Below, in pieces: positions 1 to 64,000 of a DNA stretch of 64,000 nucleotides. Source of the stretch: Vibrio cyclitrophicus (lineage in GTDB: Bacteria; Pseudomonadota; Gammaproteobacteria; Enterobacterales; Vibrionaceae); NCBI RefSeq assembly GCF_024347435.1, contig NZ_AP025480.1, positions 1,426,001 to 1,490,000 of the forward strand, given 5' to 3'. Numbering within the stretch: the stretch's first letter is position 1; each line of letters starts with the position of its first letter. The notes under the pieces were generated by a model. It searched no databases. It worked only from the letters and a program-made list of their open reading frames with translations, and was not told the origin of the DNA. The position numbers were made by a program, and so were the translations under genes.

Positions 1-534
1 TTAACTTCTAAAGGTTTGTTAGAGTCCCGCCCGAAAATCGGTACTCGTGTAGTCGACCGCGCATATTGGAACTTTCTTGATCCTCAGCTGATTGAATGGA
101 TGGATGGTCTAACCGACATAGATCAATTCTGTTCTCAGTTTTTAGGCCTTCGCCGTGCGATAGAACCTGAAGCGTGCGCACTGGCGGCTAAATTTGCAAC
201 GGCTGAACAACGCATTGAACTTTCAGAAATCTTCCAAAAAATGGTAGAAGTGGATGAGGCTGAAGTATTTGATCAAGAGCGTTGGACAGATATTGATACT
301 CGTTTTCATAGCTTGATCTTTAATGCGACAGGTAATGACTTCTACCTGCCATTCGGCAATATCTTGACTACGATGTTCGTGAACTTCATCGTGCACTCTT
401 CTGAAGAAGGAAGCACGTGTATCAATGAACACCGTAGAATCTATGAAGCAATCATGGCTGGTGATAGTGATAAGGCACGAGTTGTGTCTGCTGCACACTT
501 GCAAGATGCCAACCACCGTCTGGCGACGGCGTAA
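1..534 (+). CDS. GntR/FadR-family transcriptional regulator, 5' end outside window
   Basis: The frame is open from base 1 and ends at 534, giving 177 residues of the C-terminal part. It is very close to the complete regulator at 26763-27482, so the missing part should be the winged-helix DNA-binding domain. What remains is the last strand of the winged helix (SRPKIGTRVVDRA) and the all-helical FCD ligand domain. The FCD metal-site pattern is visible as D-x-x-x-x-H (DIDTRFH), the H of NEHRRIYEAI and the H of SAAHLQDANH. FadR-type regulators of sugar-acid pathways usually repress and are released by a pathway intermediate. Beside the TctABC operon and alginate genes, a role in alginate or uronate control is inferred. 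A good terminator follows at 611-640. Confidence 0.9.
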   Translation, partial: LTSKGLLESRPKIGTRVVDRAYWNFLDPQLIEWMDGLTDIDQFCSQFLGLRRAIEPEACALAAKFATAEQRIELSEIFQKMVEVDEAEVFDQERWTDIDTRFHSLIFNATGNDFYLPFGNILTTMFVNFIVHSSEEGSTCINEHRRIYEAIMAGDSDKARVVSAAHLQDANHRLATA

Positions 535-610
535 TAGAAATAATCTAGAGCGTAGGTAGATGAGTCACCTCATATAGAGATGAACAGCATTACGCTCGGA
601 TAAACGACTT

Positions 611-640
611 AAAAGGGTATGCCAAGTGCATACCTTTTTT
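611..640 (+). terminator. Intrinsic terminator of the edge FadR-type regulator
   Basis: GGTATGC pairs with GCATACC around a short CAAGT loop and is followed by six T. It is about 75 bases after the stop. A damaged copy of the same hairpin is found at 4672-4701. Confidence 0.75.
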
Positions 641-683
641 GTTGTCTACCGTTTACGAAAATTGGCTGCTTTCATGTATGAAA

Positions 684-711
684 AAAGCCAGAGACTGTTG
701 TCTCTGGCTTT
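684..711 (-). terminator. Terminator of the tct operon
   Basis: AAAGCCAGAGA pairs with TCTCTGGCTTT around a six-base loop. On the minus strand the hairpin is followed by a T run. It lies about 35 bases past the tctA stop and could also work on the plus strand. Confidence 0.8.
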
Positions 712-744
712 GAGTTGTTTCAATATTCTAGCTTAAACAAGCGG

Positions 745-2247
745 CTAATCATGATGTTCGTAAGTTTGCTTTTGTTTCTGCTTTTTCTTCATTTTTAACG
801 TTGAATAAACCGAGAATACAGCTAACACGATAAACGCGAGAGCAATAGGACGCTCATAAAGGAAAGACCAACTGCCATCGTACATCAGCAGTGATTTTCT
901 AAGGTTTGTTTCTGCCATTGGCCCTAAGATGATCGCAAGCAGAATCGGTGAAGAAGGGATATCCAGTTTAGTTAAGATAAAGCCAAGTAGACCGAAACCG
1001 ATTGCAATACCCACATCAAACATCGAGTTGTTAATTGCGTAAGCGCCGACAATTGAAAGGAAGACAATGATTGGAATCATGATGATCTTCGGTACTTCAA
1101 TGATTCGACAGAAGAAGCGAATACCCAGTAAACCAATCACTAACATCACAAGGTTAGCGACCAACATTGAGCTGAACACGCCATAAACCACTTCGGGGTT
1201 TTGGGCGAATAGCAGTGGGCCTGGTGTGAGTCCTTGTACTATAAGTGCACCAAGAAGAACCGCTGCCACGGCATCTCCAGGGACACCTAGTGTTAATAAC
1301 GGAACTAGCGAGCCACCCGTTACGCCGTTGTTTCCAGATTCAGCGGCTGCAAGGCCACGAACCGAGCCTTTACCAAACTCTTCTGGGTTCTTAGACGAAC
1401 GTTTTGCTTCGTTGTAACAAACAAATGCAGATATATCAGCACCAGCACCCGGTACCGAGCCGATAGTTGTTCCCATCAAACCACTTTTTATGGCCGTTGG
1501 TAGCATTTCTTTGAGATCACTTTTACTTAATAGTTTGTGGTCAAATTTCGGTGCAACGACTTTCTTTTCAGAGAACAGCTTCTCTAGTTGGTTTAATGCC
1601 TCAGATAGAGCGAATAAACCAATTAAGACAGGGATGGCATTGATTCCGCTGTAAAGATCCATGATGTCAAAAGTAAATCTTGGCACACTGCTGATTGGGT
1701 CGAGTCCAACAGTTGAAACCAATAATCCAATGGTTCCCGCAAGTAACCCTTTAAAAATGTTGTTCGAAGAAACACTCGCAATAATCGTTAAACCAAACAG
1801 AGCGAGTGCAAAATATTCTGGCGCATTAAAACGCAGTGCAAAGGTCGCTAATTTAGGCGCAATCGCGATGAGGACGATAGTACTTAACAGCCCGCCAATA
1901 AATGATGCAACAGCAGAAATACTTAATGCTCTTGCTGCTTGTCCTCTAACAGCCATAGTGTGACCGTCGAGTACACTTGCTGCAGAAGCCGGTGTTCCTG
2001 GGGTTTTAAGTAAAATTGCGGCAATTGAGCCACCGTAAATCCCACCAATGTATACACCAATTAACATCACAAGGGCTGAAGTCGGTTCCATGCCAAAGGT
2101 AAATGGAAGGAGAATTGCTACGCCCATTGTCGCTGTAAGTCCGGGTAGTGCGCCTAAAATAACGCCGCCCAGTACGCCAAAAACAAGGACAGGAAGCACT
2201 GCAAAGCTAACTGCAGTTGCGAGACCATCGATTAGATATTCAAACAT
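745..2247 (-). CDS. tctA: Tripartite tricarboxylate transporter, large permease subunit (TctA family)
   Basis: The product is a 500-residue polytopic inner-membrane protein with the TctA family layout. The N-terminal glycine-rich segment (GVLGGVILGALPGLTATMG) and the conserved LLKTPGTPASAASVLDGH stretch are clear. The start chosen is the ATG reading MFEYLIDGL, with AGGAGG just upstream inside the end of tctB; an in-frame start six codons earlier would overlap tctB and has no better ribosome site. TctA is the large membrane pore of a sodium- or proton-driven uptake system that works with TctB and the periplasmic TctC. Known substrates of the family are carboxylates. The setting and a FadR-type operator in front of the operon suggest an acidic sugar or alginate-derived acid here, which is inference. 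Confidence 0.92.
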   Translation of the reverse strand: MFEYLIDGLATAVSFAVLPVLVFGVLGGVILGALPGLTATMGVAILLPFTFGMEPTSALVMLIGVYIGGIYGGSIAAILLKTPGTPASAASVLDGHTMAVRGQAARALSISAVASFIGGLLSTIVLIAIAPKLATFALRFNAPEYFALALFGLTIIASVSSNNIFKGLLAGTIGLLVSTVGLDPISSVPRFTFDIMDLYSGINAIPVLIGLFALSEALNQLEKLFSEKKVVAPKFDHKLLSKSDLKEMLPTAIKSGLMGTTIGSVPGAGADISAFVCYNEAKRSSKNPEEFGKGSVRGLAAAESGNNGVTGGSLVPLLTLGVPGDAVAAVLLGALIVQGLTPGPLLFAQNPEVVYGVFSSMLVANLVMLVIGLLGIRFFCRIIEVPKIIMIPIIVFLSIVGAYAINNSMFDVGIAIGFGLLGFILTKLDIPSSPILLAIILGPMAETNLRKSLLMYDGSWSFLYERPIALAFIVLAVFSVYSTLKMKKKQKQKQTYEHHD

Positions 2248-2255
2248 ATGACCTC

Positions 2256-2717
2256 CTAAGACCACGTTGCTTCAGGAAGCGCGATGTAGAACACCTCGCC
2301 AAATAGATAGTAAACCGCGAACACAAAGACAACGGCGACAACGTAATAGATTGGCTTCTTCACTTTGAAGTAAACGAGGTAGAACATAAATGCAATCAAA
2401 CTAGCATAAAGGTAGCCAACTACACTGATGAGTAATGCGTAGCCAATAAGAAAAGCAACGCCGAAAATCGACATCTTGCTTATCATCGCTTCTTGTTGTT
2501 CAGAGGCACCTTTTAATTTGTGTTGAACGATGAGAACAATACAGATAGCAATTTGGGCAATCACAATCATCATCGGGAAGAATTTTGCATCGACACTTGC
2601 ATCTTGGTACATCGGACGATCAAATTGAGTGATCAGCGCGAACGCGATTGCGCTAAGGATAATGATGATAGAAGGGAAAACGACGTTTCGGTTTAAGTAA
2701 GAGTGAGAGTTAGACAT
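2256..2717 (-). CDS. tctB: Tripartite tricarboxylate transporter, small permease subunit (TctB family)
   Basis: The product is 153 residues with four predicted membrane segments, the usual TctB size. The ATG reading MSNSHSYLNRNVV was preferred because AGGGGT lies eight bases before it; a GTG 57 bases upstream would add a short hydrophobic leader without a clear ribosome site. It sits between tctC and tctA with an eight-base gap to tctA. TctB is needed with TctA for transport, but its sequence is poorly conserved, so the call relies on size, topology and place in the operon. Confidence 0.85.
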   Translation of the reverse strand: MSNSHSYLNRNVVFPSIIIILSAIAFALITQFDRPMYQDASVDAKFFPMMIVIAQIAICIVLIVQHKLKGASEQQEAMISKMSIFGVAFLIGYALLISVVGYLYASLIAFMFYLVYFKVKKPIYYVVAVVFVFAVYYLFGEVFYIALPEATWS

Positions 2718-2766
2718 GGAGTTTACCCCTAAAAAGTAAAGCAAGGGAAAGGTACAAACTAGTAAC

Positions 2767-2796
2767 AGAGGCACAACTGATAAAAGCTGTGCCTCT
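2767..2796 (-). other. Intercistronic hairpin between tctC and tctB
   Basis: AGAGGCACA and TGTGCCTCT form a 9-bp stem with a 12-base loop just after the tctC stop. No T run follows on the minus strand, so it is not a normal terminator. A likely role is to protect the tctC 3' end so that more binding protein than permease is made. Confidence 0.6.
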
Positions 2797-2805
2797 GAAC
2801 AAAGG

Positions 2806-3732
2806 TTATTGAATTAATTGAGTCAATGATTTTGTATCTTCTGCAACAAACTCAGTGAAGGCTTTGTCATCAAGATTGTGAATCGTCATTGCACCTTTCG
2901 CCATGAAAGTTTTGAACTCTTCACTTGCCATTGCTTCATCAAATGCAGCCCCCAGCTTCTCGATTACTGCATCAGGTGTATCTTTTGGAGCACCAATACC
3001 GCGCCATGTACCTGTTACTACATCAATGCCTTGCTCTTTCAAAGTAGGAACATCTGGAATGTACTGAATACGTTCTTCAGACATGACACCTAATGCCTTT
3101 AGTTGGCCTGAACGAAGTTGAGCGATAGCTTCACCAGGAGTAACCATAGTGACGTCTGTGTGATGGCCTAGTACAGCAGGAATTGCTTCTGATGCACCGT
3201 TGTAAGGGATAGCGTTTAATTTAATGCCTTGATCTTTTTCAAGAGACATTAGGTAGAAGTTTGGCGCAGCGGTTGAAGCGAATTTTACGCTGCCTGGTTT
3301 TTCTTTGGCTTCCTTAATCAGGTCGTTAATCGTGTTGTATGGGCTATCTGCTGCAACCAATACGACCGCAGGATCTAAGTTAACTAAACGAATGAGTTTA
3401 AAGTCGTCAGCGGTATGACGCATCAAACCCATTTGAGGAAGTGAAGCGATTTCACGTGTTACTACTGTTAATGTGTAACCATCCGCACGCTGCTGAGCAC
3501 CAAAGCTCATCCCAACTGCGCCTGCGCCACCAGTACGGTTCATGATTGAAATATTTTGCCCAAGAATGTCTTTCGCGCTATTTGCAAGAGTACGACCAAC
3601 GGCATCGGTGCCGCCGCCCGCGCCAAATGGCACAACTAAGCGAATGTTTTTAATTGGATAGTCAGCTGCAATTGACGTTGCAGAAACAAGTATACCGGCT
3701 GCTAGCATAATGGATTTTAATAGTTTACTCAT
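2806..3732 (-). CDS. tctC: Tripartite tricarboxylate transporter, periplasmic binding protein (TctC/Bug family)
   Basis: The product has 308 residues, with a Sec signal peptide ending near TSIAA and then the family start DYPIKNIRLVVPFGAGGGTD. The glycine-rich loop GAGGGTDAVGR and the conserved PYNGASEAIPAVLGHHTD region are typical of the Bug-type Venus-flytrap fold. It captures a carboxylate in the periplasm and hands it to TctA/TctB. It is followed by a hairpin and then tctB and tctA, and is preceded by a small gene only 25 bases away, so the four genes look like one operon. The ligand cannot be read from the sequence; an alginate-derived acid is a guess from context. Confidence 0.93.
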   Translation of the reverse strand: MSKLLKSIMLAAGILVSATSIAADYPIKNIRLVVPFGAGGGTDAVGRTLANSAKDILGQNISIMNRTGGAGAVGMSFGAQQRADGYTLTVVTREIASLPQMGLMRHTADDFKLIRLVNLDPAVVLVAADSPYNTINDLIKEAKEKPGSVKFASTAAPNFYLMSLEKDQGIKLNAIPYNGASEAIPAVLGHHTDVTMVTPGEAIAQLRSGQLKALGVMSEERIQYIPDVPTLKEQGIDVVTGTWRGIGAPKDTPDAVIEKLGAAFDEAMASEEFKTFMAKGAMTIHNLDDKAFTEFVAEDTKSLTQLIQ

Positions 3733-3757
3733 AATAAGTACCTTCTGTTTCTAATTA

Positions 3758-4228
3758 TTAGCGATATGTTTTTGTAGGGTTTTCTGCTTTTTCTGTTTGG
3801 TATTCGTGCATTGCTAACTGTTCAATAGCTATCGCTATCCAGCCACTGATCAGCATGTCATACCATTGTTGTACACCACTGCAGGCAACAACCACGTTTC
3901 CGTAAACAAACGAACCATAAAACAGTAAGTCTTCGTCACGTAGTGAAGATGGGTGTTGGGAGTGCAGTGTTAGATTGCTTGTCGATTCTCGCCACGCTTG
4001 TTGTGCTTTCTTACGGGCAAGGTGATCAAACTTGATTGTCCAGTTGTCAGGAGCTCCTAACGACTCTTCATATAGAATGGCGTCTTCAAAAGAGGCTTCC
4101 CAAGGCTTGAGGTGTGGATTCATAACGACAATATGCAGTTCTTTTCTATTCGTTCTTTCAAACAGCTTGTCGATAGAGGGTTTAACGATATCGATAGCGT
4201 CTTGAGTGATATCTTTCATTGATCGCAT
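3758..4228 (-). CDS. Conserved small protein leading the tct operon, function unknown
   Basis: The product has 156 residues, no signal peptide and no clear membrane segment. The start at 4228 was chosen because AAGGA lies eight bases before it. The longer open frame to 4288 would run through the FadR-type operator at 4266-4278, so it is rejected. The C-terminal half (FYGSFVYGNVVVACSGVQ, then WYDMLISGWIAIAIEQLA) has a faint likeness to GlcG/HbpS-type small proteins, but I do not recognise it firmly. It is the first gene before tctC and may bind or process the transported acid; this is inference from operon position only. Confidence 0.7.
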   Translation of the reverse strand: MRSMKDITQDAIDIVKPSIDKLFERTNRKELHIVVMNPHLKPWEASFEDAILYEESLGAPDNWTIKFDHLARKKAQQAWRESTSNLTLHSQHPSSLRDEDLLFYGSFVYGNVVVACSGVQQWYDMLISGWIAIAIEQLAMHEYQTEKAENPTKTYR

Positions 4229-4265
4229 TCCACATGTCCTTACGTTTGGTAGATGAATATAGAAT

Positions 4266-4278
4266 ATTGTATGACAAT
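4266..4278. promoter_or_regulatory. FadR-type operator in front of the tct operon
   Basis: ATTGT-ATG-ACAAT is a perfect inverted repeat with the GT-N3-AC core of FadR-type regulators. It lies about 40 bases upstream of the first gene of the tct operon. Confidence 0.7.
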
Positions 4279-4546
4279 AATTCTTCAATTAACGATGACT
4301 TGGAAGCGGGGAGCGATCACAAGTGAAAGTCTTCTAACAAGACTTCGATCTTGTTTTGACCATATTCTGGCGGAAATAGTGTGATTCTGGTCTTTTTTTG
4401 AGCTGGGTGTAAATGGACACAGATCCAGTTTTATTTTGGCTGATTTCCTAGATATAAATTCACCACCATATGCTCGCCGTTCTGTTAATTCATATGGGAG
4501 AAAATTTTGGCTTGATAATCGAGCGTCCTATAACACAACGAGTTAT

Positions 4547-4701
4547 ATGCGAACATGTCAGCGGCTCACCTGCAAGACGCTAACCACCCTTAAGCTAAAC
4601 GCGTGTTTCAACTATTATGTGAACCACTTAAACGTCCCGATGAACCATTTATAGGTTCATCAAAACCAGTCAAAAAGGTATACCAAGTGAATGCTTTTTT
4701 G
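4547..4701 (+). pseudogene. Decayed 3' end and terminator of a FadR-type regulator copy
   Basis: In one frame 4558-4590 reads SAAHLQDANHP and then a stop, matching SAAHLQDANHR near the end of the regulator at the left edge. About 80 bases further, 4672-4701 repeats that gene's terminator (GGTATACCAAGTGAATGC against GGTATGCCAAGTGCATAC) followed by T runs. Sequence further upstream has only scattered likeness. This is best read as the relic of a duplicated regulator whose front has been lost. Confidence 0.65.
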
Positions 4702-5110
4702 TTTTTAAGAAGTGTGTTGCAACATGTGTAGCACGGTTTTGGTTCACTCCCGATTAACTCTTTCTTAAGGCAATTTTTCTTGTATACGTTTAGCGGTAGT
4801 TCTTTCTACGATCGTAATTAAGAGAATATTGCGGCGAGATTTGTGTTTTAGACACTCGATCTCTCCTCAAATAATTATGCGCCATCCATGATTTTTCATT
4901 TTTTATCTTTTGAATCCATCATCATCTCAACAAGATATGTGGCTTCTATATTGAGTAACTTACGTAGAATTCTAATAGAATTAGCTACTCTCAATTGATA
5001 TAAAACACTGGTTTATTGTGTGATAAATGAGGGTGATTCAGCTCTGATTTGGCTTTTATTATTTTTGAGAATTTTATATTTATATGTGTTTGGTTGTATT
5101 TGTTAATAAG

Positions 5111-5126
5111 TGTGCAAAGTCTCACT
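5111..5126. promoter_or_regulatory. Possible CRP (cAMP receptor protein) site
   Basis: TGTGC-AAAGTC-TCACT is close to the CRP consensus TGTGA-N6-TCACA, two mismatches. It lies about 240 bases before the symporter, the same distance as the perfect CRP site before the second symporter. Confidence 0.4.
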
Positions 5127-5296
5127 TTTTTGTAAGTCATTGATTTTTATAGGGTGGGTGTTATTGGTGGGTGGTTTTTCATGTTTTCACCTCAAACCCC
5201 AGTAATTTCCTTAATGGATTAGCCATATTCCATCCTATGTCATATATATAATTAACTTAATCAATCAAAATAAGATCACCATCACTTATTTGGATT

Positions 5297-5309
5297 ATTG
5301 TACTACAAA
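5297..5309. promoter_or_regulatory. FadR-type operator before first symporter
   Basis: ATTGT-ACT-ACAAA, near-perfect palindrome with the GT-N3-AC core, about 60 bases upstream of the start codon. Confidence 0.7.
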
Positions 5310-5367
5310 TAAGGTTTGAGATTTCCTATAGTCCTCGTATCAAATTACAACGGACAAAGGATACACG

Positions 5368-7146
5368 ATGGAACTCAACACGATTATTGTCGGCATTTAT
5401 TTCCTATTCTTGATTGCGATAGGTTGGATGTTTAGAACATTTACAAGTACCACCAGTGATTACTTCCGCGGGGGCGGTAATATGCTATGGTGGATGGTTG
5501 GTGCAACCGCCTTTATGACCCAGTTTAGTGCATGGACATTCACCGGTGCGGCAGGTAAAGCGTATAACGATGGTTTTGCCGTAGCGGTTATCTTTATAGC
5601 CAATGCTTTTGGTTACTTCATGAACTTTGCATACTTCGCGCCTAAGTTCCGCCAACTACGTGTAGTGACGGTAATAGAAGCAATCCGTATGCGTTTTGGC
5701 GCGACTAACGAACAAGTGTTTACTTGGTCTTCAATGCCAAACAGTGTGGTTTCTGCAGGTGTATGGTTAAACGCATTAGCAATCATTGCTTCTGGTATCT
5801 TCGGCTTCGACATGACAGCGACTATCTGGATTACTGGTTTAGTAGTATTAGCTATGTCGGTAACGGGCGGTTCATGGGCAGTTATCGCATCTGATTTTAT
5901 GCAGATGGTTATCATCATGGCAGTTACGGTAACTTGTGCGGTTGTAGCGGTTGTACAAGGTGGTGGTGTTGGTGAAATCGTCAGTAACTTCCCTGTAGCA
6001 GAAGGCGGTTCATTCCTTTCTGGTAACAACATTAACTACCTAAGCATCTTCAGCATCTGGGCATTTTTCATCTTCGTGAAGCAATTCTCAATCACGAACA
6101 ACATGCTTAACTCTTACCGTTACCTAGCGGCTAAAGACTCAAAGAACGCTAAGAAAGCAGCGCTACTTGCATGTATTCTAATGCTTTGTGGTGTATTCAT
6201 CTGGTTCATGCCTTCTTGGTACATTGCTGGTCAAGGTGTCGACCTAGCAGCAGCTTACCCAGAAGCAGGTAAGAAAGCGGGTGACTTTGCATACCTATAC
6301 TTTGTACAAGAGTACATGCCAGCAGGTATGGTAGGTCTTCTAGTTGCAGCGATGTTTGCAGCGACAATGTCTTCAATGGACTCAGGTCTAAACCGTAACT
6401 CAGGTATCTTTGTTAAGAACTTCTACGAAACTATTGTTCGTAAAGGCAACGCAAGTGAGAAAGAGCTGGTAACAGTTTCTAAGATTACTTCTGCAGTCTT
6501 CGGTATTGCTATCATTCTTATCGCCCAGTTCATTAACTCGCTTAAAGGTTTGAGCCTGTTCGATACAATGATGTACGTTGGTGCTCTAATCGGCTTCCCA
6601 ATGACAATCCCTGCATTCCTTGGCTTCTTCATCAAGAAGACTCCAGACTGGGCAGGTTGGGGTACGCTAGTAGTGGGTGGTCTTGTGTCTTACTACGTAG
6701 GTTTCGTTGTAAATGCTGAAATGGTGTCATCTGTATTCGGTCTTGAAGAGCTAACGAGCCGCGAATGGTCTGATGTTAAAGTTGCGATTGGTCTAATTGG
6801 TCACATCACACTAACAGGTGGCTTCTTCATCCTATCGACATTGTTCTACAAACCACTGTCTGATAAGCGTCAAGCAGACGTTGATAAGTTCTTCGGTAAT
6901 CTGTCTACTCCTCTAGTTGCGGAGTCAGCGGAACAGAAAGTACTGGATAACAAGCAGCGTGAAATGCTTGGTAAACTGATTGCAGTAGCAGGTATTGGTA
7001 TTATGCTAATGGCTCTGCTAACTAACCCAATGTGGGGACGTCTAGTCTTCATCTTATGTGGTGTGATTGTTGGTGGTGTTGGTGTACTACTTGTGAAAGC
7101 GGTCGATGATGGCGGCAAGCAAGCGAAAGCAGTGACTGAAAGCTAA
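5368..7146 (+). CDS. Sodium:solute symporter (SSS family), probable oligoalginate/uronate importer
   Basis: The product has 592 residues with about 14 membrane helices, a large SSS-family (SLC5-like) size. The N-terminus (NTIIVGIYFLFLIAIGWMFR) and the TSTTSDYFRGGGNMLWWMVG segment are typical of the family. The start has AAAGGA eight bases upstream. It is almost the same protein as the symporter at 36932, differing mostly in the last third. V. splendidus alginate loci carry SSS transporters named Toa (oligoalginate transport); this gene fits that group but I cannot tell which member. It has its own terminator and the PL17 gene follows with its own operator. Confidence 0.93.
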   Translation: MELNTIIVGIYFLFLIAIGWMFRTFTSTTSDYFRGGGNMLWWMVGATAFMTQFSAWTFTGAAGKAYNDGFAVAVIFIANAFGYFMNFAYFAPKFRQLRVVTVIEAIRMRFGATNEQVFTWSSMPNSVVSAGVWLNALAIIASGIFGFDMTATIWITGLVVLAMSVTGGSWAVIASDFMQMVIIMAVTVTCAVVAVVQGGGVGEIVSNFPVAEGGSFLSGNNINYLSIFSIWAFFIFVKQFSITNNMLNSYRYLAAKDSKNAKKAALLACILMLCGVFIWFMPSWYIAGQGVDLAAAYPEAGKKAGDFAYLYFVQEYMPAGMVGLLVAAMFAATMSSMDSGLNRNSGIFVKNFYETIVRKGNASEKELVTVSKITSAVFGIAIILIAQFINSLKGLSLFDTMMYVGALIGFPMTIPAFLGFFIKKTPDWAGWGTLVVGGLVSYYVGFVVNAEMVSSVFGLEELTSREWSDVKVAIGLIGHITLTGGFFILSTLFYKPLSDKRQADVDKFFGNLSTPLVAESAEQKVLDNKQREMLGKLIAVAGIGIMLMALLTNPMWGRLVFILCGVIVGGVGVLLVKAVDDGGKQAKAVTES

Positions 7147-7170
7147 TACATAGAAAACGTTTATAATAGA

Positions 7171-7202
7171 ATGCGACGACTCGAAAGGGCGTCGCATTTT
7201 TT
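7171..7202 (+). terminator. Terminator of first symporter
   Basis: ATGCGACG pairs with CGTCGCAT and is followed by six T. Confidence 0.8.
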
Positions 7203-7296
7203 GCTTTGCGAAGCGAGTAAACGTGTCAGCCTTACAACATCAGACCTAAATCACGAAAACTGTAAAAAATTGTACGATTGAACCGAAATACATTCA

Positions 7297-7309
7297 ATTG
7301 TCCTACAAT
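7297..7309. promoter_or_regulatory. FadR-type operator before the PL17 lyase
   Basis: ATTGT-CCT-ACAAT has perfect arms, about 55 bases before the start codon. A partial second copy (ATTGT-ACG-ATTG) lies at 7269-7280. Confidence 0.7.
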
Positions 7310-7364
7310 AAGACGTATATTATTGCTAATTCCTTTCAGTCAACTTGAAAATAAGTGAGTTAGA

Positions 7365-9443
7365 ATGAGCGACCAAAAATCTCTTGATGCAATCAGGAAG
7401 ATGAAGCTGGAGAATGATACTTCAGCAGGTAATCTTGTAGACCTACTCCCTATCGAAGTACAGAAACGTGACTTCGACCTATCATTCCTAGACAACTTGA
7501 GCGAAGCGCGTCCACGTCTTCTTGTTCAAGCTGATCAGTTAGAAGAATTCAAAGCGAAAGTGAAAGCTGATGAAGCTCACTGTATGTTTGATGATTTCTA
7601 CAACAACTCGACAGTTAAGTTCCTTGAGACTGCTCCTTTTGAAGAGCCTCAAGCGTACCCAGCTGAGACGGTAGGTAAAGCCTCTTTATGGCGTCCTTAC
7701 TGGCGTCAAATGTACGTTGATTGCCAAATGGCATTGAACGCGACACGTAACCTAGCTATCGCTGGTGTAGTAAAAGAAGACGAAGCGCTCATTGCTAAAG
7801 CAAAAGCTTGGACTTTAAAACTGTCTACCTACGATCCAGAAGGCGTGACTTCTCGTGGCTATAACGACGAAGCGGCTTTCCGTGTTATCGCTGCTATGGC
7901 TTGGGGCTACGACTGGTTACACGGTTACTTCACCGATGAAGAGCGTCAGCAAGTTCAAGATGCTTTGATTGAGCGTCTAGACGAAATCATGCACCACCTA
8001 AAAGTGACGGTTGATCTATTGAACAACCCGCTAAACAGCCACGGTGTTCGTTCGATCTCTTCTGCTATTATTCCAACGTGTATCGCGCTTTACCACGATC
8101 ACCCGAAAGCAGGCGAGTACATCGCATACGCGCTAGAATACTACGCAGTACATTACCCGCCATGGGGCGGTGTAGACGGCGGTTGGGCTGAAGGTCCGGA
8201 TTACTGGAACACACAAACTGCATTCCTAGGTGAAGCATTCGATCTATTGAAAGCATACTGTGGCGTAGACATGTTTAACAAAACATTCTATGAAAACACC
8301 GGTGACTTCCCGCTTTACTGTATGCCTGTTCACTCTAAGCGCGCGAGCTTTTGTGACCAGTCTTCAATCGGTGATTTCCCAGGTCTAAAACTGGCTTACA
8401 ACATCAAGCACTATGCGGGTGTTAACCAGAAGCCTGAATACGTTTGGTACTATAATCAATTGAAAGGCCGTGATACTGAAGCACACACCAAATTCTACAA
8501 CTTCGGTTGGTGGGACTTCGGTTACGACGATCTTCGTTTCAACTTCCTTTGGGATGCACCTGAAGAGAAAGCACCATCGAACGATCCACTGTTGAAAGTA
8601 TTCCCAATCACTGGTTGGGCTGCATTCCACAACAAGATGACTGAGCGTGATAACCATATCCATATGGTATTTAAATGTTCTCCGTTTGGCTCAATCAGCC
8701 ACTCTCACGGTGACCAAAATGCATTCACGTTGCATGCATTCGGTGAAACGCTAGCGTCAATCACTGGCTACTACGGTGGTTTCGGTGTTGATATGCACAC
8801 GAAATGGCGTCGTCAAACGTTCTCTAAAAACCTTCCACTATTTGGCGGCAAAGGTCAGTATGGTGAGAACAAGAACACAGGCTACGAAAACCACCAAGAT
8901 CGTTTCTGTATCGAAGCGGGCGGTACTATTTCTGACTTCGACACAGAATCTGATGTGAAGATGGTTGAAGGTGATGCAACGGCTTCTTACAAGTACTTCG
9001 TTCCTGAAATTGAATCTTACAAGCGTAAGGTCTGGTTCGTTCAAGGTAAAGTATTCGTAATGCAAGACAAGGCAACGCTTTCTGAAGAGAAAGATATGAC
9101 TTGGCTCATGCATACCACTTTCGCAAACGAAGTGGCAGACAAGTCTTTCACTATCCGCGGCGAAGTTGCGCACCTAGACGTAAACTTTATTAACGAGTCT
9201 GCTGATAACATCACTTCAGTTAAGAACGTTGAAGGCTTTGGTGAAGTTGACCCATACGAGTTCAAAGATCTTGAGATCCACCGTCACGTTGAAGTGGAAT
9301 TCAAGGCGTCTAAAGAGCACAACATCCTGACGCTTCTTGTTCCTAATAAGAACGAAGGCGAACAAGTTGAAGTGTCTCACAAGCTTGAAGGCAACATGTT
9401 AGTGCTCAATGTTGACGGTGAAACGGTTTCGATCGAACTGTAA
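7365..9443 (+). CDS. PL17 oligoalginate lyase (exo-acting)
   Basis: The product has 692 residues without a signal peptide, so it acts in the cytoplasm. An N-terminal alpha/alpha-barrel domain (about 40-330) is followed by a heparinase II/III-type beta-sandwich domain (about 380-690). Residues matching the PL17 active site are visible: N224 and H226 in NSHGVRS, Y280 in EGPDYWNTQ, and H446/H448 in SHSHGDQNA. PL17 enzymes release single unsaturated uronates from oligoalginates, which open to DEH. V. splendidus has such enzymes named OalB and OalC; which one this is cannot be decided here. The gene lies between a symporter and the DEH reductase, so import, cleavage and reduction are adjacent. Confidence 0.93.
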   Translation: MSDQKSLDAIRKMKLENDTSAGNLVDLLPIEVQKRDFDLSFLDNLSEARPRLLVQADQLEEFKAKVKADEAHCMFDDFYNNSTVKFLETAPFEEPQAYPAETVGKASLWRPYWRQMYVDCQMALNATRNLAIAGVVKEDEALIAKAKAWTLKLSTYDPEGVTSRGYNDEAAFRVIAAMAWGYDWLHGYFTDEERQQVQDALIERLDEIMHHLKVTVDLLNNPLNSHGVRSISSAIIPTCIALYHDHPKAGEYIAYALEYYAVHYPPWGGVDGGWAEGPDYWNTQTAFLGEAFDLLKAYCGVDMFNKTFYENTGDFPLYCMPVHSKRASFCDQSSIGDFPGLKLAYNIKHYAGVNQKPEYVWYYNQLKGRDTEAHTKFYNFGWWDFGYDDLRFNFLWDAPEEKAPSNDPLLKVFPITGWAAFHNKMTERDNHIHMVFKCSPFGSISHSHGDQNAFTLHAFGETLASITGYYGGFGVDMHTKWRRQTFSKNLPLFGGKGQYGENKNTGYENHQDRFCIEAGGTISDFDTESDVKMVEGDATASYKYFVPEIESYKRKVWFVQGKVFVMQDKATLSEEKDMTWLMHTTFANEVADKSFTIRGEVAHLDVNFINESADNITSVKNVEGFGEVDPYEFKDLEIHRHVEVEFKASKEHNILTLLVPNKNEGEQVEVSHKLEGNMLVLNVDGETVSIEL

Positions 9444-9471
9444 TTCGCTGAAGTAACAGAAGCTAGATATA

Positions 9472-9504
9472 AAAACTCCGAGTGAAAGTTCGGAGTTTTT
9501 TTTT
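9472..9504 (+). terminator. Terminator of the PL17 gene
   Basis: AAACTCCGA pairs with TCGGAGTTT around a seven-base loop and is followed by nine or more T. Confidence 0.85.
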
Positions 9505-10037
9505 GCCTAGCGAAAATGACAATCTTTATTCCAATGTACCTTCATTTTACTTGGGTTAATGCTAAAGAGCATTTGATAGCCTCTCAACGGCAAACCAATG
9601 GTACGGGCTGATGGAGCTGATGTAGGGCAAGACAGGACACGTATTCGACAATAATGTTGAGTGCAAATGTTCAGGGTCGTATAAGAGGCTCGTATGTATG
9701 GCTTTGTGGTTTCCAAGAAATTTTCATCACTTATTAATAATGAAGGACCTCAGCCACTGGTAGAAAAAGAAATAGAGAACTAAAAGTAGGTTGGTTTTAG
9801 TGTGCTCATATTTATTGCGTTAACTATAATGTGCGACATTTTTTAAATGAACGGTTTCTTAAAGGGGATATCGTTCCGGTAAATATAAAACGTAAGCCAT
9901 ATTTTGTCGTAAATTGTATCGCCGTCACAACTTACGCCTAAGCATCAAATGAATGCCTTAAAACTATTGCGAAACGAGAAAGACGTAGTTATTATAATGA
10001 GCATATAATCATACAATACTATATTTGGAGTTTGAAC
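9505..10037. other. Intergenic region before the reductase gene
   Basis: About 530 bases. Apart from the operator near 10005 nothing was found. The 69-codon minus-strand open frame at 9507-9716 has no ribosome site and no recognisable protein pattern. Confidence 0.6.
10005..10017. promoter_or_regulatory. FadR-type operator (one good half-site) before the reductase
   Basis: ATAAT-CAT-ACAAT matches the palindrome in its right arm and partly in its left arm, about 20 bases before the start codon, where a repressor would block initiation. Confidence 0.5.
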
Positions 10038-10919
10038 ATGACTAAACCTGTAATCGGTTTCATTGGCCTAGGTCTTATGGGCGGCAACATGGTTGAAAAC
10101 CTGCAAAAGCGCGGCTACCACGTAAACGTAATGGACCTAAGCGCTGAAGCTGTTGCTCGCGTTACAGATCGCGGCAATGCGACTGCATTCACTTCTGCTA
10201 AAGAACTCGCTGCAGCAAGTGACATTGTTCAATTTTGTCTTACAACTTCAGCTGTTGTTGAAAAAATCGTATACGGCGAAGATGGCGTTCTTGCGGGCAT
10301 CAAAGAAGGCGCAGTACTAGTAGACTTCGGTACTTCTATCCCTGCTTCTACTAAGAAGATCGGTGCAGCTCTTGCTGAGAAAGGCGCTGGCATGATCGAC
10401 GCTCCTCTAGGCCGTACACCTGCACACGCTAAAGATGGTCTTCTGAACATCATGGCTGCTGGCGACATGGAAACTTTCAACAAAGTTAAACCTGTTCTTG
10501 AAGAGCAAGGCGAAAACGTATTCCACCTAGGTGCTCTAGGTTCAGGTCACGTGACTAAGCTTGTGAACAACTTCATGGGTATGACAACTGTTGCGACTAT
10601 GTCTCAAGCTTTCGCTGTTGCTCAACGCGCTGGTGTTGATGGCCAACAACTGTTTGATATCATGTCTGCAGGTCCATCTAACTCTCCGTTTATGCAATTC
10701 TGTAAGTTCTACGCTGTAGACGGTGAAGAGAAGCTAGGTTTCTCTGTTGCAAACGCAAACAAAGACCTTGGCTACTTCCTTGCTCTTTGTGAAGAGCTAG
10801 GTACTGAGTCTCTAATTGCTCAAGGTACTGCAACAAGCCTACAAGCTGCTGTTGATGCAGGTCTTGGTCAAAACGACGTACCAGTAATCTTCGACTACTT
10901 CGCTAAACTAGAGAAGTAA
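10038..10919 (+). CDS. dehR: NAD(P)H-dependent reductase of the 3-hydroxyisobutyrate dehydrogenase family, probable DEH reductase
   Basis: The product has 293 residues. GFIGLGLMGGNMVENL near the N-terminus is the Rossmann dinucleotide loop (GxGxxG). DAPLGRTPAHAKDG is the family substrate motif, GSGHVTKLVNN carries the catalytic lysine, and the C-terminal helical domain (about 165-293) is complete. The ATG at 10038 with GGAG seven bases upstream is preferred over an in-frame TTG two codons earlier. In V. splendidus and V. harveyi a protein of this family, DehR, reduces DEH (4-deoxy-L-erythro-5-hexoseulose uronate) to KDG. The position right after PL17 supports the same role. Other beta-hydroxyacid substrates remain possible from sequence alone. 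Confidence 0.88.
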   Translation: MTKPVIGFIGLGLMGGNMVENLQKRGYHVNVMDLSAEAVARVTDRGNATAFTSAKELAAASDIVQFCLTTSAVVEKIVYGEDGVLAGIKEGAVLVDFGTSIPASTKKIGAALAEKGAGMIDAPLGRTPAHAKDGLLNIMAAGDMETFNKVKPVLEEQGENVFHLGALGSGHVTKLVNNFMGMTTVATMSQAFAVAQRAGVDGQQLFDIMSAGPSNSPFMQFCKFYAVDGEEKLGFSVANANKDLGYFLALCEELGTESLIAQGTATSLQAAVDAGLGQNDVPVIFDYFAKLEK

Positions 10920-10930
10920 TCGACGTACGA

Positions 10931-10988
10931 CCTCGTTAGGGTATGGCTTGTCTTTTTGGCAGCGATACCTCAACGAGGTTCGTTTTTA
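10931..10988 (+). terminator. Terminator of the reductase gene
   Basis: CCTCGTT and AACGAGG form the base of a long imperfect hairpin with an inner GGGTAT/GATACC pairing, followed by TTCGTTTTT. Confidence 0.65.
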
Positions 10989-11292
10989 TCTGCAGTTCAT
11001 ATTTTCTCATACAACTCTTCGTAATCGTTTTTCTTTCTACTATTCTTCCTTTCTAATTACGTTCTGTTTTGCCTAATCAAAGCTCTAATTTGATTTCAAC
11101 TCTTAATGCGTTAGTTTCCAACGCCATTCAGCTTCAAGCCATTATCCTCGTATCAAGCCAATCGCCTATCTTTTGGTAAACCGAAACCTTAGTCAATTAA
11201 GTTCCTAGTAAACCAAGCCGCAAACTTTAAAACCAACACTGTTGTTGTCTAGCTTTAAGCGGATTATCAGCTCGAACACCTGAAAAGAAAGC

Positions 11293-11475
11293 AAAAAAAG
11301 CCCACACAGCTGGTGACTATGTGGGCGTATTCGGACGAGCCGTCTGAAAAAACGAATGAACAATCATAAGTGAAATAACGATTAACGAGATCCCCCGACA
11401 GTTTCTACGTTAAACGTGTTCAATGACCTCAAAGCAAATTGCTTCAATTACCACTTTGAATTGAACAAAAGGATT
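11293..11475 (-). ncRNA. Candidate small RNA with intrinsic terminator, next to a FadR-type operator
   Basis: A strong minus-strand terminator lies at 11293-11326 (GCCCACA/TGTGGGC followed by seven U), yet no gene ends there. About 150-180 bases upstream on the same strand a possible promoter is seen (TTGATG, 17-base spacer, ATAACT), and the operator-like palindrome 11523-11535 lies just upstream of it. Together these suggest a short transcript of about 180 nt under the alginate regulator. The 5' end is estimated from the promoter guess. No known RNA family was recognised. Confidence 0.4.
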
Positions 11476-11522
11476 CAGAAAGAACTTAAGTTATGATTCA
11501 AATACACCATACATCAAGGCTT

Positions 11523-11535
11523 ATTGTATTACAAA
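11523..11535. promoter_or_regulatory. FadR-type operator between candidate small RNA and chemoreceptor
   Basis: ATTGT-ATT-ACAAA is a near-perfect palindrome. It is over 400 bases from the chemoreceptor start but adjacent to the minus-strand promoter guess. Confidence 0.6.
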
Positions 11536-11952
11536 TAAATCTTGGTCTTGAATGCCTTTAGTGAATGGTTGGTTTGTGAAAGTGTGAGTTCATCGTCATT
11601 TTTACGCATGATTAGATCGCAAGGGGATAGTTAAAATTATTGATGATAATTATCGGCGAAAATAGGATCTTTTTATTTAAAGTTCGGACATTTTACAAAA
11701 TTTTGACGATTTTATCCGACAAGGATAAAGTAAAAATGCATAAATGATACCTATGTCACAGGGTGTTTACAGCCGGTTTTAATATATCAAGATCGCTCAC
11801 AGAAAGAGTTGTCAATTAAACATACAATATTAATTAAATTGTGGTTGTAGCGATGAATCGACATGGATACGTAACGTTTTACCGTATCTTCGATAATGCA
11901 AAATATGACCATTTTATTCGGATGAAAATAATAGACATAGGTTATATGGATA

Positions 11953-13878
11953 ATGAGTTTTATGAATTCAAAATTGTCTCTAGGGTTTAAAGGAAAACTG
12001 ATTTTAATGGTGGCTATCGTTAGTACCAGTGCTTTAGTATTCACGAACTGGTTTACGCTCGATTTGGCGACAGAACAAGTCAACCAAACGATTTACAACG
12101 AGATCGACCATTCGTTAACGATAGAAATTAACCAAATTGAAAATACCGTTCAGAGAACCATCGATACCGTAAATTCAGTTGCTCAAGAGTTCATGAAGTC
12201 ACCATACCAGGTACCTAACGAAGCGCTTATGCACTATGCCGCTAAGCTAGGTGGCATCGACAAAATTGTGGTGGGTTTCGACGACGGACGTTCTTATACA
12301 TCTCGACCTTCAGAGTCTTTCCCTAACGGTGTTGGACTAAAAGAAAAGTATAACCCAACGACTCGCCCTTGGTATCAACAAGCGAAACTGAAGTCAGGTT
12401 TATCTTTTAGTGACCTATTTTTCACTAAGAGTACTCAAGTACCAATGATTGGTGTGACGTATTCGTATCAAGACCGTGTGATCATGGCAGACATTCGATT
12501 TGATGACTTAAAAGCGCAACTCGAACAGTTAGACGGAATTTATCAAGCGAAAGGTATCATTGTTGATGAAAGAGGGATGGTTGTTGCTTCAACAATAGAG
12601 AACGTACTTCCGCAAACCAACATATCTTCTGCAGACACGCAGATGAAACTCAAAAATGCCATTGAACAGCCTGATCAATTTATCGAGGGCGTAATTGATG
12701 GAAACCCAAGGATCTTGATGGCGAAGAAAGTTGATATCGGCAGCCAAAAAGAGTGGTACATGATATCCAGTATCGATCCTGAGCTAGCGCTCGATCAATT
12801 GAACGGTGTGATGTCAAGTACTCGAATGCTGATTGTCGCTTGTGTATTTGGTTCAGTGATACTGATGATATTGCTTCTGAATCGTTTTTACCGCCCAATA
12901 GTGTCGCTGCGCAAAATCGTTCACGATCTATCTCAGGGCAACGGAGACTTAACTCGAAGGCTGGTAGAGAAGGGCAATGATGACTTAGGGCACATCGCTA
13001 AAGACATCAATTTGTTCATCATTGGCCTGCAAGAAATGGTTAAAGACGTGAAATTCAAGAACTCGGATCTCGATACCAAAGTTTTGAGTATTCGAGAGGG
13101 CTGTAAAGAGACCAGTAATGTGTTGAAAGTTCACACTGACGAAACCGTTCAAGTTGTCTCTGCGATTAATGGGCTTTCAGAAGCGTCTAACGAAGTAGAG
13201 AAGAGCTCTCAATCGGCGGCAGACGCAGCGCGAGATGCGGCCGTGTTCAGTGATGAAACCAAGCAAATCAATACGGTAACTGAAACGTATATCAGTGATC
13301 TTGAAAAGCAAGTGTGCACGACTTCTGATGACATCCGGTCTATGGCCAACGAAACGCAGAGCATACAGTCTATCGTTTCTGTGATTGGTGGTATTGCTGA
13401 GCAAACCAACTTGCTGGCATTGAATGCGTCGATAGAAGCAGCGCGTGCCGGCGAACACGGTCGAGGTTTTGCTGTGGTGGCTGATGAAGTTCGTGCACTG
13501 GCTAACCGAACTCAAATCAGCACTTCTGAAATAGAAGAGGCGTTATTGGGTTTACAGTCGAAATCAGATGGTTTAGTTAAATCGATTGAACTGACCAAAA
13601 GTAATTGTGAGATGACTCGTGCTCAAGTTATCCAAGCGGTAAATATGCTGGCTAAGCTGACTGAGCAGATGGAAACCGTGAGCCGTTTCAATAACGACAT
13701 TTCGGGGTCTTCTGTGGAGCAAAACGCATTGATTCAGAGTATTGCTAAGAACATGCATAAGATTGAAAGCTTCGTTGAAGAGCTGAACAAGTTAAGCCAA
13801 GACCAACTGACAGAGTCGGCAGAAATCAAAACGCTTAATGGCAGCGTCAGTGAGCTTATGAGCAGCTTTAAAGTTTAG
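11953..13878 (+). CDS. Methyl-accepting chemotaxis protein with periplasmic Cache sensor
   Basis: The product has 641 residues: a membrane helix at about 15-35, a periplasmic Cache-type sensor at about 40-275 with the typical [10 protein letters not shown] motif (R138-Y141), a second helix at about 281-302, HAMP, and a cytoplasmic signalling hairpin with its tip from N486 ([16 protein letters not shown]). Two ATGs at codons 1 and 4 are equally possible starts. It relays ligand binding to CheA/CheW at the flagellar motor. Lying between the DEH reductase and the PL7 lyase genes, it may sense alginate products; the ligand is inferred from location only. Confidence 0.92.
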
Positions 13879-14082
13879 CAGGCTCACAATTAACATTTAA
13901 ATTGGGCGCTAATTAATACTAATTTTCAATAGCTTAACTTAATTTATTACACTGAAAGCCACTCAATAACGTTCGAGTTTAGAGTGGCATTTCTGCGTTT
14001 TATCATATAGAAAACGCCGTATTCCTTATTCATTTCACTTGATTTGTCGCATCTCACATTCTGATAATTACACAATTGACAT

Positions 14083-14095
14083 AAAATAGTACAAA
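14083..14095. promoter_or_regulatory. FadR-type half-operator before the tandem PL7 lyase
   Basis: AAAAT-AGT-ACAAA keeps one strong half-site (TACAAAT) about 40 bases before the start codon. Confidence 0.4.
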
Positions 14096-14136
14096 TATAC
14101 ATTGTCACTCAACTCTTATGGATAAGTGAGATAAAT

Positions 14137-15888
14137 GTGAATAAGCCAATTTTTGTCGTCGTGCTCGCTTCGCTTACGTATGGCTGCGGTGGAAGCAGTT
14201 CAAATAATTCAAGTGACAGCAGTGACCCATCTGATAGTAGCAACCCAGGAACGTCTTATGGTGTTGTCGCACCTTACGATATCGCAAAATATCAAAACAT
14301 ACTCTCTAGTTCCGATCTTCAGGTATCGGATCCTAACGGCACAGAGGGTAACAAAACCTCTGAAGTGAAAGATGGCGATTTCGATGGTTACATCAGTGAT
14401 TACTTTTATGCAGATGAAGAGACGGAAAACCTAATTTTTAAAATGGCGAACTATAAGATGCGTTCTGAGGTTCGTGAGGGAGAAAACTTCGATATCAATG
14501 AAACGGGTGTAAGACGAAGCCTGTATGCGGAAATAAGCTTACCTGATATCGAACATGCAATGGCGAGCTCACCTGCCGATCATGATGAAGTGACGATGTT
14601 ACAGATACATAATAAAGGTACGGACGAGAGCGGAACTGGTTATATTCCTCATCCGCTATTACGTGTGGTTTGGGAACAAGAACGCGATGGTATCACAGGC
14701 CACTATTGGGCCGTAATGAAAAACAACGCCATTGACTGCAGCAGTGCTTCAGACTCTTCAAACTGTTATGCCACCTCTTATGATCGGTACGATTTAGGAG
14801 AGGCAGATCTTGATAGTTTTACTAAATTTGATCTTTCTGTTTATGAAAATACATTGTCGATCAAAGTGAATGATGAAGTAAAAGTGAACCAAGATATCGC
14901 CTATTGGGAGCATCTCCTAAGCTATTTTAAAGCGGGTATATATAACCAGTTTGAAAATGGTGAAGCTACGGCCTATTTTCAAGCGTTAAGATACACCACA
15001 ACCCAAATCAGTGGTTCAAACGATTGGGATATTAATGATTGGAAGTTTACGATTCCTGCGAGCAAAGATACTTGGTATGGCAGTGGCGGCGATAGTGCTG
15101 CTGAATTAGAGCCTGAACGTTGTGAGTCGAGCAAGGGCCTTCTCGCTAATGACAGCGATGTCTACCATAGCGATATTGATCTTTCTTATTTCAACACGGA
15201 TGAAGGAAGAATGCACTTTAGAGCGGATATGGGGTACGGCACTACGACACAAAATTCTAGCTATATTCGTTCTGAGTTAAGAGAGTTGTATCAAAGCAAT
15301 GCACAACCGGATTGCAGCACCAGCGATGAAGACACTAGTTGGTATCTGAACGATACAAGAACAAGTGCAACCACTCACGAATTGACGGCAACATTACGAG
15401 TTGAAAACTATCCAAACCTCAATAACCAAGACCCGAAAGTGGTACTCGGACAAATCCATGGTTGGAAAATTAATCAAGCACTGGTGAAGCTCTTATGGGA
15501 AGGAGAGGATAAGCCCGTCCGAGTTATACTCAACTCCGATTTTGAGCGTAACAATCAAGATTGCAGCGATTGTGAACCATTCAGTGTTGAATTAGGTACA
15601 TATTCAGCCAGTGAAGAGTGGCGATATACGATTCGAGCCAATCAAGACGGTGTTTATCTGGCAACTCATGATTCAGATGGAACCAATACGGTTTCGCATT
15701 TAATTCCTTGGGGCGAAGATTACCAAGACAAAGACGGGGACACTGTTTCGTTAACGTCAGAGTGGACATCTACCGATATCGCATTCTATTTCAAAGCGGG
15801 TATCTATCCACAATTTAAGCCAGATAGCGACTATACAGGTGAAGTGTTTGATGTGAGCTTCAGTTCGTTAAGGGTTGAACATAACTGA
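14137..15888 (+). CDS. PL7 alginate lyase with two tandem catalytic domains, probable lipoprotein
   Basis: The product has 583 residues from a GTG start. A signal sequence ends at a cysteine (LTYGC, not an ideal lipobox), followed by a serine-, glycine- and aspartate-rich linker. Two PL7 beta-jelly-roll domains follow (about 55-285 and 300-583). Each has the three PL7 signatures: RSEVRE (R109), QIH (Q156) and YFKAGIYNQ (Y263) in the first, and RSELRE (R378), QIH (Q439) and YFKAGIYPQ (Y551) in the second. Both catalytic sets look complete. PL7 enzymes cleave alginate endolytically by beta-elimination. The product is probably outer-membrane anchored or released. In V. splendidus this position fits the lyase called AlyA, but I do not assign that symbol. 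Confidence 0.92.
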   Translation: MNKPIFVVVLASLTYGCGGSSSNNSSDSSDPSDSSNPGTSYGVVAPYDIAKYQNILSSSDLQVSDPNGTEGNKTSEVKDGDFDGYISDYFYADEETENLIFKMANYKMRSEVREGENFDINETGVRRSLYAEISLPDIEHAMASSPADHDEVTMLQIHNKGTDESGTGYIPHPLLRVVWEQERDGITGHYWAVMKNNAIDCSSASDSSNCYATSYDRYDLGEADLDSFTKFDLSVYENTLSIKVNDEVKVNQDIAYWEHLLSYFKAGIYNQFENGEATAYFQALRYTTTQISGSNDWDINDWKFTIPASKDTWYGSGGDSAAELEPERCESSKGLLANDSDVYHSDIDLSYFNTDEGRMHFRADMGYGTTTQNSSYIRSELRELYQSNAQPDCSTSDEDTSWYLNDTRTSATTHELTATLRVENYPNLNNQDPKVVLGQIHGWKINQALVKLLWEGEDKPVRVILNSDFERNNQDCSDCEPFSVELGTYSASEEWRYTIRANQDGVYLATHDSDGTNTVSHLIPWGEDYQDKDGDTVSLTSEWTSTDIAFYFKAGIYPQFKPDSDYTGEVFDVSFSSLRVEHN

Positions 15889-15924
15889 TTTAATAGATGG
15901 CTAATGAGCTATTACGGTAATTTT

Positions 15925-15960
15925 AAGACCACATTGGTGACTAACAATGTGGTCTTTTTA
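15925..15960 (+). terminator. Terminator of the tandem PL7 lyase
   Basis: AAGACCACATTG pairs with CAATGTGGTCTT (12 bp) and is followed by a T run. Confidence 0.85.
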
Positions 15961-16311
15961 CTTTTCGGAGAGGTGAATATAGGGTCCGTTCACAATGATG
16001 TATGACCAGCTGCGTTGAGTTTGAAAATGGCAATTTGATCTTGGAATTTTTAAGTTTGTGAGCTCATTTCGCATTCTGAATTAATATATATTGTCTTTTA
16101 TCAATAGGAAATGTGATCCAGTTAAAGTATGGAAAAACGGAAAGTGTCCTCAGTCTCATTTATTCAACGAAATGTTTTATTTGTATTATAAGATTACGTA
16201 ATATTTTTGTGTTATCGCAAATATTGAGAGAGGAATCGCCTTATAGCTCGTGTTTGCAGGTTCTACTTTCACTTATAAATGCTGCCTTTGTATTATAATA
16301 ATGGATTAAAT
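15961..16311. other. Upstream region of the CBM32-PL7 lyase
   Basis: About 350 AT-rich bases. Two operator-like half-sites with TTTGT-ATT-ATAA occur near 16180 and at 16287-16299, the latter just before the start codon. No gene; the 61-codon frame at 16113-16298 is not protein-like. Confidence 0.5.
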
Positions 16312-17880
16312 ATGAAACAAATTACTATAAAAACCCTACTCGCTTCTTCTATCTTACTTGCGGTTGGTTGTGCGAGCACGAGCACACCTACTGCTGATTT
16401 TCCAAACAACAAAGAAACCGGTGAAGCTCTCCTGACGCCGGTTGCTATGACGGCTAGCAGCCACGATGGTAACGGTCCAGATCGTTTGTTTGACCAAGAT
16501 CTAACAACACGTTGGTCTTCAGCAGGTGACGGCGAGTGGGCAATGTTGGACTATGGCTCAGTTCAAGAATTTGACGCTGTTCAGGCATCATTTAGCAAAG
16601 GTAACGAGCGTCAATCTAAATTTGATATTCAAGTCAGTGTTGATGGCGAAAGCTGGACAACAGTACTTGAGAACCAAATGAGTTCAGGTAAAGCGATTGG
16701 CCTAGAGCGTTTCCAGTTTGAGCCAGCAGTTCAAGCTCGTTACGTACGATACGTTGGTCACGGCAACACCAAAAACGGTTGGAACAGTGTGACTGAGTTA
16801 GCTGCTGTTAACTGTAACGTTAACGCTTGTCCTACTAGCCACATTATTACCCCTGCAGTAGTAGCAGCAGAACAAACAATGATCGCTGAAATGAAAGCTG
16901 CGGAAAAAGCGCGTAAGGCAGCACGTAAAGATCTACGTTCTGGTAATTTCGGTGTCGCAGCGGTTTACCCTTGTGAGACAACAGTGAAATGTGAAACACG
17001 CACTGCGTTACCTGTACCAACGGGTTTACCTGAAACACCTCTAGCAGGTAATGCTCCGAGCGAAAACTTTGATATGACCCACTGGTATCTATCTCAGCCT
17101 TTCGATCATGATAAAAATGGCAAGCCTGATGATGTTTCTGAGTGGAACCTAGCAAACGGTTACCAGCATCCAGAAATCTTCTATACTGCTGACGATGGCG
17201 GCCTAGTATTCAAAGCTTACGTGAAGGGTGTACGTACCTCTAAAAACACTAAGTACGCACGTACGGAGCTTCGTGAAATGATGCGCCGTGGTGACCAATC
17301 TATTAGCACTAAGGGTGTTAACAAGAACAACTGGGTATTTTCAAGCGCGCCTGAATCAGATTTAGAAGCGGCAGCGGGTATTGATGGTGTTCTAGAAGCT
17401 ACCTTGAAAATCGATCACGCAACAACGACAGGTAATGCGAACGAAGTGGGCCGCTTTATCATTGGTCAGATTCATGATCAAAACGATGAGCCAATTCGTT
17501 TGTACTACCGTAAACTACCAAACCAAGCAACGGGTGCGGTTTACTTTGCACACGAAAGCCAAGATGCGACAAAAGAAGATTTTTACCCTCTAGTGGGCGA
17601 TATGACAGCTGAAGTGGGTGAAGATGGTATCGCACTTGGCGAAGTATTCAGCTACCGTATTGACGTTAAAGGCAACACGATGACTGTTAGCTTGATGCGT
17701 GAAGGCAAAGATGACGTTGTACAAGTCGTAGATATGAGCGAAAGCGGCTACGACGCAGGTGGTAAGTACATGTACTTCAAGGCTGGTGTATATAATCAAA
17801 ACATTAGTGGCGACCTAGACGATTATTCACAAGCGACTTTCTACCAGCTAGACGTATCGCACGATCAATACAAAAAGTAA
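16312..17880 (+). CDS. alyB: CBM32-PL7 alginate lyase, lipoprotein
   Basis: The product has 522 residues. MKQITIK at 16312 is the natural start, since it directly precedes a signal sequence ending in LLAVGC (lipoprotein cysteine); an in-frame start 33 bases earlier would spoil this. Domains: a F5/8-type C / CBM32 carbohydrate-binding domain at about 40-160, a charged alpha-helical linker at about 175-215 (AEMKAAEKARKAARKD), and a PL7 domain at about 240-522. The catalytic signatures are ARTELREM near residue 316, QIH at 386-388 and YFKAGVYNQ at 488. This CBM32-helix-PL7 layout is that of AlyB from V. splendidus. It cleaves alginate endolytically at the cell surface. Confidence 0.93.
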   Translation: MKQITIKTLLASSILLAVGCASTSTPTADFPNNKETGEALLTPVAMTASSHDGNGPDRLFDQDLTTRWSSAGDGEWAMLDYGSVQEFDAVQASFSKGNERQSKFDIQVSVDGESWTTVLENQMSSGKAIGLERFQFEPAVQARYVRYVGHGNTKNGWNSVTELAAVNCNVNACPTSHIITPAVVAAEQTMIAEMKAAEKARKAARKDLRSGNFGVAAVYPCETTVKCETRTALPVPTGLPETPLAGNAPSENFDMTHWYLSQPFDHDKNGKPDDVSEWNLANGYQHPEIFYTADDGGLVFKAYVKGVRTSKNTKYARTELREMMRRGDQSISTKGVNKNNWVFSSAPESDLEAAAGIDGVLEATLKIDHATTTGNANEVGRFIIGQIHDQNDEPIRLYYRKLPNQATGAVYFAHESQDATKEDFYPLVGDMTAEVGEDGIALGEVFSYRIDVKGNTMTVSLMREGKDDVVQVVDMSESGYDAGGKYMYFKAGVYNQNISGDLDDYSQATFYQLDVSHDQYKK

Positions 17881-17918
17881 TCTAACCGAATAACACTTAA
17901 TATTAAAGATATCGCAAT

Positions 17919-17950
17919 AGCCTCCAGCCTTTGGTTTGGAGGCTTTTTTG
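17919..17950 (+). terminator. Terminator of alyB
   Basis: AGCCTCCA pairs with TGGAGGCT and is followed by six T. Confidence 0.85.
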
Positions 17951-18747
17951 TGCCTGTTTTTTGTATGAAGGGTATGATTTTTGGTTAAAAAGAGGGATGC
18001 TAGCGAACAGTAACACAGAATTTAGGACATTATCATCAAGCTCATATAGTATTAACTTTAATCATTATACGTTTCAGTCACTATTGCTAGGTGGTTTGCA
18101 CTAACCCCCAAGCGCCGATCACTATTAACCTCGCTCATGTTTAATCTCAGTTACCAAAAGGCTAGCTTGTCGCGGATTCAAACCCAAATAATGTTGTGAT
18201 GTTTATCGGAATTACCATAGTTTGAAAACTTTGCCCTCGTTCTTAAGGTATTTACCTATGCGTGTTTATTTACGAACCTATTATTTTGCGTGTCCTGCTA
18301 ATAAACGTTAGCTCGGCTGATTACTCCCGTACTGTTCTTGAAACCGTCACTCTGGGGATGTTTAGAACGGCCCTAAATAGTGCTCTAACTCGTTAATAAA
18401 TAGAATAGTAGGGTTAGCCATCACTCTATTAGATCCAATGCTTTTTGAGATACTAGGCGGGCTCAAGTCGATGATCAAACGACGCTAACAGCTCAAGATA
18501 TGCACTTTAGCATTAGTTGTTTGCTGGCATTAAATGGTCTGTGACACTAAATAATAATTTGTGGGTTGAGTATAGAGCTGAGGGTTTTTGTCTATCTATG
18601 ATAGATACAAGGCTTTGAGAGGGCCAAATAAGTAGGGAGGACAGAGTGACAATTGGCAGTTGAGTTATTCTAGTTTGGAATTGGAGATAATCAGGGATAT
18701 TGACTTGTTAAATGTAAGCGCACCATACCTCTATATTCTAAAGAATC
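17951..18747. other. Intergenic region without a recognisable gene
   Basis: About 800 bases between convergent alyB and the beta-helix gene. Many stops in all frames, no ribosome-site-linked frame, no clear repeat. It may be a degraded gene but no protein pattern survives. Confidence 0.55.
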
Positions 18748-18775
18748 AAAAAGCCATAGCAGTTGCTATGGCTTT
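18748..18775 (-). terminator. Terminator of the beta-helix lipoprotein gene
   Basis: AAAGCCATAGCA pairs with TGCTATGGCTTT (12 bp) around GT, with T-rich sequence on the minus strand. Confidence 0.75.
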
Positions 18776-18839
18776 GGATAAGTTAGGTTCTAAGATAAGA
18801 AAACAGCATGTCAACTAGCCTGTTTTGATATTCTCAGGT

Positions 18840-20078
18840 TTAGTTCAAAGTATTTTCTTTACCGAATGTGGTGTTGATTGCATCTGGTTGTGCGTAAATA
18901 GCTGTATTTCTAAAATCGCTAGTGTTGTCTGCTGAAAGTAGGGTTTTATAACCATTGAACGTATTACTTTCGACAGTTACATTACAGGTATTGTTATTAT
19001 CGGTATCCTTTATTTTCGCGCCGCTAGAATCACCAACTTTAATTCCACCCACATCACTTCCACCAGATTTAATAGTGAATGTATTGTTTGTGATTTGTGA
19101 ACCAAATCGCGCGTTGTTACTGCTACAGTTAATACGAATTGCATTATTTTGGATACTGCCACTTAAACCGACAAACTCGCTACTATCTAATGTAAAGTAA
19201 CCTCGAGAGAATAACCAACTTGCTTTTTTCTCGCCCAGATCATCTCCGGTAATGCCGTTTGCATCGAACTTTAGGTTTTCAAGTGCTACAGGATCTGAAT
19301 CTTTACCAATTTTACCAATGATGATCGCACCAGTTTCATTATCCGAAGTACCTGCTGACTCTCTACCAAAACATCCGGCCAAATTATCATTGGCAAAAGT
19401 CATGTTTTTGATACTAGCACCGGGTGCAGTGACATCAATACAAGCATCTCCGGTAATTGTTACCAAACTAGCACCATCAAGTATAACGGCTTTGTTTAAC
19501 TCGATAACGCCAGTATCAAAGGTACCTTGAGATGATAGTTCAATAATAGCGCCATCTTCTGCTGATGCAATCGCAGCGTTCACATCATCGACTGATTTAG
19601 GTTTTCCATCATCGGCATTTTCTAATGCAGAGATAACATCTTCGTCTGTAATTTCTGTTGCTGAGTAAGCTGTTTCTACATCATCTTTTTCACAGGTCAT
19701 ATCTAGCTGTTGCTCAGTCACTGTGTAGGTACAGTCCTTACCTTCAAAGGAAACAACACCTTCTTCTTCAGCAGTATATATTGAACTCTCAAAAGTGAAG
19801 CCATTAGCTACGTCTCCACTGTAAATGCTTAGAGCACGAGTACCTTCCTCATCATTATCAAAGCGATATGGTGAAGTTCCGCTAAGTGACTGTGCAGCAA
19901 CAGCATCACCTGTCAGATCCCAATAGACGTTTTCTATAGAGTAAACTTCAACAGGTTCAACAGGTTCAACAGGGTCAGTTCCGCCTGGGTCTGTTGGAAT
20001 AGGTAAACCATCACTGTTACAACCAAATAATAAACCTGTCGAAAGAGCAACAGCTGTGGCGACTTTAGAAATTTGCAT
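18840..20078 (-). CDS. Unrecognised lipoprotein with probable parallel beta-helix domain
   Basis: The product has 412 residues. A signal sequence ends in GLLFGC, a good lipobox. A proline- and valine-rich linker (DPVEPVEPVEV) follows, then a small domain with paired cysteines (about 50-145). From about 160 on, the pattern is that of a right-handed parallel beta-helix: VNAAIASAEDGAIIELSSQG, then VILDGASLVTITGD, then repeated short strands with N-N-A/N-T turns (IQNNAIRINCSSNN, ITNNTFTIKS). The opening resembles the start of PL6/chondroitinase-B folds, but the lysine and arginine of that active site are not obvious. It lies 190 bases behind a KdgM-type porin on the same strand, so a role in binding or cutting an acidic polysaccharide is inferred. 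Confidence 0.8.
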   Translation of the reverse strand: MQISKVATAVALSTGLLFGCNSDGLPIPTDPGGTDPVEPVEPVEVYSIENVYWDLTGDAVAAQSLSGTSPYRFDNDEEGTRALSIYSGDVANGFTFESSIYTAEEEGVVSFEGKDCTYTVTEQQLDMTCEKDDVETAYSATEITDEDVISALENADDGKPKSVDDVNAAIASAEDGAIIELSSQGTFDTGVIELNKAVILDGASLVTITGDACIDVTAPGASIKNMTFANDNLAGCFGRESAGTSDNETGAIIIGKIGKDSDPVALENLKFDANGITGDDLGEKKASWLFSRGYFTLDSSEFVGLSGSIQNNAIRINCSSNNARFGSQITNNTFTIKSGGSDVGGIKVGDSSGAKIKDTDNNNTCNVTVESNTFNGYKTLLSADNTSDFRNTAIYAQPDAINTTFGKENTLN

Positions 20079-20268
20079 AAAATATTCTCTTTATGATATT
20101 AAATCCATATGTAAATCACATAAGAAGTAGATAATGAATAGTCGTTAAATATTTAATAGGATGAAACTAACGTTAATTAGAACATCCTATTATTTAAATA
20201 AAGTGCTTAAAATATGCCCCAAAAATTTACAAGAGGAGAGGGGTATTTTATAAATTGACTATTTCTAA

Positions 20269-21129
20269 TTAGAATGAGTAAGCAACACCAACACGGTATT
20301 TTGCTTCGCGATCTTTAGAAGATGAGCTGATATCAGAAGACCAAATCTCAGCAAAAGGTTTCCAAGAACCGAACTTGTAGTTTACTTTTAAGCCAGCATC
20401 CCATTCCCAGTCATCACTATTATAAAGAAGTACGTTATCCAAAGATTTTACATAGTTTGCTTCGTAAGAAAGACCAAGCTTCGGTAGAGACTCAATTTTA
20501 TATGCACCTGTTAGCGTTATTTTGGATTTTTGAGCTGATTCTAAACGTTCGCCAGTTTCTGAATCCTTATCACCAAACTGTGTATGGTTGCGGAAATCAG
20601 CATATTCATGACGGTAACGAATAGCGGTTGTTAAACCCATGTCTGCTTTGTAGCCAACGCGGAATTGTGGTTTGTAAGTGACTTTTTTCATTTTCCAGTC
20701 ACCATCGTTAGAATTAGGCTCATCCCAATCCCAAGCAATAGGCATACCCAATTGTAGATACCAATTGTTATCTATTTTGTATGTCGCAGTGTTATCGATT
20801 TCCATACCATAGATGTACCAATTGCCACCGTAAAAACTCTGGCTGTTCGCTGATTTAACTTCGCCAGAATCTGCGTCGTAGTAAGAATCGTCAGTATGGA
20901 ATTTAACTTCAAGGCCCGTTGAGTGCTTCCACTTATCTGACAGTTTAAAGCTTTCACCTAGCTTCACTCGGTGTTGATGGCGAGCGTCTACGTGAGCCGT
21001 GTCGCCATTTGTTTTTGTATAATCCGTCGCAGCACGATACTCGTAACGATAATCAAGAGATGCACCAGTAGCTGTGCCCGCTAAAAGAGTACATGCAACA
21101 GCTGCAGCAAATTTTGTAACAGAATTCAT
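20269..21129 (-). CDS. KdgM-family outer-membrane porin for acidic oligosaccharides
   Basis: The product has 286 residues, with a signal peptide ending near GTATGA and then SLDYRYEYR, the family's mature N-terminus. It has alternating amphipathic beta strands throughout and ends in the outer-membrane signature YRVGVAYSF with terminal phenylalanine. KdgM/KdgN porins are small anion-selective barrels for oligogalacturonate; relatives in alginate-degrading vibrios carry oligoalginates. The mature chain is rich in tyrosine, lysine and arginine, which fits an anionic sugar lumen. It is divergent from the PL7 gene at 21668, and the shared upstream region has operator-like and CRP-like sites. Confidence 0.9.
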   Translation of the reverse strand: MNSVTKFAAAVACTLLAGTATGASLDYRYEYRAATDYTKTNGDTAHVDARHQHRVKLGESFKLSDKWKHSTGLEVKFHTDDSYYDADSGEVKSANSQSFYGGNWYIYGMEIDNTATYKIDNNWYLQLGMPIAWDWDEPNSNDGDWKMKKVTYKPQFRVGYKADMGLTTAIRYRHEYADFRNHTQFGDKDSETGERLESAQKSKITLTGAYKIESLPKLGLSYEANYVKSLDNVLLYNSDDWEWDAGLKVNYKFGSWKPFAEIWSSDISSSSKDREAKYRVGVAYSF

Positions 21130-21256
21130 ACCTTTGTCTCACTATTATTTTTTTATTCTGGATACATCCAATGTACCCGTGGCTCACAAACCAATACCTT
21201 ACATGGTATTAAATTAATGTATGACAAATATGGTATTTATTATTGAGTCAGATTTC

Positions 21257-21272
21257 TGTGAGATCTATCAAA
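21257..21272. promoter_or_regulatory. Possible CRP site
   Basis: TGTGA-GATCTA-TCAAA has a perfect left half and three of five matches in the right half. Confidence 0.35.
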
Positions 21273-21403
21273 AAGTTCTGACTAATGGCCCAAATATATA
21301 GCTAAATGTTATGAATATCTCAATTTAGGGCTTGTGTATTAAATCAATCATGACGTACTTCTCATATTCACAAACCTTAGAAACTCACTTTTTTGCATGT
21401 GTT

Positions 21404-21416
21404 AAAATAATACAAA
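21404..21416. promoter_or_regulatory. FadR-type half-operator
   Basis: AAAAT-AAT-ACAAA with a strong right half-site (TACAAAT), between the divergent porin and PL7 genes. Confidence 0.4.
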
Positions 21417-21667
21417 TATTAAGTGTTTCTATATGTTAATAATGATGATTTTAACCATCGTGGCTTAAACATAGGGAGCATGTTGAGAGGCATAAATATA
21501 AACCATAGCCAGATGTTTAATAAAAGTTAAAAAATGGCTAAATGTAAATTCTATTTATCGGTTGGCTTATTTAAGTCGAAGAGAAAATATTTAGTACTAA
21601 TTCGTGTTCAAAAGTGGTTTCTGTACTGAGTGTGTACTCGGTATCTGTTAACAATAAAGGATGAGTC

Positions 21668-22705
21668 ATGTTTAAGAAAAACATATTAGCAGTGGCGCTA
21701 TTAGCGACTGTACCAATGGTTACTTTCGCAAATAACGGTGTTTCTTACCCCGTACCTGCCGATAAATTCGATATGCACAATTGGAAAATAACTATACCTT
21801 CAGATATCAATGAAGATGGTCGTGTTGATGAAATAGAAGGGGTGGCAATGATGAGCTACTCACATAGCGACTTCTTCCATCTGGATAAAGATGGCAATCT
21901 TGTATTTGAAGTGCAGAACCAAGCGATTACGACTAAGAACTCGAAGAATGCACGTTCTGAACTGCGTCAGATGCCACGTGGTGCAAACTTTTCGATTGAT
22001 ACTGCTGATAAAGGAAACCAATGGGCACTGTCTAGCCACCCATCTGCCTCAGAGTACAGCGCGGTTGGTGGAACGCTGGAAGCGACATTAAAAGTCAATC
22101 ATGTCTCTGTGAACGCTAAATTCCCAGAGAGATATCCAGCTCATTCAGTCGTTGTTGGCCAAATACACGCTAAGAAACACAATGAACTGATTAAAGCGGG
22201 AACAGGGTATGGACATGGTAATGAACCACTGAAGATCTTTTATAAGAAGTTTCCTGATCAAGATATGGGTTCAGTATTTTGGAACTATGAACGTAACCTA
22301 GAGAAGAAAGATCCTAACCGTGCTGATATTGCTTACCCTGTTTGGGGCAACACTTGGGAAAACCCAGCAGAACCGGGTGAAGCGGGCATTGCACTAGGCG
22401 AAGAGTTTAGTTACAAAGTGGAAGTAAAAGGTACCATGATGTATCTAACGTTTGAAACAGAGCGTCACGATACGGTTAAGTATGAAATCGACCTGAGTAA
22501 AGGTGTCGATGAACTTGACTCACCAACGGGCTATGCTGAAGATGATTTTTACTATAAAGCTGGCGCATATGGCCAGTGTAGCGTAAATGACACTCACCCT
22601 GTTTGGGGCCCAGGTTGTGCTGGCACTGGCGATTTCGCGGTCGATAAAAAGAATGGCGACTACAACAGTGTTACTTTCTCTGCTCTTATGCTTAACGGCA
22701 AATAG
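21668..22705 (+). CDS. PL7 alginate lyase, secreted, single domain
   Basis: The product has 345 residues with a Sec signal peptide (MFKKNILAVALLATVPMVTF, cleaved after FA). A single PL7 jelly roll covers about 28-345. The signatures are NARSELRQM near residue 95, QIH at 165-167 and FYYKAGAYGQ near 295. The last motif differs from the usual YFKAGVYNQ but keeps the tyrosine and lysine. The cysteine pair in GQCSVNDTHPVWGPGCAG may form a disulfide. There is no lipobox, so the enzyme is likely periplasmic or exported. RBS AAAGGA lies just before the ATG. Confidence 0.9.
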   Translation: MFKKNILAVALLATVPMVTFANNGVSYPVPADKFDMHNWKITIPSDINEDGRVDEIEGVAMMSYSHSDFFHLDKDGNLVFEVQNQAITTKNSKNARSELRQMPRGANFSIDTADKGNQWALSSHPSASEYSAVGGTLEATLKVNHVSVNAKFPERYPAHSVVVGQIHAKKHNELIKAGTGYGHGNEPLKIFYKKFPDQDMGSVFWNYERNLEKKDPNRADIAYPVWGNTWENPAEPGEAGIALGEEFSYKVEVKGTMMYLTFETERHDTVKYEIDLSKGVDELDSPTGYAEDDFYYKAGAYGQCSVNDTHPVWGPGCAGTGDFAVDKKNGDYNSVTFSALMLNGK

Positions 22706-22752
22706 ATACGGAATAGAGCAGGTAACAAGTTAGCTCAATCAAGCATTTTTAA

Positions 22753-22788
22753 TGGCCACTTAGCTCAATGTTAAGTGGCCTTTTTTTA
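22753..22788 (+). terminator. Terminator of the single-domain PL7 lyase
   Basis: GGCCACTTA pairs with TTAAGTGGCC, followed by seven T. Confidence 0.85.
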
Positions 22789-22974
22789 TTCGAGCCTTTG
22801 TGTATGGCACTTGTGTTTGTTCGTGCATCTAACATATCAAGACGGCTGGTTGCTCTTGATTAATGTCATATGCGGTCTGATTATCGAGGTTTGTAAATGG
22901 CTCTCACTTAAGCTATTGAGCGTTAGTTAACCCAAGGGGGGTGATTAACTCAAAACTAGAATCCATCCAATATA

Positions 22975-23009
22975 AAACAAAACAGCCTTGTCAGAAGACA
23001 AGGCTGTTA
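22975..23009 (-). terminator. Terminator of the MATE transporter gene
   Basis: CAGCCTTGTC pairs with GACAAGGCTG around AGAA; the minus strand continues with TTTTGTTTT. Confidence 0.8.
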
Positions 23010-23018
23010 ATCAAACTG

Positions 23019-23060
23019 CTTAGAGCTTAGAGCTTAGAGCTTAGAGCTTAGAGCTTAGAG
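23019..23060. repeat. Six exact tandem copies of a 7-bp unit
   Basis: The unit CTTAGAG is repeated six times without change between the MATE stop codon and its terminator. It is non-coding, so slippage there would only change the 3' UTR length. Confidence 0.9.
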
Positions 23061-23073
23061 GGTACGACGGCGT

Positions 23074-24432
23074 TTAGTCATACATCAACTCATTGGCTTT
23101 GTTTGCATCAAACTCTTTCAAAGACTTGCGTGCCAAGTGTCTAAACGGAAATGCTTTGACTATCTCTTCAAATGGCTGGACTGCAAATGCCCAAAAGATA
23201 GAGCCATCTAAGCCGAGGATAATCAACGCACACAAAGGGATTGAAATAACCCACTGGCCAGTAAAATTAATTTTAAATACAGCGGTTGTCTTGCCCAGTG
23301 CTCTCAAAACGTTTCCGTGAACAGTATTGTAGCCACGAGCAATCGGTAAGAATATGTAGAGCGGAGCAATAACAGCTAATGCTTGATAGGTTGAAGGATC
23401 TAAATCTGGGTAGATGTCTCCAATTACTACGCTCAATCCAGCAAATAGAACCGCGCAAATAATAGAAACACCCACAGCAACATCAATACTGGTATCAACG
23501 TTTTTGGCGAGATCATCCATTTTTTTGGACCCGATCGCTTGGCTGATCGTAATAGCTGAAGAATGAGCCCAAGCAGTAATGAACTGAGAGCCAGCTCTGA
23601 TCCAAGGCATCACTAAGGTAATCGCTACATAGGCGTTTATATTGAGCTGCGAGTACAGCAATTGGTAAATGGTCGCACCAATTAATAACATGGTTACATT
23701 TGCGGCGACCGGGAATATTTCAATAAAGTGGCGTCGAACGTTTGTAATGAATTCAGATTTTTGAGCACTTAGCTTGAGTGATAATGTTGAACTTAAATGA
23801 ACACACAGAGCCAAATAGAGTAAGCGTATGGTGATTGCAATAATGCTACCTAGTGCAGCGCCTTGAACACCAATGCCTTCAAACGTTGAAAAGCCGTGAA
23901 TAAGCACATAAGAAAGTACGGCGTTGATCGGCAGTTCAATCAAGTAACCTTTAAAGGGTACTTTAGTTCTTCCTAGTGCATTAAAAAGAGCGATGATGAC
24001 TTGTGTTAATGCGGTGAAAATCACCAGATATTTAGAAATATCAAGATAGCGACTGATTTCTAATTGGAGTGCGTTATCGTCAGTTAAGGCTTGAATTAGA
24101 GGCTGTTCGAAAAAGGTTAATAGAAACCAAAATACCGTTGCTATGCCCAGGTTAATGAACAGACCTGCCCAAAATGCTTTTGAAAGAGAAGCTGCGATAC
24201 CAGAGCCCACAGCACGGCTGAGTACCAGTTGTGTACCATTTGCCAGTGCCATTTGTATACCTAGCACGAATGCAACAATGGTTGTAGCAATCCCCATTGC
24301 TGCGAGTGGAATTTCTCCAAGTGGAGAAACAAGAAGCGTGTCGATCATCAACATCGACTGCATCAAAATACCATTCAAGGCTAGGGGCCAAGCGAGAGAG
24401 AAGTTTTTCCTTACGTACGATTGCGAAGACAC
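23074..24432 (-). CDS. MATE-family multidrug/toxin efflux transporter
   Basis: The product has 452 residues and about 12 membrane helices, the standard MATE size, with two related halves. Family hallmarks include LAWPLALNGILMQSMLMIDT in helix 1 and the region around IRAGSQFITAWAHSSAITIS in helix 8. The GTG at 24432 was chosen because AAGG lies eight bases upstream and the N-terminus then matches family length; the open frame runs on to 24507. MATE proteins export cationic or other small compounds with sodium or protons. There is no link to alginate beyond location. Confidence 0.85.
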   Translation of the reverse strand: MSSQSYVRKNFSLAWPLALNGILMQSMLMIDTLLVSPLGEIPLAAMGIATTIVAFVLGIQMALANGTQLVLSRAVGSGIAASLSKAFWAGLFINLGIATVFWFLLTFFEQPLIQALTDDNALQLEISRYLDISKYLVIFTALTQVIIALFNALGRTKVPFKGYLIELPINAVLSYVLIHGFSTFEGIGVQGAALGSIIAITIRLLYLALCVHLSSTLSLKLSAQKSEFITNVRRHFIEIFPVAANVTMLLIGATIYQLLYSQLNINAYVAITLVMPWIRAGSQFITAWAHSSAITISQAIGSKKMDDLAKNVDTSIDVAVGVSIICAVLFAGLSVVIGDIYPDLDPSTYQALAVIAPLYIFLPIARGYNTVHGNVLRALGKTTAVFKINFTGQWVISIPLCALIILGLDGSIFWAFAVQPFEEIVKAFPFRHLARKSLKEFDANKANELMYD

Positions 24433-24676
24433 AAACAACACCTTATGTGTATATAACCGTAAGTTTTCTCTGAGATGACCTGAGTTCAACGTATAAAGAT
24501 GAAACACTACGGTAATTGATGGTTAAACAAGACTGAGAGCCAAAACAAGATTGATTGTTTAAGCAAAACTAATCGTAAAAGTAAAACTGACGGCTAGGGC
24601 ACCGTAGACAGTCGAATATGAGTTGATTCGTGTCTAATTAGAAATCTAAACACAAATCAGCTCAAGTAAACTTCGG

Positions 24677-25399
24677 TTATGCGAACGCTAATTCAACCTT
24701 AGATAATTTTTGGTTTTCATCATCAAGTAATAATTGAGAGGCTACACGTGCCTGCTTGGCATTGCCTGACATGATCGCATCGTATATTGCTTTATGCTCT
24801 TCTAAACAGAAGCGACCACCTTCTGCTGAATGGTCGATAAACTGTTTGAAGATTGTCGACAAGATGTTTGCGAACGGGATGTAAAACTGGTTGCCAGTCG
24901 ATAAGAAGATCGTCTGGTGAAATAGGTGGTCGTGCGTTGTCCACTCTTCATAGTCATAGGCGTTAGCCGCTAGAGTCATTTTTTGGAAAAGAATAGAGAG
25001 TTCTTTACGCTGCTCGACGGTTGCGTTGGTTGCCGCCAATGCACATGCTTCTGGATCTATCGCTTTTCTTAAACCCAAAAATTGAGACAAGAAAGGTTTG
25101 GTGTCTTCTAAATCTTGAATCCAATAGAGTAATTGCGGATCTAAGAAGTGCCATTGTGTTCTCGGTTTGATACGAGTGCCAACTTTGGGCTTTGATTCAA
25201 TGAGTCCTTTTGCAGAAAGCAGCTTGGTGGATTCTCTAAGGGCAGTTCTGCTCACTCCAAAGATCTCGCACAGCTCCATTTCGCTGGGTAACTTCTGATT
25301 TTCTTCTAACTCGCCAGACAAGATCTTACGAGCAATTTGTCTCGCCACTTGAACATGAATTCGGCGGCTTGAATCTTCCACCAATGTAAATATTGACAT
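24677..25399 (-). CDS. GntR/FadR-family transcriptional regulator (third paralogue)
   Basis: The product has 240 residues. An N-terminal winged helix (about 10-75, with MELCEIFGVSRTALRESTKL as the recognition region) is followed by an FCD domain (about 85-235). FCD histidines are present in THDHLFHQTIF and EEHKAIYDAIM, but the last conserved histidine is replaced in ASQLLLDDENQ, where the two paralogues have ASHLLDTNH or AAHLQDANH. It shares the overall frame with the regulators at 1-534 and 26763 but is clearly more distant. An AGGTGG ribosome site lies before the ATG. An intrinsic terminator stands only some 40 bases upstream of the start, so expression probably depends on read-through or an undetected promoter. 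Confidence 0.9.
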   Translation of the reverse strand: MSIFTLVEDSSRRIHVQVARQIARKILSGELEENQKLPSEMELCEIFGVSRTALRESTKLLSAKGLIESKPKVGTRIKPRTQWHFLDPQLLYWIQDLEDTKPFLSQFLGLRKAIDPEACALAATNATVEQRKELSILFQKMTLAANAYDYEEWTTHDHLFHQTIFLSTGNQFYIPFANILSTIFKQFIDHSAEGGRFCLEEHKAIYDAIMSGNAKQARVASQLLLDDENQKLSKVELAFA

Positions 25400-25425
25400 T
25401 TAAACCACCTGAAATTGAAACTTTA

Positions 25426-25460
25426 AAAAAACAAAAAAAACCAGACGAATCTGGCGTTTT
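25426..25460 (-). terminator. Terminator or attenuator between the SDR gene and the FadR-type regulator
   Basis: CCAGA pairs with TCTGG around CGAA; on the minus strand eight T, a G and seven T follow. It lies about 180 bases past the SDR stop and just before the regulator's ribosome site. Confidence 0.7.
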
Positions 25461-25643
25461 TATGTCAGTGTATACGTCTATGTTGTGTGAGGTTTTCCCT
25501 CATCTACTAAGGTCTTTGACCAAATGTAATGCGCTTATATAACTGTGTGATCTTATTAGCTTCGCGACTTTATATCGCTCTGCGATCTTATTAACTTTGT
25601 GACCTTGCTAAAACTAATTTTGCTCGCCTTTTTAATTAGGGAT

Positions 25644-26420
25644 CTAGGGCGCTATTTGTCCGCCGTTAACATCCAGAATTTGCCCTGTGATGTAACCGCT
25701 GCAAGCATGTGAGGCAAAGAAAGCAAAAGTAGGTGCTACTTCTTCAATACTGCCAAAGCGACCCATAGGGATATTGCTAGCAATGGTCGACTTTAGCTCA
25801 TCGCTTTTGCCATCATGAAATGCGGTATCGATAGTGCCTGGTGAAACTATGTTGAAACGGATATTGTCTTTAGCAAATTCTTTTACCCAGTTCCGATGGA
25901 TATCGTGTAACCAAGCTTTCGATGCGGCATATACACCAGCACCCACACCACCACCTTCACGAGCAGCAATCGAACCCGTGCTAATAACACACGATGTTTG
26001 GCCAGACTCTGCGGCAGACGCACGTAAGTGAGGAATAGAGAATTTGGTTGTCATTAACGCAGAACGAACATTTAGGTTCATTACTCGTTCATAAAATTCG
26101 TCATCGATATTTTCTAGGTTGGCACGACCGCCAAGACCGCCTGCGTTATTGATCAACACATCCATCCCACCGAAGTGTTCGGTGAACTCGTTAACTAATT
26201 TTTCGCAATCCGATGTTTCCATCAAGTTCGCAGGGAAAAATGCAACATCGCCACCAAGCTCCTTGAGTTCGGCAAGAACGTCATCAACTTTTGGGCTAGA
26301 AGCACGACTATTGATACCAATTTTTGCACCATACTTTGCGAAAATACGTGCTGTAGCTAAGCCCATACCAGCAGTAGAGCCAGTAATTAGAATGCGTTTG
26401 CCTTTTAAATCGTTAAACAT
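25644..26420 (-). CDS. SDR-family oxidoreductase, possible second DEH/uronate reductase
   Basis: The product has 258 residues. The SDR hallmarks are complete: TGSTAGMG cofactor loop at about 14-21, NNAG near 90, and a catalytic serine (STGS) with Y-x3-K in YAASK. The ATG at 26420 is preferred over a GTG one codon earlier. In Sphingomonas sp. A1 and some flavobacteria SDR enzymes reduce DEH to KDG, so this could duplicate the work of the dehydrogenase at 10038; a sugar or uronate dehydrogenase for another substrate is equally open. An operator-like site lies about 35 bases upstream, and a FadR-type regulator gene diverges on the other side. Confidence 0.87.
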   Translation of the reverse strand: MFNDLKGKRILITGSTAGMGLATARIFAKYGAKIGINSRASSPKVDDVLAELKELGGDVAFFPANLMETSDCEKLVNEFTEHFGGMDVLINNAGGLGGRANLENIDDEFYERVMNLNVRSALMTTKFSIPHLRASAAESGQTSCVISTGSIAAREGGGVGAGVYAASKAWLHDIHRNWVKEFAKDNIRFNIVSPGTIDTAFHDGKSDELKSTIASNIPMGRFGSIEEVAPTFAFFASHACSGYITGQILDVNGGQIAP

Positions 26421-26762
26421 CACAGTCGCCTATATTGTAGATCATTTGCGTTAATAAATCATACAATAACACTTGCAGTATTCAAGGATAGTCATCTCAA
26501 AACTGATCATCAACGACATAAATAGTGAGAGTAAGAGTCGTTTTGTGAGTTTGCGCATACAAAAAATGGTGTAAATAAGAACCATTTGTATGAATAAATG
26601 TTTTTAATTAGTTTGATGAACTAAATACTTATAAAATTCATAAAATCTTCGCTAGCCTATATCATTCGTGACCTCACGTTATTCTTATACTTAGTTGGTG
26701 CAGATATAAATCAGTGCTATAGTCCGAGTTAAATAATACATATCTAATAAGTAAGTAGACAC
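26421..26762. other. Divergent promoter region between SDR and FadR-type regulator
   Basis: About 340 AT-rich bases. Operator-like half-sites occur at 26434-26438 (ATTGT) and 26455-26467. No gene. Confidence 0.6.
26455..26467. promoter_or_regulatory. FadR-type half-operator before the SDR gene
   Basis: TAAAT-CAT-ACAAT; the minus strand reads ATTGTATGAT, like the site before the DEH reductase gene. Confidence 0.45.
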
Positions 26763-27482
26763 ATGGCTGGCTCTTTCAATTCGATTTCAGGCTCTAAGCG
26801 AAGCCTTCATGTGCAAGTTGCACGTGAAATCGCACGTGGTATTTTGTCGGGCAATTTGCCTCAAGGCTCTATCATTCCTGGTGAAATGGCTCTGTGTGAG
26901 CAATTTGGAATTAGTAGGACTGCATTAAGAGAAGCGGTTAAGCTTCTTACTTCAAAAGGCCTACTAGAATCTCGACCAAAGATCGGTACTCGCGTTGTTG
27001 ACCGTGCGTTCTGGAACTTTTTAGACCCGCAATTGATCGAATGGATGGATGGTTTGGCAGATACAGACCAATTCTGTCATCAGTTTTTGGGCTTACGTCG
27101 CGCGATTGAACCAGAAGCATGTGCATTGGCTGCTCAGTTCGCGAGCGCTGAACAACGCATTGAACTGTCGGGCATTTTCCAACAGATGGTAGAAATATCA
27201 GGTGCTGAAGAGTTTAACCAAGACAGTTGGCTAGATATTGATATGAAATTCCATAGCCTCATCTTTAATGCAACAGGTAATGACTTTTACCTTCCATTTG
27301 GCAATATCTTAACGACAATGTTTGTTAACTTTATTTCTCATTCTTCAGAAGAGGGAAGTACGTGTATTAATGAACACCGTCAAATTTATGAAGCAATCAT
27401 GGCGGGTAACAGTGATAAAGCTCGCCAAGCTTCTGCAAGTCATCTATTAGATACTAACCACAGATTGCCAGTAGCAAGCTAG
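26763..27482 (+). CDS. GntR/FadR-family transcriptional regulator, probable alginate regulator
   Basis: The product has 239 residues. The winged-helix domain (about 12-78) contains MALCEQFGISRTALREAVKL, the GntR recognition helix region. The FCD domain (about 90-235) shows the likely metal ligands in DIDMKFHSLIF, NEHRQIYEAI and ASHLLDTNH. It is nearly the same protein as the partial gene at the left edge. With two such copies in one alginate locus and GT-N3-AC palindromes before most alginate genes, it is the best candidate for the regulator of those sites. This is inference, as is the idea that DEH or KDG is the effector. Confidence 0.93.
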   Translation: MAGSFNSISGSKRSLHVQVAREIARGILSGNLPQGSIIPGEMALCEQFGISRTALREAVKLLTSKGLLESRPKIGTRVVDRAFWNFLDPQLIEWMDGLADTDQFCHQFLGLRRAIEPEACALAAQFASAEQRIELSGIFQQMVEISGAEEFNQDSWLDIDMKFHSLIFNATGNDFYLPFGNILTTMFVNFISHSSEEGSTCINEHRQIYEAIMAGNSDKARQASASHLLDTNHRLPVAS

Positions 27483-27600
27483 CTTAGTGTTTTGGGTGAG
27501 GTTTCAACTCTAAGGTCTTAGCCGTTTCTATCGAGCGTTGCTCTGGATACCTAGTGGAGTCAACCTAAAATTGCTGTTACTACAGACAGTTATCTATTGA

Positions 27601-27627
27601 AAGCACGTTTAATACGTGCTTTTTTTA
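27601..27627 (+). terminator. Terminator of the FadR-type regulator
   Basis: AAGCACGT pairs with ACGTGCTT around TTAAT and is followed by seven T. Confidence 0.85.
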
Positions 27628-27758
27628 CATCTAAAATTGATGAAAACTTGACCGATGTCCAATATTTAGTCTTATGTGCGTTGTTTTGCTAAAACCGCTA
27701 GTAACCAGCATTGTTAGTTATATAATAATACTAATCAAATTAATGCGAGTGTGATTAT

Positions 27759-29621
27759 ATGCCTCAGTCTCTATTGCCAAATATTCTTCAGTTCATCGGT
27801 CAGATAGACCCTTTTGATAAGATCCCTAAAGAAGCGCTTCGTGACCTCGCTTTTAATGTTCAGATTACCTATCTAGCCAAAGGGGATGTCGTCGATCTAT
27901 GCGAGTCAGGAAAAGAAAAGTCGCTCTATATCATTCGAACAGGATCTATGGAGCAAAGAAAATCGGACGGTGTGCTTCGTGCACGGTTAGGCAGTGAAGA
28001 TCTGTTCGGCTTCACGTTCTTAGATTCTGAAGTTAATGATGATAAAGGCTATAGAGCTGTCGCAATTGAAAACACCTTACTTTATGTTATTCCACACTCG
28101 GCGCTTCAAACACTTTTCAAAGCTTTTCCAAGTTGTGCTGAGCATTTTGCTTCACAGGCCCAAGTTCGTTTGAAATCGGCACTGGATGTGGTTTGGTCAA
28201 ACAAAGAGAAAGGTTTGTTCATTCGTAAGGTTGAAGAAGTCGCAAGCGGACAGGTGGCAATTGTTAAGTCCCAGCAAACCATCCAATCGGTCGCGGTTGA
28301 AATGCTTCATCAACGCTCACCCTGTGCGGTAATTTATGAGGATGAGTCGATTGTAGGCTTAATTACTGACCGAGATATGACTAAGCGAGTGATCGCTCAT
28401 GGTGTCAGTACTGATAGCCTTATTTCTGAGGTGATGACGCATTCTCCTCTTACGGTTAAACCGGACGATTTAGTGCTACACGCCGCGTCTATTATGATGC
28501 AGTTTAATATTCGCAACTTGCCGGTTGTGAAAGAGAACAAAGTCATTGGGCTTCTTACCACGTCTCACTTGGTTCAAAACCATCGTGTTCAAGCCATTTT
28601 CTTGATTGAGAAAATCAAATACGCGGGCAGTGTGAAAACCATGTCTTCATTTACCTCGGAACGACAAGCTATATTTGAAGCGCTGGTGGAAGGTAAAGTT
28701 GCACCGGAAACAGTGGGTAAGGTAATGACCATGATTATGGATGCCTACACCCGCCGATTAATTCAGATAGCAATTGACAAGTTAGGCCCACCACCTTGTG
28801 ACTTTTCTTGGATTGTTGCGGGTTCTCACGCTCGCAATGAAGTACACATGTTATCGGATCAAGACAGCGCGATTGTACTTTCTGACGATGCAACCGACAG
28901 TGACCGTATTTATTTCAAGCATTTAGCGATGATGGTAACAAATGGATTGGCAAGTTGTGACTATCCGTTATGCCCAGGAAAATTCATGGCTGCGACGCCA
29001 AAGTGGTGTCAGCCACTGGGTGTTTGGAAGCACTACTACAAGAAGTGGGTAGCAAACCCTGAATATGAGCGTCTACTCAATATCAGTGTTTTCCTTGAAA
29101 TTCGCACTATTTACGGCAACAGTGAATTTGAGGGCATTCTTCGTGATGAGTTGCACTCCAATATTCGCAATAATCGAGAATTTTTGAGCACGTTGGTGAA
29201 AGATGCGGTGAACACTAATCCACCATTGGGCATTTTTAACAGCTTGGTGTTAGAGAAGTCGGGAGAGAACAAGAAAACGCTCAATGTGAAGAAATACGCG
29301 ATTAACCTGATTATCGATCTCGCACGTATATATGGGCTAGCCGTTGAATGTGATTTGTCTGCAACCGACGAGCGTTTTGCAGCTGCGAACGAGAAAGGTA
29401 TGCTCAGTGATGACGCGTTCAAGAACATTCTGGGTGCGTATCAGTTCATTTTATCTTTCCGATTTGGTCATCAACTTGAAGCTTTGAAGAATGGGGAGGT
29501 ACCAGACAACAACATCAACCCTGATAGCTTTGGTAGCTTTGAACGTAAGCACTTGAAAGATGCCTTTAGGATCATAGCTGATCTCCAAGAGGCGGCGAAG
29601 ATTCGTTTCGGAGCGCGCTAA
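27759..29621 (+). CDS. cNMP-binding / CBS-pair / DUF294 nucleotidyltransferase-like signalling protein
   Basis: The product has 620 residues. Order of domains: a cyclic-nucleotide-binding fold at about 10-140, two CBS domains at about 165-285 (DRDMTKRVIAHGVST; MMQFNIRNLPVVKENKVIGL), a DUF294 nucleotidyltransferase-like domain at about 310-455 with GSHARNEVHMLSDQD, and a DUF294 C-terminal helical domain to the end. The G-S-x10-D-x-D arrangement matches the GlnD-like active-site pattern. Such proteins are commonly paired with a DnaQ-like exonuclease, as here, where the stop overlaps the next ATG. They are thought to sense nucleotides and adjust partner activity, but the reaction is not settled. 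Confidence 0.9.
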   Translation: MPQSLLPNILQFIGQIDPFDKIPKEALRDLAFNVQITYLAKGDVVDLCESGKEKSLYIIRTGSMEQRKSDGVLRARLGSEDLFGFTFLDSEVNDDKGYRAVAIENTLLYVIPHSALQTLFKAFPSCAEHFASQAQVRLKSALDVVWSNKEKGLFIRKVEEVASGQVAIVKSQQTIQSVAVEMLHQRSPCAVIYEDESIVGLITDRDMTKRVIAHGVSTDSLISEVMTHSPLTVKPDDLVLHAASIMMQFNIRNLPVVKENKVIGLLTTSHLVQNHRVQAIFLIEKIKYAGSVKTMSSFTSERQAIFEALVEGKVAPETVGKVMTMIMDAYTRRLIQIAIDKLGPPPCDFSWIVAGSHARNEVHMLSDQDSAIVLSDDATDSDRIYFKHLAMMVTNGLASCDYPLCPGKFMAATPKWCQPLGVWKHYYKKWVANPEYERLLNISVFLEIRTIYGNSEFEGILRDELHSNIRNNREFLSTLVKDAVNTNPPLGIFNSLVLEKSGENKKTLNVKKYAINLIIDLARIYGLAVECDLSATDERFAAANEKGMLSDDAFKNILGAYQFILSFRFGHQLEALKNGEVPDNNINPDSFGSFERKHLKDAFRIIADLQEAAKIRFGAR

Positions 29622-30337
29622 TGAGAGCATTGTTAAATTATTTTCATCCGCTTGAGCGAGTCAAGCGCAAGCGAAAGCAATACCTAAATACGGTTAAACT
29701 GCCTGAAGCATTACACGATCTTGTTGAACAGCCGTGTCCAGAGATGGCGGATTTGGCTAAAGATAGTGAGTATATTGTGTTAGATCTTGAAACGACGGGC
29801 TTAGACAGTGAACAAGATCTGATTTTATCGATGGGGTGGGTTGATGTGGTTAAGGGGCGAATTGATTTGGCATCTGCCAAACACATTTATCTTAACAACG
29901 ACTCTCAGATCAACGCCGAAACCGCGGTTATTAATCACATTACGCCGCAAATGTTGGAAGAGGGCGCGTCAATTCATGATGCCATGCTGACCTTTTTTGA
30001 AGCCGCAAAAGGTAAAATCATTGTTGCGCACGCTTGTGTTGTAGAAGAGAAGTTCATTAGTCAATATCTACTTCGATGTTACGGATTGAGAACGGTGCCT
30101 TTGCTTTGGTTAGATACATTGTGTATTGAAAAATCTATGGAGAAAGCGATCAGTAATCATGAAGAGGTAGATTTAACTTTGGCAGGCACACGTGACAGGT
30201 ATGGTCTTCCTGAGTATAACAGCCACAATGCGTTAGCTGATGCAGTTTCAACAGCGGAGCTATTTTTGGCTCAACAGAAACGAGTGGTCCCAAATGATGA
30301 AGTGACACTATCATTTTTATATAGGATCAGTCACTAG
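29621..30337 (+). CDS. DnaQ-like 3'-5' exonuclease
   Basis: The product has 238 residues with the DEDDh exonuclease fold. Exo I is LDLETTGLD (D and E), Exo II lies around IVAHACVVEEKF, and Exo III is HNALADAVSTAEL with the catalytic H and D. The ATG overlaps the stop of the DUF294 gene, so the two are translationally coupled. It resembles the epsilon subunit family but is a stand-alone protein likely acting on nucleic acid ends or small nucleotides. The terminator downstream has been split by an insertion sequence. Confidence 0.88.
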   Translation: MRALLNYFHPLERVKRKRKQYLNTVKLPEALHDLVEQPCPEMADLAKDSEYIVLDLETTGLDSEQDLILSMGWVDVVKGRIDLASAKHIYLNNDSQINAETAVINHITPQMLEEGASIHDAMLTFFEAAKGKIIVAHACVVEEKFISQYLLRCYGLRTVPLLWLDTLCIEKSMEKAISNHEEVDLTLAGTRDRYGLPEYNSHNALADAVSTAELFLAQQKRVVPNDEVTLSFLYRISH

Positions 30338-30428
30338 GGAAGCCATTTGTTCCCTTATTTGAATCATTGTTGACTGAACTGATTTGAAAGCATAAAAGCC
30401 AGCGATTATGCCTGTCTCTTATACACAA

Positions 30429-30458
30429 ATCCCTAAGCTATGCTTAGGGATTTTTTTT
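30429..30458 (+). terminator. IS-borne terminator inside the left end
   Basis: ATCCCTAAGC pairs with GCTTAGGGAT and is followed by eight T. It faces transcription entering the IS from the dnaQ-like gene. The same hairpin is present in copy 2. Confidence 0.75.
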
Positions 30459-30514
30459 GAACTATTTTGAGGTTCTATGATCTGATCATCTAAGCAATGA
30501 CAAGGATGATTATC

Positions 30515-31891
30515 ATGACCTATATAGAGCCAACCCTTTGGGCACAAAAACAGTTCGGTCAAGCCCACCTTAATGACCCAAGACGTACTCAAAGACTCGT
30601 TGCTCTCGCAGCTTCACTGGCCGAGCAACCTGGCGTACCTGTCTCGAAACTCATTATCTCACCGGCTGAAATGGAAGGGGCTTATCGCTTCATCCGTAAT
30701 GAGAAAATCAAAGCAGAAGATATCGCAGAGGCAGGGTTTTATGTCACTGCGCAAGAAGCGTTAAAGCAACAAACACTTCTTGCCTTAGAAGACACGACTT
30801 CTCTGAGTTACGCCCATCGCAGTATTCGAGATGAACTCGGACACTCCAATCAAGGCAATCGACATCGAGCGATGTTCGTACACTCTACCTTACTTTTTGC
30901 GCCCGACACTCAATCTGTGATTGGTTTAATTGAACAACAGCGCTGGACTCGTGATATAGAAAAGCGAGGTCAAAGACACCAGCATGCGACTCGACCATAC
31001 AAAGAGAAAGAAAGTTATAAGTGGGAACAAGCCTCTCGCTATGTCGCTGAGCGACTTGGCGATAAAATGTCGGATGTCATTTCGGTGTGCGATAGAGAAG
31101 CCGACCTCTTTGAATACCTCACTTACAAGCGAGAGCAACAACAAAGATTCCTCGTTCGTTCCATGCAAAGCCGCTGTATTGAAGAGCATGATAATCGTCT
31201 TTATAGCTATGCATCTACTCTGTCATCAGCCGGGGAGAAAGTGCTCGAAATACCGCAAAAAGGCGGTCGCAAAGCTCGCAAGGCTCATTTAGATATTAAA
31301 TATGCCCCCGTGACACTCAAGTCTCCTGCAAACAAGAAAGAGTTCGATAACATTCCGCTTTACTACGTGGGATGTATAGAACAAGGAGAGAATAACGATA
31401 AGCTAGCCTGGCACTTACTGACTTCGGAGCCGATAACGAGCAAAGAAGAGGCCCTCAAAATGGTCAGTTATTATGAGCGGCGCTGGCTAATAGAAGATTT
31501 TCATAAAGTCTGGAAAAGTGAAGGGACTGAAGTTGAGCAACTGAGAATGCAGAGTAAAGATAACTTAGAAAGGCTCAGCGTCATTTTAGCTTTTATCGCG
31601 ACTCGCTTACTCCAGTTGAGGTTCATGAATGAGTCCGATGAGTTATCTAAGACCAGTTGTGAGCAGGTATTAAAAGGCAAAGCATGGAAGTTAATGTGGC
31701 TAAAGTTGGAGAAAAAGCAGCTGCCGAAGGAAGCGCCCAATATATCATGGGCTTACAATGGTATTGCTCGGTTAGGTGGCTGGAAGAATACCAAGCGAAC
31801 GGGTCGCGCTTCCATAAAGACGTTATGGCAAGGATGGTTCAGGTTACAAACCATCCTTGAAGGGTATGAACTCGCTAAGTCTCTTGATTAA
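30515..31891 (+). CDS. IS4-family (IS50-type) DDE transposase, copy 1
   Basis: The product has 458 residues from the ATG reading MTYIEPTLW, with AAGG nine bases before it; two further in-frame ATGs lie up to 18 bases upstream. Catalytic residues: D93 in LALEDTTSLSY, D193 in SVCDREADLFEY, and E327 in the Y-R-E motif YYERRWLIEDFHKVWKSEG. These spacings closely match the Tn5 transposase. The protein binds the element ends and moves the IS by cut-and-paste through hairpin intermediates. Its translation is identical to copy 2, which implies recent movement. Confidence 0.93.
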   Translation: MTYIEPTLWAQKQFGQAHLNDPRRTQRLVALAASLAEQPGVPVSKLIISPAEMEGAYRFIRNEKIKAEDIAEAGFYVTAQEALKQQTLLALEDTTSLSYAHRSIRDELGHSNQGNRHRAMFVHSTLLFAPDTQSVIGLIEQQRWTRDIEKRGQRHQHATRPYKEKESYKWEQASRYVAERLGDKMSDVISVCDREADLFEYLTYKREQQQRFLVRSMQSRCIEEHDNRLYSYASTLSSAGEKVLEIPQKGGRKARKAHLDIKYAPVTLKSPANKKEFDNIPLYYVGCIEQGENNDKLAWHLLTSEPITSKEEALKMVSYYERRWLIEDFHKVWKSEGTEVEQLRMQSKDNLERLSVILAFIATRLLQLRFMNESDELSKTSCEQVLKGKAWKLMWLKLEKKQLPKEAPNISWAYNGIARLGGWKNTKRTGRASIKTLWQGWFRLQTILEGYELAKSLD

Positions 31892-31990
31892 CCAGACTTG
31901 TGATCAAGAGACAGGCGATTATGCTGGCTTTTGTTTGGGTCTTAGAAAATTAGGCAGTTATCATCTTAGACTTTTCATATAGGGAACAGC

Positions 31991-32704
31991 TTAAAAGCTG
32001 TAAGTAATACCTACACGGCTACGTAGTTGACGGCTTGAGTCACACACCGTATCACTTGTACATTGAACGTTGCCGAATTCTACGTATGGGCGCCAGCTCC
32101 AATCTGCTTCTTTGTAGCCGATCTTCATGTTGTAGTCCCACTCGTACTCGCCGTTGTTACCCATTTTCCATTCGTCATTAAAGAAATCTTCTTTGTAGTT
32201 TGCTTCAAAGCCAAACTGCCAAGCGTTCCAGTTGTAATCGATATTACCCGTAATTTTACCGGCATTTAATGAGTCGTGTTGCTTACCATCAAGGCCTGTT
32301 GAAGTTTTACCTGATGCATAATTGCGGAACTCATGGCGGTAACGAAGTTTCGTTGTTACACCTGAATCAAATTTGTATTGAACACGTACTTGCGGTTTGT
32401 AAGTTACCGCTTCATCACCGAAAGTAATCGGCATTGAAGTTGTTACACGCCAGTTGTTATCGAATTTGAAGTGGTAGCCGTATTCAAATTCGTTATCACC
32501 ACGTTGAAGTTCGCTTAGGTTACCCTTGTGCTTCATTTCTACGCCGTAGTAATGATTACCTGTGCTACCACCAATTTTCACTCGACCAGCCCATTCTTCC
32601 GAATCGTGCTTGTACTCTTCACGAAAATCTAGTGATGCCGCAGACACGCTGCCTGCAAAAAGAGTTGCTAATACTGCAAGCGTTACTTTATTCGTTTTTA
32701 TCAT
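31991..32704 (-). CDS. KdgM-family outer-membrane porin, second copy
   Basis: The product has 237 residues. The start MIKTNKVTLAVLA at 32704 gives a proper signal peptide cleaved after VSAA, before SLDFREEYK; the open frame upstream to 32821 lacks this. The chain is made of short amphipathic strands with many aromatic and basic residues and ends RSRVGITYSF, the outer-membrane assembly signal. The C-terminal region has a cysteine pair (CTSDTVC). It resembles the porin at 20269 in plan but is shorter. It likely passes oligoalginates or other oligouronates through the outer membrane. Operator-like sites lie upstream at 32990-33002 and 33212-33224. Confidence 0.9.
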   Translation of the reverse strand: MIKTNKVTLAVLATLFAGSVSAASLDFREEYKHDSEEWAGRVKIGGSTGNHYYGVEMKHKGNLSELQRGDNEFEYGYHFKFDNNWRVTTSMPITFGDEAVTYKPQVRVQYKFDSGVTTKLRYRHEFRNYASGKTSTGLDGKQHDSLNAGKITGNIDYNWNAWQFGFEANYKEDFFNDEWKMGNNGEYEWDYNMKIGYKEADWSWRPYVEFGNVQCTSDTVCDSSRQLRSRVGITYSF

Positions 32705-32989
32705 TTTATTGTTTCCACTGTATCTAAATAAAAAATGGTTAATAAAGGACCAACGTTGAGCCCTTTGTTGTATTGGGATTAAAGTTTTGGGTAAAGTCGT
32801 TCTACGTCGCGCTGAGCCCATATTTCCGCTAAGTTCTTTTTCATTGTGAACTTGCTAAAGTCTGTCTCAGTTGCCAGTTTCACCATTCAGGGTTTTCCCT
32901 AGCAACGCCGGCTTTTAGGTAAAGCGGAGTTATACGCTCAATGCGATGACGTTTGTTTTCGTGTGTAGGGTTACTCTTTATTTTGAATT

Positions 32990-33002
32990 AAAATACTACA
33001 AA
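32990..33002. promoter_or_regulatory. FadR-type half-operator
   Basis: AAAAT-ACT-ACAAA with a strong right half, about 290 bases upstream of the second porin. Confidence 0.4.
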
Positions 33003-33211
33003 TATGCTAGCGATTAGAATGGTGAGGTTCTGTGAATTAGATCGTGTTGTCATGATAAAACCACTATTTACAAAGGGTTACAAAGTTAGGGTTTAAATTA
33101 AACCTTTGTTTTTTTAATGGTTATTTTTCAGGTTATGTTGATTTTCTGAGTTTTTGTCTATCAATAAATGTGCGCTACAGCAAAAAATTGAATCTTTAGT
33201 TGTCATTTTTA

Positions 33212-33224
33212 TTTGTAATACATT
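33212..33224. promoter_or_regulatory. FadR-type operator
   Basis: TTTGT-AAT-ACATT is a near-palindrome with the GT-N3-AC core, about 510 bases upstream of the second porin. Confidence 0.45.
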
Positions 33225-33400
33225 ATTATTTACTAACTTTATGTAGTAACACATATCGTCAGAACGTTAAATAGATGCACATGCATCTGTATGGTTTTAG
33301 GTAGTGATTCTGTCGGTTAGTTTTAAGTGACTACCGACGTGAATGGATGAACTTATGGTTCATAGCTGCATTGGGATGATGGTTTTAAGGCTAAGGCTTT

Positions 33401-33477
33401 GTTTAAAAGCGAAGATAGTTTAAAAGCGAAGATAGTTTAAAAGCGAAGATAGTTTAAAAGCGAAGATAGTCTAAAAG
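33401..33477. repeat. 17-bp tandem repeat, four and a half copies
   Basis: The unit GTTTAAAAGCGAAGATA occurs four times exactly and a fifth time in part with one change. It is in non-coding DNA. Confidence 0.9.
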
Positions 33478-33698
33478 TTAACATACCTAAAAGTACGATG
33501 TATTTGCCGTGAGGGGATAAAAAGCCTCAATCAAAAAAGGTTTGAAGTGTAGTAGGCAAGGCAGTTACACAGCCTGCTATAGAGATCGGAGTTAGAACGA
33601 TTGGATATAGTCGCTCTAAACTGATGAAAAAGAAGAAATCGTTGAAGTGCTTGTAAGAGCATTTTGATTATTGCTCCCAACTATTCTAATTATAACTT

Positions 33699-33784
33699 CT
33701 GCTTTCCTTTAGAAAGGTAGGAGATGGTAGTGAAGATCTACCTTTGCGCTCATGTTGATACAGGCAACATGAGCGTTTTTTTTT
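33699..33784 (+). ncRNA. Candidate small RNA of about 85 nt
   Basis: A strong terminator (CGCTCATGTTG / CAACATGAGCG followed by nine T, 33747-33784) stands on the plus strand although no plus-strand gene precedes it within 1 kb. A promoter guess fits upstream: TTGATT at 33664, a 17-base spacer and TAATTA at 33687. The transcript would hold a first hairpin (AAAGGTAG / CTACCTTT, 33714-33745) and the terminator hairpin, a normal plan for an Hfq-bound RNA. No known family was recognised. Confidence 0.45.
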
Positions 33785-33931
33785 GCCTAAAATTTGTATT
33801 GATCGTTTGATCTACAGATACAGACTATCGATAAGAAGGGCACCCACTGATTCATTCAGTAACCGTGAATGATGTATAGAGCGATTAAGTTTTGAGGTTT
33901 ATGACCGCACGTTCAAGAGATGCGGTCTGTT

Positions 33932-35437
33932 CTACACCGATGTTGCGGAGGCGGCATTCTTTGAAGCGACCGTTACGTTAGCGAGTGTAAGGTGTTTAAT
34001 CGAACTTACGTTGTCAATGATTTCTGATGTAACATCGCTTTGTTCTTGCATTGCATTGGCCACTTCTAAACTGTTGTTTAGAATCGTTTCCATATCCTTG
34101 ATTACTGATGTGAGTCTTGAGTGCGCTTTTTCACAAGAGTTGACACTGCTATCGCCTTTTTCACAACAGTTTTGAATTGTATTAACAACCGTTTGGGTTT
34201 GGTCTTGAACCCCTTGAATAATATTGGAGATCTCTTCAGTAGAAAGCTGTGTTCTCCCTGCTAAGGTTCTCACTTCATCAGCCACTACTGCAAAACCGCG
34301 CCCTTGTTCTCCAGCACGAGCTGCTTCGATTGCTGCATTGAGAGCGAGGAGGTTAGTTTGCTCTGCAATGTCTTTAATGACTTCTAATACGGTATTGATT
34401 TTTTCTGAATGAACAGAGAGGCGATTTACTTCTTCGCTGGCGCTTACTAGGTCAGTCGAAAGAGTATTGATGGTGTCTCTGGTAAATGCGACGTCATTCA
34501 AGCCTTCATTAGCCGTTGCGAAACTGGTTTGTGCATTGGATGATGCGTTGTCACTATTTATCGCAACACTTTGGATATTACTGCCCATCTGGTTTATCGC
34601 GGTCGCAATGTTTTCTGTTTGTAGCTGTTGTTTGTTTAAGGCGCTTTCAACGTGCCTTCCGTCGTGTTGTAGCTGATTTGAAATATTACCTAGTTGTTGG
34701 ATAGATCCTTGTACTTGCCCAACAAGCTGACGAATATCTGACAGTACAATATTAAAAGCTTTCGCAATATCAGCAATTTCATCTGAACCGCTCTCTTCTG
34801 CCTTTACGGTAAAGTCGCGTTGTTGGGAGACCACAAGCATCACCGAGTTCAATGATGCAATTTTTTTCGCTACACGTGATGAAATACCAAATGAAAGTGC
34901 GAGAAGCATTACTGCTACGGTTATTAGGGAGCTAATAATGAAAGTGGTAATGGTTTGTTGAATCGACTCTACTTGTTCTTCCAGGCGGCGTTCAACAGCC
35001 GTGAATATCGAAATGATGTCTTCAAACAATGTTTTCATTTCTGATTTTAGCCCCGCCACTTGTGTTGGGTCTCGATCAATGGCGTTTATCATCAAAGAAA
35101 AATCTTTATTGTATTGTTTAACTTCCATTTTCAGTTTGTCTAACTCTGAAACGACAATGTCTGATTCATCAAGTAGAACAGAAAAACTTCCCATCAATTT
35201 CTGAAAGTTTGAGTATTCCTTGGTGAATACTGGCTGAAGTGATTGATCGTGGCTGATCAAAAATTCTAATTCTGTTCGATTAAGTTGCAGCATAGAGACT
35301 TCAAGCGACTTAACTTTGATCAGCGTTTTCTCTAACTTAATCAGTTTGAGGTTTGCCATTTCAGTGAATGATACAACAATCATCAGTGACAATATGGACA
35401 AACAAGTAAGGCTAAATAGGGAGGTTTTAATTTTCAT
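33932..35437 (-). CDS. Methyl-accepting chemotaxis protein with small periplasmic four-helix sensor
   Basis: The product has 501 residues. The start [10 protein letters not shown] at 35437 leads straight into the first membrane helix; a frame six codons longer has no merit. The periplasmic part (about 35-175) is helical and of four-helix-bundle size. A second membrane helix follows at about 180-200, then HAMP and the signalling domain with [20 protein letters not shown] at the tip. The C-terminus lacks a CheR-binding pentapeptide. The ligand is unknown; position upstream of the second symporter again suggests a nutrient in this locus, but nothing in the sequence proves it. Confidence 0.9.
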
Positions 35438-35782
35438 GGACGGGCACCAAAGCAATATGACTCAATAACGTATTTGAAATCGCGTTTCTCTCGTCTACGA
35501 GCTGCATAATGAGATCTGACTCGCAAGGTAAACGTTTGCTTACAATGTTTTAACAAAAGGCTGTTCGCAAGTTAAATATTATTTATTTTCAATATCTATT
35601 GATGATGCTTTTGTTACTAGCGGTGACTTTTAGTGATGAGTGAAATGAACAGTCGCGTGTTTGAAGGTACAACTTGCATTGGTCAGCGACGAAAATAATG
35701 CGTTTAAGAGGGTTTCGAAAGCAATAGGCGCTCACGCGTAGTGACATGAATGCCCATTGCTGTGGGTATCGTTGCGATAGCG
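35438..35782. other. Gap without a supported gene
   Basis: About 345 bases. A 71-codon minus-strand frame (35589-35804) overlaps the 3' end of the next gene and has no ribosome site or recognisable composition. Confidence 0.5.
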
Positions 35783-36391
35783 CTAACTTTGTGTAGGCAT
35801 CCATACCTGTTTAGATGTGATTTTGTGGCCTTTAAAGGTCAATTCTTCAACCTTATCTCCGTTTTGATTCCAACGAGTTAATGTCCCATTTGCAATTTTA
35901 CCATCATCAAATTTGGCTTGACTTGCCTTGTTACCATTTGGATAGTAATCCGTTACTAGCCCGTCTTGTTGTCCGTTACTGTATTTCGCAGTAAGGCTTT
36001 GTTCGCCATTTGGATACCATCGAGAGACATCACCCGATAATTTGTTATCGATATAATTGAGCTCTGTTTTTTTCTGCCCATTCGGGTACCAGGCCTCAGC
36101 TTTGCCCTGTAATTCACCCTTTTCGTAATTCACTTTAGAAGCGATCTGGCCATTTGGATACCAGTTGGTTTCTAACCCAAGCTCTAAGCCATCAGCAAAC
36201 TGAGCTTGAATGGCTATTTGGCCGTTATCGAATTTCTCTTCAAATTGCCCAGTAAATGGCTTTGAGTGGTTAACTTGATAAGCAACGCCTTTTCGCATCT
36301 GAAGATAATCAACAGCATCTTCTCGGGTGGCTGCGTAACTCATAGAAGACATCGTACTAAGAGCAATCAATATTGGGATGTATTTCTTCAT
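35783..36391 (-). CDS. Secreted MORN/YwqK-type repeat protein
   Basis: The product has 202 residues with a signal peptide cleaved near SYAA. From about 45 to the end it is made of repeats of about 22 residues built round Y-P-N-G-Q (WYPNGQIASKVNYEKGEL; WYPNGQKKTELNYIDNKL; WYPNGEQSLTAKYSNGQ; YYPNGNKASQAKFDDGK). This is the MORN-variant repeat of the YwqK family. Such repeats form a long beta sheet; their role in secreted bacterial proteins is unclear. Some database names call the family antitoxin-like, but no toxin partner is seen here. Confidence 0.85.
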   Translation of the reverse strand: MKKYIPILIALSTMSSMSYAATREDAVDYLQMRKGVAYQVNHSKPFTGQFEEKFDNGQIAIQAQFADGLELGLETNWYPNGQIASKVNYEKGELQGKAEAWYPNGQKKTELNYIDNKLSGDVSRWYPNGEQSLTAKYSNGQQDGLVTDYYPNGNKASQAKFDDGKIANGTLTRWNQNGDKVEELTFKGHKITSKQVWMPTQS

Positions 36392-36555
36392 AATGACACC
36401 TTTTTTATTGGACGGGGGAAAGTGTAATCAGTGTGTTAAAAGCATTTCACTTCCATGGATGACTGTCAGCAGCTATTACTGGTTTTCAAGTTTTCATTAT
36501 TGACTGTCTATTGAAGGGAACTTTTTCATACGTATTTGGACGTATGTATTGTATT

Positions 36556-36570
36556 ATTTGTAATACAAAT
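36556..36570. promoter_or_regulatory. FadR-type operator, perfect palindrome
   Basis: ATTTGT-AAT-ACAAAT, with a second overlapping half-site (ATTGT) just to the left. Confidence 0.7.
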
Positions 36571-36679
36571 GTGTTGGATTTAATCATTTTCAAAAATTAT
36601 ATTGAGTGTTTTTTCTTCGTTAGATTTGTTATTTTTCTTGTAACGATTGAATTCTTTTAATGACTGATTTTCATTTTTG

Positions 36680-36695
36680 TGTGATTTTATTCACA
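36680..36695. promoter_or_regulatory. CRP (cAMP receptor protein) site, perfect match
   Basis: TGTGA-TTTTAT-TCACA matches both conserved half-sites exactly. It lies about 240 bases before the second symporter and suggests catabolite control of the alginate genes. Confidence 0.65.
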
Positions 36696-36859
36696 TTTAA
36701 TTGGGGTTTTATAGAGTTTTAGACTGTCATATGGGGGGAGAGTGCCAGACTTTGCACTATGTTGATGAATTTCGCTCTTGTTCGATGCAACTTTGAACTC
36801 GATCACTTGTATGATTATTTGATGGTAATAGTCTAAGATCGCTGTCACGCATTTAAGTT

Positions 36860-36872
36860 ATTGTAGTACAAA
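36860..36872. promoter_or_regulatory. FadR-type operator before second symporter
   Basis: ATTGT-AGT-ACAAA, near-perfect palindrome, about 60 bases before the start codon, the same distance as in the first symporter gene. Confidence 0.7.
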
Positions 36873-36931
36873 TGTGGCTATCATCTATCTATAGTGCACC
36901 TAACAGAAAAACATAAATAAAAGGTCTAAAG

Positions 36932-38707
36932 ATGGAACTCAATACCCTGATAGTAGGCATCTACTTCCTATTCTTAATTGCGATAGGGTGGATGTTCAGA
37001 ACATTTACAAGTACAACTAGCGATTACTTCCGTGGGGGAGGTAACATGCTGTGGTGGATGGTAGGTGCAACAGCATTTATGACCCAGTTCAGTGCGTGGA
37101 CATTTACTGGTGCGGCAGGTAAAGCCTTTACTGATGGTTTTGCAGTAGCGATTATCTTCATTGCTAACGCCTTCGGTTACCTAATGAACTACCTTTACTT
37201 CGCTCCGAAGTTCCGCCAACTGCGTGTGGTTACGGTAATTGAAGCAATTCGTATGCGATTTGGTAAAGTGAACGAGCAAGTGTTTACTTGGTCGGGCATG
37301 CCAAACAGTGTTATCTCTGCTGGTATCTGGTTGAACGGTCTTGCGATCATCGCATCTGGCATCTTTGGCTTTGATATGACAACGACAATCATCCTAACTG
37401 GTCTGGTTGTACTGGTGATGTCAGTAACGGGTGGCTCATGGGCAGTAATCGCATCTGATTTCATGCAGATGGTTATTATCATGGCGGTAACGGTGACGTG
37501 TGCCGTGGTTGCGATTTACCACGGTGGCGGCGTTACGCAGATCATTAGTGATTTCCCAACAGATTCATTCATCACAGGTGACAACCTTAACTACCTAAGC
37601 ATCTTTAGTATCTGGGCAGTCTTCATCTTCTTGAAGCAATTCAGCATTACCAACAACATGTTGAACTCTTACCGTTACCTTGCGGCTAAAGACTCTAACA
37701 ATGCACGTAAAGCCGCACTGCTTGCTTGTATCCTTATGACGCTTGGTCCAATCATTTGGTTTATGCCATCTTGGTTTATGGCGGGTCAAGGTGTTGATTT
37801 AGCGGCTGCTTACCCAGAAGCAGGCAGCAAATCTGCTGATTTCGCTTACCTATACTTCGTTCAAGAGTACATGCCTGCCGGTATGGTTGGTCTTCTGATC
37901 GCCGCTATGTTTGCTGCGACCATGTCTTCAATGGATTCTGGTCTAAACCGTAACTCAGGTATCTTTGTTAAGAACTTCTACGAGCCGATTCTTCGTCCTC
38001 AAGCGACAGAGAAAGAGCTGATGGTTGTTTCTAAGCTAACGTCTACGTTCTTCGGTATCGCTATCATCTTGGTTGCACTGTTCATCAACTCTCTTAAAGG
38101 ATTGAGCCTTTTCGATACGATGATGTATGTGGGCGCACTGATCGGCTTCCCTATGACAATTCCTGCATTCTGTGGCTTCTTTATCCGTAAAACACCGGAT
38201 TGGGCTGGTTGGGGTACGCTAGTTGTTGGTGGTGTGGTTTCTTACTTCGTAGGTTTCGTTATCACAGCGGATATGGTTCAAAACTGGTTCGGTCTGAACG
38301 AGCTAACTGGCCGTGAGTGGGCTGACCTTAAAGTGGCTATCGGCCTTATTGGCCACATCGTATTTACTGCTGGCTTCTTCGTTCTATCAACACTGTTCTA
38401 CAAGCCTCTTGCTGAGCACCGTGAGAAAGACGTAGACAAGTTCTTCAACAACCTAGCGACACCATTAGTTGCTGAAAGTAACGAGCAGAAGAAACTGGAT
38501 AATAAGCAACGTCGTATGTTGGGTTCACTTATCGCAGTGGCGGGTGTGGGCGTAATGACAATGTTCGTACTGCCGAACCCTATGTGGGGACGCATGGTGT
38601 TTGTTCTGTGTGGTGCGATTGTATTCTCTGTTGGTTTGCTTCTGGTGAAAGCGGTTGATGACAAAGTCGAGCAACAAAACGACGAAGTTACCTCTGCTGA
38701 AAGCTAA
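36932..38707 (+). CDS. Sodium:solute symporter (SSS family), second paralogue
   Basis: The product has 591 residues, about 14 membrane helices. The first 60 residues are practically the same as in the symporter at 5368, and most of the chain aligns without gaps apart from a short loop near 205. It is therefore a duplicated Toa-type importer. Differences gather in the loop after TCAVVAIYHGGGV and in the C-terminal tail, where substrate preference or regulation could differ. A hairpin rather than a full terminator separates it from the PL6 lyase gene, so the two are probably co-transcribed. Confidence 0.93.
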   Translation: MELNTLIVGIYFLFLIAIGWMFRTFTSTTSDYFRGGGNMLWWMVGATAFMTQFSAWTFTGAAGKAFTDGFAVAIIFIANAFGYLMNYLYFAPKFRQLRVVTVIEAIRMRFGKVNEQVFTWSGMPNSVISAGIWLNGLAIIASGIFGFDMTTTIILTGLVVLVMSVTGGSWAVIASDFMQMVIIMAVTVTCAVVAIYHGGGVTQIISDFPTDSFITGDNLNYLSIFSIWAVFIFLKQFSITNNMLNSYRYLAAKDSNNARKAALLACILMTLGPIIWFMPSWFMAGQGVDLAAAYPEAGSKSADFAYLYFVQEYMPAGMVGLLIAAMFAATMSSMDSGLNRNSGIFVKNFYEPILRPQATEKELMVVSKLTSTFFGIAIILVALFINSLKGLSLFDTMMYVGALIGFPMTIPAFCGFFIRKTPDWAGWGTLVVGGVVSYFVGFVITADMVQNWFGLNELTGREWADLKVAIGLIGHIVFTAGFFVLSTLFYKPLAEHREKDVDKFFNNLATPLVAESNEQKKLDNKQRRMLGSLIAVAGVGVMTMFVLPNPMWGRMVFVLCGAIVFSVGLLLVKAVDDKVEQQNDEVTSAES

Positions 38708-38758
38708 TGCCTACAAGATTCTAAAAAATAGATACTCAAACATAGAGTGTTAATACAT

Positions 38759-38780
38759 CGGCCACCCACTTGGGTGGCCG
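38759..38780 (+). other. Intercistronic hairpin between symporter and PL6 lyase
   Basis: CGGCCACCCA pairs with TGGGTGGCCG around CT. The T content after it is low, so it is likely an RNA processing or stabilising element or a weak terminator. Confidence 0.6.
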
Positions 38781-38817
38781 TTAATTTGATAATCCAAGAT
38801 TCAATGTGAGATGTACG

Positions 38818-40434
38818 ATGAAAAAAAAATTAATTTCGGTAAGTATTATTAGCGCGTTCACGTTAGCTTTCGCAACGGGCTGTACAAGCCAAGATACAGC
38901 GGCACCAGTGATCGACGTGGCTGAACAAGCAGCGCCTGCTATTAGCGAAATCGATCGTAGTTACTTATTGAGTAGTGATCGCTTAAACGAGGTTGATGGG
39001 AATACGTTGGCCGTTGCTTCAGACGAACAAGTGGCTGCGCTTAAAGCACAATTTGAAAATTTAAAAGATGGCGACGAAGTCGTTATCCCTAGTGGTAAAT
39101 ACGCGAATTTAGGTCAAGTGACTATTACCGCGAACGATATCACTATTAGAGCTGAGCAAGCGGGTTCGGCTTGGATTACTGGCCTTATTCAGTTTGAACT
39201 TAAAGGTGATGACGTCACACTAGATGGTTTAGTGTTTACTGAAGGTGGTCCAAACGAACGATTTGGTGCTGTGCGTATGATGGGTAATGGCAACACGCTT
39301 AAAAACTCAACGTTCTACTACTTCAACCACGATTACACATACGAACCAGACGATCGCCGCTCTGAATATCCAAAATACCTTTGGGTTTCGTTATGGGGCA
39401 AAGATGGCAAGGTAATCAATAACCGTTTCGAAGGTAAACAAAAACGCGGGACGCTGATTGGTGTACAAAAAGATGACACATCAGATAATCACCTGATCGC
39501 GAATAACATCTTCATGGATCAGAAACCGAACCAATTTAATGAGTTCGACATCAAAGAAGCGATTCGTTATAACGGCAACAGCTGGGAAGTCATCCGCATC
39601 GGTGATTCTAAGGCTTCACAATGGGATTCGAGCTCTAAGTTTGTTAACAACCTAATGATTGATATGGATGGCGAGCGTGAACTTATTTCTATTAAGTCGG
39701 GTGACAACACGATTTCAGGCAACACGATTTTTCAAAGTACTGCTCTAATTTCACTTCGTCACGGTAAAGGAAATAAAGTTAAAAACAACATGATCCTTGG
39801 TAACGGAAAGCGTCTAACTGGCGGTGTTCGTATTTATGATGAAGACCATGTTATCCGCAACAACTACATTGCTAACACGCGTGGTCGTGATGGTCTAATT
39901 GAAGGTAATGCTGACTTACGCGGCGGTATTGTTATCAATACTGGCATCATCGATGTTGCAAATGGCGAACAGTTAGATCAGTCGGTCAAAGGAAAAGAGC
40001 TTAACAAGCAATGGACACCTAAAAATATCACGATCGAGAATAACTCTCTTGTGGATACAGAGTGGGGCATTGTGTATGGCAACCAAAGCCATCGTGTAAG
40101 CCTGTTCAATAACGCAGAAGTGGAAAACATCTATGCAGGTGTTGATGTCGCGTTTAGCAACAACGTGGTTGATAATTCATTATCACCTGACTTTGTAAGT
40201 GTACGCGCAACAAACGACTTCCCATTAGTTGATGCTACATACACTGATGAAACGTACGTAGGTCAAGTGACGGATTCTGAGCAGATCTCAAGCTACTCAG
40301 TCGAGTTGCCGGCAGTGACTATTACTAACGGCATGAATGCTTACCAAGGCGAAGGTGCCGATGTGTCGAAACTTTCCGTTGTGACGGCTGAAACGGCGGG
40401 TCCGGACTACGTGCTTGAGAATACAACGAAGTAG
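38818..40434 (+). CDS. PL6 alginate lyase, lipoprotein
   Basis: The product has 538 residues; the ATG of MKKKLIS begins a signal sequence ending in FATGC (lipoprotein cysteine), preferred over an ATG four codons earlier. The rest is a right-handed parallel beta-helix: GDEVVIPSGKYANLGQVTIT opens it as in chondroitinase B-like enzymes. The catalytic pair is visible as K293 (ISIKSGDNTISGN) and R314 (SLRHGKGN). PL6 lyases cut MG or G-rich alginate; a single beta-helix of this length is the PL6 subfamily seen in V. splendidus. It would work on the cell surface or in the periplasm and feed the symporter encoded just before it. Confidence 0.9.
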   Translation: MKKKLISVSIISAFTLAFATGCTSQDTAAPVIDVAEQAAPAISEIDRSYLLSSDRLNEVDGNTLAVASDEQVAALKAQFENLKDGDEVVIPSGKYANLGQVTITANDITIRAEQAGSAWITGLIQFELKGDDVTLDGLVFTEGGPNERFGAVRMMGNGNTLKNSTFYYFNHDYTYEPDDRRSEYPKYLWVSLWGKDGKVINNRFEGKQKRGTLIGVQKDDTSDNHLIANNIFMDQKPNQFNEFDIKEAIRYNGNSWEVIRIGDSKASQWDSSSKFVNNLMIDMDGERELISIKSGDNTISGNTIFQSTALISLRHGKGNKVKNNMILGNGKRLTGGVRIYDEDHVIRNNYIANTRGRDGLIEGNADLRGGIVINTGIIDVANGEQLDQSVKGKELNKQWTPKNITIENNSLVDTEWGIVYGNQSHRVSLFNNAEVENIYAGVDVAFSNNVVDNSLSPDFVSVRATNDFPLVDATYTDETYVGQVTDSEQISSYSVELPAVTITNGMNAYQGEGADVSKLSVVTAETAGPDYVLENTTK

Positions 40435-40513
40435 CTTATTGCTTAACGTTTTAATGCTTAACGGTCTGGGCTATCAAATAAATTCAAGATAGCTGTATTA
40501 GCCGTTAACATCT

Positions 40514-40548
40514 AAAAAGCCTCAACGGGTAATATCTGTTGAGGCTTT
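40514..40548. terminator. Bidirectional terminator between PL6 lyase and msrA
   Basis: AAAGCCTCAAC pairs with GTTGAGGCTTT with T-rich flanks on both strands. Confidence 0.8.
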
Positions 40549-40588
40549 ATCGATCTTAGGTCGTGACCATCTCAATCTTACGTCGTGA

Positions 40589-41086
40589 CTACTGTGATTT
40601 ATACTTATGCAGCAGATCCCAAGGGATGTGACACAAATGATGATCTTCTGGGAATTGACTTAGGTGGTTTTGGTGGATGTCGTCACTGGCGACATAATGT
40701 ATTAAAGGCAGTATCTCTAGAGCGATTCGGTCTGCATCATCACGCGACGCAATATAGCGCTTGGCTTCGGCAAGATGTCCATCGCTGAGACTGTAAATGC
40801 CAGTACGATACTTTTCTCCTACATCGATGCCTTGTTTGTTCACGCTGTATGGGTCAATAATCTCAAACAGGTGCTTCATCAGAATCGTTACCGACGTGAT
40901 ACTCGGGTCAAAATCGATTTGTACGCATTCAGCGTAACCATCATAGGTATTTGGGGTATTATCATTTTGCGTTATTCGAGAAGTGCCATTGGCACGGCCA
41001 GCTTCGGTGCTGATGACTCCAGGAACGTACTTAATAAACTCTTGTACACCCCATAAGCAGCCACCCGCTAAATAAATTTGTTCCAT
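40589..41086 (-). CDS. msrA: Peptide methionine sulfoxide reductase MsrA
   Basis: The product has 165 residues. The active-site motif is GGCLWG (usually GCFWG) with the catalytic cysteine at residue 10, and the conserved QIDFDPSI and DPYSVNKQGIDVGEKYRTGI segments follow. It reduces the S-form of methionine sulfoxide in proteins. AAGGTAAGT gives a good ribosome site. The short form without an extended C-terminus matches MsrA types with few resolving cysteines; the only other cysteines are near residues 54 and 154. Confidence 0.92.
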   Translation of the reverse strand: MEQIYLAGGCLWGVQEFIKYVPGVISTEAGRANGTSRITQNDNTPNTYDGYAECVQIDFDPSITSVTILMKHLFEIIDPYSVNKQGIDVGEKYRTGIYSLSDGHLAEAKRYIASRDDADRIALEILPLIHYVASDDIHQNHLSQFPEDHHLCHIPWDLLHKYKSQ

Positions 41087-41304
41087 ACTTACCTTTTACT
41101 TCTCTGTATTTGTTGTTCGTTCGATACGTGAATCAATGTGGTGATACACGTTCTTGAAAAAGCGCACACATAAAAACAAGTGTTTAGGTATTGTAAACCA
41201 GTGCGACTGAACAAACATAAGTCTAATAGGATTTGTGATTATATAAGTCAGTATTGCATTGTCATCAACTCGAATTTCATTATCAAGTGAGCGTTAGCTT
41301 AACC

Positions 41305-42420
41305 ATGTTTGATCAAATAAAAGATTTCATCAATCCCAGTAAGAATCCAGATCTCACTCAGGCTCAGGAGTATCAGCGTAAACATCTACCGACGCTGTGG
41401 CTTTTGGGCAAAACGGGGGCTGGAAAATCATCGTTCATTCAAGCCGTGACTGGCAATTCTTCCGTTGAGGTGGGTAACGGTTTTGCTCCTTGCACGATGA
41501 CTGCAATGTCATATGAATTTCCTCAAGACAAGCCAGTAATGCGGTTTCTTGATACTCGTGGTTTGGGAGAGGCCGATTATGATCCTAAAGAAGATTTAGA
41601 AGAGATTGGTCAAGCGGGCAATGCGCTAGTCGTAGTGATGAAAGCCGATGAACCCGAACAATCATCTGTGCTTTCTGCCCTGAAACAGGTTAAAAAGCAG
41701 AAGAAGATTGAGCATTTACTTCTCGTTCATACTGCTGTGCTGTCCTCTAAAGAGACCGATCGCACAAGGCAAATTCGATTCAACACCAATCAAGTTGAAA
41801 AGGTTTGGGGTAAGGACTGTTCTTCGGTGGCCGTCGATTTTGAAACTGATGACGGCTCTACTTATAACAGCAGTCCCATCTATAACTATGACACCCTGAT
41901 AGAACAGTTGACGACAATACTCCCTGTGATAGGGATGATGGTGATAGACAAAGAACACTCGACTCAAGAAGAAGCGAATTTTGATCAAGTCGAAAACGAA
42001 GTGCTTTGGTATGCAGGAAGCGCTGCCGCGAGTGACCTGATTCCAGGTGTTGGTTTGGTGTCTGTGCCTGCGATTCAAGCGAAAATGCTTCATAGCTTGG
42101 CCAATCAATATGGGGTCGAATGGAATAAGAGAGTCTTTAGTGAATTGATAGGAACTCTGGGAAGCAGCTTCGCTTTGCAATACGGAATGAAACTGGGCAC
42201 TCGACAGTTGATAAAGCTGATTCCAGTTTATGGTCAAACTGTGGGCGCGGTTGCTGCAGCAGCAATGAGTTTCGGCACTTCTTATGGTTTAGGTCGCGCG
42301 GCGTGTTTTTACTTCTATCATAAGAACAAAGGTGAAGAAGTCTCTGAACAAGATATGCAGAAGATCTACAAAGAATCCCTGAAAAAAGGAAAGGCGGCGT
42401 CGGGCTATGAAGAAAATTAG
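41305..42420 (+). CDS. GTPase with C-terminal DUF697-like membrane domain, first of an overlapping pair
   Basis: The product has 371 residues from the ATG MFDQIKDF (the frame is open 17 codons further upstream without a better site). A TRAFAC-type GTPase domain covers about 28-215: P-loop GKTGAGKSS at 35-43 and the switch II motif DTRGLGE from 83. The G4 motif is not a clear NKxD. The C-terminal part (about 240-345) is hydrophobic with AASDLIPGVGLVSVPAIQAK, as in DUF697 domains. The next GTPase gene overlaps by 14 bases, so both are made together. The pair recalls YcjX/YcjF-like or immunity-type GTPases, but I do not recognise the exact family. Confidence 0.85.
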   Translation: MFDQIKDFINPSKNPDLTQAQEYQRKHLPTLWLLGKTGAGKSSFIQAVTGNSSVEVGNGFAPCTMTAMSYEFPQDKPVMRFLDTRGLGEADYDPKEDLEEIGQAGNALVVVMKADEPEQSSVLSALKQVKKQKKIEHLLLVHTAVLSSKETDRTRQIRFNTNQVEKVWGKDCSSVAVDFETDDGSTYNSSPIYNYDTLIEQLTTILPVIGMMVIDKEHSTQEEANFDQVENEVLWYAGSAAASDLIPGVGLVSVPAIQAKMLHSLANQYGVEWNKRVFSELIGTLGSSFALQYGMKLGTRQLIKLIPVYGQTVGAVAAAAMSFGTSYGLGRAACFYFYHKNKGEEVSEQDMQKIYKESLKKGKAASGYEEN

Positions 42421-44071
42421 AAACCTATTTCGATTACTGGCGGTGCTATCGAGTGGCCGCTGGGGCATTACCCTGATTTCGGCTATCTTCCCAAGCATTA
42501 TCATGATGGGTTTTGGTCTCTTCTTGGCGATTAAATATGGTTACCTACTGGAAATGTCCATTGCGATTGCGGGGAGTACTTTACTATTCTCTGTTCCTCT
42601 ATACATTTCTCGTCGCTCTTCGCACAAATCGACCTATAGCGATTCTTCTTTGAATAAAGAGAGCGACGATGAACCTCAAGTAGAATCATTGCTTAAGAAG
42701 ACAGACATCGACGATGCGCTTGTTAAAGCTTCTATTGATTGGTCTCAAAAAGAGCTGTCGATCTGGAATGAATCGAAACTTCACGTGCGGCAACAATTAA
42801 TGATCGACATAGAGTGGGGCAATCTAGACCAAACCGGTTTAGAAGTTCTTGAGTTTGTCGCCACGAAGTTTGACAAGAAATCACTCGACTTCTCTATTCC
42901 AGAAGGACTGAAGCTGTTCGAAGAGGTGAGCCGACGCTATAAGTTGGTGGTGCGAGAACATATACCAGGTATTGAATATCTCAAGGTTTCCTATATCAAA
43001 GCGGGCTACGAAGCCTATGACAAATATGGCGAGCTAGGACATAAGATCATTAAAGCTGCCATTTGGGGTAATCATCTTAAAAACCTGTATTTGAACCCCC
43101 TGAAAGTCATTTCGGATTTAGGCCGTGAACAGGCGACTTCTTCAATGACAAGAGGTGTGGTTGAGGACATGCAATATGCTGCCAAGCAAGCCTTGTTAGA
43201 TGAGGTGGCCGCTGTGGCGATTGATCTCTATAGTGGACGTTTTAGCATTGAAGATGAAGCACTAAGAGCGTCGGATGTTTCTGAAATAGATGAACAGCGC
43301 TTTGCACCAGAATTAGAGCCAGTAAGAATTGTGCTAGTAGGGCAAACAAGCTCTGGGAAATCCTCACTGATTAATGCGCTTAAGCAAGAGTTGGTAGCTG
43401 AAGTGGATGTACTGCCATCAACCGACACTTCAACCGTATACAACGCGTTTGTCGATGACAATGATGTTAGAGTTGTTGATCTTCAAGGGCTGGATGGCAA
43501 TGCCAAAACCGAAGCTCTGATGCTTAAAGAGATGACCCAAGCCGATGTTGTACTTTGGGTTCTTAAAGCCAATCAATCGGCTCGTGAACTGGATAAGCAA
43601 TTGAAGGGCAAGTTTGATGCTTTCTATGACGATCCTAAAAACATCTCACGTAAGAAGCCAATCGTTGTATCGGTTGTGAATCAGGTCGATCGATTAAAGC
43701 CTGTTGATGAGTGGCAGCCGCCTTATGATTTGGGTAATCCAACATCGCCCAAAGCGAAGATCATTGCTCAAGCACTCGAATACAACCATATATTGCTGCA
43801 GTCTGATATCGTGTTACCGCTCGCTATTGCGCCAGAAAAGACGATTTTTGGTTTAGAAGCACTCAAGCAGATGGTAATCGAAGGCATAGCTGATGCTAAT
43901 AATGTGCAAAGAAACCGCCAACGTTTGGAGGCAATGAAACGGGGAACGTCGGTTAAAGGCCAACTGAACAAAGTAGTGAACGCTGGTAAGAAGGTCACAC
44001 CAAGTGTTTTGAAAGCGGCGACACCAAAGCTCGCTGAAATGGCCATTAAGCAAGCTGTTAAGAAAAAGTAG
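42407..44071 (+). CDS. Membrane-anchored GTPase, second of an overlapping pair
   Basis: The product has 554 residues. Two N-terminal membrane helices (about 20-42 and 46-64) are followed by a long helical region (about 90-290) and a GTPase domain (about 305-490). G1 is GQTSSGKSS at 312-320, G3 is DLQGLD (a variant of DxxG), and G4 is NQVD near 425. The C-terminus is basic (KQAVKKK). The gene starts inside the last codons of the first GTPase. Large membrane-bound GTPases of this kind occur in cell-envelope and defence roles; neither is shown here. Confidence 0.83.
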   Translation: MKKIRNLFRLLAVLSSGRWGITLISAIFPSIIMMGFGLFLAIKYGYLLEMSIAIAGSTLLFSVPLYISRRSSHKSTYSDSSLNKESDDEPQVESLLKKTDIDDALVKASIDWSQKELSIWNESKLHVRQQLMIDIEWGNLDQTGLEVLEFVATKFDKKSLDFSIPEGLKLFEEVSRRYKLVVREHIPGIEYLKVSYIKAGYEAYDKYGELGHKIIKAAIWGNHLKNLYLNPLKVISDLGREQATSSMTRGVVEDMQYAAKQALLDEVAAVAIDLYSGRFSIEDEALRASDVSEIDEQRFAPELEPVRIVLVGQTSSGKSSLINALKQELVAEVDVLPSTDTSTVYNAFVDDNDVRVVDLQGLDGNAKTEALMLKEMTQADVVLWVLKANQSARELDKQLKGKFDAFYDDPKNISRKKPIVVSVVNQVDRLKPVDEWQPPYDLGNPTSPKAKIIAQALEYNHILLQSDIVLPLAIAPEKTIFGLEALKQMVIEGIADANNVQRNRQRLEAMKRGTSVKGQLNKVVNAGKKVTPSVLKAATPKLAEMAIKQAVKKK

Positions 44072-44375
44072 TCCTCGATAGTTTCTATAATGTTGTTCTG
44101 GTGAGGTTTAGTTCTCATCAGAACTTAGTGTTCTAGATCTTCGTTCTATATTAGCGAAGCATTAAATTTAAAAAATAGCTGCTATTATTAAATATCTCGT
44201 TGAACTAGTTTAATAGTCTATGAACCTCTGGTATTCGAAGTTTACATAACACGCTATCAGATTTAATTGTCATTCTAAATATTGATCACATTTATACTTA
44301 TCCAAGCTTTATTTATAAAACCATTGCACTATATTTAAATTTCGTTTCATCTTGATTTCAACGTAGGGATATATT
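44072..44375. other. Intergenic region with the tna promoter
   Basis: About 300 bases. A hairpin (GTTCTGGTGAG/CTCATCAGAAC, 44093-44126) after the GTPase gene may end that operon. The remainder is AT-rich and should hold the tnaC-tnaA promoter; a half CRP-like site TGATCACATTT lies near 44283. Confidence 0.5.
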
Positions 44376-44474
44376 GTGAACTTGTATCTGAAATGGCAAT
44401 CAACAACATGGCTGACCTTGTTAGCTTGGTATACTTTAGACCACCAGCTCTCTTTTCACCTTTCTTCAGAGTAG
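44376..44474 (+). CDS. tnaC: Tryptophanase leader peptide TnaC
   Basis: A GTG-started frame of 32 residues with a good AGGGAT ribosome site lies about 315 bases before tnaA. It has three tryptophans. The segment AWYTLD corresponds to the KWFNID of E. coli TnaC, with the essential Trp (W18) and Asp (D22) five positions apart. In the E. coli system tryptophan makes the ribosome stall at the TnaC stop and blocks Rho, letting tnaA be transcribed. The E. coli Pro just before the stop is absent here: the peptide goes on as HQLSFHLSSE after the Asp. Confidence 0.8.
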   Translation: MNLYLKWQSTTWLTLLAWYTLDHQLSFHLSSE

Positions 44475-44790
44475 TACCCTCTAGGCGTCACGCGCCAGCA
44501 GAGCCCTTGAGTTTTGCCAATCCTGTTAATTTTTTCTTTAAGAAATGTCGTAGTTTATGCGTCAGCTATTTTTGCTTTTGTGCATACAACTCTTTATCTC
44601 TAGTTAATTATTAATTGGAACCTAATCAATACGTATTGATTAAATAATCTATTTATAGCTATTAATTATTATTGTAATTATCACGAGAATGGTTGTGCGT
44701 GAAATTAAATTAATAGTGATGACTCGTGACATCTAAAAATAATGAATTTGGCTTTCTTCTTATAAGTTGAATTTGTTGAATGGGACTATT
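44475..44790 (+). promoter_or_regulatory. tna leader between tnaC and tnaA
   Basis: About 315 bases of transcribed spacer. It begins with a pyrimidine-rich stretch (CCTCTAGGCGTCACGCGCCA near 44478-44497) of the kind used for Rho loading in E. coli tna. It then becomes AT-rich. No tRNA-like or terminator hairpin was seen. Confidence 0.5.
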
Positions 44791-46260
44791 ATGGAAAACT
44801 TCAAACATCTACCAGAACCGTTTCGTATTCGCGTTGTAGAGCCAGTAAAAAGAACAACTCGCGCCTATCGTGAACAAGCCATTGTCGAAGCGGGCATGAA
44901 CCCATTTCTACTTGACAGTGACGATGTATTTATCGATTTGCTGACCGACAGTGGCACCGGTTCTATAACACAACGTATGCAAGCGGCGATGTTAATGGGC
45001 GATGAAGCCTACAGTGGCAGCCGCAGTTACTATGCGTTGGCGAATGCAGTAAAGGATATCTTCGGCTATGAGCTGACTATTCCTACACACCAAGGACGCG
45101 GTGCAGAGCAGATCTATATTCCTGTTCTTATTAAGAAGCGTGAAATGGAAAAAGGCCTCGACCGTAGCAAAATGGTCGCCTTGTCTAACTACTTTTTCGA
45201 TACCACGCAAGGTCATACTCAAGTGAATTGTTGTGTCGCGAGGAACGTTTATACCAAAGAAGCATTTGATACTTCAGTGAACGCGGATTTCAAAGGCAAC
45301 TTCGATGTTGTTAAATTGGAAGAGGCGATCTTAGAGGCGGGCGCTGCCAATGTTCCTTATATCGTGAGCACGATTACATGCAATTCGGCTGGTGGACAAC
45401 CAGTATCTATTGCCAACCTGAAAGCTGTGTATGAAATAGCTCAGAAGTACGGCATTCCTGTGATTATGGATTCTGCACGTTACGCTGAAAATGCTTATTT
45501 CATTCAGCAACGTGAAGTCGGTTATCAAGATTGGACTATCGAACAAATCACTCGTGAGTCATACAAATACGCGGATGGCTTAGCCATGTCAGCTAAGAAA
45601 GACGCGATGGTACAGATGGGTGGGTTGTTGTGCTTTAAAGACGACTCTTTCATGGATGTGTACACAGAGTGTCGAACCTTGTGTGTCGTGCAAGAGGGCT
45701 TCCCAACTTATGGTGGCTTAGAGGGTGGTGCGATGGAGCGCCTTGCGGTCGGCCTTTATGACGGCATGCGTCAAGATTGGTTGGAGTATCGCATCGGTCA
45801 GGTTCAATACTTGGTCGATGGCTTAGAAGCTATAGGCATAGTCTGCCAACAAGCGGGTGGTCATGCTGCATTTGTCGACGCAGGTAAATTGCTTCCACAC
45901 ATCCCGGCTGGTCAGTTCCCCGCACATGCTTTGGCGTGTGAACTGTACAAAGTAGCAGGCATTAGAGCTGTTGAGATTGGTTCTCTATTGCAAGGCCGTG
46001 ATCCGACTACGGGAGAACAACATCCGTGTCCTGCTGAGTTATTGCGTCTGACAATTCCTAGAGCGACCTACACGCAAACTCATATGGACTTCATCATCGA
46101 AGCGTTTGAAAAAGTGAAAGAGAATGCAGGGCAAGTTAAGGGGCTTGATTTTACTTATGAGCCACCAGTGTTAAGGCACTTTACTGCCCGCCTAAAAGAG
46201 GTTGAAACAAATACTAAACAATCTATAAAAAATAGTAAGCTAGAGCTCGAAGAAGCTTAG
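44791..46260 (+). CDS. tnaA: Tryptophanase
   Basis: The product has 489 residues; the start is the ATG of [20 protein letters not shown], the normal TnaA N-terminus. The PLP lysine lies in [14 protein letters not shown] and the family segments [20 protein letters not shown] and [14 protein letters not shown] are intact. It splits L-tryptophan into indole, pyruvate and ammonia in the cytoplasm. It is controlled through TnaC. No tnaB/mtr tryptophan permease follows; the terminator after it has been split by an insertion sequence. Confidence 0.96.
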
Positions 46261-46301
46261 AAAAACGAGCGAATAGTCACCAATACAAAGGCTCCCGTGG
46301 G

Positions 46302-47804
46302 CTGTCTCTTGATCACAAGTCTGGTTAATCAAGAGACTTAGCGAGTTCATACCCTTCAAGGATGGTTTGTAACCTGAACCATCCTTGCCATAACGTCTTT
46401 ATGGAAGCGCGACCCGTTCGCTTGGTATTCTTCCAGCCACCTAACCGAGCAATACCATTGTAAGCCCATGATATATTGGGCGCTTCCTTCGGCAGCTGCT
46501 TTTTCTCCAACTTTAGCCACATTAACTTCCATGCTTTGCCTTTTAATACCTGCTCACAACTGGTCTTAGATAACTCATCGGACTCATTCATGAACCTCAA
46601 CTGGAGTAAGCGAGTCGCGATAAAAGCTAAAATGACGCTGAGCCTTTCTAAGTTATCTTTACTCTGCATTCTCAGTTGCTCAACTTCAGTCCCTTCACTT
46701 TTCCAGACTTTATGAAAATCTTCTATTAGCCAGCGCCGCTCATAATAACTGACCATTTTGAGGGCCTCTTCTTTGCTCGTTATCGGCTCCGAAGTCAGTA
46801 AGTGCCAGGCTAGCTTATCGTTATTCTCTCCTTGTTCTATACATCCCACGTAGTAAAGCGGAATGTTATCGAACTCTTTCTTGTTTGCAGGAGACTTGAG
46901 TGTCACGGGGGCATATTTAATATCTAAATGAGCCTTGCGAGCTTTGCGACCGCCTTTTTGCGGTATTTCGAGCACTTTCTCCCCGGCTGATGACAGAGTA
47001 GATGCATAGCTATAAAGACGATTATCATGCTCTTCAATACAGCGGCTTTGCATGGAACGAACGAGGAATCTTTGTTGTTGCTCTCGCTTGTAAGTGAGGT
47101 ATTCAAAGAGGTCGGCTTCTCTATCGCACACCGAAATGACATCCGACATTTTATCGCCAAGTCGCTCAGCGACATAGCGAGAGGCTTGTTCCCACTTATA
47201 ACTTTCTTTCTCTTTGTATGGTCGAGTCGCATGCTGGTGTCTTTGACCTCGCTTTTCTATATCACGAGTCCAGCGCTGTTGTTCAATTAAACCAATCACA
47301 GATTGAGTGTCGGGCGCAAAAAGTAAGGTAGAGTGTACGAACATCGCTCGATGTCGATTGCCTTGATTGGAGTGTCCGAGTTCATCTCGAATACTGCGAT
47401 GGGCGTAACTCAGAGAAGTCGTGTCTTCTAAGGCAAGAAGTGTTTGTTGCTTTAACGCTTCTTGCGCAGTGACATAAAACCCTGCCTCTGCGATATCTTC
47501 TGCTTTGATTTTCTCATTACGGATGAAGCGATAAGCCCCTTCCATTTCAGCCGGTGAGATAATGAGTTTCGAGACAGGTACGCCAGGTTGCTCGGCCAGT
47601 GAAGCTGCGAGAGCAACGAGTCTTTGAGTACGTCTTGGGTCATTAAGGTGGGCTTGACCGAACTGTTTTTGTGCCCAAAGGGTTGGCTCTATATAGGTCA
47701 TGATAATCATCCTTGTCATTGCTTAGATGATCAGATCATAGAACCTCAAAATAGTTCAAAAAAAATCCCTAAGCATAGCTTAGGGATTTGTGTATAAGAG
47801 ACAG
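46302..47804 (-). mobile_element. IS4-family IS50-type insertion sequence, copy 2 (1503 bp)
   Basis: It has the same length and ends as copy 1 but opposite orientation. The target duplication is CCCGTGGG (8 bp) at 46294-46301 and 47805-47812. The transposase translation is identical to copy 1. Confidence 0.93.
46325..47701 (-). CDS. IS4-family (IS50-type) DDE transposase, copy 2
   Basis: The product is the same 458 residues as in copy 1, with D93, D193 and E327 all intact, so both copies should be able to move. The hairpin near the other end (47761-47787) faces away from tnaA; transcription leaving tnaA enters this copy from its right end, which lacks that hairpin, so antisense read-through into the transposase is possible. 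Confidence 0.93.
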   Translation of the reverse strand: MTYIEPTLWAQKQFGQAHLNDPRRTQRLVALAASLAEQPGVPVSKLIISPAEMEGAYRFIRNEKIKAEDIAEAGFYVTAQEALKQQTLLALEDTTSLSYAHRSIRDELGHSNQGNRHRAMFVHSTLLFAPDTQSVIGLIEQQRWTRDIEKRGQRHQHATRPYKEKESYKWEQASRYVAERLGDKMSDVISVCDREADLFEYLTYKREQQQRFLVRSMQSRCIEEHDNRLYSYASTLSSAGEKVLEIPQKGGRKARKAHLDIKYAPVTLKSPANKKEFDNIPLYYVGCIEQGENNDKLAWHLLTSEPITSKEEALKMVSYYERRWLIEDFHKVWKSEGTEVEQLRMQSKDNLERLSVILAFIATRLLQLRFMNESDELSKTSCEQVLKGKAWKLMWLKLEKKQLPKEAPNISWAYNGIARLGGWKNTKRTGRASIKTLWQGWFRLQTILEGYELAKSLD

Positions 47805-47871
47805 CCCGTGGGAGCCTTTTCTTGTTGTTGAGTTACTCTTAACAAATCAACCTAAATCGCTAAGTTTATGG

Positions 47872-48744
47872 TTACTTTAATACTGAGTTAAGCGTATCAA
47901 AAAGCCACTTGTTCAATGGCGCGTCTTTTTGTGAACGACGACAACTCATGACATAGCTGACGTCGATAATGTGCTTTTCCGGTAAATCAATACTTCTACA
48001 GCCTTCGGGTACGGTGCCGTTTAGAGTCATACCAAAATAGTCGGACTTCAATACAATATCGTGGATCATTGCTGGGTGATCAGCTTCCACTTTTGGAATA
48101 ACATGAAATCCGATATTTCGAAGGCGATCGAGAATAGGGTATTTATTGTCATTCCAACCCGGCGTTTTAAATAGAATGATTGGATAGTTGGCGAGTGATT
48201 CAAAGCTTTGTGCTTTATGGTCTTCTCTCACAAAGAATACGACTTGTCCTTTTCCGATCTCCATTTGTGAAATGGACTGAGGGAGGCTGTCATCAAAGTA
48301 GTGAACAGCAATAGCTTTTTCACCGTCAATGATTCTGTTTTTGACATTGGTTCCCCACCTTACGAATGAGTAATGCGCATTGGGTGCTTCTTTAGCAAGC
48401 GTTAGGTAAAGTTTGGATCCGTAGCGCTCCCAAAAGAGCGTGTTAGCGTAGATGGTGATATCACCTCTATAAGACTCAGGGCAGAAGGCTTGGTGTTTTA
48501 TCGCTTCGACACTGCTTAGTATTTGCTCAAAATTTTCGATGTTATTTTCAATAAAAGTCGTGGGTTCAAACCCGTTTTTGGTTTGAATGAACAGTGGATC
48601 GTCGAGCTGCAACTTTAACTTTGAGAGGTTCTTGCTGATCGCCCCAGAGGTTTTTCCTAGCGAATCCGCAACCAGTCCAACATTGCGAAGTTCATACATA
48701 CGCTTGATGACGAGGATATTTTGAATATCTAGATTGATGTCCAC
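47872..48744 (-). CDS. LysR-family transcriptional regulator
   Basis: The product has 290 residues from a GTG at 48744 with GGAG five bases before it. The N-terminus then reads VDINLDIQNILVIKRMYEL, the normal LysR opening; the open frame to 48852 would add 36 residues with no homology pattern. The helix-turn-helix lies at about 18-40 (VADSLGKTSGAISKNLSKL), and the effector domain at about 90-290. The recognition helix is somewhat unusual for LysR (SGAISKNLSKL). The target is unknown; the diverging small secreted protein gene is a candidate. Confidence 0.85.
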   Translation of the reverse strand: MDINLDIQNILVIKRMYELRNVGLVADSLGKTSGAISKNLSKLKLQLDDPLFIQTKNGFEPTTFIENNIENFEQILSSVEAIKHQAFCPESYRGDITIYANTLFWERYGSKLYLTLAKEAPNAHYSFVRWGTNVKNRIIDGEKAIAVHYFDDSLPQSISQMEIGKGQVVFFVREDHKAQSFESLANYPIILFKTPGWNDNKYPILDRLRNIGFHVIPKVEADHPAMIHDIVLKSDYFGMTLNGTVPEGCRSIDLPEKHIIDVSYVMSCRRSQKDAPLNKWLFDTLNSVLK

Positions 48745-48996
48745 AGGTTCTCCAAATGATTCCTTTATAAGCAGCAATCTCTGTGCGTTAGGCGTACAGA
48801 AATCATGTGACTCTAATATCATAGTAGTAGTGAAAAACTGATAAGACAGCACAGCGTCAAAACTTCGCTAATCCCTTGATTTTCCATTTGGTAAATCTTG
48901 CTTTTCCTCGAATGGCTCATGTTCGATTGTTAAAGTTACTTCAACAAAAAACAGATACCAAACGAACAAAGAACTAAAAATACAGCGAGGTGATGT

Positions 48997-49236
48997 ATGA
49001 ACAAGTTAATCACACTTGGATTGATGGCTTTATCAATGAACACGGCTTTTGCGGCTGACGGTACTTATGCGAGTACTCTCGATGTGACGAGAATCGAAGG
49101 TAATCAAGTAAAGGTTGAGCGTGTGGAATCTGAGCCAGTACTTGAAGGAAGAAATGACGCCAATAATGGCGGAATAAAATTCCACAAGAGTGTTGATCAA
49201 GACCAAACGATCCAGCTTACAGGTCGTCGAGATTAA
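48997..49236 (+). CDS. Small secreted protein of unknown function
   Basis: The product has 79 residues: a signal peptide (MNKLITLGLMALSMNTAFA) and a mature part of about 59 residues rich in Asp, Glu, Asn and Gln. AGGTG lies before the ATG, and a terminator follows at 49267. No cysteine and no known motif. It diverges from the LysR gene, which may control it. Confidence 0.75.
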   Translation: MNKLITLGLMALSMNTAFAADGTYASTLDVTRIEGNQVKVERVESEPVLEGRNDANNGGIKFHKSVDQDQTIQLTGRRD

Positions 49237-49266
49237 CGTTAGAACTGTGCCTATTATTTTCATGAG

Positions 49267-49298
49267 AAATGCTGTGCTCTTGAGTGCAGCATTTTTTT
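49267..49298 (+). terminator. Terminator of the small secreted protein gene
   Basis: AAATGCTG pairs with CAGCATTT and is followed by seven T. Confidence 0.8.
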
Positions 49299-49448
49299 GT
49301 GTCGGGATTTTGAGTATTTTATAAACTCTAGTGGTCAGCCTTGGCATGTTGTGTCACGTGTGGCATTTTGTTTTTCTCTAACTTCACACCGTTACTCGTG
49401 CTAGTTAAGGCTAAGCGTTACAAACGAACGATTCGAAAAGGACTAGGA

Positions 49449-49766
49449 ATGACTCAAAAAGAAACAGGAATGATTCGTCATATTTTACTGATTAAGTTTA
49501 AAGAAAACGCAGAGGCTTCAGAGGTTCAAAAACTAAAGATGCTGTTTGAAGCGATGCCAAACAAGGTTGACGGGGTAACTTCAGTAGAGTGGGGGTTAAA
49601 TGATAGCCCAGAGAATAAGAACCAAGGTTATACCCATTCAGTTTTAATGACGTTTACGGATGAAAAGGGGCGTCAGAACTATCTTCCACACCCAGAACAT
49701 GATGCGCTGAAAAATGTATTTCGTCCGTTGTTAGACGACATCATCGTGTTTGATTACTCCCTATAA
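49449..49766 (+). CDS. Dabb (stress-responsive alpha/beta barrel) domain protein
   Basis: The product has 105 residues, a single Dabb domain: MIRHILLIKFKENAEASEVQ at the start, DGVTSVEWGLNDSPENKNQG in the middle and the conserved YLPHPEHDALKNVF near the end. AAGGA before the ATG at 49449 sets the start; another ATG seven codons later is possible. Such small dimeric proteins are found in stress response and polyketide cyclisation, but the function of most is unknown. Confidence 0.85.
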   Translation: MTQKETGMIRHILLIKFKENAEASEVQKLKMLFEAMPNKVDGVTSVEWGLNDSPENKNQGYTHSVLMTFTDEKGRQNYLPHPEHDALKNVFRPLLDDIIVFDYSL

Positions 49767-49813
49767 TTAGTCCTCTCTGTATGCTCTCTAAAGCCTAAAG
49801 CCTAAAGCGATAA

Positions 49814-49906
49814 AAGCGTATATACCTGAAGTTTATTTACACAAGGTATATACGCTGAGTCATCTCGAATAACGAAGCGTTAGGGCTTGTGTGGCCGAGC
49901 CCTAAA
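49814..49906. terminator. Hairpins between the Dabb gene and the convergent secreted protein
   Basis: GCGTATATACCT pairs with AGGTATATACGC (near 49817-49855), and AGGGCT pairs with AGCCCT near 49881-49904. T runs are weak, so these are only possible terminators. Confidence 0.4.
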
Positions 49907-49935
49907 CGAGAAGGCCCTAATCAAGAAAGTACCAA

Positions 49936-51156
49936 CTACTCTGTAGGAGAGATAGTCAGCGGGGCGAACGAAGCTACTGCATTTCCGCCGGCACCAGGGT
50001 GATCAACATAAGAGGTGTTTTGCATTAAGGTGTAGTACACGTCCACAAAGTCATCATCATTCACTAATACACCATCAGGAATCACATCGATAATCTTGCC
50101 TGTGATCTGAGGGATGATCGCATAACCCTGAACTTCTGGATCAGGAATCATCTTCAGTATCTCTTCTGCGGCTTGAACCAAGAGCTTTGCTAGCGCTTTA
50201 TAGTCTGTTCCATCATCGTGCTCCATTAAGATCATATCTGCAGCGCCCCAGCGGTAGCGAGGCCAGAAAATGACCGTTTGATTTGGGTAGTACGTCTGTT
50301 TGTCGTAGTCCAGATAAGGCATTTCTACTAGATCTATTTGTGGCTCTAAGCGGCTTGAATCGACCCCTGTCACAATGGCGTAGATTTCAGCTTTGCCAGA
50401 GATCCATGGTTCTTGGTCTACAGCCAAACGAATCTTTTTTAACTGAGTGGTATTCAACGGCTCAGGTTCTGACATAGCCATGGAGCGTGTAGCCTTACCA
50501 ATAAATGTTTGTGTCTTAGTGCTACGGCTTTCACTGTTGCTGCTTGTGTTTTTGGAGCCTGAATTAATTTGTGTTGTTGTACCCAGCTTCTGCATTTCAG
50601 CCTGCATTGCCATTAAGCCTGCTTTGAGCTCTTCGGCACCGTTGCTATCAACGACAAACACTGGGACGTCTGGCATTTGGTACACATCTAGTTCATGAAC
50701 CTGTCCGTACACGTCATACGCTTCAATGTATTGCCAATTCGAATCATCACCTGATGGTTCAAACGCAAATAATGGGCTTTCGCCGTTCTTCCAGGCTTCA
50801 ATCATCGCTTCATCGGCCATGCGAATTTCTAACACAGAGTCGCTGAAGTTGTTGATCCCTTTCATCTTGCGATAACCAAGGTCCGCTTTCTGCACCCTGC
50901 TTGAAAATGCAGAGTAGGGCTGAGTAGAGCTCAATTTATCGACAGGCGTGGACAAGTTCTTTTCTGAAATTTGAGCCTTTAGGGAAAGCTCAAGATCGGA
51001 ATAACGCTCGCTGATTTGTAACGCCAAAGATTGCTTTTGTGCTGAGGCGTTCTCCGAAAGAGAGCGTGAGTTTACTGTGTCGATATTGTTTGCATAGGAC
51101 TGGAAGCCAACCACTGTCGTTGCAAGCACCATACTGATAGAAATCGATGGTCTCAT
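49936..51156 (-). CDS. Secreted protein of unknown function, DUF3103-like
   Basis: The product has 406 residues with a signal peptide cleaved after SYAN. The chain has no cysteine-rich or repeat region. The C-terminal half has well-ordered segments (KAEIYAIVTGVDSSRLEPQI; YYPNQTVIFWPRYRWGAADM). The overall look recalls the Vibrio family DUF3103, a tentative memory match. AAGGATTATTT before the ATG is a good ribosome site. It is next to a secreted M4 protease on the same strand, but a 320-base gap with a terminator separates them. Confidence 0.75.
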   Translation of the reverse strand: MRPSISISMVLATTVVGFQSYANNIDTVNSRSLSENASAQKQSLALQISERYSDLELSLKAQISEKNLSTPVDKLSSTQPYSAFSSRVQKADLGYRKMKGINNFSDSVLEIRMADEAMIEAWKNGESPLFAFEPSGDDSNWQYIEAYDVYGQVHELDVYQMPDVPVFVVDSNGAEELKAGLMAMQAEMQKLGTTTQINSGSKNTSSNSESRSTKTQTFIGKATRSMAMSEPEPLNTTQLKKIRLAVDQEPWISGKAEIYAIVTGVDSSRLEPQIDLVEMPYLDYDKQTYYPNQTVIFWPRYRWGAADMILMEHDDGTDYKALAKLLVQAAEEILKMIPDPEVQGYAIIPQITGKIIDVIPDGVLVNDDDFVDVYYTLMQNTSYVDHPGAGGNAVASFAPLTISPTE

Positions 51157-51392
51157 AAATAATCCTTATTTTAATTTTTATCATTAATAGAGCATTTACC
51201 CTATAAGGATTAACCTATCAGTAACGTGAATGTGTTCAAAAGTTAGTCAGTTATTTTTGTTTCGTTGTGCAGCACAGGATCTCAATTTAAACTGTTTTTA
51301 TAAAACAATACCTAAGCAACCTAGATATTTATAAATTAATAAACGTATCAGTAAATAATTTACAATATTATTAACTACTACGGTGTTTCACG

Positions 51393-51423
51393 AAAAAACC
51401 TACTCAAAGTGAGTAGGCTTTTA
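51393..51423 (-). terminator. Terminator of the M4 metalloprotease gene
   Basis: CCTACTCA pairs with TGAGTAGG around AAG; the minus strand continues with six T. Confidence 0.8.
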
Positions 51424-51480
51424 TTTCGCGGTTAACCGTTAGTTCTTCGTTTTATAACCTGTTTAGAGGCTCGTTCTAAC

Positions 51481-53304
51481 TCAATCTAAACGTAACGTTA
51501 GGCCAGAATAGTTCGAGTATCCGCGCAGTAACACATGGTAGGTGATACCCGGCTGAGCGCTCACACTACACTGCTCGTTGTTTCCAGCACGATAAGGTCG
51601 ACAATCGTAGCTTGAGGTTGTCGGCTTACTGCCTGATTTCACATAAAGGTCGGCATCACCTGAACCACCAGACATTGAAACCGTTGCGCTTGATGCAGAA
51701 TCAACGGTGAACGTGTAGAAGCTCTCTGAAGATTGATTCCCGCTTAGGTTCGCAATCGGTGTACCTTTCGTTAATACATTGCCAGTTGGTGGCGTTGAAC
51801 CACAGCTCCCGTTAACGCCTACCGTGTTAAAGGCATCTTCAACATCGGCAACCACATAGCCCATGTCTGCTGCGGCTTTCGCAACACCACAAGCACCAGC
51901 GTCAAAGGTACTGTTTGCCGTCCAATACAATTGGTTTGCGACTGTGAAGATCTCGAAACCCTTACGCACATCCCAGCCAGACTTATTCGCTAAAAGGTAA
52001 AAGGCACGGTTGTAAACACCGCTAGATAAGTGAACGTTCAAACCATCGTAGTATTGAGAGGCATGATCAATCGATCGACCATCTTTTGAAGGTTGATCAA
52101 AGTAACGCAAGCCACCTTCCGATTTGAAGATATCGCTACCGACCACCCAATCCACGTTCCCACGCAGATAGTATTCAGCCGCTTCGCCCGCAATATCGGA
52201 GAACGCTTCGTTAATGCCACCTGACATGTTTTGGTACACCAAGCCGGAGTTTTGCTCGGTGAAGCCGTGGCTAACCTCGTGAGCACTTACGTTGATATCG
52301 ACCAGTGGATAAAAGGTGTTTTTGCCATCCCCAAATGTCATGGATGAGCCATTCCAAAAGGCATTTTCATAATCTGTGTCGTAATGAACACGCATCGTCA
52401 GCTGGAAAGTTAACGGCGAGGTGTTCATCCACTCTTTGTACATATCAAACACGACATTCCCAAAGTAGTGCGCATCGTTAAGAGGCGAGTAAGCCCCGTT
52501 GATGTATTTATGATCGGTGTAGTTGGTTCCGTCGGCACAGTTGTAGCTGTAGGCTGCGCTGCCAGACGTTCCGTTCCTCAAATCGACTGTCTTAACTGAT
52601 TCATTTTCTAACTTACAAGTTGTGCCTGTTTTGTCGATGGGAAAGCTAGGGAAGTCACTGCCATATTCATATCGAGTGGTTTTGAGGTTGCCACCTGGGC
52701 CAGTACCTAATGCTTTAGCGTGGTTTAGCCCATTCCATTTTTGGAGCACATCGCCAGTCGTGGCATCAATAAAGTAGAAAGGGCGCTCTGGCATAGAAGA
52801 CGCGATAAAGAAATCGACCAGATACACCACTTGAGCGACTTGGTTCTCATCCAGTCTCACCATCAGTTTCGCGTTTTTATTTTCAATCGACTTTTTGCCG
52901 ACGGTAAACGTGCGGTGAGCGGACAGTGCGGCTTCTATCGCTTGCTCTTGATTCAGCTTTGGTGCGATGCTGGATAGGTCTCCACTGATCCCTTGTGCCA
53001 TGGAACCGAACACTTGAGTGGGTTGGTTCTTGGAAAGGGTGGCGACAACTGAGGTATCAAAGACGGGTAAACCTCGGTGAGTTTGTTGATAGCGGACTTT
53101 CGTTTTCCCATTGGGCAATACCACCCGTTTTACTTCAGAAAAACCTAATTCTAGTGGGGCAACACTCTTCGACTGAGCGGCGAGACTTTGTTGTAGTAAT
53201 GCATCATTATCGACTCTGACCATTTCTGCAGCGTGTGCAGTAAAGCCAAAAGATGTACCTAGAATAGCTGCTATTTTCCAGCTTAGTTGACGTTGTTGGT
53301 TCAT
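51481..53304 (-). CDS. M4-family zinc metalloprotease (vibriolysin type) with C-terminal PPC domain
   Basis: The product has 607 residues: signal peptide (to about 25), FTP/PepSY propeptide (about 25-195), M4 catalytic domain (about 200-500) and a bacterial pre-peptidase C-terminal domain (about 520-607). The zinc motif HEVSH is at 342-346 and the third ligand lies in GGINEAFSDIAGE. The PPC part has DADLYVKSGSKPT and GYSNYSGLTLRLD. It is exported, likely by the type II system, and matures by cleavage. It degrades proteins outside the cell. The family includes HapA of V. cholerae. Confidence 0.95.
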   Translation of the reverse strand: MNQQRQLSWKIAAILGTSFGFTAHAAEMVRVDNDALLQQSLAAQSKSVAPLELGFSEVKRVVLPNGKTKVRYQQTHRGLPVFDTSVVATLSKNQPTQVFGSMAQGISGDLSSIAPKLNQEQAIEAALSAHRTFTVGKKSIENKNAKLMVRLDENQVAQVVYLVDFFIASSMPERPFYFIDATTGDVLQKWNGLNHAKALGTGPGGNLKTTRYEYGSDFPSFPIDKTGTTCKLENESVKTVDLRNGTSGSAAYSYNCADGTNYTDHKYINGAYSPLNDAHYFGNVVFDMYKEWMNTSPLTFQLTMRVHYDTDYENAFWNGSSMTFGDGKNTFYPLVDINVSAHEVSHGFTEQNSGLVYQNMSGGINEAFSDIAGEAAEYYLRGNVDWVVGSDIFKSEGGLRYFDQPSKDGRSIDHASQYYDGLNVHLSSGVYNRAFYLLANKSGWDVRKGFEIFTVANQLYWTANSTFDAGACGVAKAAADMGYVVADVEDAFNTVGVNGSCGSTPPTGNVLTKGTPIANLSGNQSSESFYTFTVDSASSATVSMSGGSGDADLYVKSGSKPTTSSYDCRPYRAGNNEQCSVSAQPGITYHVLLRGYSNYSGLTLRLD

Positions 53305-54020
53305 TTTTCGTTCCTGATTTTAATATAAACTCCTTCTTCCCAACGGCTTTATAGGAAGTCTATATGCAACACGCTAATGCCATGCATTGCGAATCAAGAT
53401 TGGAAGAGCATTTGGATTTATGACAAGTTTATCGAGGAGATTGAATTTTATGGTATGTAATTCAAAGTTTACAAAAATTCTTATTGATCAAATTGTTTTT
53501 TATAAAATATAAATTTTTTATTTATCGTAAATATATGAGATTAGTGGCCTTATTTGAACTCAGTATTTTCTATTTCACGCCTCAAATATCCTTATGCAAC
53601 AAGCTAGTTATCCAAATTTAAATAAATAACAAAATTGACAACAAAGGTTGTTTTAGGTTTTTTTGTTATGTTTTCTATCAATATGAAGGTTTTTAATACG
53701 TATTGCTAGATATGTTATTTAGTTTTTTGTAAATAACCTATTATTGGGCAGGATAATGTTGGATTTTAGTGGTTGATCATAATTAAATTTATATAACCTC
53801 TTGTTATTTATAAGGAGGGTCGTGTAAGGTTTACATGATAATTAACTGAATGAATTCTTATTCTAAAAGAAAATTTTCTGGTTGGTGACTATCTTGAGGG
53901 GAAAATTTGTCAACCTAAAATATTCACTTACCGTATTGAATTTTTAATTTACGATTGATTATCATTTTGCAAAGTTTGGCATTCATATAGTTATGTTTAA
54001 TGAAAATTAAAAGGGTTACA
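53305..54020. other. AT-rich intergenic region
   Basis: About 700 bases upstream of both the protease (minus) and the next gene (plus). Very AT-rich. No gene, repeat or clear operator was seen; it should contain both promoters. Confidence 0.6.
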
Positions 54021-54524
54021 ATGAGAAAGGTGATTTACGTCTGTGTACTGTTCTTCTCGTCAATTATTTATGCTAGTGAGCAGCCCCTTACCGAAGAAAA
54101 GTACAATAATATTATTAAGCTCATCGAGATGACCGGCTCAATTGACCTTGGATTACAGATGTCTCAAACGATGACTAGTCAGTTGGTTGTAATCGTATCA
54201 AAAAATAACCCTGATATACCCAAAGAGAAATTTGAAATAATTGAAAGAACTGTTAATTCTGTGGTTGAAGAGCAACTAAGAGGTAAAAATGGATTCTTCA
54301 AAATGATGACTCCCATTTATCACAAGTATTACACCAATCAAGAAATCGAAGAGCTTATTGCTTTCTATGAGACATCACTGGGGAAAAAGAGCATAAAAAT
54401 AATGCCTAACATTGTCCAAGAGAGCTTTAGCATAGGCCAAGCTTGGGGCAAGCGAGTAGCGCCTATTGCAATCAAAGAAGTGAAGAAGCAATTTGAAAAA
54501 GAAGGTTTTACTTTATTGCTGTAA
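54021..54524 (+). CDS. DUF2059-family periplasmic protein
   Basis: The product has 167 residues from MRKVIYV, with AAAAGGG five bases upstream; a start seven codons earlier is weaker. A signal peptide ends at IYAS. The C-terminal half (MMTPIYHKYYTNQEIEELIA and FYETSLGKKSIKIMPNIVQE) is the DUF2059 signature. The family is all-helical, periplasmic and without a known function. It precedes the disrupted membrane-protein gene by about 130 bases. Confidence 0.85.
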   Translation: MRKVIYVCVLFFSSIIYASEQPLTEEKYNNIIKLIEMTGSIDLGLQMSQTMTSQLVVIVSKNNPDIPKEKFEIIERTVNSVVEEQLRGKNGFFKMMTPIYHKYYTNQEIEELIAFYETSLGKKSIKIMPNIVQESFSIGQAWGKRVAPIAIKEVKKQFEKEGFTLLL

Positions 54525-55156
54525 TCAAGGTGTCAATTAAATTGATGCATGCTGTTTGGTATTTTTAGAACAGAGTATGGGGTGTTTGATAACGTTAATT
54601 GTTTGCGCCATTTGGGTAAGATGTTCTGTTAATTGAGAAAGGATAATTAGAGATGATGGAATCCAATGTTTTTGAACGAAAGAATACCGGTGAAAAAGAA
54701 ATAAGCTCAAGGTTATATAACCTTACCATCGGAGCCGTTCTTTGTTGGGGTTTTTGGGTAAATTGGCTAATGGTATCGAGTATACCTGTCGAATCTATCA
54801 CTGCGTTTAACCCTTGGATATTTTTTATAGGTTACTTCACAAGTTGCTTCTTCGGAATCTATCTGTTTAGCAAGTCATCAAACCCACTGGTTAGTTTTGT
54901 TGGTTACAATTTCGTAGTTGTCCCTTTTGGACTTATTATAAATATGGTCGTATCTAACTATTCTCCATCTCTGGTTCTCGATGCTATTAAGGTGACAGGC
55001 TTAGTGACAGGCATCATGATGTTGCTAGGTACAATATTCCCTGCTTTTTTCCAGAGAATTTCTGGAGTGCTAGCGATTTCATTAATAGCAGTTATTGTCG
55101 TTGAACTCTTCCAGGTATTTGTGCTTGGTATCCATCAAGAGTGGTTGGATTGGGCG

Positions 55157-55164
55157 GTCGTCAT
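55157..55164. repeat. Target duplication of the ISAs1 element, left copy
   Basis: GTCGTCAT here and at 56474-56481. Confidence 0.9.
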
Positions 55165-56473
55165 CCAGGGCAAGATCATGAAAAACCCTTATGGAATAAG
55201 GGATGACTAGTAGTCATATTTTCACTAATTAGATACTGAAGTCACAATAATCTCAATACATCCAAGATCGATTTGATGATCAGATTTAGGTGTGATCATA
55301 TACTGTTTTTTAACAGCAGATATTTAGCCTAATGAACGGATTAAGCCTTTTGGACCATATTTCAGTTATTCGAGACCCTCGCCAAGCTTGGAAAATAGAG
55401 CACACGCTAACCGACATTATCTTCTTAACAATTGCAGCAGTGATTGCTGGTGCTGAAGGTTGGGAGGATATTGAAGATTTTGGTGAAGATAACTTGGAAT
55501 GGCTTAGACAGTATGGTGATTTCAAACAAGGCATACCAGTACACGATACCATTGCCCGAGTTATCAATCTTATTTCCGCCAAGCAACTGCAACGATGTTT
55601 TACTGCGTGGATGAAAGACTGTCATGAGGTGACTGAGGGTGAAGTGATTGCTATCGACGGCAAAACTCTCAGAGGCACATACAACAAAGACAAGCGTTGT
55701 GGTGCAATCCATATGGTTAGTGCGTTTAGTGCTGCAAATCAAGTTGTGTTAGGGCAGGTTAAAACAGCAGACAAAAGCAATGAAATCAAAGCGATCCCCG
55801 AACTGCTTGAAATGCTTTCCTTACGAGGTTGCTTAGTGACGATTGATGCTATGGGATGCCAGAAGGATATAGCTGAAAAGATAGTCGGCCAAGATGCAGA
55901 TTACCTCTTAGCGGTAAAAGGTAATCAAAAACGATTGGAGCAAGCGATTAGCCAAGTCTTTAATTCTAGTATGCTTAATAGTTTTGAAGGTGATAAATAC
56001 GTCACTCAAGAGAAAGGACATGGTCGTACAGAAACGCGTTTGAGTATGGTTGTTCACAATACAGATTTCTTAGGCGATATAGCGCTTGATTGGGCGGGAC
56101 TCTCCACCATTGGTATGGTCGTTTCAATTCGTCAAGAAGGTGATAAGCCAGCAGAAACAATGCAAATCAAGCACTACATAAGCTCAGCAAAACTGACAGC
56201 TAAAGCTTTACTCGAGAGCACGCGAGCACATTGGAGCATTGAAAATCAGATGCACTGGCGATTAGACGTAGGTTTTAAAGAAGATGAATGTCGGATTCGT
56301 CGAGAGCAAGCTGGTGAGAATTTAGCAGTTATAAGACATATAGCTTTAAATCTGCTGACGGAAGAAACCAGCTTCAAAGCAGGGATCAAAAGAAAGCAGA
56401 AAAAAGCAAACCGTAGCAATAGCTACCTTTCGCAAGTCCTTGCAGTACAAGGGGCTTCGTAATCTTGCCCTGG
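55165..56473 (+). mobile_element. ISAs1-family insertion sequence (1309 bp)
   Basis: Inverted ends CCAGGGCAAGAT face each other, bordered by the 8-bp duplication GTCGTCAT on both sides. It carries one intact transposase gene. Perfect duplications and intact gene suggest recent insertion. Confidence 0.92.
55332..56462 (+). CDS. ISAs1-family transposase
   Basis: The product has 376 residues. Family features: N-terminal helical region with HISVIRDPRQAWKIEHTLTD, then DDE-type core with VIAIDGKTLRGTY (first D), LVTIDAMGCQKDIA (second D) and the C-terminal ENQMHWRLDVGFKEDECRIR (E). This is the H-repeat-associated protein family. All catalytic residues are kept, so the element may be mobile. Confidence 0.93.
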   Translation: MNGLSLLDHISVIRDPRQAWKIEHTLTDIIFLTIAAVIAGAEGWEDIEDFGEDNLEWLRQYGDFKQGIPVHDTIARVINLISAKQLQRCFTAWMKDCHEVTEGEVIAIDGKTLRGTYNKDKRCGAIHMVSAFSAANQVVLGQVKTADKSNEIKAIPELLEMLSLRGCLVTIDAMGCQKDIAEKIVGQDADYLLAVKGNQKRLEQAISQVFNSSMLNSFEGDKYVTQEKGHGRTETRLSMVVHNTDFLGDIALDWAGLSTIGMVVSIRQEGDKPAETMQIKHYISSAKLTAKALLESTRAHWSIENQMHWRLDVGFKEDECRIRREQAGENLAVIRHIALNLLTEETSFKAGIKRKQKKANRSNSYLSQVLAVQGAS

Positions 56474-56629
56474 GTCGTCATCATATTCTGCGGGTACATA
56501 GGTTATGATTGGGGGCGTGCAAATCGAATACCAAAAACCTTAGATAATGCGGTTGATAGTGCAGCAGCACTCTATATGGACATCATCAATCTCTTCTTAA
56601 GAATTGTTCGTATTATGGGGCGAAAATAG

Positions 56630-57077
56630 CTCCCAAGTAATGTGTTATACAGCGTGGTTTATTGTAAGTAACATTCAAACGAGGTATCGGCATTACGTTT
56701 TCCCCCTTAACAAGGCGCTGACGGATCCCCTCATAATTTCCCCAGTGAGCTTGTTCAACGTTTTTATCAGAAGTGGCCCCCGATTTTTCGGACATGACTT
56801 TAAGTTACAGATCTGTTTTGAAAATTCCCAGAATAACTTGAACGGATTATGATTAGAAACGTAGAAACCACTTTCCTGAATTTAATTGCAACAATAAATG
56901 ACATACAAACATAGAGGTAGCGCACAAAATCGAAAAAGGGGATATCGCGATTACGTAATCATTGATCTAGCCGATAGTGAGATAGTGATAAGAGGTCGAT
57001 AATTCGTTGTCGGATCTAAATTAGAACTTTAAATCTAATTTCTAAGTAGTTGTTATCTCAGGAAGAGTTTTTGTGCT
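56630..57077. other. Intergenic region, no supported gene
   Basis: About 450 bases. Two short overlapping frames (56604-56852 plus, 56613-56795 minus) have no ribosome sites; the minus one looks slightly protein-like (HWGNYEGIRQRLVKGENV) but matches nothing I know. The region may include debris of a lost gene. Confidence 0.5.
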
Positions 57078-58496
57078 ATGCGCCCCTATATTAAATACAT
57101 TATCCCTATTTTAATTCCTTTCATTATCCTCGTAATGCCGCTATCAGCGTTTCCATTTGAAGGCCTTACGATTATTCAACAACGCGTTATCGCGATCTTT
57201 TTATTAGCGGCATTGTGCTGGGTGTTCGAGCCCATCCCGATCTACGCGACGTCTGTTGTTATCATCGTTCTGCAATTGTTGATGTTGTCGGATAAAGGGC
57301 TGATCTTTTTAAGGTTTGATCATGGGCAGGAACATTTTGGTGAGTTGTTAAAATACAGCGATATCATGGCGACATTCGCCAGCCCAATCATCATGCTGTT
57401 TTTGGGTGGTTTCTTCTTAGCGATGGCCGCCACTAAGTATCGATTAGACGTAAACTTAGCCCGTGTATTATTGAAGCCATTTGGACAAGACCCAAAGTTT
57501 GTGATGCTCGGCTTAATGCTGATCACTGGTATCTTTTCGATGTTTATGTCTAACACGGCAACAACGGCAATGATGCTCTCTATTTTAACGCCGGTGCTGG
57601 CTGTGTTTGGCCCGAAAGACCCCGGTCGTATAGCGTTTGCGCTTTGTATCCCTGTTGCCGCTAACATCGGTGGCATTGGTACCCCAATCGGTACCCCGCC
57701 GAACGCTATCGCACTTAAATATTTAGTTGGTGATAACCTCATTACGTTCGGCGAATGGATGGCATTTGGTGTGCCGTTTGTCGTTATTATGATGGCGTTA
57801 GCGTGGTTTTTAATCGGCTTTATGTACAAAGCTGACCAAAAGAAAATCGAGCTAAGCATCAAAGGCAAATTCCTTAAAACGCCCAAAGCCATTGCGGTAT
57901 ACGTCACTTTTGCGCTGACCATCATTCTTTGGTTAATGGGCTCAAGCCATGGCATGAACTCTTATACCGTCGCTCTGATTCCTGTCGCTGTGTTCTCACT
58001 TACAGGGATCATCAATAAAGAAGACCTGAAAAAGATTTCTTGGGACGTATTGTGGCTTGTATCAGGTGGTATTGCGCTTGGTTTAGCTCTCGATAAAACT
58101 GGCTTAGCAAGGCTCGTGGTACACAGCATTCCGTTTGATGCTTACTCACCATATGTGGTGTTGTTCGGAGCAGCGTTCTTGTGTTTGGTAATGGCAAACT
58201 TTATGTCTCATACCGCAACGGCTAACTTGTTAATGCCAATTATGGCTGCATTAGGGTCGTCTATGGCCTCACTCACGCCACTAGGTGGTGAGTTAACGTT
58301 AATTCTGGTTGTGACTTTTGCCGCTTCATTAGGTATGTCGCTGCCAATCAGTACGCCACCGAATGCGTTGGCTCATGCCACTGGTCATGTGCAAAGTAAT
58401 CAAATGGCCAGAATCGGTATTATTTTGGGTGTGGTTGGTGTGCTACTGAGTTTTGTTATGGTGTGGGTGCTACATTCAATTGGTCACATAGGATAA
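57078..58496 (+). CDS. SLC13/DASS-family anion transporter
   Basis: The product has 472 residues and 11-12 membrane helices in two inverted halves. Each half has an SNT-like motif: MSNTATTAMMLS near 155 and MSHTATANLLMP near 380, followed by GTPIGTPPNAIA and LPISTPPNALA. These bind sodium and the carboxylate substrate in the DASS family (citrate, succinate, sulfate or similar). The histidine kinase gene starts only six bases after the stop. A transporter fused in operon with a two-component pair suggests sensing of the imported acid. Confidence 0.92.
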   Translation: MRPYIKYIIPILIPFIILVMPLSAFPFEGLTIIQQRVIAIFLLAALCWVFEPIPIYATSVVIIVLQLLMLSDKGLIFLRFDHGQEHFGELLKYSDIMATFASPIIMLFLGGFFLAMAATKYRLDVNLARVLLKPFGQDPKFVMLGLMLITGIFSMFMSNTATTAMMLSILTPVLAVFGPKDPGRIAFALCIPVAANIGGIGTPIGTPPNAIALKYLVGDNLITFGEWMAFGVPFVVIMMALAWFLIGFMYKADQKKIELSIKGKFLKTPKAIAVYVTFALTIILWLMGSSHGMNSYTVALIPVAVFSLTGIINKEDLKKISWDVLWLVSGGIALGLALDKTGLARLVVHSIPFDAYSPYVVLFGAAFLCLVMANFMSHTATANLLMPIMAALGSSMASLTPLGGELTLILVVTFAASLGMSLPISTPPNALAHATGHVQSNQMARIGIILGVVGVLLSFVMVWVLHSIGHIG

Positions 58497-58502
58497 CGAT
58501 AC

Positions 58503-59858
58503 GTGTATCAACAAAAGCTAGAAGCACTTATCGATCGTTATTTTAATCAGACAGAACGTCGGGTGACGTGCCGTGCCGGTAACACCATTATTGAACAATC
58601 AGCGTTAAACACTCGTTTATATTATGTGTTTAGTGGAGAACTGGAAGGGTTTTATACCGATGCGAATACACCGCAAGTGCGAGTATTTAGCGCAGGTCGT
58701 GGGGCTTTTATAGGTGTTCATAGCTTCTTTTCAGGTAATTGGACAGCATCTTCAACGGTTGTTGCTAAAACCGATGTTGAGTTAGCGTGGATCGATAAAG
58801 ACACGCCGGCAGAAGATGAACGTAAATTTGGCCCTCTTACCGCACAGTTTACACCTGTGATTGTCAATGAGTTGTCGCGTCGTCAACGCCGTGCAACACA
58901 AGAAGCGATAGCGAAACAAAAAGCGCTAGAGAAGTTACATACTGCTGAGCAAATGACGACCTTGGGTCAATTGGCTGCAGGGATTGCCCATGAGCTTAAC
59001 AACGCTATTGGTGTAGTAAATAGTAAATCTGGTCGACTTGAAACGGTCATCATGGAGCTACTTGAAGAAGTGCATCCAGAAGCCAGTCAATTTTTCGATT
59101 TTGGGTTAATGCATGGTCAGAAAACGTCGTCGTCAGAAGCGCGAACACGTGGGCGACAATTTGAAAGAAAATATGGCTTAGACAAAAACATTGCTCGCTC
59201 TCTTGCGAAGGCGATTCCAATTGACGCTTCATCTGCAACAGACATTATTTCAAAACATTGGCTGAAAAACCCAGAAGAAGCGATTCGTTTTTGGCAGATG
59301 GGCTGTGATTTACATGATTTACGTTTGGCATCTAGACACACCGTTGGCATCGTAAAATCGGTTAAACAACTTGGCAGAGTTGATATTGACACCGAAGAAG
59401 CGGTGGATATTAATGACTCCATTAACCATGCCTTATCGTTGTTACAAAGTGAGTTACGTAGAGTGTCTGTGCGATTGAGCCCTGCAGATTTGCCGACTTT
59501 TAAAGGCTCGAAAACAGAGCTCGTTCAGATTTGGGTCAACATTGTAAAGAATGCTTGTGATGCAATGTCGAATTCAGACGATGCTGCAATAGAAATTCAA
59601 ACCAGATTAAGTAAGAAAAGAATATTAGTTACGATTGCGAATAACGGCCCTGAGATAGACGAGGGAACTCGTAGAAAGGTATTTCAGCCCAACTTCACCA
59701 CTAAAAAAGGTGGTTTATCGTTTGGATTGGGCTTGGGTTTATCAATAGTTAAGCGGATTGTGGCGGGTTATGGCGGAAGTATTATTGTGAAAAGTGATGC
59801 TTCTAAAACTGTATTTAGAATCAAGTTACCAATAGAGGGTGAACATGGAGAAGCTTAA
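58503..59858 (+). CDS. Sensor histidine kinase with N-terminal cyclic-nucleotide-binding-like domain
   Basis: The product has 451 residues from a GTG start six bases past the transporter gene. A cNMP-binding-like beta-roll covers about 10-125 (VFSGELEGFYTDANTPQVRV). The phosphoacceptor is H163 in GIAHELNNAIG. An unusual stretch of about 100 residues separates this from the ATP-binding domain (about 305-450), which has N-box NIVKNACDAM and G-boxes (FGLGLGLSIVKRIV). There is no membrane segment, so it is cytoplasmic. It should phosphorylate the response regulator whose gene overlaps its end by 14 bases. Confidence 0.9.
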   Translation: MYQQKLEALIDRYFNQTERRVTCRAGNTIIEQSALNTRLYYVFSGELEGFYTDANTPQVRVFSAGRGAFIGVHSFFSGNWTASSTVVAKTDVELAWIDKDTPAEDERKFGPLTAQFTPVIVNELSRRQRRATQEAIAKQKALEKLHTAEQMTTLGQLAAGIAHELNNAIGVVNSKSGRLETVIMELLEEVHPEASQFFDFGLMHGQKTSSSEARTRGRQFERKYGLDKNIARSLAKAIPIDASSATDIISKHWLKNPEEAIRFWQMGCDLHDLRLASRHTVGIVKSVKQLGRVDIDTEEAVDINDSINHALSLLQSELRRVSVRLSPADLPTFKGSKTELVQIWVNIVKNACDAMSNSDDAAIEIQTRLSKKRILVTIANNGPEIDEGTRRKVFQPNFTTKKGGLSFGLGLGLSIVKRIVAGYGGSIIVKSDASKTVFRIKLPIEGEHGEA

Positions 59859-60318
59859 TTTAATCTGTGTCGATGACCAGAGAGAAGTACTGAGCGCAGT
59901 GGTACAAGATTTAGAGCCGCTGGCGAGTTGGCTGAATATTGAAGATTGTGAATCAGCGCAAGAAGTGCTTGATCTCATTGATGAACTTGACGCAGAAGGC
60001 GAACACATTACCGTCATCGTGTCTGATCACGTGATGCCAGGGAAAACGGGTGTGGAGTTACTCACTGACGTGTTCCATGACAGCCGCTTTCCGAATACAA
60101 AGAAAATTCTTCTTACGGGGCAGGCCACTCATACCGATACCATCAATGCGATTAATGCAGCAGGCATCGACCGTTACTTTGAGAAGCCTTGGCAAGCAAG
60201 CACGTTAGTTGAATGCATTCGCACTCTTGTCACTGAGTACATATTTGATCAAGGGCTTGATTACACGGACTATCAGAATGAGCTTGACCAACAGGTTGTG
60301 TTAAGACGCTTACGCTAG
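59845..60318 (+). CDS. Response regulator with receiver domain only
   Basis: The product has 157 residues. The acidic pair is in LICVDDQREV, the phosphoacceptor is D61 (VSDHVMPGKTG), and the conserved T and K lie in LLTGQA and YFEKPWQ. Only about 25 residues follow the receiver, so there is no DNA-binding or enzyme domain. The ATG at 59845 with GAGGG five bases before it is inside the kinase gene. The output may be by protein contact, perhaps with the transporter. It is near the CheY-like class that lacks an effector. Confidence 0.9.
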   Translation: MEKLNLICVDDQREVLSAVVQDLEPLASWLNIEDCESAQEVLDLIDELDAEGEHITVIVSDHVMPGKTGVELLTDVFHDSRFPNTKKILLTGQATHTDTINAINAAGIDRYFEKPWQASTLVECIRTLVTEYIFDQGLDYTDYQNELDQQVVLRRLR

Positions 60319-60388
60319 TTTCTTACGTTAGTCTCTTGCGTTAGCCATTTACGTTAGTTTCTTGCGCTAGTCATTTATGTCAGTCGCT
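60311..60388. repeat. Degenerate 13-bp tandem repeat, six copies
   Basis: The unit is close to TACGTTAGTCTCT, with TAG or CAG at the same place in each. It begins at the stop codon of the response regulator and runs into the spacer. Copies differ at two to five positions. Confidence 0.8.
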
Positions 60389-60393
60389 TGAAA

Positions 60394-60690
60394 TTATATG
60401 TACCGAAGGAAGCTTTCTGAAGGAGTTTGTCTTTGAAAGACGTAATCATTCGGTGCATATATTGCTCCTCTCATTTTAGTCTTAAATGAGACCTCAACCT
60501 GCTTGGTTCTACGACTGATGCTGGTGTAATTTGGACAACTTAATGGAACATTGGTAAGTCTAAATTTCGAGTCGATAAATCCTTGCAGCGCTCTCAGTGG
60601 CATAGAAAAAACTCTCTTCGCCATGAACGCAATCGTGATAGCTAAATCACTGAACCGACGTGGCCTCCCGTGCTTATTATGTTTGCTTTG
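60394..60690 (-). pseudogene. IS5-family transposase remnant
   Basis: The minus strand has an open segment reading HGRPRRFSDLAITIAFM, then SMPLRALQGFIDSKFRL and NVPLSCPNYTSISRR, typical of the first third of IS5-family transposases. The likeness stops after SFKTKMRGAI, and the N-terminal part is broken too. No inverted ends were found. It is a decayed fragment. Confidence 0.8.
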
Positions 60691-60816
60691 CGCCCACCCG
60701 CTTCTTCAGCTGATGGTTCTATGACTTCGGGTTCTTAGATTTAGGTTAATTCTCAACTTCTAGCGAATTATGTATTGCTCTATAATGGTCGCGCATTACA
60801 TGAGAAGAAGATATTG

Positions 60817-61170
60817 ATGGACAATAATAGAGAAATAATTGCATACCTTCGTGAGAGTATTCCAGCATTTGAATGCGTTAAAGGCTGCCATGATTGCTGT
60901 GGGCCTGTAACGACTTCATCTGAAGAAATGTCGCGACTACCAGTCAAATCTGACGCAGAGCATGAAGCTGCCTTAAATGAATATAATTGTGTGCATTTAG
61001 GGCCTAATGGTTGCGAAGTGTATGAAGAAAGGCCACTAATATGTCGATTGTTTGGCACAACACCTCGTATGGCATGTCCAAATGGGTGTCGTCCAGTAGA
61101 AATGGTCGATTTAAAAATTGAACGTCAGGTGCATTATTTCATCAGGAACACTCGCCAAGTTTTAGTGTAG
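60817..61170 (+). CDS. YkgJ-type cysteine-cluster protein
   Basis: The product has 117 residues from MDNNREIIAYL. Cysteines occur as C-x3-C-x2-CC (CVKGCHDCCG), then C (YNCVHLGPNGC), and later C in RPLICRLFG and MACPNGC. This is the YkgJ/UPF0153 zinc or iron-sulfur binding cluster. The family is widespread and of unknown function. An earlier in-frame ATG at 60775 lacks a better ribosome site. Confidence 0.85.
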   Translation: MDNNREIIAYLRESIPAFECVKGCHDCCGPVTTSSEEMSRLPVKSDAEHEAALNEYNCVHLGPNGCEVYEERPLICRLFGTTPRMACPNGCRPVEMVDLKIERQVHYFIRNTRQVLV

Positions 61171-61547
61171 TTGGCTCAATAGCCAACAGATCGAACTACA
61201 ATCACATCAGCATCAAAGATAGCTCACTTATTCGTATTTTCAGTTTCGCAATCGCTCTTTTGAAATCTCGAATAATCATGTCTGTTTCGATGGTCACGCT
61301 TGCGATATCAAGTTACAGGGAAATATTCTTCCTTTGGTATCGGGTCTGTTATTAAGCTTTCATACACGAAAGGCGCGATGCAAAAACGCAATATTTACCT
61401 TCCTAAAGGGGCAATGAACCAAGATGAATGGAAGCGTGTATTAGCATGTCGTGCATAGTTCCACTTCTTTAGTTCGTGTTGTGCGCCAGTTTGTATTTCA
61501 GGTTCTGTTGGTGTGCTAGTATCCCTTTTTTTGCACCGAGCTAATTT
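61171..61547. other. Gap with possible gene debris
   Basis: About 380 bases. One frame reads YSSFGIGSVIKLSYTK and then NIYLPKGAMNQDEWKRVLAC up to a stop at 61458, which looks like the end of a real protein whose front is lost. I cannot name the family with confidence (a YgfX/CptA-like end is possible). No start or ribosome site was found. Confidence 0.4.
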
Positions 61548-62099
61548 ATGACTAACGACCATTTCCAGGGTAAATACGAAGTAGAGCTTAAGTATCGTCT
61601 CGATTCTAAATCAGAGTTTTTGAAGACATTGAGTCTTATTCCCCATGAAATGATGCTCCAAGATAACTTTGAGTGCGATTGGTATTTCGATAGCCCAGAC
61701 AGAAGCTTACAAGCTCAAAACAAGAGTTTGTGCATTCGTACTATGGAACCGTCGGGCATCAAACTATGGATTGTAAAAGGCCCAGAGTCTGACCGATGCG
61801 AAGCGACAAACATCACCGATGCGTCGAATGCTAAGAGTATGCTTGATAACTTGGGTTACGAAGTGATTCTTGAAGCGCAGAAAACTCGCAGTATTTACTT
61901 TGTTGGAGAGTTCCACATCACGGTCGATTCTCTTGCGGGTATTGGTGAGTTTGCCGAATTTGCGATCATGACGGACGATGAATCTAAGTTGTCTGTTTAT
62001 AAAAGTGAGCTTGAGTTGTTAGCCAGTAAGTTCGGGCTGACTCAATCAGCACTGCAAACTCAATCTTACAAACAGATGTTCGAAGAAATGAACGAATAG
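61548..62099 (+). CDS. CYTH-domain protein (class IV adenylate cyclase / triphosphatase family)
   Basis: The product has 183 residues. The CYTH hallmark ExExK appears near the start as YEVELKYRL, and acidic and basic tunnel residues follow in LCIRTM, KLWIVKGPES and EAQKTRSIYF, with the late acid pair in ITVDSLAGIGEFAEF. The length fits CyaB/ThTPase-type single-domain members. They act on triphosphates (ATP to cAMP or thiamine triphosphate hydrolysis); which reaction cannot be told. Confidence 0.88.
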   Translation: MTNDHFQGKYEVELKYRLDSKSEFLKTLSLIPHEMMLQDNFECDWYFDSPDRSLQAQNKSLCIRTMEPSGIKLWIVKGPESDRCEATNITDASNAKSMLDNLGYEVILEAQKTRSIYFVGEFHITVDSLAGIGEFAEFAIMTDDESKLSVYKSELELLASKFGLTQSALQTQSYKQMFEEMNE

Positions 62100-62126
62100 C
62101 GCAGCGCTTAAGCGTCAGGGAGAGTT

Positions 62127-62394
62127 ATGGACACCATTATCAAACAAGCAATCGAATTGCGAAAAGAAAAATGTATCAAGAGTCTCGTGACTTATTGGCA
62201 ACGCTACTCACTGATGAAAACTATGCAGCGAAAGCACATTTGCAGATTGCGTGGTCTTAAGACAACCAAGGCAAGAGTAACAGGCGATATCGCTGTTACT
62301 TGAGCTTTTAGTTTCCACGACGAATAGCGAAGCAATCAAAGAGTGCCAACGAGCGATCTCTTTGTATGCTCAAGACCTAGATAAAACCTGGTAA
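62127..62394 (+). pseudogene. Broken TPR-repeat protein gene
   Basis: The first frame (MDTIIKQAIELRKEK) is continued in another frame as YQESRDLLATLLTDENYAAK and AHLQIAWSYDNQGK, a typical TPR start. The end, SEAIKECQRAISLYAQDLDK up to a stop at 62394, appears after a stretch where the middle of the gene is missing. A frameshift and an internal deletion are the simplest reading. Confidence 0.75.
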
Positions 62395-62428
62395 ACGGCC
62401 GAGTCTAAAGCTCGTTAACTCACATGAC

Positions 62429-62462
62429 AAAAAACCTAAGCATCAATGTGATACTTAGGCTT
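62429..62462 (-). terminator. Terminator of the methionine synthase gene
   Basis: CCTAAGCATC pairs with GATACTTAGG (one weak pair); the minus strand goes on with six T. Confidence 0.75.
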
Positions 62463-62492
62463 AAAGGCATAGCTTATTTAGTTAAAAAGTCG

Positions 62493-63521
62493 TTACGCTG
62501 AAAGCTCTTTACGTACAATCTCTGCGCCGGCACTTAGCGCATTAAGCTTCGCTGAGGCAATTTCACGAGGTAGGGGAGCCATACCGCAGTTAGTGCAAGG
62601 GTAGAGCTTGTCTGCATCAACGTACTTAAGTGTTTCTCGTAGAGTGCTCGCTACTTCTTCTGGTGTTTCAATGGAATCGGTAGCCACATCAATCGCACCG
62701 ACCATTACTTTCTTGCCTCGAACCAGCTCAAGTAGCTCAAGAGGCACATGAGAGTTGTGACACTCTAAAGAGATAATATCGATATTCGATTGCTGCAGCT
62801 TAGGAAATACCTCTTCGTATTGGCGCCACTCTGTGCCTAATGTCTTTTTCCAATCCGTATTTGCTTTAATGCCGTAGCCATAACAAATATGTACTGCTGT
62901 TTCGCACTTAAGCCCTTCAATAGCTCTTTCTAAACAAGCGATGCCCCAATCATTCACTTCATCAAAAAATACGTTAAACGCAGGTTCATCGAACTGAATA
63001 ATATCAACGCCTGCAGCTTCTAGCTCTTTCGCTTCTTCGTTGAGGATCTTCGCAAATTCCCACGCGAGCTTTTCACGGCTTTTGTAATGCGCATCGTAAA
63101 GCGTATCTATCATCGTCATCGGCCCCGGCAGAGCCCATTTAATTGGTTGGTCCGTTTGCTGACGTAAAAATTTAGCATCCTCGACAAAAACGGACTTCTG
63201 ACGAGAAACTGGGCCAACTACTGTAGGCACACTCGCATCATAACGGTTGCGGATTTTAACGGTTTCACGCTTTTCAAAATCAACGCCATTCAAGTGTTCG
63301 ATGAAGGTCGTTACAAAGTGCTGACGTGTTTGTTCGCCGTCACTCACAATATCAATGCCTGCTTGCTGCTGCTCGTGCAGGGAGACACGCAGCGCATCTT
63401 GTTTGCCGTCTGTGAGTTCGTCGCCTTGAAGTTTCCATGGCGACCAAAGCGTCTCTGGTTGTGCAAGCCAAGACGGTTTCGGCAAACTGCCCGCTGTTGA
63501 AGTCGGTAATAGTGTTTTCAT
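62493..63521 (-). CDS. mesD: Core methionine synthase, MesD type
   Basis: The product has 342 residues and resembles only the C-terminal catalytic half of MetE. The zinc ligands are recognisable in VHICYGYG (H, C), SLECHNSH region (E) and the late PCTNCGMAPLPR cysteine. N-terminal TSTAGSLPKPSW is the family opening. It lacks the N-terminal MetE half that holds folate, and the next gene upstream is a DUF1852 protein. This pair is the oxygen-dependent, folate-independent methionine synthase known as MesD with MesX. It would methylate homocysteine in the cytoplasm. Confidence 0.85.
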   Translation of the reverse strand: MKTLLPTSTAGSLPKPSWLAQPETLWSPWKLQGDELTDGKQDALRVSLHEQQQAGIDIVSDGEQTRQHFVTTFIEHLNGVDFEKRETVKIRNRYDASVPTVVGPVSRQKSVFVEDAKFLRQQTDQPIKWALPGPMTMIDTLYDAHYKSREKLAWEFAKILNEEAKELEAAGVDIIQFDEPAFNVFFDEVNDWGIACLERAIEGLKCETAVHICYGYGIKANTDWKKTLGTEWRQYEEVFPKLQQSNIDIISLECHNSHVPLELLELVRGKKVMVGAIDVATDSIETPEEVASTLRETLKYVDADKLYPCTNCGMAPLPREIASAKLNALSAGAEIVRKELSA

Positions 63522-63548
63522 ATTTAATACTGCCTAATTCAGGTGGGA

Positions 63549-64000
63549 CTAAAGTGCGTAATTTGCAGACCAGTTCTCTAGAACTGATTGGTATGGCTTA
63601 ATGAAATTTTCTTCAGCGAACTTACCTTGCTCTATTGCGAGTTTGCTGCGCTCTTCTCGGTCATACACGATTTGAGTTAGCGAGTGGTCCAAGTTTTTCA
63701 AGTTTGGTTGGTAACAGTTGCCCGCAACCGCGTTCGCGTTGTAAATCTCAGGACGGTAGATTTTCTGGAACGTACCCATAGTGCTGATGGTGCTGATAAG
63801 TTCTAGGTTCGAGTAATCGTTAAGTAGATCACCAAAGAAATAGAAAGCCAGAGGAGCAACATTATTTGGTGGCATGAAATAACGAACTTGTAAGCCCATC
63901 TTCTTGAAATATTGCTCAGTTAAAGAAGACTCATTCGGTTGGTATTCAAAACCTAATACTGGGTGTTGGTTTTCAGTGCGGTAATAGGTTTTATTATCTG
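63549..64000 (-). CDS. mesX: DUF1852 protein (MesX type), 5' end outside window
   Basis: The frame runs from the right edge to 63549, giving about 149 residues of the C-terminal part. The segment YRTENQHPVLGFEYQPNESS and later IYRPEIYNANAVAGNCYQPN fit DUF1852. It ends 27 bases before mesD, so the two form an operon. MesX is needed for MesD activity; its chemical role is not known. Confidence 0.85.
   Translation of the reverse strand, partial: DNKTYYRTENQHPVLGFEYQPNESSLTEQYFKKMGLQVRYFMPPNNVAPLAFYFFGDLLNDYSNLELISTISTMGTFQKIYRPEIYNANAVAGNCYQPNLKNLDHSLTQIVYDREERSKLAIEQGKFAEENFIKPYQSVLENWSANYAL

Follow-up and report, generated by a model that had tools for sequence, protein, structure and literature searches.

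Two identical copies of an IS50-type insertion sequence (IS) lie in the window, the whole 64,000-nucleotide stretch of Vibrio cyclitrophicus DNA that was analysed, and each sits on the axis of a terminator-like hairpin, with a target duplication (10 bp at one site, 8 bp at the other) centred on that axis. An earlier note made from the letters of this DNA had proposed as much, and both points were borne out by the restored stems and by related genomes in which the orthologous sites are uninterrupted. The observation is real, general across the lineage and strong, and it is more specific than had been thought. The transposase dimer probably picks inverted half-sites about one helical turn apart, so that the length of the duplication would be set by their spacing, in an element that carries a terminator-like hairpin of its own.

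The two copies in the window and their target sites

The copies lie in opposite orientation and are 100% complementary to each other. Their features and those of their targets are listed here by position in the window.

30412..31914, + strand: IS copy 1, IS50-type, 1,503 bp, with ends CTGTCTCTTATACAC and, as reverse complement, CTGTCTCTTGATCAC
46302..47804, - strand: IS copy 2, 1,503 bp, 100% identical to copy 1
30497..31891, + strand: Tn5-like transposase of copy 1, 464 amino acids
46325..47719, - strand: transposase of copy 2
30402..30411, no strand: left target duplication of copy 1, GCGATTATGC (10 bp)
31915..31924, no strand: right target duplication of copy 1, GCGATTATGC
30395..30401, + strand: left target half-site of copy 1, AAAGCCA
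31925..31931, - strand: right target half-site of copy 1 (reverse complement of AAAGCCA)
46294..46301, no strand: left target duplication of copy 2, CCCGTGGG (8 bp)
47805..47812, no strand: right target duplication of copy 2, CCCGTGGG
46287..46293, + strand: left target half-site of copy 2, AAAGGCT
47813..47819, - strand: right target half-site of copy 2 (reverse complement of AAAGGCT)

The transposase of copy 1 is homologous to the Tn5 transposase along its full length (phmmer, 5.6e-80), with D99, D199 and E333 assigned from motifs and a Y(2)R(3)E(6)K signature at 326. The element has the features of the IS50 subgroup of the IS4 family: a Tn5-like DDE transposase with Y(2)R(3)E(6)K; 5'-CT ends with inverted CTGTCTCTT termini; and a duplication of about one helical turn, here 8-12 bp with a mode of 10, this last criterion being taken from the accessible part of PMC2266710. 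The nearest named element seen is ISVa18 (so named in the annotation of NZ_CP053815.1), with 88% DNA identity over 1,503 bp; the name had no match in the literature searched. Rfam gave no match over positions 28000-50000, and there was none in the phage collection. The window's genome (5.28 Mb in 3 contigs) holds eight full copies and one 665-bp remnant and, to judge by its identical copies, the lineage would have been active recently.

When restored, site 1 is a stem of AAAAGCCAGC/GCTGGCTTTT with a loop of 6 bases, and site 2 a stem of AAAGGCTCCC/GGGAGCCTTT. The perfect 10-bp stem that had been described for both sites is thus recovered on restoration, but at site 2 it leaves a 2-base loop, and RNA folding there gives a 9-bp stem with a 4-base loop; the folding z of the restored sites is -4.5 for site 1 and -3.4 for site 2. 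The empty orthologue of site 1 is an uninterrupted hairpin in four relatives (L262-L265). The empty orthologue of site 2 is a perfect hairpin in L247 and a hairpin with a single mismatch in L249, while L248 and L250 have other hairpins at this position and L251 a poorer one. In genome G019 the orthologues of both window sites are occupied, in the same orientation (L211 and the tandem pair L083), and may have been inherited in that state.

All eight full copies in the genome lie on the axis of a terminator-like hairpin and are flanked by perfect duplications, of 8, 9, 10 (five cases) and 11 bp. At least 7 of the 8 flanking pairs match at every one of these sites, and the arms follow AAAGSC..GSCTTT, with slight departures in L006 and L008. 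Over positions 29000-48900 a generic terminator scan found 22 candidates, little above the 16.2 +/- 4.5 expected from shuffles, so that the label 'terminator' is one of sequence form (an A-tract, a G/C stem and a T-tract); the target hairpins are predicted to be terminators from form and folding only.

Target choice across the lineage

Of 227 genomes from the genus, 35 contain relatives by protein search, as do 34 of 329 from the family, 15 of 394 in a sample of the order and 4 of 369 in a sample of the class; E-value limits differed by rank, the genome sets overlap, and the window's own genome is counted each time. The lineage set of 96 copies includes L052, a 45%-identity Pseudoalteromonas copy; its other members were picked at a protein identity of about 64% or more, once the first sites were already known, and G186, G170, G1020, G989 and G1000 (61-66%) were kept outside it. 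Repeated locus records, truncated copies and copies cut by a contig end (e.g. L009, L226, L239 and L240), and the draft genomes G049, G094, G106, G176 and G189, whose copies end at contig ends, were dropped before any counts were made. Perfect duplications, looked for at lengths of 7 to 15 bp, flank 82 of the 96 copies. Removal of the tandem pair L083 and merging of orthologous sites (six members of orthologous pairs dropped; L211 merged with L003) left 74 non-orthologous sites, or 73 without L052. The duplications of one dropped pair, L170/L204, differ by one base and these insertions could be independent.

Duplication lengths at the 74 sites are 8 bp (13 sites), 9 bp (16), 10 bp (35), 11 bp (8) and 12 bp (2). 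Just outside the duplication, at least 6 of 8 outer pairs match at 69 of the 74 sites, whereas at least 6 pairs at a spacer of 10 occur in 0.57% of window positions. Chance palindromes are ruled out by this comparison, and the view that two such insertions would hardly arise by chance has held for the genome's eight copies and for the lineage alike. Moving the register by a single base leaves only 2 or 3 of the 74 sites with at least 6 of 8 pairs. Mis-set ends were likewise ruled out as the cause of the variable length, the eight copies in the window's genome (G000) sharing the same 1,503-bp boundaries at 100% identity with duplications of 8, 9, 10 and 11 bp.

Pooled, the 148 half-sites of the 74 sites give the consensus AAAG(G/C)C(A/T)|(G/C)C, its first six positions being matched by A in 140, A in 145, A in 140, G in 142, G or C in 147 and C in 142 half-sites. 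AAA is present on both sides at 66 of the 74 sites, and in 128 of the 132 half-sites concerned the cut lies 4 bases inside the A-run. At the same 66 sites the duplication length equals the half-site spacing, taken from A-run to T-run, minus 8 (slope 0.97, r = 0.957). The constant 4-base offset and the tracking of spacing by length together indicate a register that is anchored to each arm, and a fixed stagger about the axis is ruled out by the same correlation. The suggestion that duplications of lengths other than 9 bp reflect the symmetric target is therefore strongly supported, in the more exact form that length follows half-site spacing. The 14 copies that lack a perfect duplication appear to have recombined or mutated; 27 of the 28 flanks carry a half-site in register (at least 5 of 6 letters), a criterion that 6.9% of sampled window positions satisfy.

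AAAGSC occurs on both sides of 56 of the 74 used sites; of the 152 A/T-tract hairpins found over 461 kb of the genome, 26 show it (p = 1e-17). Strict half-site pairs in the genome number 53 at spacings of 8-12 (none with a reversed-pattern control), 56 at 13-24 (control 4) and 8 at 3-7 (control 3). None of the 74 used sites has a spacing of 13 or more, though the wider pairs are about as frequent in the genome. Among the pairs listed, 46 of 50 at spacings of 8-12 and 36 of 50 at 13-24 are well paired; the wider class thus makes up 36 of the 82 paired sites listed, and about 44% of insertions would be expected there if choice were blind to spacing. The spacing-blind probability of finding 0 of 74 is about 3e-19, or 2e-9 when only sites with (G/C)C inside are considered. 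Within 8-12, used spacings peak at 10 and differ from those available (p = 5e-6; p = 0.009 with (G/C)C inside). All these spacing figures are approximate, as availability was taken from one genome and use from many. Enrichment of AAAGSC arms and the limits on spacing together rule out hairpins of any sequence as a sufficient target.

Recognition of the target and comparison with known systems

The reading that we favour, and consider probable, is that a transposase dimer selects inverted half-sites AAAG(G/C)C(A/T)|(G/C)C about one helical turn apart, acting on duplex DNA. The joining point of each transposon end would be constant, 4 bases into the A-run of its half-site, and the spacing of the half-sites, with no fixed stagger, would set the duplication length at 8 to 12 bp. 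The element would in this way home to terminator-like sites at gene ends, half-site pairs in the window's genome being nearly all hairpins of terminator form (46 of 50 listed). The half-site motif and the absence of wider pairs from the 74 sites are better fitted by half-site reading on duplex DNA than by free cruciform recognition. Of the original proposal that targets are chosen by hairpin or palindromic structure, the palindrome is strongly supported; hairpin structure as such appears not to be required, and its recognition is somewhat disfavoured by these patterns in the sequence.

The alternative that survives best, though we think it unlikely, is that extruded stem-loops are themselves recognised, each end attacking one of the two hairpins in its 5' arm and always equally far from the base, which would make the duplication as long as the hairpin top. 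The near-perfect pairing of the arms at used sites is what this alternative would have, and relatives with other arms (G186, ACCA; G195, CCC; G240, CCCCTC) also choose palindromes, with duplications of up to 14 bp; the strong sequence motif inside the arms tells against it, as does the restriction of spacing to 8-12, with its peak at 10, despite paired sites at 13-24. Half-sites that lack a good stem at L187 in the lineage, and at L178 and L179 in G1020, are also difficult to accommodate. A cruciform model able to yield a stem-loop duplication has been drawn for IS1272, in the accessible part of PMC5678879. Further evidence for stem-loop recognition comes from a comparison of used and background sites at matched half-site score: at scores of at least 14, 68 of 70 used sites are paired against 18 of 28 in the background (p = 4e-5); at least 17, 67 of 69 against 12 of 15 (p = 0.04); and at least 20, 59 of 61 against 6 of 6. 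Only three used sites score between 8 and 17, the range in which unpaired background sites are common. This control leans towards pairing mattering, though not decisively, unless the higher scores of the used sites explain the difference; part of the pairing excess does come from those higher scores, but pairing may still play a part. Half-site pairs are nearly always hairpins, which largely confounds the two readings.

Survivorship, in which insertion would be near-random, like that of Tn5, with copies persisting only where they fall in harmless terminators at gene ends, is in our view very improbable. It would accord with the position of all eight genome sites, at most 533 bases past the end of the left-hand open frame and in six cases between convergent frames, but neither a 4-base register nor a half-site motif nor a spacing window can be produced by selection for fitness, and the register refutes survivorship as sole cause. 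That a paused RNA polymerase or termination factor brings the element to terminators, the transposase itself reading no DNA, is just as hard to credit, since AAAGSC arms mark used sites far more than A/T-tract hairpins at large (56 of 74 against 26 of 152) and both strands are cut symmetrically about the axis, even if the sites are of terminator form.

Half-site reading by the dimer could be part of something broader, for which we see about even chances: a DDE transposase whose active sites are each positioned by a separate target half-site, so that the target dictates the stagger (8 to 12 bp; 14 in a relative), may have let a Tn5-type element specialise on terminators and, by bringing a replacement terminator, insert in a way that is near-neutral for the host.

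Tn5-type transposases are the usual example of near-random insertion with a fixed stagger, and as such the basis of tagmentation; Tn5 itself makes 9-bp duplications with loose target choice. The present lineage resembles IS50/Tn5 in its homologous transposase, DDE and YREK motifs and CTGTCTCTT ends, but differs in its 8-12 bp duplications, strict half-sites and left-end terminator-like hairpin. Its duplications measure 9 bp at just 16 of the 74 sites, and the loose choice of target for which Tn5 is known is not seen in it. A preferred 9-bp target sequence is mentioned for Tn5 in the accessible part of PMC1525189.

IS1272 and TnSha1 (IS1182 family) share with the present lineage the targeting of hairpins, several of which are terminators by RNA-seq, as described in the accessible parts of PMC4923244 and PMC5678879. 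These elements remove part of the hairpin by a blunt cut, make no target duplication and have no reported primary sequence specificity, whereas perfect duplications flank 82 of 96 copies of the lineage; their transposase is of another family, that of the lineage being Tn5-like. ISRm22, of the IS4 family and placed in subgroup IS4Sa (accessible part of PMC2266710), has nine copies in palindromic repeats (accessible part of PMC1525189). It resembles the lineage as an IS4-family member in palindromes; its target, like that of other REP-targeting IS, is a repeated REP element, whereas here the targets are diverse terminator-like hairpins. The 74 sites, grouped by shared flank words, differ from one another, and REP-like targets were found only in distant relatives. 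Nearest as precedents are IS1272 and the palindrome-targeting elements of the IS4 family. Among the latter, IS231A and IS186 have palindromic G/C half-sites and variable duplication length; to our knowledge they have not been tied to terminators. Group IIC introns are also mobile elements at intrinsic terminators, but they are retroelements that home to a place beside the hairpin and make no duplication. The target specificity of IS231A is cited in the accessible part of PMC2266710, where the word 'terminator' was not found, and the literature searched, mostly without subscription papers, held no recognisable report of terminator targeting by an IS50-type element. A natural lineage that combines strict target choice with a variable stagger gives direct access to the way in which a transposase grips and cleaves its target DNA, and hints that insertion could be directed to terminators.

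The left-end hairpin and the wider relatives

Just inside the left end of the IS, bases 16-42 form a hairpin of 12 pairs with a T-run after it.

30427..30453, + strand: own left-end terminator-like hairpin of copy 1, followed by a T-run
47763..47789, - strand: own left-end terminator-like hairpin of copy 2

The hairpin is kept in 17 of the 18 left ends compared, with compensatory changes on both sides in 6 of its 12 pairs that preserve pairing. It probably blocks read-through into the transposase gene, and would replace termination for the neighbour that it faces. At the eight genome sites the nearest long stop-to-stop frame ends 22-533 bases away leftward and lies 40-266 bases away rightward, and six of the eight are between convergent frames (stop-to-stop frames rather than annotated genes). 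At seven of the eight (the exception is L004) the hairpin-bearing left end points towards the 3' end of a frame, a count that convergent pairs would produce by default and that is therefore no test of orientation. The arrangement suggests how an IS can exploit gene ends as safe sites while bringing its own terminator.

No left-end hairpin is present in G028/G134, G240, G429, G448, G580, G229 or G985, and none of these elements was seen in an A-tract terminator, though few sites were available. G122 and G041 do have the hairpin, yet four of five G122 sites and the one site of G041 are not A-tract terminators; with these exceptions the link between hairpin and terminator targeting is suggestive and not strict. 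In the best tree the hairpin-bearing elements form one group together with G028 (99/99 support), and G028, with neither hairpin nor terminator targets, lies beside G195 and G041 (98/95). Constraining the hairpin-bearing elements to one clade with G028 outside was not rejected (p-AU 0.06). The placement of G028 suggests a joint loss of hairpin and terminator targeting, within the limits that long branches set on the tree.

Mostly non-palindromic targets with 9-bp duplications, the outcome that would have spoken against the earlier note, were looked for across the lineage and did not occur, but they do hold for one relative at 51% identity, G028/G134, with 9-bp duplications in four of four copies and 3 or 4 of 8 outer pairs. 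All eight copies fetched from G195 (54-56% identity) lie in terminator-like hairpins; the arms are of CCC type and the duplications measure 8 to 12 bp. G1020 (61-62%) has a duplication in five of seven copies, with looser pairing; all five are of 9 bp, so flexible spacing is not universal. G240 (45%), with a duplication in three of four copies, is located in REP-like palindromes, as less clearly are G448 and G429 (43-44%), and in G122 four of five copies are in a repeated C-rich element and one in a hairpin. G985 (43%) has a duplication in two of five copies (9 and 10 bp), with 1 and 4 of 8 outer pairs. Choice of palindromes is common, though not universal, in this part of the IS50 subgroup, and the arm sequence differs by lineage. 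G186 (61%) has ACCA arms and a duplication in eight of ten copies, of 9, 10, 13 or 14 bp; spacings of 13 and 14 exceed one turn and count against a model of half-sites one turn apart.

Back-to-back left ends and tandem copies of the IS

At four loci, left ends of the IS are paired in palindromes of 57-59 bp that surround the IS hairpin:

L225:401-458, near-perfect palindrome, IS left ends back to back
L231:401-459, near-perfect palindrome, IS left ends back to back
L234:401-459, near-perfect palindrome, IS left ends back to back
L236:401-457, near-perfect palindrome, IS left ends back to back

The flanks of these palindromes are hairpin-like and have no common duplication; the palindromes are perhaps products of template switching or of deletion. 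In genome G019, the site orthologous to window site 2 is occupied by a direct tandem of two IS copies, with a single 8-bp duplication common to both (L083:475-3488).

Remnant and repeat-associated copies

The third contig of the window's genome carries a 665-bp remnant of the IS with 92% identity (L009:1501-2165), the right flank of which is AGTATCGGCTGGCCCTTT. In genome G122, four of the five copies (L113, L114, L116 and L117) are located at one common motif within a C-rich repeated element. This element is possibly a mobile repeat with the IS as its cargo.

Other elements and repeats

The site-1 hairpin orthologue of genome G041 (L266) contains, inside its loop, an element whose two frames overlap and which is judged IS3-like by eye only. 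Within the window itself, positions 33401-33477 comprise a tandem array of 4.5 copies of the 17-bp unit GTTTAAAAGCGAAGATA.
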